This document shows positions 1-20,345 of a stretch of 20,345 bases of DNA, one piece after another (within the stretch, counting starts at the first letter, position 1; the number at the start of each line of letters is the position of its first letter). The position numbers were made by a program, and so were the translations under genes. Origin of the DNA: a virus; IMG/VR virus record IMGVR_UViG_3300022934_000258, positions 1-20,345 of that record; one strand, written 5' to 3'. A model generated the notes under the pieces. It made no database searches. It was not told where the DNA came from and worked only from the letters and a program-made list of their open reading frames with translations.

Positions 1-182
1 TGCAGGAACGTGTCCTTCAAGCCATCTTGGGTTTGGTCATTTGCCAGGACAATCTCCTGCTTGGTTGTGTCGCACCAACCGGCAGCTTCCGCCATTTTGC
101 CGTCGGCGGTAAATCTTACTTTGTAAGACAGGTTAAGAATCTGCAACCGTTTCGGCGGGGTTATTTTTCTAACTGCCCCCAT
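1..182 (-). CDS. Partial phage protein, possible ImmA/IrrE-type metallopeptidase N-terminus
   Basis: This open frame starts at an ATG at 182 inside the end of the nuclease-like gene and runs off the left edge after 60 codons. The visible part has a basic start, a beta-rich stretch (YKVRFTADGK), a WCD turn, a QEIVLAND strand and then DGLKDTFL. The next codon begins CA, so it is His or Gln. Small phage metallopeptidase-like proteins of the ImmA/IrrE (DUF955) type have this layout and continue as TLLHE-x-x-H, so a zinc-binding HExxH just past the edge is my inference. The active site is not in the window, so function is unproven. It overlaps its upstream neighbour by 22 bases, typical of this operon. 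Confidence 0.5.
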   Translation of the reverse strand, partial: MGAVRKITPPKRLQILNLSYKVRFTADGKMAEAAGWCDTTKQEIVLANDQTQDGLKDTFL

Positions 183-574
183 GCCATGAAGTAAGGCGCC
201 AGGACGCCGTCGGTGCTGCCAGGCGCCCAATTGTATTTGACGGCCGTGGCGTACTTGACCGGCAAAACAAAAAAAGCGCGGTGTTCCAAACCGACAAAAA
301 CAATCACGTCGCAATCCTGCTTGGTGTAGGTTGTGTCGGTTCCGCGATGCTTGCAGGCGAATTGATAGCGGCCGACATTCTTCCCCTTGTCGACAATCGG
401 CCGCGCTGCCGTCTTAACTTGGACGCGGTGAAACTTCTCGCCCTTGACGGCGGCAATGTCAAAAGATGGTTGGTGCGGCGACATACAGACTTGCCAGCCG
501 CGAATGGACAATTCGGCCGCGGTCAGGTACTCGCCGGCAGCGGACACGCGGAAGTTGTCATTTGTATCCGCCAT
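161..574 (-). CDS. PD-(D/E)XK nuclease-like protein
   Basis: A 137-residue soluble protein whose first 60 residues read like the PD-(D/E)XK endonuclease fold: a helix with AGEYLTAAEL (Glu15), then a strand with Asp39 (SFDIAAV), then VQVKT with Gln52 and Lys54. This is the E...D...QxK pattern found in PF11645-type endonuclease-like and resolvase-like proteins, where Gln replaces the usual second acid. The rest is predicted beta-rich and ends in a Trp-containing tail. The ATG follows the TAA of the lipoprotein gene directly (TAAATG). Possible roles are DNA processing during packaging or degradation of foreign DNA; the sequence does not decide. The fold call is from motif reading only. Confidence 0.6.
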   Translation of the reverse strand: MADTNDNFRVSAAGEYLTAAELSIRGWQVCMSPHQPSFDIAAVKGEKFHRVQVKTAARPIVDKGKNVGRYQFACKHRGTDTTYTKQDCDVIVFVGLEHRAFFVLPVKYATAVKYNWAPGSTDGVLAPYFMAWGQLEK

Positions 575-775
575 TTAGTCGGGCCGCCGTTCAATTTCAT
601 ACTCAAGTTCGGCTATCGTCCGCAGCGCGTCCCTGGTGAAGTCCGGCGCCTCCATTGCCGCCCTTGGGAATTGCGGATGCGCCGTCAGCCTCTTGGTGTT
701 GTCGTACTCGACCGGCGCCGTATGGCAGCCCGTGAAGGCGCATAGCGTTATCAATATGAGTAAGTTTCGCTTCAT
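575..775 (-). CDS. Small lipoprotein, o-spanin (Rz1)-like
   Basis: A 66-residue protein with a textbook lipoprotein signal: MKRN, a hydrophobic core (LLILITLCA) and FTGC with the lipid-acceptor Cys at 17. The mature part is about 50 residues with a helical acidic C-terminus (ALRTIAELEYEIERR). I chose the ATG at 775 because the signal peptide begins there; the frame is open further upstream to 862 but that part is basic and lacks sense. Its first 173 bases lie inside the gene at 603-884 in another frame, the arrangement known for Rz/Rz1 spanin pairs. Rz1-type proteins sit in the outer membrane and join an inner-membrane partner to finish lysis in diderm hosts. The role is inferred from topology and location. 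Confidence 0.6.
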   Translation of the reverse strand: MKRNLLILITLCAFTGCHTAPVEYDNTKRLTAHPQFPRAAMEAPDFTRDALRTIAELEYEIERRPD

Positions 776-884
776 ATCTTGCTTTGGCTTTGGCTTCGCG
801 TATGGCATCCGATACCGACAAAAAAAGGCGCTCCAATGTCGGCAGCGCCTTGCAAAGCGCAACGATGGCGCCCACCAATGACAT
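603..884 (-). CDS. Membrane-proximal helical protein, possible inner spanin partner
   Basis: A 93-residue ORF starting at an ATG that overlaps the previous stop (TGATG). The N-terminus is hydrophobic and amphipathic (LVGAIVALCKALPTLERLF) and is followed by a charged helix rich in Ala, Lys and Glu (REAKAKARYEAKL). The last 40 residues are Gly-, Ala- and Gln-rich and low in predicted structure; they are encoded where the lipoprotein gene at 575-775 uses another frame, so their sequence may be constrained by it. The overlap, size and neighbours fit an inner-membrane spanin-like protein, but the hydrophobic segment is weak for a true membrane anchor. Short helical phage proteins with this kind of start are common next to lysis lipoproteins. 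Confidence 0.5.
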   Translation of the reverse strand: MSLVGAIVALCKALPTLERLFLSVSDAIREAKAKARYEAKLTHIDNAMRLHGLPYGAGRVRQHQEADGASAIPKGGNGGAGLHQGRAADDSRT

Positions 885-1060
885 CAAGCGTTTTCGGCGG
901 CGTTCTCGGCCTTTTTAACTCCATGCCGGAGAAAGACAGCCAGGGCGCTTGTTACTACAATTTGCAGCATCTCGCCGAATTGGATTTCCTCCATGAAAAA
1001 CGAACCGACCGCGCCGCAAATGGCCGTAACTCCGGCCCACAATGTTTTTGATTTTAGCAT
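884..1060 (-). CDS. Two-helix holin-like small membrane protein
   Basis: A 58-residue ORF, MLKSKTLWAG to AENAAENA. It has two hydrophobic stretches, roughly residues 7-23 (LWAGVTAICGAVGSFFM) and 29-45 (EMLQIVVTSALAVFLRH), and a charged C-terminal tail (HGVKKAENAAENA). Small proteins of this plan, with a TIWA- or TLWA-type start and an FLR-x-G end of helix 2, are frequent in phage lysis clusters and are annotated as holin or holin-like. It starts inside the upstream stop (TAATG) and its own TGA overlaps the next ATG (TGATG), so it is translationally coupled on both sides. Holins are inner-membrane proteins that trigger lysis by releasing or activating the endolysin. Confidence 0.6.
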   Translation of the reverse strand: MLKSKTLWAGVTAICGAVGSFFMEEIQFGEMLQIVVTSALAVFLRHGVKKAENAAENA

Positions 1061-1224
1061 TATTTTCCTTTGTTCCTAATTAAAAAAACTATCTTGGCAA
1101 CCAAGTAAACAAGGCAGGCGACCGAGATTGAAATTTGCAGTATTTGGGAGAGGTGTAGGTACCAAACGCCGACGCCACTTGTGCCGGCTCCCATCGCCTT
1201 GGCCATGTCGATGGCTTCATTCAT
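1060..1224 (-). CDS. Single-helix holin-like membrane protein
   Basis: A 54-residue ORF with a Gly-rich N-terminal segment (AMGAGTSGVGVWYLHLSQ), one clear membrane helix at about residues 28-49 (ILQISISVACLVYLVAKIVFLI) and a short basic end (RNKGK). The ATG overlaps the preceding lipoprotein stop as ATGA, and its TAA overlaps the following ATG as TAATG. Size, topology, positive C-terminus and position point to a holin or pinholin-type protein. No enzymatic motif is present. It and the next gene are adjacent holin-like ORFs, so one may be the holin and the other a regulator, or both may act together. Confidence 0.55.
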   Translation of the reverse strand: MNEAIDMAKAMGAGTSGVGVWYLHLSQILQISISVACLVYLVAKIVFLIRNKGK

Positions 1225-1430
1225 TTGGTGATGAAGTTGCCGTTCGTTGTCCGCTGCCAGGCGCCTTGTGGTGGCTCGTAAAATTCCACTTCAAATCCAG
1301 TAATTGATAAATCAATCGACTCGACGGGATTTGGCGTTACGCATCCTTGGCCGACAAGAATCGCAACCAAGCAGATTACTAAAATTGCGATGCTGTTCGC
1401 GCAACTCCGCAAGTCGTTTCTCAATTCCAC
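1221..1430 (-). CDS. Small lipoprotein-like ORF nested in the upstream membrane protein gene
   Basis: A 69-residue ORF with a GTG start at 1430. The N-terminus has a charged stretch then a hydrophobic core (SIAILVICLVAILVG) ending at QGC, which would place a lipid-acceptor Cys at about residue 30. The lipobox is imperfect, with Gly-Gln-Gly before Cys, so secretion as a lipoprotein is probable but not certain. The remaining 39 residues are polar with PP and several acidic residues, as in short outer spanins. The gene shares 119 bases with the upstream membrane protein gene in another frame and has a strong ribosome binding site inside it. Alternatives are a simple membrane peptide or a lysis regulator. 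Confidence 0.5.
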   Translation of the reverse strand: MELRNDLRSCANSIAILVICLVAILVGQGCVTPNPVESIDLSITGFEVEFYEPPQGAWQRTTNGNFITK

Positions 1431-1617
1431 AAATCTCCTTCTTTACCAGGTTAACCGAATCAATCAGCTTAACGATTATCGAATAGACGTTTTTAACCTC
1501 GCCGGATAAATCCCGCAGAACGTAGAACACCACGCGATAGCCAAACCACCCGACTGCCGCAGCGCAGACCACCGGAAACCCAAGCGTTTGGATTAAGTTG
1601 ACGGTGTCGGTTCCCAC
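1312..1617 (-). CDS. Membrane-anchored coiled-coil protein (BhlA-type holin or inner spanin)
   Basis: A 101-residue ORF starting at GTG (1617); an in-frame TGA sits just upstream, so no earlier start is possible. Residues about 9-32 form one membrane helix (LGFPVVCAAAVGWFGYRVVF), followed by a heptad-like charged helix up to about residue 75 (IVKLIDSVNLVKKEICGIEKRLAELRE). The C-terminal 25 residues are basic and coded across the region shared with the nested lipoprotein gene. An N-terminal anchor with a coiled coil is typical both of BhlA/UviB-like holins and of Rz-type inner spanins. The nested lipoprotein favours the spanin reading, while the NLIQTLGFP start resembles the BhlA group. I cannot choose between them from sequence. 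Confidence 0.55.
   Translation of the reverse strand: MGTDTVNLIQTLGFPVVCAAAVGWFGYRVVFYVLRDLSGEVKNVYSIIVKLIDSVNLVKKEICGIEKRLAELREQHRNFSNLLGCDSCRPRMRNAKSRRVD
1435..1440 (-). promoter_or_regulatory. Ribosome binding site inside the upstream gene
   Basis: The minus strand reads AAAGAAGGAGATTTGTGG. AAGGAG is a near-perfect Shine-Dalgarno core placed four bases before the GTG at 1430. It lies within the coding sequence of the gene at 1312-1617. Many starts in this window have no such site, so its presence supports the nested GTG-started ORF as genuinely translated. Confidence 0.65.
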
Positions 1618-1628
1618 TCATCGCCGCC

Positions 1629-1910
1629 CTACTCTGCCGCAGATTCCTCGCTAGATTCTTCAGCCGCCGGTTCAGCCGGTGCATTCGCTTCAGCAAACGC
1701 CGCCACAACAGCATCCGTTTGCACCGCCGCGCAAATGTTGCGCGTCACTTCTGCCTCGGCGGAATAATCCTCGCCGGGTGTAATCGGCTTGCGGTGGTTG
1801 TTGCTGCCAACTGCCACGCCGTCATCGGTTACAGTTGTTATAGTTTCCACGAACACCACGCCGTTTGGCTCGATGTCGTGCTTCAATGTTTCTGTTTTTT
1901 CTAATGCCAT
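1629..1910 (-). CDS. Small conserved-type tail-region protein, unknown function
   Basis: A 93-residue acidic protein. The first 60 residues look structured, with alternating beta segments (NGVVFVETITTVTDDGVAVG) and a polar turn (HRKPITPGEDYSAEAEV). This is followed by a helix that ends in a low-complexity tail of Ala, Glu and Ser. Short proteins with this plan (an N-terminal strand pair, an ITPGEDYS-like loop and a helix with TDAVVAAF) are common just after tail fibre genes in siphoviruses, where no clear function is known. It follows the fibre gene at 1914-2888 by three bases. It may be a fibre chaperone or small tail component; that is a guess from position. Confidence 0.6.
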   Translation of the reverse strand: MALEKTETLKHDIEPNGVVFVETITTVTDDGVAVGSNNHRKPITPGEDYSAEAEVTRNICAAVQTDAVVAAFAEANAPAEPAAEESSEESAAE

Positions 1911-1913
1911 TTT

Positions 1914-2888
1914 TTAAACAAAGTATGTGAGTGTGAATGTGATGTCGGTGTTTCCAGATGATAAGCCGGATATTGGTGCTGGCGCGTCTGTGCTTCCATT
2001 CACGTAGTACATCAAATTGACGTATGAGGCAGTCGGGCTGACTAGCGCATAAAACGGCCCGACTGCTGATGAGTATTGCCGAACGCGACTTGTGCCGGTG
2101 TAACCTTGGCCGCCACTTGCTGAAGCGAACGGCAAGCCAGATATTTTTATTGAACCGGAACCGGCAGATGTTTCAGTAATGTTTACCAACGAACAATAGA
2201 CAGTCACTTGGTTGCCTATTCGCGTGTAAGTTGCGGTGCTGCTGGCGGTGTAAGTACCAGCGGTTGAATCGCCTGCAAAAACTGGTGTCCAATCACCCTC
2301 GCCATAATAGTCGAGTTGGTTGTTTGCCGCTGCCGTTGGTGCAGCACCAGCACCATTCGGAAACGTAATGCCAAGCGTTCCTAACCGCAGACGAGTGTAG
2401 TTGTCTTTGCGAACGTGAATGGCATCACCGTCATCTGTTGTGCGGTTGCTAGTAATTGCCAGCCCGCCATCTCGCGTGAACGTGGATTGGCCGCTGCTGT
2501 CTATGCTGAGACGAGTCTGCGGCGAACCTCCAGATGCAGCGGTGTTGAATAGTATTTTACCAGAGTCAGCCGCCGACCCCGTTACCATTCCAATCTGAGA
2601 AGTTGTCGCGTAGCCAGAGTTGTAGGTTTGCGATGAAATGTAATTGCCATCGCTATTGGCATTTGAGTTGGTAGGTGAAGCAGTAGTTCCGCGACTATGC
2701 CTCATTATGACTTGGTTTACACCGCCATTTGCTACGTCGGTTAGTTGGACATTTGTTGTGCCATTTATTTCAACATCGCCAACGTTAGTTTTTCCGCTGA
2801 CCAACAATTCACCATCAGCAGGAGTCGCGCTACTTGTGCCGACCTTCAGCTTCCCGACTGTTTCGGGGTTCTTCTTGATGTCAATCAT
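1914..2888 (-). CDS. Tail fibre-like protein with C-terminal beta-rich domain
   Basis: A 324-residue protein rich in Ser, Thr, Gly and Asn, typical of trimeric phage fibres. The N-terminal third has short repeated strands (GKLKVGTSSA, GELLVSGKTNVGDVEING). The middle has the fibre-type segment LSIDSSGQSTFTRDGGLAI. The C-terminus from about residue 200 (GEGDWTPVF..TAGTYTASSTATYTRIGNQVTVYCSL) matches a widespread appended domain of tail and capsid fibre proteins: GxWTP, then GTY, then YT+IG, then a GLPF loop. Such domains usually face outward and may bind host surface or cover the virion. The start has AAGGG seven bases upstream. It lacks a visible intramolecular chaperone. Confidence 0.7.
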   Translation of the reverse strand: MIDIKKNPETVGKLKVGTSSATPADGELLVSGKTNVGDVEINGTTNVQLTDVANGGVNQVIMRHSRGTTASPTNSNANSDGNYISSQTYNSGYATTSQIGMVTGSAADSGKILFNTAASGGSPQTRLSIDSSGQSTFTRDGGLAITSNRTTDDGDAIHVRKDNYTRLRLGTLGITFPNGAGAAPTAAANNQLDYYGEGDWTPVFAGDSTAGTYTASSTATYTRIGNQVTVYCSLVNITETSAGSGSIKISGLPFASASGGQGYTGTSRVRQYSSAVGPFYALVSPTASYVNLMYYVNGSTDAPAPISGLSSGNTDITFTLTYFV

Positions 2889-2897
2889 GGCCAGCCC

Positions 2898-3206
2898 TTA
2901 TTTATCGTAAAACGCGATGCATCCGTCGCCGGCAGTTTCCACGTCGATATAGAATTGCGCGTCGGTGAAGTAGTCGTCAGGTGAATCGGCGGTGAACGTG
3001 ATTGTGTCGCCAGGGTTCAACGGTATGCCTGCCGTGTCGTTACCGCTGGCCGGCTGAATGTAGACCTTGCCGGCGTTGTCGGTGCGTGCCGCCTTCATGC
3101 CAACGAAGGTGAAGGAATGGCCGCGAACGGCGCCGCTGCCTAATGCCTCCGGCGTGCCGGTGGCGCTGACTGTCTTGGTGATGCTTCCGAATTGCTGCTG
3201 TGCCAT
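2898..3206 (-). CDS. Small beta-rich virion-associated protein, unknown function
   Basis: A 102-residue protein predicted to be a compact beta sandwich, with segments such as SITKTVSATG, RGHSFTFVGM, GKVYIQPASG, GDTITFTAD and AQFYIDVETAGDGCIAFY. There is no signal peptide, membrane helix or enzyme motif. It sits between two fibre-like genes with 9-11 base gaps, so a structural role in the tail tip or as a small fibre accessory is likely. The pattern of one strand per about 12 residues with a final GDGCIAFYDK resembles small beta-sandwich proteins found in phage virion clusters, which supports the class but not a defined function. Confidence 0.6.
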   Translation of the reverse strand: MAQQQFGSITKTVSATGTPEALGSGAVRGHSFTFVGMKAARTDNAGKVYIQPASGNDTAGIPLNPGDTITFTADSPDDYFTDAQFYIDVETAGDGCIAFYDK

Positions 3207-3217
3207 TGTATTAAATT

Positions 3218-4126
3218 TTAAGGGTTAACGCTAAAGAGTATCCAACGGCTCGCGCCGCTGTCGTAAATAAACTGTGCAGAACCGCGTGCCGTGATTGTCA
3301 CGTCGGCCGCCGTCATGGTGTAGATGCGATTGGCGGCCGTGGATTCATTGCTGCTGTCATGGTCGATTACAACGCCGTAGCTTGCGTTTGGGTTGTACAG
3401 AATGACCACCCTGCCGTCGGCACCGCCGCTGATGCCAACCAGGGTCGGGTCGGCCGACGTTGTACCCAGCTTGATGAATGTCGCATTGTAGGGATTCAAC
3501 GTGTGGTTGCCTGCGCCCGTGATGGCCGTGTCGTCCAGCTTGGCCAGTTTGAATTGGGCCGTATTCGACAACGCCAGAGCGCCGGTCATTGTGCCGCCGG
3601 CTTTTGCCACGAAATTGGCGTCGGTTTGCGCTTGCGTGTAATAGCTACTTGATGGCGACGGGGCGCTGGCGCCGCTGTCGATGCCATGCGGCTGAATGCT
3701 GATTGACTGCTGAATGGCCGTCAGATTGTTGCCGCCATTTATGTACTCCGCCTCGATGGTTGTCGTGGCTGGCGACGTGTTGGCGCTGCCGTAGCCGAGG
3801 CTATCAATTTCGCTGGTGTTGAGGTCAAGCGTTGCGTCGGCATAATAGTCGGAACCATCTGCCGAAATGCTGGTGGCGCTGGTGGTTGCCAGGACGGCCG
3901 GACTGCTGCTGTTAGGCGTAACGATTGCCAACTCGATGCTGCCGGCAGTCACCAGGTCGAAAGGCGATGTCAGGCCACCGTCCTCTTTTGGTGTTACCAG
4001 GCGAATGCGAAGCGGTAGCACGTCGCCCTGGTAAAGTTTATCCAAGGAAAACGTGCTTGAATCGTAGCGACTTGTGACGAATTTGCGGTTCGTCAGGTCA
4101 ATTGTTAGCTCGAATTTGTTCGCCAT
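3218..4126 (-). CDS. Tail fibre or baseplate protein with GGTMTGAL hinge
   Basis: A 302-residue protein. Residues 1-145 form a beta-rich head (FELTIDLTNRKFV, LYQGDVLPLRIRLVTP) that resembles N-terminal attachment domains of upper-fibre proteins. Residues about 165-185 contain YYTQAQTDANFVAKAGGTMTG, the fibre hinge motif widely seen in tail fibres before a shaft. The C-terminal part has GRVVILYNPN and a final SGASRWILFSV, fitting a small beta domain. A strong GGAGG lies just before the ATG, 45 bases after the 1052-residue gene ends. It probably links the tail tip to the distal fibre at 1914-2888. Binding specificity cannot be read. Confidence 0.65.
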   Translation of the reverse strand: MANKFELTIDLTNRKFVTSRYDSSTFSLDKLYQGDVLPLRIRLVTPKEDGGLTSPFDLVTAGSIELAIVTPNSSSPAVLATTSATSISADGSDYYADATLDLNTSEIDSLGYGSANTSPATTTIEAEYINGGNNLTAIQQSISIQPHGIDSGASAPSPSSSYYTQAQTDANFVAKAGGTMTGALALSNTAQFKLAKLDDTAITGAGNHTLNPYNATFIKLGTTSADPTLVGISGGADGRVVILYNPNASYGVVIDHDSSNESTAANRIYTMTAADVTITARGSAQFIYDSGASRWILFSVNP

Positions 4127-4171
4127 TCGCCTCCATAGGCTGCCGCAGCGTCGGCAGTTTGCAAGCGGTTG

Positions 4172-7100
4172 TCAGGCCGAGTGCGTTAGCGCGGCCGTTG
4201 TGTTCAGCAAAAAGGCGTAACGTGTGCGCGGATAGGTTGTCGGAAAATAAAACTGCTTGTCCGACGTGATGCTGATGAGTTCCGCCGCAGCAGTCTCCGG
4301 CGCATCGCTGGCGTCAATGTCGACGTCGGTGCCGGCGTGGCTACTTGTGCCAGGATTGTCCAGGCGCACCGTTTTAAGCGGAACCAAGCCTAGCTTGGCC
4401 CTTGGGTTGTTTGTGCGCTGACTTGTGCCGTCAGAGTTTAGGCCGTCAACCACTTGAATCACCAGGCCGGTTGCGTACCCGTCAGCATTGGCCGACGTGC
4501 CAAGGTTGTTTTTGAAGATTGGCAGCAGATTGTAGTTGGTGTTCTGCGCGTTGACGACGTCCTCGCGGTAGAAGGTTGTGCCAAGCGTTTCACTGACGCT
4601 GTCCGTCAACTGAACATAATCGAAGCCGGTGCCGTAATGCTGGCCGACAACCATGCCGTTTGGGAATGCCACCTTGTAGTTGTTTGTGGTGCTGGTGCTG
4701 GTCGCCACCAGGAAGCAGTTCGTGGCCGTGATTGTCGAACCGGTGTAGGTCGACTGCGGGAAACTGGTTGTCCAGAATGCCGGTGCTGCCACTTCCTCAA
4801 ATCTAAAGCCAAAACCTTCGTCCTTGGCAAACTCCTGCACGTCCTCGATTTTCACCCATCGGAAGTCGTCAACGTCGGCCTGTTCGCTTTGGCTGGCGCC
4901 GGATGCCACCGACGTCGATGCCGCGGCCCGAATTGCGGTTCCGTCTGCCAGGTCGGTGTAATCGTAAATTTTACTGCTGCCAAGCAAGTCGGTGTAGAGG
5001 TCGAATTGCGCGTCGCCATCGGTAAAACCTTCATACAATTCGACCGGTGCAACGAGGCCGTTTAGCCACCCTTGGCCAGGCTTCATAATGCGGTTGCCGA
5101 AATAAATCTCATCGACCGACAGCGGCCGAATCTTGTCGGCCTTTTTCAACAGCACGGCAAAGTTGTTGAAATGTTCCCTCATTAAATTGACGCGGTTGTA
5201 ACTGGCAGGCGTTTTGATGGTGTTCAGACTGCTGTCGTTCTTGCTGGCTTCAACCTCCTGCATGACGTCGTCAATCACCAACCTAGAATAATTCGGGTTA
5301 TTGACTTCGCCACCGGAGAAACTGCCCTTGCTGACTTCGGCGTCGATGTCGTTGGTCAGAAAACTGGTGTCGGTTTCTGTCAGCGTGCCGACATCGTTCA
5401 GCGTCAGGTCGGCGCCATCCAGGCCGACAGGGTCGTTGTTGATGTCGTTGTGTTTGAATGTCTCCGTGCCGGACGTGATTGGCGTGGCTGTTTCGTACTG
5501 CCGTTTTTTGCGCGGCGTTTCGTGTACGCGATGAAACTTGTGCGCGTCAATATGGTGGCGCCGGTTGCTGACTACGGCGTTGAAATAGGCGTCCTTCCAT
5601 TGACTCGGCCAGCCGCAGGCGTAGCCAATCAAGTAACTAGCCTCGGCCTTGGCGCTGCTGCCGGTGTAGTTGCTTGAGTGTAACCGCAGCGGGATGAACC
5701 ATTCCTGTTGAATCTTCAGCTTTGGCGTGCCGCTGACAAGTTCCAGGCTGAATCCGTGGTTTGTGGTTAAGCCTTCAAACCAACCTTCCGAATCGCCGCT
5801 GCCTTTTATATCGAAAACATCACGCCAAAGCAGGAACGGCCCTTCGCTTGTTAGTGCGACGCTTTTACTCTCCGGCGTGCTGTTCGATTGGTAGGTGTCG
5901 AGATATGTTTTCAAGCTGCCGACGGTGTAGGTTCTGCCGTTGTAGCTTGTGCTGGCAATGTTCGGGTTCGTGCCGTTGCTGGCTAGGTCATCCATGGCCA
6001 GAAAGTAACGATTGAAAACTCGCGGCGTGCTTCCATGGGTCGGCGGGAACAGGAAATGCGTCTGCAAATTGTAAGTCGTCGACGCCAGGTTTTTGACTGC
6101 ATTCTGGTCGTTGATTTGCAGCACGTTCGTCCCAACCGGCCAAACCTCCAACAAGTTCGGCGTTGCGTTGGTGGCGATTTTTGTGTCGTTATTGTTGGTG
6201 ATGCCGGTCGATGCCAGGGCCGCGTCGATTGTTGCCAGGTTGGTGCCGAAACTATCCCAACCGTCAAAATCTATCGTGCCAACTTCAAGCGTGCTGCCGC
6301 TGGTGTCTTTTTTTCGGTAGCCGATGGCGCCCTTGTGGTAAACGGTGTCGCCGACTTTTGTCGTGTCGCTGATTGTCGGGAAGTGTCCGGCCGTTGCGTA
6401 CTCGCTGCCGATGTCGTTGACGGTCGACGGGTTAAAGTAAATCCGCTGATGATGCTTTGTCCGGTTCGAGGTGGCGTTGTAGTCGCTGACTTGCAGCGGC
6501 GAATTGTCCATGCCGACAAACTCAAACAAGTTGTAAAGGTAGTTCGGGTTCGTAATGTTGTTGGCCCGCATCGTTTCTGCGATGGAACCGTCGAAGCTGT
6601 CGACGTAAAGGAACCGCGGGTCGTCAGGCAGGCATTTAAAAAAATACTTGTAATCGGTATGAAACGTCGTGCCGACACGTCGAACACAAATTTGATTGTA
6701 TGCCGGCAGCGTGAACGTCTTGTGCGGGTCGCTGAAACTGCCGCAATAGATAGTGAAGTCGCGGTCGGTCAGGTTATGTATGCGCCAGCATGAGTATTTT
6801 TCGTAAGAGTCCGGCATTGAAAACGACGTGCCGCTGGCTGTTGCGATGATTACTTCAGCGACTGCGAACTTCCATTTCTTCTCCGGTGCCGGTTGGTCAT
6901 ATTCCCAAATGTAGTATTCCTGACCGCTATTCGTCCGCGTGTGCGCTTTTAGCGACCGCGTGAGGTCTGGAGTGCTTGAACCGTCAACGTGCGCGTAGCC
7001 GTCGCTTGAGTAGGTCGCAATCGTGGCGCCGCTGGCCGCCGTGTCGTAGGCGCTTTGGTCGTAGGCGTTCGGTATTGTGTCGAATGCTGAGTAGAGAACG

Positions 7101-7330
7101 CTTGTCGACGTTGCTGAATGGGTTGCGCCAGCCCAAAAAACAAACTCCTTGCCGCGAATTAAATTACTGTCGGGATAGGATGACGGCGAAGCGCTGGCGC
7201 CGATGTTTTCGAGTAGGTAAGTCGAACAGCCGCCAAGCGCCTTGTCGATGATGCTGTCGGCCTCGGCCCATAGCTGATTCATCTTGGCCGCCGTCGGCGA
7301 CTCGCTGCCTGTCAGGTAATTTACAGCCAA
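4172..7330 (-). CDS. Large tail-tip or receptor-binding structural protein, family not recognised
   Basis: At 1052 residues this is the largest protein in the window. It begins with TGSESPTAAKMNQLWAEAD, a segment often found at the start of phage tail structural proteins, and continues with Ser/Thr/Asn/Tyr-rich beta sequence without signal peptide, membrane helix or recognised catalytic motif. A basic patch lies near the middle (HIDAHKFHRVHETPRKKRQY), followed by an acidic Asp-rich region and a C-terminus ending FLLNTTAALTHSA. Position after the tape measure and distal-tail genes fits a tail-tip hub or host-binding fibre. The start overlaps the small gene before it by 10 bases. I do not recognise its family and a depolymerase fold cannot be excluded. 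Confidence 0.6.
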   Translation of the reverse strand: MAVNYLTGSESPTAAKMNQLWAEADSIIDKALGGCSTYLLENIGASASPSSYPDSNLIRGKEFVFWAGATHSATSTSVLYSAFDTIPNAYDQSAYDTAASGATIATYSSDGYAHVDGSSTPDLTRSLKAHTRTNSGQEYYIWEYDQPAPEKKWKFAVAEVIIATASGTSFSMPDSYEKYSCWRIHNLTDRDFTIYCGSFSDPHKTFTLPAYNQICVRRVGTTFHTDYKYFFKCLPDDPRFLYVDSFDGSIAETMRANNITNPNYLYNLFEFVGMDNSPLQVSDYNATSNRTKHHQRIYFNPSTVNDIGSEYATAGHFPTISDTTKVGDTVYHKGAIGYRKKDTSGSTLEVGTIDFDGWDSFGTNLATIDAALASTGITNNNDTKIATNATPNLLEVWPVGTNVLQINDQNAVKNLASTTYNLQTHFLFPPTHGSTPRVFNRYFLAMDDLASNGTNPNIASTSYNGRTYTVGSLKTYLDTYQSNSTPESKSVALTSEGPFLLWRDVFDIKGSGDSEGWFEGLTTNHGFSLELVSGTPKLKIQQEWFIPLRLHSSNYTGSSAKAEASYLIGYACGWPSQWKDAYFNAVVSNRRHHIDAHKFHRVHETPRKKRQYETATPITSGTETFKHNDINNDPVGLDGADLTLNDVGTLTETDTSFLTNDIDAEVSKGSFSGGEVNNPNYSRLVIDDVMQEVEASKNDSSLNTIKTPASYNRVNLMREHFNNFAVLLKKADKIRPLSVDEIYFGNRIMKPGQGWLNGLVAPVELYEGFTDGDAQFDLYTDLLGSSKIYDYTDLADGTAIRAAASTSVASGASQSEQADVDDFRWVKIEDVQEFAKDEGFGFRFEEVAAPAFWTTSFPQSTYTGSTITATNCFLVATSTSTTNNYKVAFPNGMVVGQHYGTGFDYVQLTDSVSETLGTTFYREDVVNAQNTNYNLLPIFKNNLGTSANADGYATGLVIQVVDGLNSDGTSQRTNNPRAKLGLVPLKTVRLDNPGTSSHAGTDVDIDASDAPETAAAELISITSDKQFYFPTTYPRTRYAFLLNTTAALTHSA

Positions 7331-7527
7331 ACCGCCTTGCCTCCGGTGCCGCCACCCCCTGCGGACATCCGGCGCGGCTGTTTGACGTCTATCTCTGTTC
7401 CGCTCGTTCCCCTGCTGACGCGCACCTTGTTATTGCCGCGCACCTCCAGGCTTTTGGCGTAAGCCAGCAGACGATTCAGCCAACTGTTTTTGCTGTTTGT
7501 TTCGGGGAGTCGTTGCGGCGCCTGCAT
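7321..7527 (-). CDS. Small tail-region protein, unknown function
   Basis: A 68-residue basic protein. It opens with NSWLNRLLAYAKSLEVRG followed by NKVRVSRGTSGTEID, and ends in a Gly-rich stretch (SAGGGGTGGKAVW). Short proteins combining an amphipathic helix (WLNRLLAYA), the VRVSRG-x-x-GT-x-I strand and a flexible end are frequent just before large tail-tip genes. They are thought to be structural or assembly factors, but none is characterised to my knowledge. It follows the upstream gene by four bases and overlaps the next start by 10, so it is clearly part of the tail operon. Confidence 0.6.
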   Translation of the reverse strand: MQAPQRLPETNSKNSWLNRLLAYAKSLEVRGNNKVRVSRGTSGTEIDVKQPRRMSAGGGGTGGKAVWL

Positions 7528-7531
7528 GGGA

Positions 7532-8401
7532 TTAACTTGCTACCGTGTAAATCCAGGTCGACCAGAGTTCTAGTTTCCACTCTTGCGTCAGCGTAATCTT
7601 GCGGCGGCCTTCGGACACAATCTTCGGCGCTGATTTTAGCCACCCCCATTGATGGTCAATTCCGTCAATCTGCTGGACGCCGGTGCTGGCGTTGACTCCG
7701 CTTGGCCTGCTGTTCGTCTGTGCGTTGGTGATGCTGGTCGTGATGGCGGCATCAAGTGTCGGTTCGCCGATTGTGGCGTTGCCGGTCAGTTGTGCCGGCG
7801 TGATGATGTAATTAACGTAAGAATAAGCACGCTGCACGACGTTGGCGGCGTAGTTGTATTCGGGGGAAAAGGTCAGCGTGTGCCGCAGCGTGTAGGTCGG
7901 CCGCTGCCAAGAGTCCTGTTCCTTGGTCAAATGCCGGTAAATGCTTTTGAGGTCAGCAGGACAGCTTGAGTCCGACAAGAATGCCGGAACAATGACATCA
8001 CCGTCGGCGTCGGTTTCGACCTCCTGTTCCAGTTGCTTTTTAATTTTGTTCCGCGCTTTTTCATTGTCCGCGGTTTGAAAGTCGATTGCCTTGATTTTTG
8101 GATGTTCCCAAAGGCTGTATTGCGTGTCGTTGCCGTCCAGTTCCCAAATTTCGACCGGCGTTTCGTCTAGGCCGCTGCCGCCCCAAACGTCCTTTTGATA
8201 GTTGACGTATAATTTTGCCGTCGCACCGTCCGGCTCGAAACGAATGTTGCTGGCTGAACCGTCGCGGACATATCGGCCCATCAGTCCGCGCACCGCAGTC
8301 GTTTCGCCTTCAAACTCCTTCGTGAACGAGAAGCCGTTGTTTTTGTCCCAGGCAATGCTTGGGTTCTGTTCGACTAAATTGACTCCCTTGACTGTCGGCA
8401 T
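7532..8401 (-). CDS. Distal tail protein candidate, family not recognised
   Basis: A 289-residue protein lying directly after the tape measure, where siphoviruses usually carry distal tail (Dit-like) or tail-tip genes. It is a mixed alpha/beta, Trp- and Tyr-rich protein without membrane segments: an N-terminal beta region (NNGFSFTKEFEGETTAVRG), a central charged helix (KARNKIKKQLEQEVETDADG), and a C-terminus with repeated strands ending KLELWSTWIYTVAS. The repeated TLRHTLTFSPE and ITLTQEWKLELW strands could mark two related beta domains. One base separates it from the tape-measure stop. I did not recognise a named family; the Dit-like role is inferred only from location. Confidence 0.55.
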   Translation of the reverse strand: MPTVKGVNLVEQNPSIAWDKNNGFSFTKEFEGETTAVRGLMGRYVRDGSASNIRFEPDGATAKLYVNYQKDVWGGSGLDETPVEIWELDGNDTQYSLWEHPKIKAIDFQTADNEKARNKIKKQLEQEVETDADGDVIVPAFLSDSSCPADLKSIYRHLTKEQDSWQRPTYTLRHTLTFSPEYNYAANVVQRAYSYVNYIITPAQLTGNATIGEPTLDAAITTSITNAQTNSRPSGVNASTGVQQIDGIDHQWGWLKSAPKIVSEGRRKITLTQEWKLELWSTWIYTVAS

Positions 8402-8402
8402 T

Positions 8403-9599
8403 TTATTCGGTGTTCCTCGCGGTGTCCTTGGTGTTGTTGGCGATGCGCTTCAGCAGCACGTTGTTGTCCTTCTCGATGGCGATTGGGTCGGCCGATTGAC
8501 TCACGGCCGCGCCTATGCGCTGCAAGGCGTTGAGTGCAAGGCTTGGTTTCATAAATGACTTGGCGCCTGCTGCTGCCGCTGCTGATTCACTTACTTGAGA
8601 AGTTGGCAATTGTCCGACATTTGAACCAAGGAAAACACCCCTATCCATGTTCATGTCGTCGCGTACCAGTTCTCCGGTGGCAAGGTTGACCGGTACGCCT
8701 TGTCGCATCAAACGCCGCCTTTCCCTGTCTCGTGCAACTGTTATTTTGGAATCATCAGATGCCGCAAATGGTAAAAGTTCTGCCAGCAATGTCTCAAAAA
8801 AGCCGGCGTTGCTTTTAACAAAAGGCTGCTTTCCGCCGGAACCAAGCTTGCCAACCTCGCCTGGCTTAAATGACATTGTTTCTTTTCTATATTCAGCGTT
8901 TAGGCCAAGAAACGCATTGGCCAACCCTTTTACCGCTAAAGCTGCGCCTGGCAATATCTCCCTTTTTAGCCGGTCAAGTTCGTCGTTAAATTCTGCAAGG
9001 CGTTTAATGGTATCAACGTCAATCGGGTCGGGCGCCGATGCGGCAGTCGCAGCAAAGCCAGAGACAAAAGCCGGAACCAACTGGCGGCCACCGCGGCCCA
9101 TGATGTCCTGCAACGATTTGGCCTTGTCCAACGCGCCGCCAGCCTTCTCGATTGATTCTGCAATCTTGAGGAAAATTTCTTCCGGCGTGCTGGTCTTGAT
9201 TTGCTGCATTGAAATTCCGAACGCTTCAAATGCGCGTATGTATGTTGCAAGTCCCTGCTCGGCGCCTTCCATGGCCTGCGCCGTTTTCATAAACGACCTT
9301 TCAACCATTTCAATCGTGGCGCCGTTCTGGCTGGCGGCAAAATCAAACTTCTGCGCGGTGTCAGTCGACGACTCCATGCGCTTGGCCATTTTGTCGATGG
9401 CGTCAGCGTGCTGCACCATTCGCATCGTGGCGCTGCGGAGTGCAGAAACAGCAAACAAACCGCCGACCATTCCGGCCATGCTTGCTGCCATACGGCCGGC
9501 AGATGCTTTGGTGCCGGTTTCCATCTTCCGCAAACCGGCAGCCCAACCGGAACCGTCCAACGACGTCCGGCCCTTCACGTTCATGTGCGCGGTTGCCAT
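8403..9599 (-). CDS. Tail tape measure protein (short)
   Basis: A 398-residue, mostly helical protein. It has a hydrophobic N-terminal region (MAASMAGMVGGLFAVSALRSAT, residues about 37-58), long amphipathic helices (AIDKMAKRMESSTDTAQKF, then GLATYIRAFEAFGISMQQI) and a C-terminal repeat-like end (LLKRIANNTKDTARNTE) often seen at the end of tape measures. It sits immediately after the tail chaperone (TAATG junction) and before distal tail genes, the fixed place of gpH in lambda. Tape measures set tail length at roughly 0.15 nm per residue, so this would give a tail of about 60 nm. The short length is unusual: lambda gpH is over twice as long. Confidence 0.8.
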   Translation of the reverse strand: MATAHMNVKGRTSLDGSGWAAGLRKMETGTKASAGRMAASMAGMVGGLFAVSALRSATMRMVQHADAIDKMAKRMESSTDTAQKFDFAASQNGATIEMVERSFMKTAQAMEGAEQGLATYIRAFEAFGISMQQIKTSTPEEIFLKIAESIEKAGGALDKAKSLQDIMGRGGRQLVPAFVSGFAATAASAPDPIDVDTIKRLAEFNDELDRLKREILPGAALAVKGLANAFLGLNAEYRKETMSFKPGEVGKLGSGGKQPFVKSNAGFFETLLAELLPFAASDDSKITVARDRERRRLMRQGVPVNLATGELVRDDMNMDRGVFLGSNVGQLPTSQVSESAAAAAGAKSFMKPSLALNALQRIGAAVSQSADPIAIEKDNNVLLKRIANNTKDTARNTE

Positions 9600-10165
9600 T
9601 AGTCAGTCGCCTCCTGTTTCGCCTCACGGTGCCGGCGCAAAAGTTCCTCGGTCGTGTCGTCGCTGATTTTCACGCTGCCTTTAAGTTCATTCAATGTCAG
9701 ATAATCCCACCAGGTTTGGCCAAGCGGTTGGTTCATTACAGCCGAGGCGCTGAAACCTCCCTCGCTGATTAGCTTCACCCGCATGGCTTGCGGCCATGGT
9801 GCGCCTGCCTTGGTTCCGCCTCCTTGGCCTTTTGTCCAAAACTTCGGCATTGCAAGCGCGGCGTTGATGTAGTCGGTAAACAGGACGGCCTTTTCGTCAG
9901 CTTCAAACTCGCCGACATTCTCGGCCCAAGCCTTGATGTCGTCACCTAGTTCAGCGCGGCGCAGTAGTTCCTGAGCGCCTTCAAACGTATTGCCGCAGAC
10001 CAGCAATCCCAAAAGCAAATCGCCCAGAAGCGGTTCCTTGTCCTCGCAGACGAAGGCGCATTCCAGGCGTTGCAGAAGTAGATAGTGTCCTAGACTGAAT
10101 GGCCGCAAATCCTGTCCCAGAATTGTGACAGGTTCGGGGATGATGCTGTGAAGGTAGTCATCCAC
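9599..10165 (-). CDS. Tail assembly chaperone (lambda gpG-like)
   Basis: The reading frame is open from 10366, but the first 67 codons overlap the tail tube gene and give basic, Gln-rich nonsense. The sensible start is a GTG at 10165, giving 188 residues: MDDYLHSIIPEPVTILGQ, then LRPFSLGHYLLLQRLECAF, a typical N-terminal segment of tail chaperones. Acidic and helical regions follow, ending with TTEELLRRHREAKQEATD. It lies between tail tube and tape measure as gpG does in lambda. In lambda the chaperone has a frameshifted longer form; I see no second ORF between this gene and the tape measure, so a frameshift product is not apparent. No Shine-Dalgarno is seen at the GTG. Confidence 0.65.
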   Translation of the reverse strand: MDDYLHSIIPEPVTILGQDLRPFSLGHYLLLQRLECAFVCEDKEPLLGDLLLGLLVCGNTFEGAQELLRRAELGDDIKAWAENVGEFEADEKAVLFTDYINAALAMPKFWTKGQGGGTKAGAPWPQAMRVKLISEGGFSASAVMNQPLGQTWWDYLTLNELKGSVKISDDTTEELLRRHREAKQEATD

Positions 10166-10176
10166 ACGGTCGACGG

Positions 10177-10560
10177 TTAGTAGCTGAAGCCGCTGGCGTT
10201 CGTGCCGGTAAAGCGCAGCAATGACAGGCTGGCCGTCATCTCGTTCTCGTTCGACTGATTGCTGTCGCTGCTGGTGACATAGTAGTCGGCGTTGAGTTCT
10301 GCCGTGGCGAAGTTTGCAAGAGTGATTGTTGTGCCGACGGCGGGAATGTCTGCGCTGCTGCTGCAAACCACTTCGGCAGTCACCTCGATGGTCGGGTCGG
10401 CAATGACGTAAGACATGGTGTCGCCGTCGTTGCCTTTGATGCGCTTGGTTTCCGCCCTATTTCCGCCGCTTACATTGGTGACGGCAGCCTGGCCGGTCAT
10501 GCCGGTGGTGGCGTTGGACGCTATGCCGTATTGAATGCTGGTGCCTTGAATTGTTGCCAT
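10177..10560 (-). CDS. Major tail tube protein
   Basis: A 127-residue, beta-rich, Thr/Ser/Ala-rich protein: IQGTSIQYGI, a loop with NRAETKRIKGNDGDTMSYVI, then strands PTIEVTAEVVCS, TTITLANFATA, DYYVTSSD and MTASLSLLRFTG. This alternating-strand pattern with a central loop is typical of the tube protein that polymerises in hexamer rings around the tape measure. Position fits lambda gpV. The ATG follows a purine-rich stretch (GAGGATTTGAGATAAA). It is short compared with gpV (about 246 residues), closer to the smaller tail tube proteins of other siphoviruses. The GVT/SGGN turn near residue 30 is compatible with a loop facing outward. Confidence 0.65.
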   Translation of the reverse strand: MATIQGTSIQYGIASNATTGMTGQAAVTNVSGGNRAETKRIKGNDGDTMSYVIADPTIEVTAEVVCSSSADIPAVGTTITLANFATAELNADYYVTSSDSNQSNENEMTASLSLLRFTGTNASGFSY

Positions 10561-10574
10561 TTTATCTCAAATCC

Positions 10575-11009
10575 TCAAGTGATGTTACTGGCGGCCGCTA
10601 GTACCTCAAGCGACAAATCGCAAACCCAATTTCTGTCCTCGACGGTCTTGGATATGCTGAAACTTTTGACGCCGAAAACCGTCACGGCCTCGCTGCTGTC
10701 GGTCAGGGTTCCGGCAATGCCGTCATCCATGAATAAGTCCCGCATGGTGGCGACGTGCGTCTGGTGGTTAGCCAGGGTCGTGTCGTCCATTGATTCGACC
10801 AGGCGGATAATTAGTTCGCAGTTGAAGTTTCCAAGGCCAGGGATGGATTCCTCGCCGCCTTCACAAATCACCAGGCACCGCGGCAGGGACAGTTCGTCGT
10901 CGTCCTCGCCCTTTGAAACGGTGATGCTGTAACCGCTGAAGGTTTCGTCGCCGTCAAGTATAGCCTTGGCCCGTGTTTCGAGTTTTTCCTCTAGTGTATT
11001 AAATGCCAT
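10575..11009 (-). CDS. Tail terminator (lambda gpU-like) protein
   Basis: A 144-residue alpha/beta protein: LEEKLETRAKAIL helix, beta strands YSITVSKGEDDD, LPRCLVICEGGEE, FNCELIIRLVES, a helix THVATMRDLFMDDGI, and strands ending NWVCDLSLEVLAA. This plan, with a central helix after the ELIIRLVES strand, matches tail terminator proteins that cap the tail tube at the head-proximal end. The ATG adjoins the upstream stop with no gap. It lies between the Z-like protein and the tail tube, the position of gpU. A related reading as tail completion protein amounts to the same role. Confidence 0.6.
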   Translation of the reverse strand: MAFNTLEEKLETRAKAILDGDETFSGYSITVSKGEDDDELSLPRCLVICEGGEESIPGLGNFNCELIIRLVESMDDTTLANHQTHVATMRDLFMDDGIAGTLTDSSEAVTVFGVKSFSISKTVEDRNWVCDLSLEVLAAASNIT

Positions 11010-11678
11010 TTAGAATCCTGCCTTTCGCCAATCGCGTCCCAGTTTGCGGTCAATGTAGATAACCATGTCGGCCATGGTTGCATTCAGTCCCGCCTTCAAT
11101 CCCTTGATTATTTTCGACTGCGCCTTGGCATTGTTTTTGGTGGCGCTATTGACTACCAGCGCCGCCGGCTTCAATTCGCTGCGGGCCGCGATGCCGTAGC
11201 CTTTCGGCTTGGCCTTGCCTTTTACCAATCCCTTCGGCCATCTGACGCGGTCGCGACGGTCAACCGAATAGGATAATTTTTTGATGGCCGGCAGCCAGCC
11301 GGAGCGCAGAAATTTGACAGCCCGCACCCTAGCGTTGATGAGTTTTTGTGCCGCTCTCTCAAGTTCCTTGCCCCATATTAACGGCTGGCCAGCCTTCTTG
11401 CGCCGGCTGTTAACAATCCTGGCGGCGAAGTTATCTTCCTTCAAAATTCTGCGGCCTTTACGGATGCCGCCTGTCTTGCGGTTCCGGCCGACTTTGTTTC
11501 CGATGGCGCCAAGTTTATACTCGATTGCCTTCGGGTCTGCTGCCTCGGTCAATCGTTGCGCGTTGAAGGCCAGGTCGAGCGCCTTCTTGTTCACAATCTC
11601 GCGGAATGTTTTCTTATTCACCTTCGCATATTTGCGAAGCGTCCGCGTAAATGCTGCCTGGTCGATTGTCAGACTCAT
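11010..11678 (-). CDS. Neck/minor tail protein (lambda gpZ- or HK97 gp10-like)
   Basis: A 222-residue, strongly basic, largely helical protein. It has an N-terminal helix (AAFTRTLRKYAKVNKKTFREIVNKKALDL split by polar turns), many Lys/Arg pairs (KVGRNRKTGG, KGRRILKE), a conserved-looking WLPAIKKL segment near residue 130 and a C-terminal amphipathic helix (SKIIKGLKAGLNATMADMV). Length and charge match gpZ/gp10-type proteins that join tail to head. The start overlaps the previous stop by four bases (ATGA). Its place between the FII-like and U-like genes supports the call. The high charge could also indicate DNA or scaffold contact. Confidence 0.6.
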   Translation of the reverse strand: MSLTIDQAAFTRTLRKYAKVNKKTFREIVNKKALDLAFNAQRLTEAADPKAIEYKLGAIGNKVGRNRKTGGIRKGRRILKEDNFAARIVNSRRKKAGQPLIWGKELERAAQKLINARVRAVKFLRSGWLPAIKKLSYSVDRRDRVRWPKGLVKGKAKPKGYGIAARSELKPAALVVNSATKNNAKAQSKIIKGLKAGLNATMADMVIYIDRKLGRDWRKAGF

Positions 11679-11971
11679 CTGTCCGCGCTCATTAGGTCAA
11701 ACCGCACCTCGGCGCCGTCGCCGGTGGTTGTGATTTTCTCGATGCGATATGCCTGGCTGTCGACTGTCATCTTGGAACCGATAGCCGGCAGCGTTGAATG
11801 GTCGGCCTTCTTGCCAATCAGCGTGAGGTCAAAGTCGTCGAGGAACCCGCCTTCGCCAGCGTCCTGGCCTTTGCTGATTTCGTTGACTGCGCCGGTGTAA
11901 GTAGTTGCGCCGATTGTGTAGTTTACCGGCAAGTCGGCAATCATTTCGGCGATGTCGTCTGCGTAACTCAT
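11675..11971 (-). CDS. Head-tail joining protein (lambda gpFII-like)
   Basis: A 98-residue protein: an N-terminal helix (YADDIAEMIADLPVNYTIG), strands TYTGAVNEIS and DFDLTLIGKK, and a C-terminal beta hairpin (DSQAYRIEKITTTGDGAEVRFDLMS). The combination ADHSTLPAIGSKMTVDSQAY-RIEKI, with a strand pair around the GDG turn, is typical of small beta-barrel joiners such as gpFII that complete the head before tail attachment. It is the first gene after the terminator at 11975-12012 and starts only four bases from it, so its expression depends on read-through or coupling. No Shine-Dalgarno is obvious. Confidence 0.6.
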   Translation of the reverse strand: MSYADDIAEMIADLPVNYTIGATTYTGAVNEISKGQDAGEGGFLDDFDLTLIGKKADHSTLPAIGSKMTVDSQAYRIEKITTTGDGAEVRFDLMSADR

Positions 11972-11974
11972 TTA

Positions 11975-12012
11975 ATAAAAAGGCCGGCAGCCGTTTTACG
12001 CGACTACCGGCC
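11975..12012 (-). terminator. Intrinsic terminator after the capsid region
   Basis: On the minus strand a 12-base-pair stem (GGCCGGTAGTCG pairing with CGGCTGCCGGCC, two G-U wobbles) with a seven-base loop is followed by TTTTTATT. It lies between the capsid-linked small gene and the FII-like gene. It would end a share of transcripts after the capsid gene and so lower tail-gene output. Just upstream (12037-12052) a perfect seven-base inverted repeat GCAGAAA/TTTCTGC overlaps the end of the previous gene. Confidence 0.7.
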
Positions 12013-12032
12013 AAAACACCTAAACCACTAAC

Positions 12033-12215
12033 CTATGCAGAAATTTTTCTGCGTCTGTAATAAAGGGGTTGACGGTAAATATAAACCTCGTCGAACTTTG
12101 GCTTTTCAGCGTCAACCTCTTTTTTCATTGCCTCAAGTGCCTTGTCGGCTGAATCGCCGAGGTAAAGCGTTTTGAGTTTGTCGCCCTTACGGCCGACTGC
12201 AATGTTGACTTTCAT
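12033..12215 (-). CDS. Small protein after the capsid gene, unknown function
   Basis: A 60-residue basic protein (MKVNIAVGRKGDKL...YYRRRKISA). The ATG overlaps the capsid TGA (TGATG); a TTG just upstream would add one residue. There is a beta start (KVNIAVGRKGD), a helix (DSADKALEAMKKEVDA) and a strand (FDEVYIYRQPLYYRRRK). It takes the place of the FI-type or other capsid-accessory gene of lambda, but it is shorter and unlike gpFI. A role in capsid or terminase docking is a guess. Coupling to the capsid gene implies that it is made in step with it. Confidence 0.5.
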   Translation of the reverse strand: MKVNIAVGRKGDKLKTLYLGDSADKALEAMKKEVDAEKPKFDEVYIYRQPLYYRRRKISA

Positions 12216-13096
12216 CAAGCAGAAAGAATGCGCTTGAGGCTGTCAGTACCAGCGGCAACGCCGTAAATCAGCGTGGCGGTGATGTACTGAGCGCCGTCTT
12301 TTCCTTCGTACCAATTCCGTAACTGCAAGGTGATGCCGGTGTCGGGGTCTTGGACAGATTCGACAGCGCCGGCCCAGTTTTCCGGCAGCGCCGGCTGGCG
12401 GCCTGCAATTATCAAGGCTTCCTTGCCGCAGACAAAACCTTCCAGGTTCTCGGAGTTCGACGGAATGTCGGAGTATTCCAACACGTCGAAACCGTGAACG
12501 CGGGGGATGTTATTGTCTTGAATGGCGCCAGGGTTGCCGAATGCGTAGCTGGCTTGAATAGCGTTGTCCTTGGCGAGCGCGGCATAGTAGGCCGGCTTGA
12601 TAACCATGCTGCGCGGTGAACGCGGCACGTTCAGGGTCGTCAGGTCGCCTGCAAGCGTGGCAACGTCGTCGGCGCCAAAGTCCGCGGCGGCCACGACGGT
12701 GTTGTTGCTGTAAGTTGCGTTAACAACCAAGGCCAGCAAGTCGTCCATCATTGCGTTGACGACAGCGTGAACGGCCGGACGAACAAAAGTCCGCTCCAAC
12801 ATATCCAAGCCACCCTTTGCCACTTCCAGGTCGGTAAACTTGGCGGTGAAGTGCTTGTGCTTGTTCAGCGTGATGGTCTTGGCCGTTGAGGTTACATCAG
12901 AAGAGGAATAACCGCTTGTGGCGTCTCCTGCGCTTACAGCAGTCGCTACGCGAGTGCTGACCGATTCGCCGACATCAGCAACGTCGCTGCTGAAATCAGT
13001 CGTGAATGCCGAAACGACTGGCATTTCTGCGCTGAGTGTTTCAAGCGTTTGTTGTGCTATTTGAGCGAGGTTGATTCCTCCGAGTGTGTTTGCCAT
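12215..13096 (-). CDS. Major capsid protein (HK97-fold type)
   Basis: A 293-residue protein, the usual size for an HK97-fold coat. It starts with a polar helix (LGGINLAQIAQQTLETLSA), then a beta region with many Ser/Thr (STRVATAVSAGD), a spine-helix-like stretch (RPAVHAVVNAMMDDLLALVVNA, residues about 104-125), NVPRSPRSMVIKPAYYAAL, and ends with LQLRNWYEGKDGAQYITATLIYG and GTDSLKRILSA, resembling P22/HK97-type ends. It lies right after the scaffold candidate and has the best Shine-Dalgarno in the head region (AGGAGA, eight bases before ATG), as expected for the most abundant virion protein. No protease target is clear, although the S49 enzyme upstream would trim a scaffold or delta region. 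Confidence 0.8.
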   Translation of the reverse strand: MANTLGGINLAQIAQQTLETLSAEMPVVSAFTTDFSSDVADVGESVSTRVATAVSAGDATSGYSSSDVTSTAKTITLNKHKHFTAKFTDLEVAKGGLDMLERTFVRPAVHAVVNAMMDDLLALVVNATYSNNTVVAAADFGADDVATLAGDLTTLNVPRSPRSMVIKPAYYAALAKDNAIQASYAFGNPGAIQDNNIPRVHGFDVLEYSDIPSNSENLEGFVCGKEALIIAGRQPALPENWAGAVESVQDPDTGITLQLRNWYEGKDGAQYITATLIYGVAAGTDSLKRILSA

Positions 13097-13104
13097 CTCT
13101 TTGT

Positions 13105-13110
13105 TCTCCT
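13105..13110 (-). promoter_or_regulatory. Ribosome binding site of the capsid gene
   Basis: AGGAGA on the minus strand, eight bases upstream of the ATG at 13096, is an almost ideal Shine-Dalgarno. Adjacent head genes mostly lack one, which fits a need for high capsid output and helps fix the start. Confidence 0.65.
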
Positions 13111-13116
13111 AAAAAA

Positions 13117-13503
13117 TTACTTGGTTAAAGGCTTGATGTTTTCGCGGTAAAATACTGTCCGCTCCTTCAAGTTTTCGATTGCCGAATACTCGTTCCAAAG
13201 TTCGTCGAGTGTTTTCGGCTTGGCCGCTTCCTCGGTTTCCTCGGCCACCGGCTCGGCTCCCTGCTGCGCTACTATCTCGGCAGCGCGTTCGCCGGCAATC
13301 TCTTCGACGTCCTGCTGTTCGGCTTTTGCCCCTGCAAGTTCGTTTTCGAGTTGTGCAACCTTATCGACTAAAGCCGCGTTGGCTTTTTCGAGTTTTTCGT
13401 TCGTTTCCCCAACGGTCGCCAAAGCGCCTTGGCCTTCTTCTTGTGCGGCCGTCAAAGCCTCAATTTGGCTTTTCAAGTCGGCGTTTTCTTCTGCGATTGT
13501 CAT
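13117..13503 (-). CDS. Coiled-coil scaffold-like protein
   Basis: A 128-residue acidic protein. Residues about 5-65 have a heptad pattern of a long coiled coil (ADLKSQIEALTAAQEE, LEKANAALVDKVAQLENEL). A Glu/Ala-rich linker (EEIAGERAAEIVAQQ, EPVAEETEEAAKPK) joins it to a short C-terminal helical segment (TLDELWNEYSAIENLKERTVFYRENI). The position between protease and major capsid, the coiled coil and the helical end all fit a scaffold that leaves or is cut by the S49 protease during assembly. In lambda the scaffold Nu3 is an in-frame internal product of the protease gene; here it is a separate gene 26 bases later. Confidence 0.6.
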   Translation of the reverse strand: MTIAEENADLKSQIEALTAAQEEGQGALATVGETNEKLEKANAALVDKVAQLENELAGAKAEQQDVEEIAGERAAEIVAQQGAEPVAEETEEAAKPKTLDELWNEYSAIENLKERTVFYRENIKPLTK

Positions 13504-13529
13504 GTCAAAAAAAACAAGTTGATTTGATT

Positions 13530-14684
13530 TTATGCTTTCCCAAGTTTTTGCAAGAGGGAATCCAAGTTTTTGGCGGTGCCGTCTACCATGCCAACGTCGG
13601 CAGCCTTGCGGCCGGTCAACGTCTGGCCTTGCATATATTCGTAATTGAGTTCGGCGCGGTACTTCTTAACGAAGCCAGAAAACTCGTTGTATGTTTCCAT
13701 CACTTCAAGTTGTAGGTGCTTGCGAACCTCTTCATCCAATGCGACGCCAGGGAATCCGGCAGCCTTGTATTTGCCGCTCTTAAAAATCTCAACCGTGACG
13801 CCTTTCTCGGCCAACGCCTTGCTGGTGTCCATTACCGGCAGATATACTCCGATGCTGCCAACCTCGGCCGATGGTGCGGCGAAAATGCCGTTGGCACCGG
13901 CGGCCATCCAGTAGGCCGCGCTGGCCATCATGCTGTCGGTGTAGGCGTAAATCTTTTTGACGCCGGCACGTTGCACGTCCTCGACTGTCTCGGCCAACTC
14001 CGGCACGCCGCCGACGGTTCCGCCAGGTGAGTCGATGTCCAAAATGATTGTGTCGATGTCGTCATCCTCGGCCGCCAGTTCAATGGCAGCAATCACGTCG
14101 ACGGTGTCGACCGCGCCAAGCAGTTTTGAAACGGCCGAAACCTTGTGACCGATGACGCCGGCGACGGGAATGATTGCGACGCCGTTTTCCTCCGTCATCG
14201 CGTAGTCGTCCATCATGTCATCGTCGTCCTCGTCGTCGTCAAGGATGACGGTTGCCGTCAGGGTCGCGCTGGCCTGCTGCAAGTGTTTCGGGTTGATGGC
14301 CCAAACCTTGTTGTCAGCGGCCGTGCTGTTTTGTTGTTCGTCTATCGTTTTCATTCTATCAACTATTCTATTTGCCCAGGCGCGGCCAGGGTTGCCGCCC
14401 CACAAAAGCCAGGCGATTAAACCGGCGCCAGGGTATCCGGCAGCGTCGGGGTCTTTGTTCTTCGGCGCCTCCATGTCGACAGCGTGACGGTCAAAATATG
14501 CCTTCATCCGCTTGACGGTGTCGGTCGACAATTCGTCTCGCCTGGCCAACTGGTTGGCCCTTGTCACGCCGACCCTAGTGCCGCCGCGCTTAAATTCTTT
14601 TCGTAACCGCAAACCGCGCTTGGCCGCATTTGCCACGGCCTCGGTCGGCTTGGTGTTAATCTCTCTGCCCTTGTAAGTTGCCAT
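13530..14684 (-). CDS. Fusion: phage N-terminal domain plus S49 capsid assembly protease
   Basis: A 384-residue protein in two parts. Residues 13-110 hold a domain seen in other phage head proteins: AAKRGLRLRKEFKRGGTRVG, then DTVKRMKAYFDRHAVDM, DAAGYPGAGLIAWLLWGG and a final PGRAWANRI. Residues about 165-384 are an S49 (SppA/lambda gpC-like) peptidase: DIDSPGGTVGG (214-226), catalytic Ser255 in MMASAAYWMAAGA and the general-base Lys in FKSGKYKAAG (Lys305/307). An acidic linker of mostly Asp (149-160) joins the two. It should cleave scaffold or capsid in the prohead. The start overlaps the portal end by 29 bases. Confidence 0.85.
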   Translation of the reverse strand: MATYKGREINTKPTEAVANAAKRGLRLRKEFKRGGTRVGVTRANQLARRDELSTDTVKRMKAYFDRHAVDMEAPKNKDPDAAGYPGAGLIAWLLWGGNPGRAWANRIVDRMKTIDEQQNSTAADNKVWAINPKHLQQASATLTATVILDDDEDDDDMMDDYAMTEENGVAIIPVAGVIGHKVSAVSKLLGAVDTVDVIAAIELAAEDDDIDTIILDIDSPGGTVGGVPELAETVEDVQRAGVKKIYAYTDSMMASAAYWMAAGANGIFAAPSAEVGSIGVYLPVMDTSKALAEKGVTVEIFKSGKYKAAGFPGVALDEEVRKHLQLEVMETYNEFSGFVKKYRAELNYEYMQGQTLTGRKAADVGMVDGTAKNLDSLLQKLGKA

Positions 14685-16044
14685 CTGCCGGCAGTCCGTT
14701 CGGGGTCAGCAATTGCACGCGGTTCGGGTCGATGCCGTATTTGTCGGCCAGGTCTAAAACGAACCGCTGCTCGCTGATTCGTTTCTCGACTTCATCTTCC
14801 CAATGCAGGCCGCGTTCCGCATAGAGTTCCTGCAACGTCGTCAAACCAAGTTTGTAATCTTCGCGGGCGGCGCCGGCATCGCGGCCACCGTCGACGCTAA
14901 TCTTGCGCGGCCCCTGGTAGTGCCATGAGTACCAATCACCGCCCTGCGGTCGCGGTAGAAGGCCAGCCTTCATGGCTTTGCTTAATGCGTACCCATCAAT
15001 CCGCCTGGCAATCTTGCGGACAAGCCTCTGGTTTTTCTCGACGGTGCGCTGTGCCTTGGCTGTTACCAGGCGAACAACAGCGCCGCCGATTTTTGTCGGG
15101 TCGAGGCTTAAATCATACGGCCATTCGATTGCTTGAAAGGCGCTTCGCAGAATCGTGTTCTCAAACTCCTGCGCGTTCGCCGATGGGCGGTTCCTATCTA
15201 CCACCTCAATCTTACTACCAGAACCGGCGCGGAAGTATCGAATGGCCCCTCCCTCCAACGACTCCAGGGTCGTTGATAGGCTGCCGCTATCAATGGTTTG
15301 CTCGATGAAGGCTTCAGAGTCGTCGGCGTATCCGTCCTCGTTGTGTTCGACGAGTGCGATGCTGCTGGCTGCCTTTTGTGCGCTGAGTTCATATTCTCGG
15401 AGTTCCTTGACGTCCTGCAAGTCGGCTGTCACGGCCGACAGCGGCGAAATGCCGCGGCCTTGGTCGGCCCACTCTGGAAAAAAGCACAAGGCCATATCGC
15501 GGGCGCTGACTTTGCGCTCGCCGTCAATCATGTAGCTGACAGGCCGACCCTGCTTGTTGGTGATTACTCCATTAAATTCGTTTGGTCCTTGCGTCCTGCT
15601 GGCGATGCGGTGCGCTGGTATTAACTGCACGGCCGGATAACCGCTGCCGGTCTTGGTCAGCAGCACGCCGACGTCGCCGTCGCGCTTAATGGACAACAAG
15701 GCCAGGTAAAGAAACTCCTCGAAGTCGCATTTGCCTTGGATGTCGAGAATGCCGTGAAACTCTTTCAGCCATGTCTCGGCTTGTGCGCCCCATTCCAAGT
15801 CCTTGCCGACATACTGCGGAACAAATGGCTGCACCGAATAAGTGCATTGTTCCAGTAGCGCACCGCGTACCGGTGCGAAGTTGCCAAACAGCCAACGGCC
15901 CGCGCTGACAAGTTGCTGGTGCGTGCCGGTCGGTATCAGTTGCCTGGTGTCTTTGTTGAGATAGCGCAGCGGCCGACGGTGCCGGTTGCTTTGGTATTGA
16001 GGTTCCCAAAGGCTGCCGAGTTTTTTCAAGAATCCTTTAAGCAT
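14656..16044 (-). CDS. Portal protein (lambda gpB family)
   Basis: A 462-residue protein of the lambda portal family (PF05136). It shows the N-terminal helical entry (LVSAGRWLFGNFAPVRGALLEQ), a central beta region with YPAVQLIPAHRI and VSYMIDGERKVS, QGRGISPLS at 195-203, the long helical stretch around ELREYELSAQKAASSIAL, and RDAGAAREDYKLGLTTLQEL near 388-407, a signature of this family. The dodecameric portal forms the head vertex, drives DNA entry with the terminase and joins the tail. The length is close to family norms (gpB 533, shorter ones common). Eight bases overlap with the gpW-like gene. Confidence 0.9.
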   Translation of the reverse strand: MLKGFLKKLGSLWEPQYQSNRHRRPLRYLNKDTRQLIPTGTHQQLVSAGRWLFGNFAPVRGALLEQCTYSVQPFVPQYVGKDLEWGAQAETWLKEFHGILDIQGKCDFEEFLYLALLSIKRDGDVGVLLTKTGSGYPAVQLIPAHRIASRTQGPNEFNGVITNKQGRPVSYMIDGERKVSARDMALCFFPEWADQGRGISPLSAVTADLQDVKELREYELSAQKAASSIALVEHNEDGYADDSEAFIEQTIDSGSLSTTLESLEGGAIRYFRAGSGSKIEVVDRNRPSANAQEFENTILRSAFQAIEWPYDLSLDPTKIGGAVVRLVTAKAQRTVEKNQRLVRKIARRIDGYALSKAMKAGLLPRPQGGDWYSWHYQGPRKISVDGGRDAGAAREDYKLGLTTLQELYAERGLHWEDEVEKRISEQRFVLDLADKYGIDPNRVQLLTPNGLPADGNLQGQRD

Positions 16045-16288
16045 TGCGGAACTTGGCGTAAGTGCGGGTCGACAAATAACCGTAGGTGGCAGGGTCTTTT
16101 TTCTTTAAGGCAAACCGGCATTCGCGCAACACCTGGTCAATCGGCAAAGTGAATTGCTTGGTGGCGTTCCGGCCGCCGATGCCATAGGCCATCAGCGTTT
16201 TGCCTTCAGTAAGCAAGGTTTTGGCCTTTGCCTGAATGGTTGTGATTTCGCTGGTGGTGAAATTTAAGAATAGACCTTCCGCCCGCAT
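16037..16288 (-). CDS. Head-tail joiner, lambda gpW-like
   Basis: An 83-residue protein between terminase and portal, the place of gpW in lambda. It has a helix (SEITTIQAKAKTLLTEG), a beta turn with GGRNATKQFTL and a second helix (PIDQVLRECRFALKKKD), matching the two-helix-plus-hairpin build of gpW, which seals the head after packaging. A C-terminal extension (PATYGYLSTRTYAKFRNA) is longer than usual. GGAAGGAA touches the ATG, close for a Shine-Dalgarno. It shares eight bases with the portal start. The upstream 211 bases are non-coding and hold a terminator. Confidence 0.7.
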   Translation of the reverse strand: MRAEGLFLNFTTSEITTIQAKAKTLLTEGKTLMAYGIGGRNATKQFTLPIDQVLRECRFALKKKDPATYGYLSTRTYAKFRNA

Positions 16289-16330
16289 TTCCTTCCCATG
16301 TTAGCGGATGGCCCGTTTTCTCAAGCGAAA

Positions 16331-16376
16331 CAAAAAAGCAAGCCGGCCGAGGGAAAGCTACAAACCTCGACCGGCT
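16331..16376 (-). terminator. Intrinsic terminator at the end of the small-ORF block
   Basis: On the minus strand AGCCGGTCGAGG and CCTCGGCCGGCT form a 12-base stem with one mismatched or wobble pair around a 12-base loop, followed by TGCTTTTTTG. This is a standard Rho-independent terminator. It closes the block of six small ORFs before the gpW-like gene and shares the CCGG-rich stem style of the terminator at 11975-12012. Confidence 0.75.
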
Positions 16377-16435
16377 CTAGTTATGAGTGAGCGCCCGTTG
16401 CGGGCTGTTGTCATGTCCAAACAACCTTAACCATG

Positions 16436-16461
16436 AAAAGCCGGCAGAACCAAAAGCCGGC
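16436..16461. repeat. Short direct repeat AAAAGCCGGC
   Basis: AAAAGCCGGC occurs at 16436-16445 and 16452-16461, sixteen bases apart start to start, in the non-coding gap. The spacing is about one and a half turns of helix. It may be a protein-binding site or a chance duplication. Confidence 0.4.
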
Positions 16462-16499
16462 GAAACGATTGCAAACTAGGTCGGCAAATCGTCAAGCGG

Positions 16500-16724
16500 T
16501 TATCTGCCGTCAGCGTTTGGTTGTCTTGGATAGGCGCCGCTTGGGTATTCGGCTGGCGGTGTTCGCGATAGGTCAACAAGCCGGCAATCATAAAAACAAG
16601 CCAGAACCCTGCCGTGGCTAAATGCGTCCTGCCTGTTTTTGTAGTTAAACGAATTAACGACGCTGCCGTTGTTTTCAGCAACCAAAGAAAATTCGGATTG
16701 ATGCGGTTTAATTTTAACTTTCAT
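16500..16724 (-). CDS. Small hypothetical protein, last of the small-ORF block
   Basis: A 74-residue ORF. The first 55 residues look like real protein (KVKIKPHQSEFSLVAENNGS, NYKNRQDAFSHGRVLACFYDC), while the end is Pro-rich and disordered (TPPAEYPSGAYPRQPNADGR). It overlaps the AT-hook gene end by 11 bases, which supports translation. Another frame here (16427-16681) would give an 84-residue protein with a hydrophobic stretch, but its remaining sequence lacks sense and it does not join the overlap pattern. No family recognised. Confidence 0.5.
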   Translation of the reverse strand: MKVKIKPHQSEFSLVAENNGSVVNSFNYKNRQDAFSHGRVLACFYDCRLVDLSRTPPAEYPSGAYPRQPNADGR

Positions 16725-16890
16725 TTTTCTGGTTTAGTTTCGGCCGACCGCGTGGCCGGCTGCCAGGCTTCGGCGGTTTGTTCGCGTTGGCCCTGGCGGC
16801 CGCTGTCTTGGCCTCGCTGGTGGCGCTGCCAAGTAACTGGCCGATGTTGATTGGCTTGTTGCAATGCGGACACTTGTGGTTCGTGGTCAT
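16714..16890 (-). CDS. Mini protein with CxxC motif and AT-hook
   Basis: A 58-residue ORF whose ATG overlaps the preceding stop (ATGA). The N-terminus carries HKCPHCNKPINIG, with Cys7 and Cys10 as half a zinc knuckle. The middle is an Ala-rich polar helix (SEAKTAAARANANK). The C-terminus has SRPRGRPKL, which contains the canonical AT-hook core PRGRP, a minor-groove DNA-binding motif. A lone CxxC needs a partner chain or other ligands to hold metal. A small DNA-binding regulator is the most direct reading. Confidence 0.6.
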   Translation of the reverse strand: MTTNHKCPHCNKPINIGQLLGSATSEAKTAAARANANKPPKPGSRPRGRPKLNQKNES

Positions 16891-17057
16891 TCTTGTTCGC
16901 CTTCAGCTTTAGCGATTGCTTCCCTTACTTTCTTTTCCTCGTAGCTAAAAAGGCCGCATACATCTTTCCATTCTTCGTGATATGCAAGCACCGCCCGCAA
17001 CGCTTCCAACATTGCCGGAGCGGCATCTGCCAATCGGTCATTTTTGCTTTTTTTCAT
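16887..17057 (-). CDS. Small helical phage protein, unknown function
   Basis: A 56-residue ORF with two predicted helices: APAMLEALRAVLAYHEEW and YEEKKVREAIAKAEGEQE. This resembles a widespread small phage protein type whose pattern is LLEAL-x-x-V then a final AIAKAEG. The ATG adjoins the preceding stop (TAAATG) and the TGA overlaps the next ATG (ATGA). It has no signal or membrane segment. No biochemical role is known to me. Confidence 0.65.
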   Translation of the reverse strand: MKKSKNDRLADAAPAMLEALRAVLAYHEEWKDVCGLFSYEEKKVREAIAKAEGEQE

Positions 17058-17249
17058 TTAGTATGCGTGTAAATCGCTTGGCTTACTTTTAAGGCTTAAA
17101 AGGTAAGGGTCAACAGTTGGCTTGATTGGCTCATGGTTTGTGGCATTCCAAGCGTTGACTATCAATTCGCCCGTGCTGTCGTCGATGTAAACGGTTTTGC
17201 CGTTGATGGTGATGTAAACCACTTCGTCGCTTTTCTTTTCGATTTTCAT
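17058..17249 (-). CDS. Small hypothetical protein with a good ribosome binding site
   Basis: A 63-residue ORF: a charged start (MKIEKKSDE), then VVYITINGKTVYIDDSTGELIV, a likely three-stranded beta fold, and a polar C-terminus (PYLLSLKSKPSDLHAY). GGAAAGGAACC lies 11 bases upstream. A GC-rich hairpin stands immediately before that site (17266-17290). The strand-turn-strand pattern could allow a small barrel or a domain that binds a partner strand. No family recognised. Confidence 0.6.
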   Translation of the reverse strand: MKIEKKSDEVVYITINGKTVYIDDSTGELIVNAWNATNHEPIKPTVDPYLLSLKSKPSDLHAY

Positions 17250-17265
17250 TTCGTTTGGTTCCTTT

Positions 17266-17290
17266 CCCGCGCCCCCGTAGGGGCAACGGG
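17266..17290 (-). promoter_or_regulatory. GC-rich hairpin before the 63-residue ORF
   Basis: On the minus strand CCCGTTGCCCCTACGGGGGC folds with the following GCGGG: a core stem GCCCC/GGGGC around TACG, extended by CCCG/CGGG with a small internal loop. It ends a few bases before AAAGGAAC. No T-tract follows, so it is not a terminator; a mRNA-stability or translation-control element, or a processing site, is possible. Confidence 0.45.
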
Positions 17291-17299
17291 TTGAAGTGA

Positions 17300-17644
17300 T
17301 TATGCTGTATATAGTGTGTTTCCCTTTCTAGTAAATGACCGCGGGCCGCATTCGCCGATTCTTGCAGACTCGGAAAGGAACTTTTTCTCGCTTTCTGTAA
17401 CTTCCCACACTACCGGCCATTGTGTTGTTCGCAAATTATTGTCGTGATTAGCGTAAAAGCTATCTGGCTTTTTTCCAAAAGTGTAATGGTTGGGCTGTTC
17501 GTAGAAGTCGTAGCTCCAAACTGAACCATATTCTCGATGCGACTTGCGAAGCACTTTGCCGTTCATTTCATATTGGAAGGTTTTGAAAGAACCGTCCCGC
17601 TTTGTGAGTACCTTGCCTGTGACGTGTAATTTTGTTGATGTCAT
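17300..17644 (-). CDS. Hypothetical protein in an AT-rich insert
   Basis: A 114-residue ORF. The frame is open up to 17710 with a TTG start, but that part overlaps the upstream gene; ATG at 17644 (MTSTKLHVTGKV) leaves a 22-base gap. The protein is basic and Tyr/Phe-rich, with beta segments (HVTGKVLTKRDGSFKTFQYEM, VWSYDFYEQP, HYTFGKKPDSF) and ends in GECGPRSFTRKGNTLYTA. GC over 17401-17640 is about 44% (105 of 240 by count), against about 60% in a sampled stretch of terL. No family recognised; its composition suggests recent transfer. Confidence 0.55.
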   Translation of the reverse strand: MTSTKLHVTGKVLTKRDGSFKTFQYEMNGKVLRKSHREYGSVWSYDFYEQPNHYTFGKKPDSFYANHDNNLRTTQWPVVWEVTESEKKFLSESARIGECGPRSFTRKGNTLYTA

Positions 17645-17666
17645 ATCTGTAATTAAGTGTTGAAGA

Positions 17667-17870
17667 TTAAGCGCCGTATCTATTCCAAACGCTGACCATT
17701 TGATTCGCAAAATTAAGCGCCTCTCTTTTCAATTTGAAATGTTCGGCCCTGTATCCGGTTTCTGACAAAACCGCCCACTTGTAGCCGAATGAGGCTTTGT
17801 CTAATTTGCAAACCTTAACCGATTTGCCCGATTCTGTTTTGCTGTGCCAAACTGTTTTTTGATTTTTCAT
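17667..17870 (-). CDS. First ORF of the small-ORF block, hypothetical
   Basis: A 67-residue ORF read from ATG at 17870. The frame runs open to a TTG at 17945, but that TTG is the start of the promoter's TTGACT box, so I reject it. The protein is basic: NQKTVWHSKTESGKSVKVCK, then YKWAVLSETGYRAEH and a helical end (KREALNFANQMVSVW). A TGA from a ten-codon upstream frame (17899-17867) overlaps the ATG, which might act as a leader. No Shine-Dalgarno is visible. Function unknown. Confidence 0.5.
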   Translation of the reverse strand: MKNQKTVWHSKTESGKSVKVCKLDKASFGYKWAVLSETGYRAEHFKLKREALNFANQMVSVWNRYGA

Positions 17871-17913
17871 ATTAGCTTTATTTGTTGGCTTGGGTTCATT
17901 CCCTCGCGCTGCA

Positions 17914-17933
17914 AACAGTAAAACCCAACTGTT
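17914..17933. promoter_or_regulatory. Operator-like inverted repeat over the promoter
   Basis: AACAGT and ACTGTT form perfect six-base arms separated by eight bases (AAAACCCA), a spacing typical of sites for dimeric repressors. It covers the -10 region of the promoter candidate. Which protein would bind is unknown; a host or phage repressor, or the AT-hook protein, are possibilities. Confidence 0.45.
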
Positions 17934-17945
17934 CGGTTTAGTCAA
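17915..17945 (-). promoter_or_regulatory. Promoter candidate for the small-ORF block
   Basis: Just after terL the minus strand has a run of T and A (positions about 17948-17970) like an UP element, then TTGACT (five of six match to the -35 consensus, 17940-17945), and after 17 bases TTTACT or after 19 bases TACTGT as a weak -10. An inverted repeat overlaps the -10 region. The promoter would drive only the small ORFs, which end at the terminator at 16331-16376. Confidence 0.5.
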
Positions 17946-17976
17946 CCCCTTTTTTGAAAAAAAATAAAAAAAGTTT

Positions 17977-19716
17977 TTAGGCCGTTTCCGCCAGGCATTT
18001 GGCCATCATGGCCGCCGCAATCTGCATACCTTCGCAGTCCCAAAGGTGATTGGCCCGCTTGCCGACACGGTGCCATTCGTAAACGGTTTGGCCGGCCTTG
18101 TCGTGGCGCTCCCTGCGGCGCTCGGAAAACATTTGCAGTTCGTACTCGTTGCCGGCATCCGGCGTCACCGTCCAATTTGCACCACGGCCGTCGCGTAGGT
18201 TGGCCAATACATCTTTGCAAGTCGGGTTGCTCCAATGAAACAAAGTCACCGGCCGCACCCTGCCCTGGCTTTTGGTTCCCACGGCGGGGTCGACATAGAC
18301 GCGGGGAGAGTAGGCGCGGCGAACGGTTTCGCCTTTTATTTTGTGCGCGAAGTCTTTGGTCTTGGCTCCCTTTATTGACGTGAAGCCGAAACGCTTGCAG
18401 GCCGCATAAACTTTTTGCGCGTTGTAGCCGGAGTCGACGAACACCAGGTGCGGCTTGACGTTGTACTCGGCCCGCAAGTCCTCGATGCTTTCAAACGTCA
18501 ACGGCTTCGACCAATGCACAAGCCGGCTCTGGCCGTCGGCAGCCCAGGCGCGGACTACCAAATAAAATAAATCACGCTGCACGTCGACGGTGGCAAAGCG
18601 GAAGGCTTCGTCGGGCCAAGGCCATTCGTCGTCGTGCGTTGCCAGTTCCCGCAGTTCGTCGTCGGTTTCCATTTCTTCTATCCACGGCACGCCAAGCGAC
18701 TCGGCCTTGAATACCTTCAGCGGAACGGTGGTTCCGACTTTCATCGCGGCCTTGGCTTGTAAAAATTCCTGCACCAAATCACGCCAGGGAACCCACGGCG
18801 GCAGGACGGCCGACCAGCGGAAACTGACCTTCTCGCTTGGCGCCTTCTCGTTCGTGGACCGCCACTTGCCGGAAATGGCGAAGGCTTTGCGGACGTCCTG
18901 CCGGTCGGTGAAGGTTGCCATGCAATGCGGACACTCGTAGCGGATTGTCTTGGCTAGTTCGTCGAAGTCGTATTCGTCATTTACGAAGGTGACTTCGTTG
19001 GTGTCCCATTTGATGAAGTCGAAATTCATTTCGTGGCGTTCGTCGCATTCTGGACAAAGTACCTCGTAAATTCTTTGGTCGCCGGCAAGAAAAGCGCGAT
19101 GCACATGGTCATTTTCATGGTCAGGTGTTGAGATAACCACGCGGCGTGCGTTCCAAAATGCGCGTGTTCGTTTTATCACCATCTCGTATGCGCCTGGTGG
19201 ATAGTTCCGCACCTCATCCAGAAACAGCCACCGGATTGGCTTCGACTGCAATTTGCTTTGGCTGTTGGCGCCGTTAATCACCAGCGGCATCGAGGCGAAA
19301 TTGATTTCGAGGGTCGTCTTGGCGTGCCGGTCGGTTGGGAACAACTCGGCAACCGCTTCGCAGTTTTCCAGCGTCGGCATTAGCCTTGTCCTAGCGAATG
19401 TCTTGGCTTCGTCTTGTGCGGCCATTACCCACATGGCAGGGCCAGGGTCTTGTGCGATGCACCAGGCCGCCAAGGTTATCACCATTTGAGTTTTGCCGGA
19501 TTGGGCGCTGCACATGATGGCCAAATCCTTGCACCTATTATCAGCGAAGCATTCCATCGGTTCCTTTGTCCAAGGCGCGATGTTGGCGTCGAATTTGCCA
19601 GGGAAAGGCGAAGTTTTATCCACGACAATATTCTTCTCGGCCCACCGCCATGGCGGGTCGGTGCTGCGCGGTGCTATTGCCCGCCTTGCGATGCGTTCAA
19701 CCGTTGTCGTCTCCAT
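17977..19716 (-). CDS. terL: Terminase large subunit, GpA family
   Basis: A 579-residue packaging motor of the lambda GpA type (PF05876). The ATPase half shows Walker A CSAQSGKT (69-76), Walker B WLFLDE with Asp167/Glu168 and a coupling motif VVISTPD (193-199). A zinc-ribbon is supported by CPEC at 221-224 and CPHC at 262-265. The nuclease half has the RNase H-like acids: Asp378 (ATVDVQ), Asp428 (VFVDSG) and Asp560 (HLWDCE). Size is a little shorter than lambda gpA (641). It cuts and translocates concatemeric DNA into the prohead, docking on the portal. Start overlaps terS by 43 bases. Confidence 0.95.
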   Translation of the reverse strand: METTTVERIARRAIAPRSTDPPWRWAEKNIVVDKTSPFPGKFDANIAPWTKEPMECFADNRCKDLAIMCSAQSGKTQMVITLAAWCIAQDPGPAMWVMAAQDEAKTFARTRLMPTLENCEAVAELFPTDRHAKTTLEINFASMPLVINGANSQSKLQSKPIRWLFLDEVRNYPPGAYEMVIKRTRAFWNARRVVISTPDHENDHVHRAFLAGDQRIYEVLCPECDERHEMNFDFIKWDTNEVTFVNDEYDFDELAKTIRYECPHCMATFTDRQDVRKAFAISGKWRSTNEKAPSEKVSFRWSAVLPPWVPWRDLVQEFLQAKAAMKVGTTVPLKVFKAESLGVPWIEEMETDDELRELATHDDEWPWPDEAFRFATVDVQRDLFYLVVRAWAADGQSRLVHWSKPLTFESIEDLRAEYNVKPHLVFVDSGYNAQKVYAACKRFGFTSIKGAKTKDFAHKIKGETVRRAYSPRVYVDPAVGTKSQGRVRPVTLFHWSNPTCKDVLANLRDGRGANWTVTPDAGNEYELQMFSERRRERHDKAGQTVYEWHRVGKRANHLWDCEGMQIAAAMMAKCLAETA

Positions 19717-20198
19717 TTGTCGTCCTCCAGAATTGCGAATGCCGCTGCAATGGCTTCGCGTTGTTTGATTTGTATGTCGGCCGCTTTCATGCCTTCAAGG
19801 ATTGGCGGCAGTTCGTTCTCCAATTTGGTGTAAATCATCCCCTTAAATTGGTGAACCATCCGCGTGACTTCCACTTCTACCTCCGACACCGGAATCAGCT
19901 TGCCCAGCTTTTCGTCGATTTCGATTTCCAGCAGCGCGTTCTTGCGTTGTAGGTTCTCCGCTTGTAGCCGGCCGCGGTTTAGTTCGTCGCCCTCGACCGG
20001 TTTTAGGCCGCGGGATTCGACGAACTTCTGCCAGGCTGCCAGGTCGTGACTGCCGTCGGGGAATGCCTGCGGCGCCCCGTCCATTTTTGACCAAACATAT
20101 AGTGCCGCCCTGCTGCATTGTAATATGTTGCAGAGTTCGACAATCGTCGGAATGCCGCGTCGACTTGTCTTTTTTTTAGCTGCCTTTTTTGCGGCCAT
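19674..20198 (-). CDS. terS: Terminase small subunit, Nu1-like
   Basis: A 174-residue protein. A Lys-rich N-terminus (MAAKKAAKKK) precedes a winged helix-turn-helix of the Nu1 type (residues about 16-62: PTIVELCNILQCSRAALYVW, then GSHDLAAWQKFVESRG). A coiled-coil region follows (GRLQAENLQRKNALLEIEI, 76-94), then LGKLIPVSEVEVEVTRM, and the end (FAILEDDKWRRQRLNASQ) likely contacts terL. The HTH recognises the packaging site, which should lie at or upstream of this gene. Overlap with terL of 43 bases matches other terS/terL pairs. Confidence 0.8.
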   Translation of the reverse strand: MAAKKAAKKKTSRRGIPTIVELCNILQCSRAALYVWSKMDGAPQAFPDGSHDLAAWQKFVESRGLKPVEGDELNRGRLQAENLQRKNALLEIEIDEKLGKLIPVSEVEVEVTRMVHQFKGMIYTKLENELPPILEGMKAADIQIKQREAIAAAFAILEDDKWRRQRLNASQGGQ

Positions 20199-20316
20199 AT
20201 TTCAATTGTGAGCGCAGTTTGTTTTCTGCGCGGGTTGGGTTCATTCGTATTGTTATCTGGCCGCCTTGCCGCAGTTGCGGGCCGAAGCGTGGCCACCTGG
20301 TTGATTTTTCACTCAT
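20176..20316 (-). CDS. 46-residue ORF before terS, uncertain
   Basis: ATG at 20316 opens a 46-codon frame rich in Arg, Gln and Gly (STRWPRFGPQLRQGGQ, then MNPTRAENKLRSQLKYGRKK). It overlaps the start of terS by 23 bases. Basic peptides of this size are common ahead of terS, but no Shine-Dalgarno is visible and the protein has no recognised match. The overlap is its main support. Confidence 0.4.
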   Translation of the reverse strand: MSEKSTRWPRFGPQLRQGGQITIRMNPTRAENKLRSQLKYGRKKGS

Positions 20317-20345
20317 AGAAAATAAAAAGTTGTGAATGGTCTCCA

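Follow-up and report, generated by a model that had tools for sequence, protein, structure and literature searches.

Loss of GATC and other restriction-type words, lineage by lineage, in a group of small tailed phages

The window analyzed here, which comprises the whole of a 20,345-base IMG/VR record, is the late region of a small tailed phage and runs to a natural DNA terminus, with all of the recognizable genes located on the minus strand (Table 1). The right end of the window is assigned as a natural DNA end because independent contigs of relatives from other samples begin at the same bases, GGWGACCATTC, which form base 1 onward of L001–L004, L008, L009, L012, L013, L015–L017, and L024; the equivalent bases in a more distant lineage are GGTGTCCATTC. 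This fixed terminus resembles that of cos-type phages. Relatives that begin or end at it extend to about 31 kb (G015 and G008), and the window therefore represents approximately two thirds of a genome. The terminase large subunit was used as the query for relatives and as the basis of the tree described below. A search for tRNA genes, as clues to the host, found none.

Table 1. Features of the 20,345-base window
Feature	Position	Strand	Basis or remark
PD-(D/E)XK_5 nuclease, 137 aa	161..574	-	PF11645
Tail-region gene	7532..8401	-	mosaic junction of G005 falls here (G005 about 7.35-7.6 kb)
Short tape-measure-like tail protein	8403..9599	-	phrog_2276
Major capsid protein	12215..13096	-	phrog_283; 35% identity to P8625
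S49-family head protease	13530..14684	-	PF01343
Portal protein, lambda family	14656..16044	-	PF05136
Terminase large subunit, GpA type	17977..19716	-	PF05876 and PF20454
Terminase small subunit	19674..20198	-	phrog_57
Natural virion DNA end	20304..20345	-	reads (T)GGAGACCATTC...; independent relatives' contigs share first bases

A script count found no GATC on either strand of the window, as the initial annotation had claimed, against expectations of 76 from base composition, 56 from an order-1 Markov model, and 52 from a maximal-order Markov model. Words made of the same four bases do occur, again as first reported (CATG 54, GTAC 27, and CTAG 20 times), as does GANTC (58), and the Markov expectations of 52–56 bear out the earlier view that composition is not the cause. 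The codon-preserving shuffle proposed there as a refuting test was run 1000 times on 26 genes (18.1 kb) and gave a mean of 49.7 GATC sites (S.D. 5.5, range 31–65), so that even its minimum of 31 leaves the claim standing. Relative to expectation, GATC is the lowest of the 256 tetramers by a wide margin, and 829 tetramers in the window differ from it by a single substitution. With a threshold for Type II restriction-site elimination of an observed/expected ratio under 0.1, the value for GATC (0/50–56) falls below the cut-off. The loss is genome-wide and not confined to a single gene, as GATC is missing from the whole window and from all of G015 (30,810 bases, running from the DNA terminus to a point shortly beyond the methylase gene) and G008 (30,910 bases).

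The relatives were grouped into lineage A (the window, G003, G015, and L064, with 66 kb of coding sequence), its sister lineage B (G006, L008, and the right part of G005, with terminases 93–94% identical to that of the window), lineage C (G008, most of G016, and L011), and a further lineage (G010, G013, G019, and L017). Codon shuffling gave expectations of 189 GATC sites for lineage A and 132 for lineage C, where none are found, and of 128 for lineage B, where 95, or about three quarters, are retained; the further lineage holds about 30% of expectation. Contigs with 97–100% terminase identity are without GATC, except for L003 (3 sites, 26 expected). On the terminase tree of 97 rows, the absence of GATC requires about seven changes and also appears outside the group of the window, in L126 (0/76) and L139 (0/42). 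Since GATC is missing from A as well as from C and B groups with A, the tree suggests that B may have regained the word. An artefact of library preparation is ruled out, since a single IMG/VR sample (3300030106) yielded both L004, with no GATC, and L008, with 34 sites. Base composition itself shifts considerably across a short protein distance in this group: G+C is 44% in lineage C (L012/L026) and 54% in the lineage of the window, with terminases 91% identical.

The initial annotation overlooked that GATC is just one of several restriction-type words absent from this DNA. The window contains one CCSGG (22 expected), one CASTG (14 expected), and two GGWCC (21 expected), and retains CCWGG (73, with 48 expected). 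The same set characterizes lineage A as a whole, with observed/expected counts of 3/92 for GGWCC, 6/131 for CCSGG, 11/105 for CASTG, 3/45 for GAAGAC, and 3/34 for ACCTGC, and with CCWGG retained at 214/163. Lineage B is the mirror image, as CCWGG is nearly eliminated (2/83) and CCSGG (34/56), CASTG (71/66), GAAGAC (33/32), and ACCTGC are retained. GGWCC is avoided throughout the group. Other lineages add words of their own, with GGCGCC and GACGTC almost absent from C, and CTNAG and GTCGAC almost absent from a lineage D. Most of these words correspond to sites of Type II enzymes: GGWCC to AvaII, CCSGG to BcnI/NciI, CCWGG to MvaI/EcoRII, CASTG to TspRI, GAAGAC to BbsI, and ACCTGC to BspMI. Among distant relatives (L030, L148, and L121, respectively), GTAC (0/27, 0/33, and 0/15) and ACGT (0/48, 0/50, and 0/28) form another avoided set.

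Not every shortage has this form. Lineage A is short of many six-base palindromes (e.g. CAGCTG, TTCGAA, GCGCGC, and CTGCAG) but not of others (GCCGGC, GGCGCC, GTCGAC, and CCATGG). Lineages A and B are both strongly depleted of the non-palindromic GAGC/GCTC (37/104 in the window), with GAGCA at 0/53 and AGCTC at 0/51 in B, which possibly reflects restriction at an asymmetric site or an effect of codon context. The low GAGC and the many low six-base palindromes both count against restriction by one or two enzymes.

The window and G006 share 12.5 kb of aligned orthologous DNA, over which lineages A and B can be compared directly. The window has no GATC, CACTG/CAGTG, CCCGG/CCGGG, or GAAGAC where G006 has 34, 25, 14, and 13, respectively, and has 50 CCAGG/CCTGG where G006 has one. 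When all differing words of four to six letters were ranked, the avoided restriction words came out on top; the window showed no comparable word shifts against G003 and G015 of its own lineage. At the GATC sites of G006, the window reads GGTC (7), AATC (7), TATT (3), TATC (3), AATT (2), GATT (2), GATG (2), and others, so that the replacements touch all four positions. This mixture points to selection against the word itself and not to one mutational process, for example deamination. The shortage of GATC is thus unexplained by base composition, codon use, or any one type of mutation. Composition and codon use are refuted by shuffles that never fell under 31, a mutational bias is at odds with the mixed substitutions, and an assembly or library artefact with the GATC-rich and GATC-free relatives from one sample; the likelihood that any of these four produced the pattern is negligible.

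Two contigs look mosaic. G005 matches G006 almost exactly from about 7.6 kb rightward and, at 2.5–7.5 kb, is of A type and 91% identical to the window; its missing-word set changes at about the same place as the sequence. No long stretch common to both sources was found at the junction. This arrangement fits DNA exchanged recently between lineages; the alternative is an assembly join. In G016 (L055/L056), an alternative early and tail-fibre segment carries all 33 GATC sites. The GATC-rich 6.6 kb (L026) was considered as a recombinant segment, a reading that was dropped because a 274-base stretch occurs twice in the contig as a 97% direct repeat (positions 8320–8593 and 38602–38875) and the contig exceeds one genome unit (about 30.3 kb). 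As the contig repeats itself, two variants have probably been joined here during assembly, and the segment was left out of the evidence.

An enzyme encoded by the phage, either the PD-(D/E)XK nuclease or a methylase, could in principle act at GATC. The nuclease gene occurs in the window as well as in further GATC-free records, and relatives encode orphan adenine methylases. The nuclease family, however, occurs alike in GATC-free and GATC-holding relatives: it is carried by G010, G013, G014 (counted via locus L022), and G019, where roughly one third of the expected GATC remains, and G016 has a second copy with GATC inside it. The nuclease was consequently rejected as an unlikely cause of the loss. 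The methylases, which have a DPPY motif and are encoded by G015 and G016, have no assignable specificity for GATC, and a search of 20 phage records for a Dam-type methylase (PF02086) found none. The nuclease would also leave the other missing words unexplained, and a phage-encoded cause is very improbable. The methylases have features of their own. G015 encodes a ParB-methylase fusion adjoining the terminase, comparable to that of the phage P8625 (KP792622). The small adenine methylases of G015 (L054:10091–10750) and G016 (L056:6113–6733) are nearly identical at their ends and differ in the middle, where target recognition is expected, and, judged from the sequences, the middles look as if they had been swapped. 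Our guess is that the phage methylases may protect certain sites, which would be retained for that reason.

The host was approached through relatives of the phage proteins. Searches of named phage records with the window DNA, and of bacterial genomes with the capsid protein, gave no match. A terminase alignment run against 84,980 species genomes of bacteria and archaea identified 18 relatives, of which 17 are titled Verrucomicrobiota and one only "bacterium". P8625, reported as the first lytic phage of Verrucomicrobiota (PMC4642752), shares with the window the order terminase, portal, protease, and capsid, with an upstream methylase as in G015, and protein identities beyond that of the capsid are 27% for the portal and 24% for the terminase. 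Like the window it avoids GGWCC (1/18 expected); unlike the window it retains GATC (198/225) and lacks GTAC (0/53). The terminase relatives and the kinship with P8625 together suggest that the host phylum is probably Verrucomicrobiota. The earlier proposal that the degree of avoidance could identify the host holds in part, as the phylum comes from the terminase relatives, and the avoided set indicates the defences probably met but not the species.

Candidate enzymes are present in this phylum. Of 388 sampled Verrucomicrobiota genomes, 11 encode a DpnII-family endonuclease, and both loci that were read have a Dam-like methylase next to that gene or close by; MvaI/BcnI-family enzymes (CCWGG/CCSGG) scored over the cut-off in 16 of 376. 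In one locus, a 179-residue ORF (L164:2364–2903) separates the DpnII-family gene from the Dam-like methylase and may be an additional component of the DpnII-type system. The nine clear DpnII-bearing genomes held no close relative of the window phage and one weak terminase match, and none of the 13 genomes with phage relatives yielded a DpnII hit.

The main rival to a conventional restriction enzyme is a DpnI-type endonuclease, which cuts methylated GATC. Dam-positive cells would methylate the GATC sites of a phage and DpnI-positive cells would cut such DNA at entry, so that alternation between DpnI-type and DpnII-type strains would give passage to GATC-free phages alone. The DpnI family scored over the cut-off in 14 of 376 Verrucomicrobiota genomes, a frequency similar to that of the DpnII family, including G022, itself the carrier of a phage relative (LVBW01000018, terminase 36% identical), and GATC as a Type IIM site was under-represented in all 46 of 46 phages whose hosts encode those enzymes (Rusinov et al., PMC6286503). 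The rest of the missing set consists of conventional Type II sites, whose loss does not call for methyl-directed cutting, and no Dam-type methylase was found in the 20 phage records; we consider a DpnI-type agent unlikely, if worth keeping in mind.

GATC is also the site for Dam/MutH and SeqA-type systems, and avoidance of Dam/MutH effects had been offered in the initial annotation as a possible cause. Disfavour of GATC through such systems leaves CCSGG, CASTG, GGWCC, and GAAGAC unexplained, as well as the change to CCWGG in lineage B, and the absence of PF02086 from the 20 phage records also weighs against it. It is accordingly given hardly any credence, slightly less than a phage-encoded enzyme.

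Collectively, these data are best explained by host Type II restriction that purged GATC and other words lineage by lineage, a reading that we consider probable. Past restriction at GATC, the other cause first suggested, is the best supported one, as other Type II sites are missing, the sets vary between sister lineages, and DpnII occurs in the phylum. Ancestors of this tailed phage of about 31 kb, probably infecting Verrucomicrobiota, would repeatedly have entered hosts with orthodox Type II systems, one of which would have cut unmodified GATC (MboI/DpnII/Sau3AI type). Genomes with GATC would have been cut at entry, and sites would have been lost until none remained, in reading frames where synonymous changes suffice. 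Other enzymes would have acted likewise, on GGWCC throughout the group, on CCSGG, CASTG, GAAGAC, and ACCTGC in lineage A, and on CCWGG in its sister. Host Type II restriction is a known selecting agent against such words, and about a tenth of prokaryotic virus genomes show complete or nearly complete site elimination, mainly for orthodox Type II systems (PMC6286503). Full elimination is rarer in temperate phages (PMC6286503), and the integrase carried by lineage C (G008) counts to that extent against a restriction purge.

Avoidance of restriction sites in phages is already well known, and there is a precedent for a GATC-free genome in Staphylococcus phage K, where the absence is attributed to Sau3A (PMC6532042). 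GATC is wholly absent from both phage K and the window and has in both been interpreted as escape from a GATC-cutting enzyme, but phage K has a 140-kb genome and a known host and enzyme, whereas the window phage has about 31 kb and, by its relatives, a probable Verrucomicrobiota host. The cases described by Rusinov et al. in 2018 (PMC6286503) likewise involve double-stranded DNA phages from which short palindromic Type II sites have almost vanished. The window differs from these in that several words are gone simultaneously, and its group in that the missing set varies between lineages whose terminases are over 90% identical.

This exchange of whole avoided-word sets between near relatives is the less ordinary aspect of the group. 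The evidence is about evenly balanced on a broader proposal, that avoided sets switch wholesale within one young phage group at about 7% terminase difference (GATC, CCSGG, CASTG, GAAGAC, and ACCTGC missing and CCWGG kept, versus the reverse), that each set preserves a legible trace of the restriction systems present in the hosts of that lineage, and that exchanged segments, as in G005, are recognizable by their old set before selection rewrites them. Avoidance was previously documented mainly in cultured phages, each compared individually; here, closely similar genes of uncultivated phages can be compared under differing restriction pressure, which could reveal how quickly such sites disappear and come back. 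The group also usefully extends the very sparse knowledge of Verrucomicrobiota phages, and the exchange of whole sets between close relatives merits host-linked study. The DNA of the window seems to record the host defences that its lineage met, and such records may allow the restriction systems of hosts to be read from a metagenomic virus.

Follow-up and report, generated by a model that had tools for sequence, protein, structure and literature searches.

The locus raises the question of why one phage gene cluster should hold two overlapping pairs, each made of a membrane or helical protein and a lipoprotein-like protein. The initial annotation had seen the hallmark of Rz/Rz1 spanins in both pairs, and proposed either a duplicated or two-step outer-membrane function, or that one pair is a holin with a regulator. 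In the scheme of PMC6139136 (Table 1), each of 677 genomes is assigned one spanin class or none, so that a cluster with two lipoprotein pairs would be an unusual case in that scheme. In our estimate there is an even chance that the two pairs are different envelope modules, one (E/F) being a diverged overlapped spanin-like pair and the other (A/B) a separate module of an inner-membrane protein and a lipoprotein.

Gene order and relatives of the cluster

The window, by which we mean the whole 20,345-base virus record analysed, is a fragment of a tailed phage whose genes for terminase, portal, head and tail proteins lie on the minus strand. Past the tail genes, the order of transcription is 1629-1910, A, B, C, D, E, F and G, all on the minus strand. 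Gene A (1312-1617, GTG start) codes for 101 aa, with a single hydrophobic helix at about residues 14-34 and, after it, a basic region that is coiled-coil-like. Gene B (1221-1430, GTG start, 69 aa) codes for a small lipoprotein-like protein in the +1 frame of A (offset of 187 nt), overlaps A by 119 nt, and has a Shine-Dalgarno-like AAGGAG four bases before its GTG. Gene C (1060-1224, 54 aa), which is coupled to B, has one C-terminal hydrophobic helix, and D (884-1060, 58 aa) is a hydrophobic, holin-like protein with apparently two helices, as judged by eye. Gene E (603-884, 93 aa) starts with ATG, with a TTG one codon upstream, and has a conserved N-terminal helix and a disordered tail that corresponds to the overlap with F. 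Gene F (575-775, ATG start, 66 aa), in the +1 frame of E (offset of 109 nt), codes for a small lipoprotein-like protein with a conserved helical C-terminus. It is followed by G (161-574), a PD-(D/E)XK nuclease-like neighbour (PF11645, E 3e-7) that lies outside both pairs. Two real membrane/lipoprotein overlapping pairs in one lysis-like cluster are therefore confirmed, with homologues in dozens of viral contigs. Their initial description as nested holds for the overlap and not for the nesting, since B and F extend beyond the stops of A and E.

The pairs were searched for in relatives, as the initial annotation had proposed, which recovered viral contigs with A (9 loci) and with F (11 loci, then 71 through an F alignment). 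To these were added contigs with the terminase (33) and one contig from a metagenome-assembled genome (MAG). Profiles were run over 113 loci, among which the window counts as L001 and a single contig appears under two handles (L002/L011); they detected F in 74, D in 73, E in 72, C in 64, B in 35 and A in 16. Among the matches listed (15 of 568 matching records), the terminases of cultured phages are less than 30% identical to that of the window. No cultured relative of F was found in 50,697 phage records; A has a 22% match in four Methylophilales phages (E 0.04), and D has a match in two Synechococcus phages (E 0.03). One relative contig sits in a Verrucomicrobiales MAG, where it is possibly mis-binned.

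Some further features of these loci were observed. A Shine-Dalgarno-like motif is absent at most A-F starts across the loci (for E it is present in 7 of 70), and from this scarcity the host may use few such motifs. At the edge of the window, on the minus strand, lies the start of a gene that this edge cuts (1-182); its first residues match an HExxH (SprT-like/metallopeptidase-like) gene located after G in L002 (6441-6761). Two loci have a protein of 107-111 aa between C and D (L010:1811-2146 and L015:4272-4595), with a signal-peptide-like start and no Pfam match.

Coding constraint in the overlapped frames

Judged from their sequences, the four frames are all real genes. F has its lipid-type Cys in 51 of 52 unique copies in a scripted count, the exception (L078) being truncated before the Cys, and also in 7 further rows set aside by the script. 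In B all 27 unique copies have such a Cys, not counting two truncated loci. The initial reading depended on B being lipidated. In the window, the sites of B (GQGC) and F (FTGC) both miss the strict consensus [LVI][ASTVI][GAS]C, while the Cys is invariant in each family. The strict consensus is matched by 12 of 51 F copies, and a looser pattern fits 11 of 15 copies of F and 9 of 11 of B; no Asp directly follows the Cys in the 51 copies of F. Deviant lipoboxes such as LNGC and FVGC are listed among o-spanins (PMC6139136).

The overlap of E with F was examined by swapping F codons for synonymous ones at background usage and counting stops in the E frame up to a fixed end, the conserved end motif of F; 13 of 63 unique copies lacking this anchor motif were left out. 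The E frame has 6 stops in the 50 sequences, against 104.6 ± 8.3 expected under synonymous recoding. The deficit persists after thinning the sequences below 90, 80 and 70% identity (6 against 58.0, 5 against 42.3, and 4 against 33.2 expected, respectively), and under 60% identity, where 12 sequences have 3 stops against 26.1 ± 4.2 expected. So few stops argue that E is read through the overlap, despite its variable residues there. A variant of the count ending at the stop of E itself gives zero by construction. The variable sequence had given rise to the idea that the overlapped tail of E is an unconstrained read-through, which the fixed-end count rules out.

It is very improbable that one or more of the overlapped frames is merely an open frame and not a gene. 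Such a reading could draw on the poor conservation of the E residues in the overlap, where E differs from that of L002 at 13 of 57 positions and F at 6 of 57, with the changes falling on the third codon position of F, and on a count over the whole of F, past the stop of E, which is much weaker (118 stops against 189.5 expected). However, it is opposed by the fixed-end count before and after thinning, by the invariant Cys of F and B, by the occurrence of B free of A in other loci, and by the good conservation of E residues 1-47. Over the signal region of B, the A frame has no stops in 8 unique overlapped copies, against 5.7 ± 2.2 expected, and 20 stops in the 19 copies where A does not overlap B, a comparison that is partly circular as the groups were defined by the overlap of A. 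Between the window and L002, A differs at 1 of 62 residues before the overlap and at 10 of 39 inside it. The initial reading also depended on purifying selection in the overlapped frames; both are kept open, and the overlapped residues of E are not conserved.

Beyond the overlap, B differs between the window and L002 at 20 of 31 residues. The flanking A and C are nearly identical, and this part of B (1221-1311) is common to L002 and L003, which suggests allele exchange or fast change of the non-overlapped part.

The E/F pair and its slot

By profile, E accompanies F in 72 of 74 F loci, and of the two others L019 carries E in diverged form at this place and L078 begins within F, which leaves the pair in 73 of 73 testable loci. 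In 71 of 72 loci the two genes overlap in the +1 register, an adjacency like that of Rz/Rz1. The pair comes immediately after D in nearly all loci, and stays together in L098, L101 and L104, where D lies about 0.9 kb away. In position and register E/F therefore bears out the spanin hallmark of the initial annotation, and A/B reads as another module (see below).

In the analysis of PMC6139136, overlapped spanins are the largest class (228 of 528), and in the three families compared there across architectures the lipoprotein is conserved and the partner diverges in the overlap. The pattern of E/F, with a conserved F and a diverging E tail, agrees with this. As in overlapped two-component spanins in that scheme (the P2 LysB/LysC type), the lipoprotein gene begins within its upstream neighbour, in a different frame, and extends beyond the end of that neighbour, the pair lies beside a holin-like gene, and non-homologous pairs occupy one slot. 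In contrast to these spanins, mature F is devoid of a periplasmic Cys, and the window has a second lipoprotein pair in its cluster.

F has the invariant Cys after a hydrophobic N-terminus, as expected for an o-spanin lipoprotein. The membrane anchor of E is less clear. It is predicted to form one helix from residue 2 to 50, with a disordered tail from residue 57, and its N-terminus is hydrophobic over residues 2-11, after which come Lys, Pro, Glu and Arg. The 19-residue hydropathy is 1.27-2.03, and these four residues fall inside the best 19-residue stretch of E, in which we found no convincing transmembrane helix, whereas i-spanins are type II membrane proteins. None of 51 copies has a further Cys in mature F, and E has none in 58 of 72; a periplasmic Cys in at least one partner is found in 507 of 528 listed two-component spanins, a common feature and not a strictly defining one. 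Family matches are sparse: one of 12 F sequences matches a spanin PHROG (0.0023), the E and F of the window have no family match above chance level, and the weak spanin matches may reflect signal peptides or coiled coils. No solved structure was found to resemble F. We conclude with moderate probability that E/F has a spanin-like action, and do not assign it to the spanins because of the poor transmembrane helix of E and the absence of the usual periplasmic cysteines.

In five loci (L004, L005, L006, L042 and L043) E/F is missing and a different overlapped pair with a lipoprotein comes right after D. The replacement partner begins with a hydrophobic stretch and also has a basic cluster and a helix; the second protein is lipoprotein-like; a like pair follows a small hydrophobic protein in L047. 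No homology of the replacement pairs to E and F was detectable (hhalign 13% and 28%, over short stretches). In a scan of three of them, those of L042 and L047 match Rz-like spanin PHROGs weakly (0.0016-0.063) and that of L004 has no spanin PHROG match. The lipoprotein and partner of L042 and L047 also have no cultured relatives in the 50,697 phage records. That the families differ while architecture and slot stay the same points to a single function at this site. As a separate observation, L017 and L047 belong to one contig of 38,875 bases with two lysis-like clusters near its ends, E/F being in one and the replacement-like pair in the other, with different neighbour genes; this contig may be a chimeric assembly.

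Rather unlikely, in our view, is the explanation that neither pair acts in lysis, and that both lipoproteins modify the envelope late in infection, for example to exclude other phages, with the help of their small membrane neighbours. Inner-membrane and lipoprotein pairs are known in exclusion systems, which favours such a role, as do the lack of a clear membrane helix in E and of any spanin family match above the curated cut-off. It is harder to reconcile with the place of E/F directly after the holin-like D in nearly all loci, with its non-homologous replacement by a like pair, and with the RlpA-like gene downstream in L002. In this nearest relative, a DPBB (RlpA-like) gene whose product has a hydrophobic stretch at its N-terminus is found 0.75 kb past F, a place before which the window ends. 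The DPBB family was found in 3 of 16 records, and this low frequency counts against a spanin explanation that involves a downstream wall-cutting enzyme. The homologue of D in L012 matches the holin phrog_3428 at E 0.023 only.

Returning to the spanin-like reading of E/F, F would be exported, lipidated and anchored in the outer membrane, the conserved N-terminal helix of E would keep that protein at the inner membrane, and the two proteins would disrupt the outer membrane after D and the putative downstream wall-cutting enzyme have acted.

The A/B pair and the exchangeable partner of B

The initial idea of a duplicated pair is not borne out, as profile comparison detects no homology between B and F (hhalign 5%) or between A and E (0.3%), which rules out the duplication. 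The alternative that one pair has a different membrane function suits A/B better, since the upstream partner of B is either A or a minimal MscS-like protein, which we call M. Of 33 loci, 15 have A upstream of B and 18 have M there, and none has the two together; two further B loci are truncated by the end of their contig. The counts of A are biased because A was the query for some loci; among the loci from the F search there are 6 with A and 18 with M, and three of these six (L003, L010 and L011) are in contigs that the A search also found. M always occurs with B (18 of 18) and in none of the 18 loci without it.

M has about 129 residues (e.g. L065:3891-4280, and 17 other loci), with one long helix and a beta domain. 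It matches PF00924 at 23.1 bits, against a cut-off of 20.2 (E 8.1e-5), and its predicted fold (pLDDT 60) has MscS-family structures as best matches (best E 6.1e-5). M resembles MscS channels in its pore-type helix followed by a beta domain, and differs from them in its small size, in lacking the first helices and the cytoplasmic cage, and in being phage-borne and always adjoining B. No cultured relative of M was found in the 50,697 phage records.

A matches a PHROG of unknown function (phrog_18771, E 2.4e-11). With one membrane helix followed by a coiled-coil-like region, it may resemble small phage membrane proteins of the YvrJ/BhlA type; its match to PF12841 (E 0.24, 11.4 bits) is far below the Pfam cut-off of 29.5 bits. 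Among solved structures, none was found to resemble B, and those matching A are only coiled coils and other unconvincing cases. No K/R precedes the helix of A in 6 of the 7 copies shown, and basic residues follow it, which by a weak rule suggests an N-out/C-in topology; lambda Rz is likewise basic after its helix. C starts within 15 nt of the end of B in 28 of 35 loci.

Both pairs could be spanins, with A as i-spanin and B as o-spanin, forming two outer-membrane disruption systems or a two-step one. We consider this unlikely, even if A combines a membrane helix with a coiled-coil-like region, all 16 of its matched copies contain at least one Cys, and B carries a Cys-bearing lipoprotein signal. 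In addition, B overlaps A in the +1 frame in 8 unique copies and is separated from it in others, as happens in the spanin families of PMC6139136, and A has a match to an Rz-like spanin (phrog_739), at E 0.3 only. Against this stand the charge pattern of A, the presence in 18 loci of the MscS-like protein in place of A, which is no i-spanin design, and the fact that loci also having E/F always offer another pair in the spanin slot.

The simplest reading is that A/B combines a protein of the inner membrane, perhaps a pore-like one, with a small lipoprotein, and is a different thing from the spanin-like pair. Closely coupled to C, and with either A or a minimal MscS-type protein as membrane partner, A/B would more likely alter the permeability of the membrane or modify the envelope (to time lysis, or to exclude other phages) than act as a second spanin, and the part of B in this can only be inferred.

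The occurrence of both modules was followed in the larger records, all of them possibly incomplete, where 12 of 15 have B plus F or the replacement of F. Eight have B and F (G001, G006, G008, G009, G010, G012, G015 and G016; in G008, G010 and G012 B was detected by the B profile only), and four have B and a replacement pair (G002, G003, G004 and G017). B is present and F was not found in G005, the reverse is observed in G014, and G007 has F and a replacement-like pair and no B. F is found once per record. In G009 and G016 B is at the opposite end of the record from F, a separation that counts against the explanation of a cluster of two modules.

A more specific possibility, which we put forward tentatively, is that the envelope module consists of B and an exchangeable inner-membrane partner (A or the minimal MscS pore) beside a separate spanin-like pair, and that the captured mechanosensitive-type pore times or triggers lysis, or guards the infected cell. 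In the portions of the literature on phage spanins, MscS and lysis cassettes available to us, we found no report of a phage module pairing a lipoprotein with A or an MscS-like partner; this negative result does not extend to phages with two spanin systems.

These findings add overlapping-lipoprotein gene families of uncultured phages that the libraries used do not recognise, and show clearly how one pair can be replaced by a non-homologous one at a spanin-like slot. That an MscS-type protein can take the place of A before the lipoprotein leads to a testable claim, namely that phages may have recruited a minimal mechanosensitive-type pore to the region of their lysis genes.

Follow-up and report, generated by a model that had tools for sequence, protein, structure and literature searches.

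A probable moron-type accessory operon with exchangeable cargo at the terL-W junction of an uncultured phage clade

The window, an IMG/VR viral contig of 20,345 bases, carries six small ORFs between terL and the gene in the W position. This block is most likely an accessory operon of the moron type, lodged at a site prone to recombination and made up of a portable control region, exchangeable cargo and a gene for a 58-aa protein (E58). Comparison of related loci documents insertion and replacement of the block, exchange of its cargo, a conserved control region and coding constraint on three of its genes. We read the operon as mobile, and as probably expressed early and repressed at a palindrome within its promoter; we infer that the cargo may act against host defence or in host takeover.

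An insertion between terL and the W position

The genes of the window lie on the minus strand, as do all features located below. Their order is terS, terL, the six small ORFs, an 83-aa gene, a lambda-type portal gene and an ORF labelled head-protease-like from its appearance alone. The left neighbour of the small ORFs is terL (17977..19716; gpA type, PF05876, 2e-50). The right neighbour is the 83-aa gene (16037..16288), which the earlier note called gpW. Its position fits, but Pfam and PHROG searches with 16288-16037 returned no match, and the name is used here for position only.

The insert was delimited against the empty sites of L004, L007, L008, L012 and L025 and by a right junction that is identical in nearly all filled sites. 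It occupies 16495..17979 (1,485 bp), bounded by the terL stop on one side and the duplicated right junction, (A)ACCGCT|TGACGATT, on the other. Its GC content is 45.9%, versus 56.6% in terL, and no 1,485-bp stretch of the contig is lower, so that its composition differs from that of the phage; the E58 gene alone has 58.2%. The earlier note was right that GC is low here, but its value of 44% for 17300-17870 is corrected to 42.4%. ARAGORN detected no tRNAs in the window, L094 or L035.

A TerL search yielded 33 related loci. The gap between terL and W is only 145-206 bp in 10 of these, which are empty, and 756-1,691 bp in the remaining close relatives, which carry differing sets of small ORFs (these are metagenomic contigs, perhaps incomplete, and several may share related samples, so that site counts are not counts of independent events). 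Even at 98-99% TerL identity, sites may be empty in one phage and filled in another, or hold different genes, and the TerL nucleotide tree forces at least four empty/filled changes on well-supported branches. The ORFs cluster into roughly 25 families across 22 sites; E58 is found at the largest number of these, and a WYVYGY family of 60 aa at 11. The counts are approximate, because a fused ORF in L015 led single linkage to join the C63 and E58 families. The earlier note had described six small ORFs forming a moron-like cassette and proposed comparing relatives for presence or absence of the block. The ORFs are present as described, and the same genes in the same order clearly do not recur in all relatives: the block is absent from ten and replaced by other sets elsewhere. 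Together with the comparative promoter evidence given below, insertion and replacement support the moron-like reading.

Nearly every filled site ends in (A)ACCGCT|TGACGA(T/A)T, which repeats the end of terL, stop codon included, as it stands in the empty L004, L007, L008, L012 and L025. The insert therefore separates the last sense codons of terL from the former stop. The ACCGCT form is found at filled sites in both main subgroups, even though the terL end reads GTTGCT or GTCGCT in empty members of the second. We considered CGCTTGA as a recombination signal and rejected it, as it occurs elsewhere at roughly chance frequency and its one other recurrent place appears to be coding. Judged by identity values, terS is exchanged as well: in L007, L008, L025, L019 and L020 it is 34-40% identical to that of the window, while terL is 82-98% identical.

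Between the cassette and W lies an intrinsic terminator (16332..16377) with a 13-bp stem (16377-16340) followed by T6 (-24.3 kcal/mol), which a strict scan missed because its loop has 12 nt. Directly after it and before the W-position gene, a CGCTTGAGA box at 16310-16325 is retained whether or not a site is filled. As both elements lie outside the right junction and are shared by empty sites, they are ancestral. The terminator that had been said to close the block exists and is strong, but it is outside the insert. It has been lost in L009, whose leaderless cassette includes a 158-aa ORF (L009:2868-3341) that by eye resembles a 2OG-Fe(II) oxygenase and has no PHROG match.

A conserved control region

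At the upstream end of the insert is an A/T-rich block (17946..17979), whose AAAACTTTTTT core is invariant or nearly so in 13 aligned cassettes. It is followed by a predicted sigma70-type promoter, TTGACT-17-TTTACT (17917..17945), which a strict consensus scan missed because of its TTTACT -10 box. Its spacing is conserved among relatives, with a spacer of 17 bp in 14 terL-W promoter sequences and of 18 bp in L052 and L058. Within the spacer we identified a palindromic operator candidate, AAACCGAACAGTTGGGTTT (17921..17939), with 8/9 dyad pairs.

Taken alone, the promoter and dyad of the window are modest (shuffle p about 0.006). The 17-18-bp spacing and the dyad centre recur, however, in 16 distinct terL-W sequences, with the centre at a constant offset from the -35 box (half a step off in L014/L027 and one step in L052/L058). 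The arms vary between sites (e.g., AAACCGAACAGTTGGGTTT, ATAAGCGAACTGTTCGCTTAT, ATAACCTAACGTTAGGTTAT and AAAACCCAGCAGTTGGGTTTT). The best dyads among relatives have 10/10 pairs, with shuffle p values of 0.0002-0.0004; all the shuffles preserve spacer composition but not the kinship of the sequences. Operator symmetry is poor in L002, L005, L026 and L018, and poorest, without significance, in L018. Comparison of relatives thus upholds the promoter/operator-like site of the earlier note as a separate promoter with a dyad.

Downstream is a conserved leader, CAGCGCGAGGGAATGAACCCAAGCC (17887..17911), found in 21 other terL-W cassette contigs; across relatives, the leader of filled sites reads CAGMGCGAGGGAATRARCC. 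A search of Rfam gave no match. The leader also occurs in the unrelated phages L051, L062, L065 and L066, which have no TerL similarity in the region examined. There, as CAGCGCGAGGGAATRAGCC, it follows a sigma70-like promoter ahead of runs of small ORFs (L051:3928, L062:2046 as oriented, L065:9130 and L066:13737), the promoter in L051 and L062 being of the TTGACG type. Possibly the leader is an early 5'UTR element that these phages share. Matches in L057, L059 and L068 were judged to be due to chance, as was the one exact match across 84,980 host genomes, which lies inside a coding frame. A search of phage records with the promoter and leader gave chance matches only.

We envisage that the A/T-rich block, the promoter, its spacer palindrome and the leader would drive one to several exchangeable cargo genes, with E58 encoded at or near the end of the operon. 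Transcription from this promoter would be independent of the late operon and would most probably occur early in infection; the cassette transcript would end at the ancestral terminator before W. The promoter would then be silenced by a repressor occupying the palindrome.

The identity of that repressor bears on a second reading, in which the palindrome serves the phage's own lysogeny repressor as its operator, making the operon a lysogeny-regulated moron. An integrase is encoded in the relative G001 (PHROG, 1.2e-19), and the operators vary from clade to clade, in the manner of immunity specificities. An immunity operator would normally be present in several copies at early promoters, however, and a search for such repeats elsewhere found none: no further copy lies within 3 mismatches in the window or within 4 mismatches in the long relatives G001, G004 and G005 (contigs that are possibly incomplete). 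We consider this reading rather unlikely.

Cargo genes and E58

The first cargo ORF, A67 (17667..17870, 67 aa), has no relatives among the sequences searched. B114 (17300..17644, 114 aa) has relatives in L005, L014, L015 and L027 and in the unrelated L094, and no match in phage records; its structure prediction (pLDDT 47) was judged too weak for a fold search. C63 (17058..17249, 63 aa) contains a conserved VVYITINGKTVYIDDSTGEL. D56 (16887..17057, 56 aa) corresponds to the C-terminal part of phrog_1273, a family of unknown function (E 6.8e-8), of which L022 encodes a full-length version of 92 aa (E 3.8e-15). F74 (16500..16724, 74 aa) is shared by L003 and L026 only. For E58, B114 and C63, dN/dS is mostly 0.1-0.4 (two little-diverged E58 pairs are near 0.8-0.9), indicating that at least these ORFs are real genes. 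Between B114 and C63 is a stable hairpin (17262..17295) with a UACG loop and no T-run (-18.9 kcal/mol), raising the question of whether it is a processing or attenuation site. A similar structure, CGTTGCCCC-loop-GGGG, occurs near position 4725 of L094 after the B114 operon.

Several lines of evidence indicate that the cargo moves. L003 and L054 have two cargo genes in common at 87-89% nucleotide identity, and the acid156 gene of L002 and L054 is 85% identical, versus 67% for terL in both pairs. A third phage type carries acid156 alongside C63, and members of two cargo families turn up in further phages at sites other than this one. The B114 relative in L094 (67% amino acid identity) adjoins an integrase-like ORF and has a promoter of its own, TTGACT-17-TATGGT, with a perfectly palindromic spacer. 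Beside these two genes is a tRNA-like fragment (L094:3640-3690) that is perhaps an attachment site; ARAGORN reported no complete tRNA.

Such movement bears on whether the ORFs are instead late-operon genes with a part in packaging or assembly, their transcription starting upstream, in which case the promoter-like site would be incidental. They are on the same strand as the packaging/head block and inside it, the GC content of the E58 gene is phage-like, and E58-like genes recur near terL in the distant phages L086, L087, L091 and L092. However, the entire block is missing in ten relatives, cargo recurs outside the late operon, and promoter spacing, dyad and leader are better conserved than the cargo. 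We regard late-operon membership as improbable.

Searches of Pfam, PHROGs, NCBIfam and PADLOC matched none of the six products to a protein of known function, which counts against our preferred reading of an accessory operon and leaves the host-takeover or anti-defence role proposed by the earlier note with no direct support. Among PADLOC defence families there was only a weak partial match to C63 (E 0.019), below a useful threshold. No anti-CRISPR homology was found in the ORFs of the window, and the cargo of one relative has a sub-threshold match to AcrF31 (E 0.0047).

E58 (16714..16890) is the constant member of the cassette. It is present in 22/22 terL-W sites that bear the leader (those of the window and of 21 contigs, among which L023 and L024 are near-copies of L022) and in 0/13 others. 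Invariant in it are C7-P-x-C10 (CPHC in the window) and the AT-hook-like P46-R-G-R-P50, with S25-E-A-K28 and R33-A-N-A36 between them. The earlier note's likely DNA-binding protein is plausible for E58 on account of these motifs, but neither E58 nor any other ORF of the window has an HTH according to Pfam, PHROG and structural modelling. E58 matched no named family in Pfam, PHROG and NCBIfam searches and nothing in phage records. Its predicted structure has a Zn-like hairpin, helices and a tail, and was judged too weak for a fold search (pLDDT 67); this and the absence of an HTH also weigh against the accessory operon as we describe it.

Given its constancy, E58 is the candidate regulator, and it is tentatively possible that the cassette is acr-aca-like: E58, alone or with a partner, would bind the palindrome and autorepress the promoter, and the cargo would be anti-defence proteins. 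The inverted repeat in the core promoter, the variable small genes and the conserved small gene for a putative DNA-binding protein reproduce a published layout (PMC9410906), and E58 tracks the leader. L086 and L087 belong to a distant lineage; their cassettes finish with an E58-like gene, which is followed by a terminator and preceded by other cargo. L087 also carries AACCTAACAGGGTAGGTT behind its terL, the left half-site of this sequence (AACCTAAC) being equal to that of L027, and the AcrF31 match would also fit. Against this stand the missing HTH and the lack of any match to a known Acr or Aca. L094 and L065 have palindromic promoters but no E58, and L018 combines an L022-like E58 with a right half-site resembling that of the window, so that there is no strict co-variation of E58 with operator type. 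AT-hooks, moreover, usually recognise A/T-rich sequences and not a palindrome that contains GC pairs. These last points, like the poor symmetry of several operators, count against our main reading as well.

Significance and comparison with known systems

The phage clade is uncultured and distant from described phages: a near-identity DNA search of phage records gave no match, and the closest TerL in catalogued records is about 28% identical. Within it, the control region of one cassette site stays constant, while small genes without a known function are gained, lost and exchanged downstream of it. The leader, palindromic promoter and E58 are therefore concrete bait for collecting candidate anti-defence genes, and they raise the question of whether a small AT-hook protein can act as an Aca repressor. 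More speculatively, and with considerable doubt on our part, the cassette could represent a type of mobile anti-defence operon at the terL-portal junction, with a CxxC/AT-hook mini-protein as a new class of autoregulator and cargo swapped behind a constant palindromic promoter and leader. If this were true, leader and E58 could bait anti-defence genes as yet unknown.

In acr-aca operons, an inverted repeat within the core promoter precedes variable small genes and a conserved small DNA-binding gene (PMC9410906). The cassette has this arrangement behind its sigma70-like promoter, including the inverted repeat. It differs in that the conserved protein is of a CxxC/AT-hook rather than HTH type and no cargo is recognised as Acr; lacking the HTH, it was not filed as an acr-aca operon. 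Hotspots of P2-like phages and P4-like satellites (PMC9122126) carry anti-phage systems and likewise vary in gene content at one locus among related phages. The site is another one, and the ORFs here are tiny and have no PADLOC defence-family match. Archaeal viruses place early anti-defence genes under shared regulatory sequences (PMC11065993), and in both cases dissimilar small genes follow a conserved, strong control sequence. Here, however, the promoter and leader are of bacterial type and the cassette is polycistronic and at one locus.

The description adopted here is that of the morons of temperate phages (PMC4378225 and references there). As in morons, the insert lies between genes that are adjacent in relatives, at an exactly defined junction, and has its own predicted promoter, a downstream terminator and a differing composition. 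Unlike them, it is a multi-gene cassette whose terminator belongs to the ancestral junction, and it has been repeatedly re-stocked at one site while the control region and E58 were retained.
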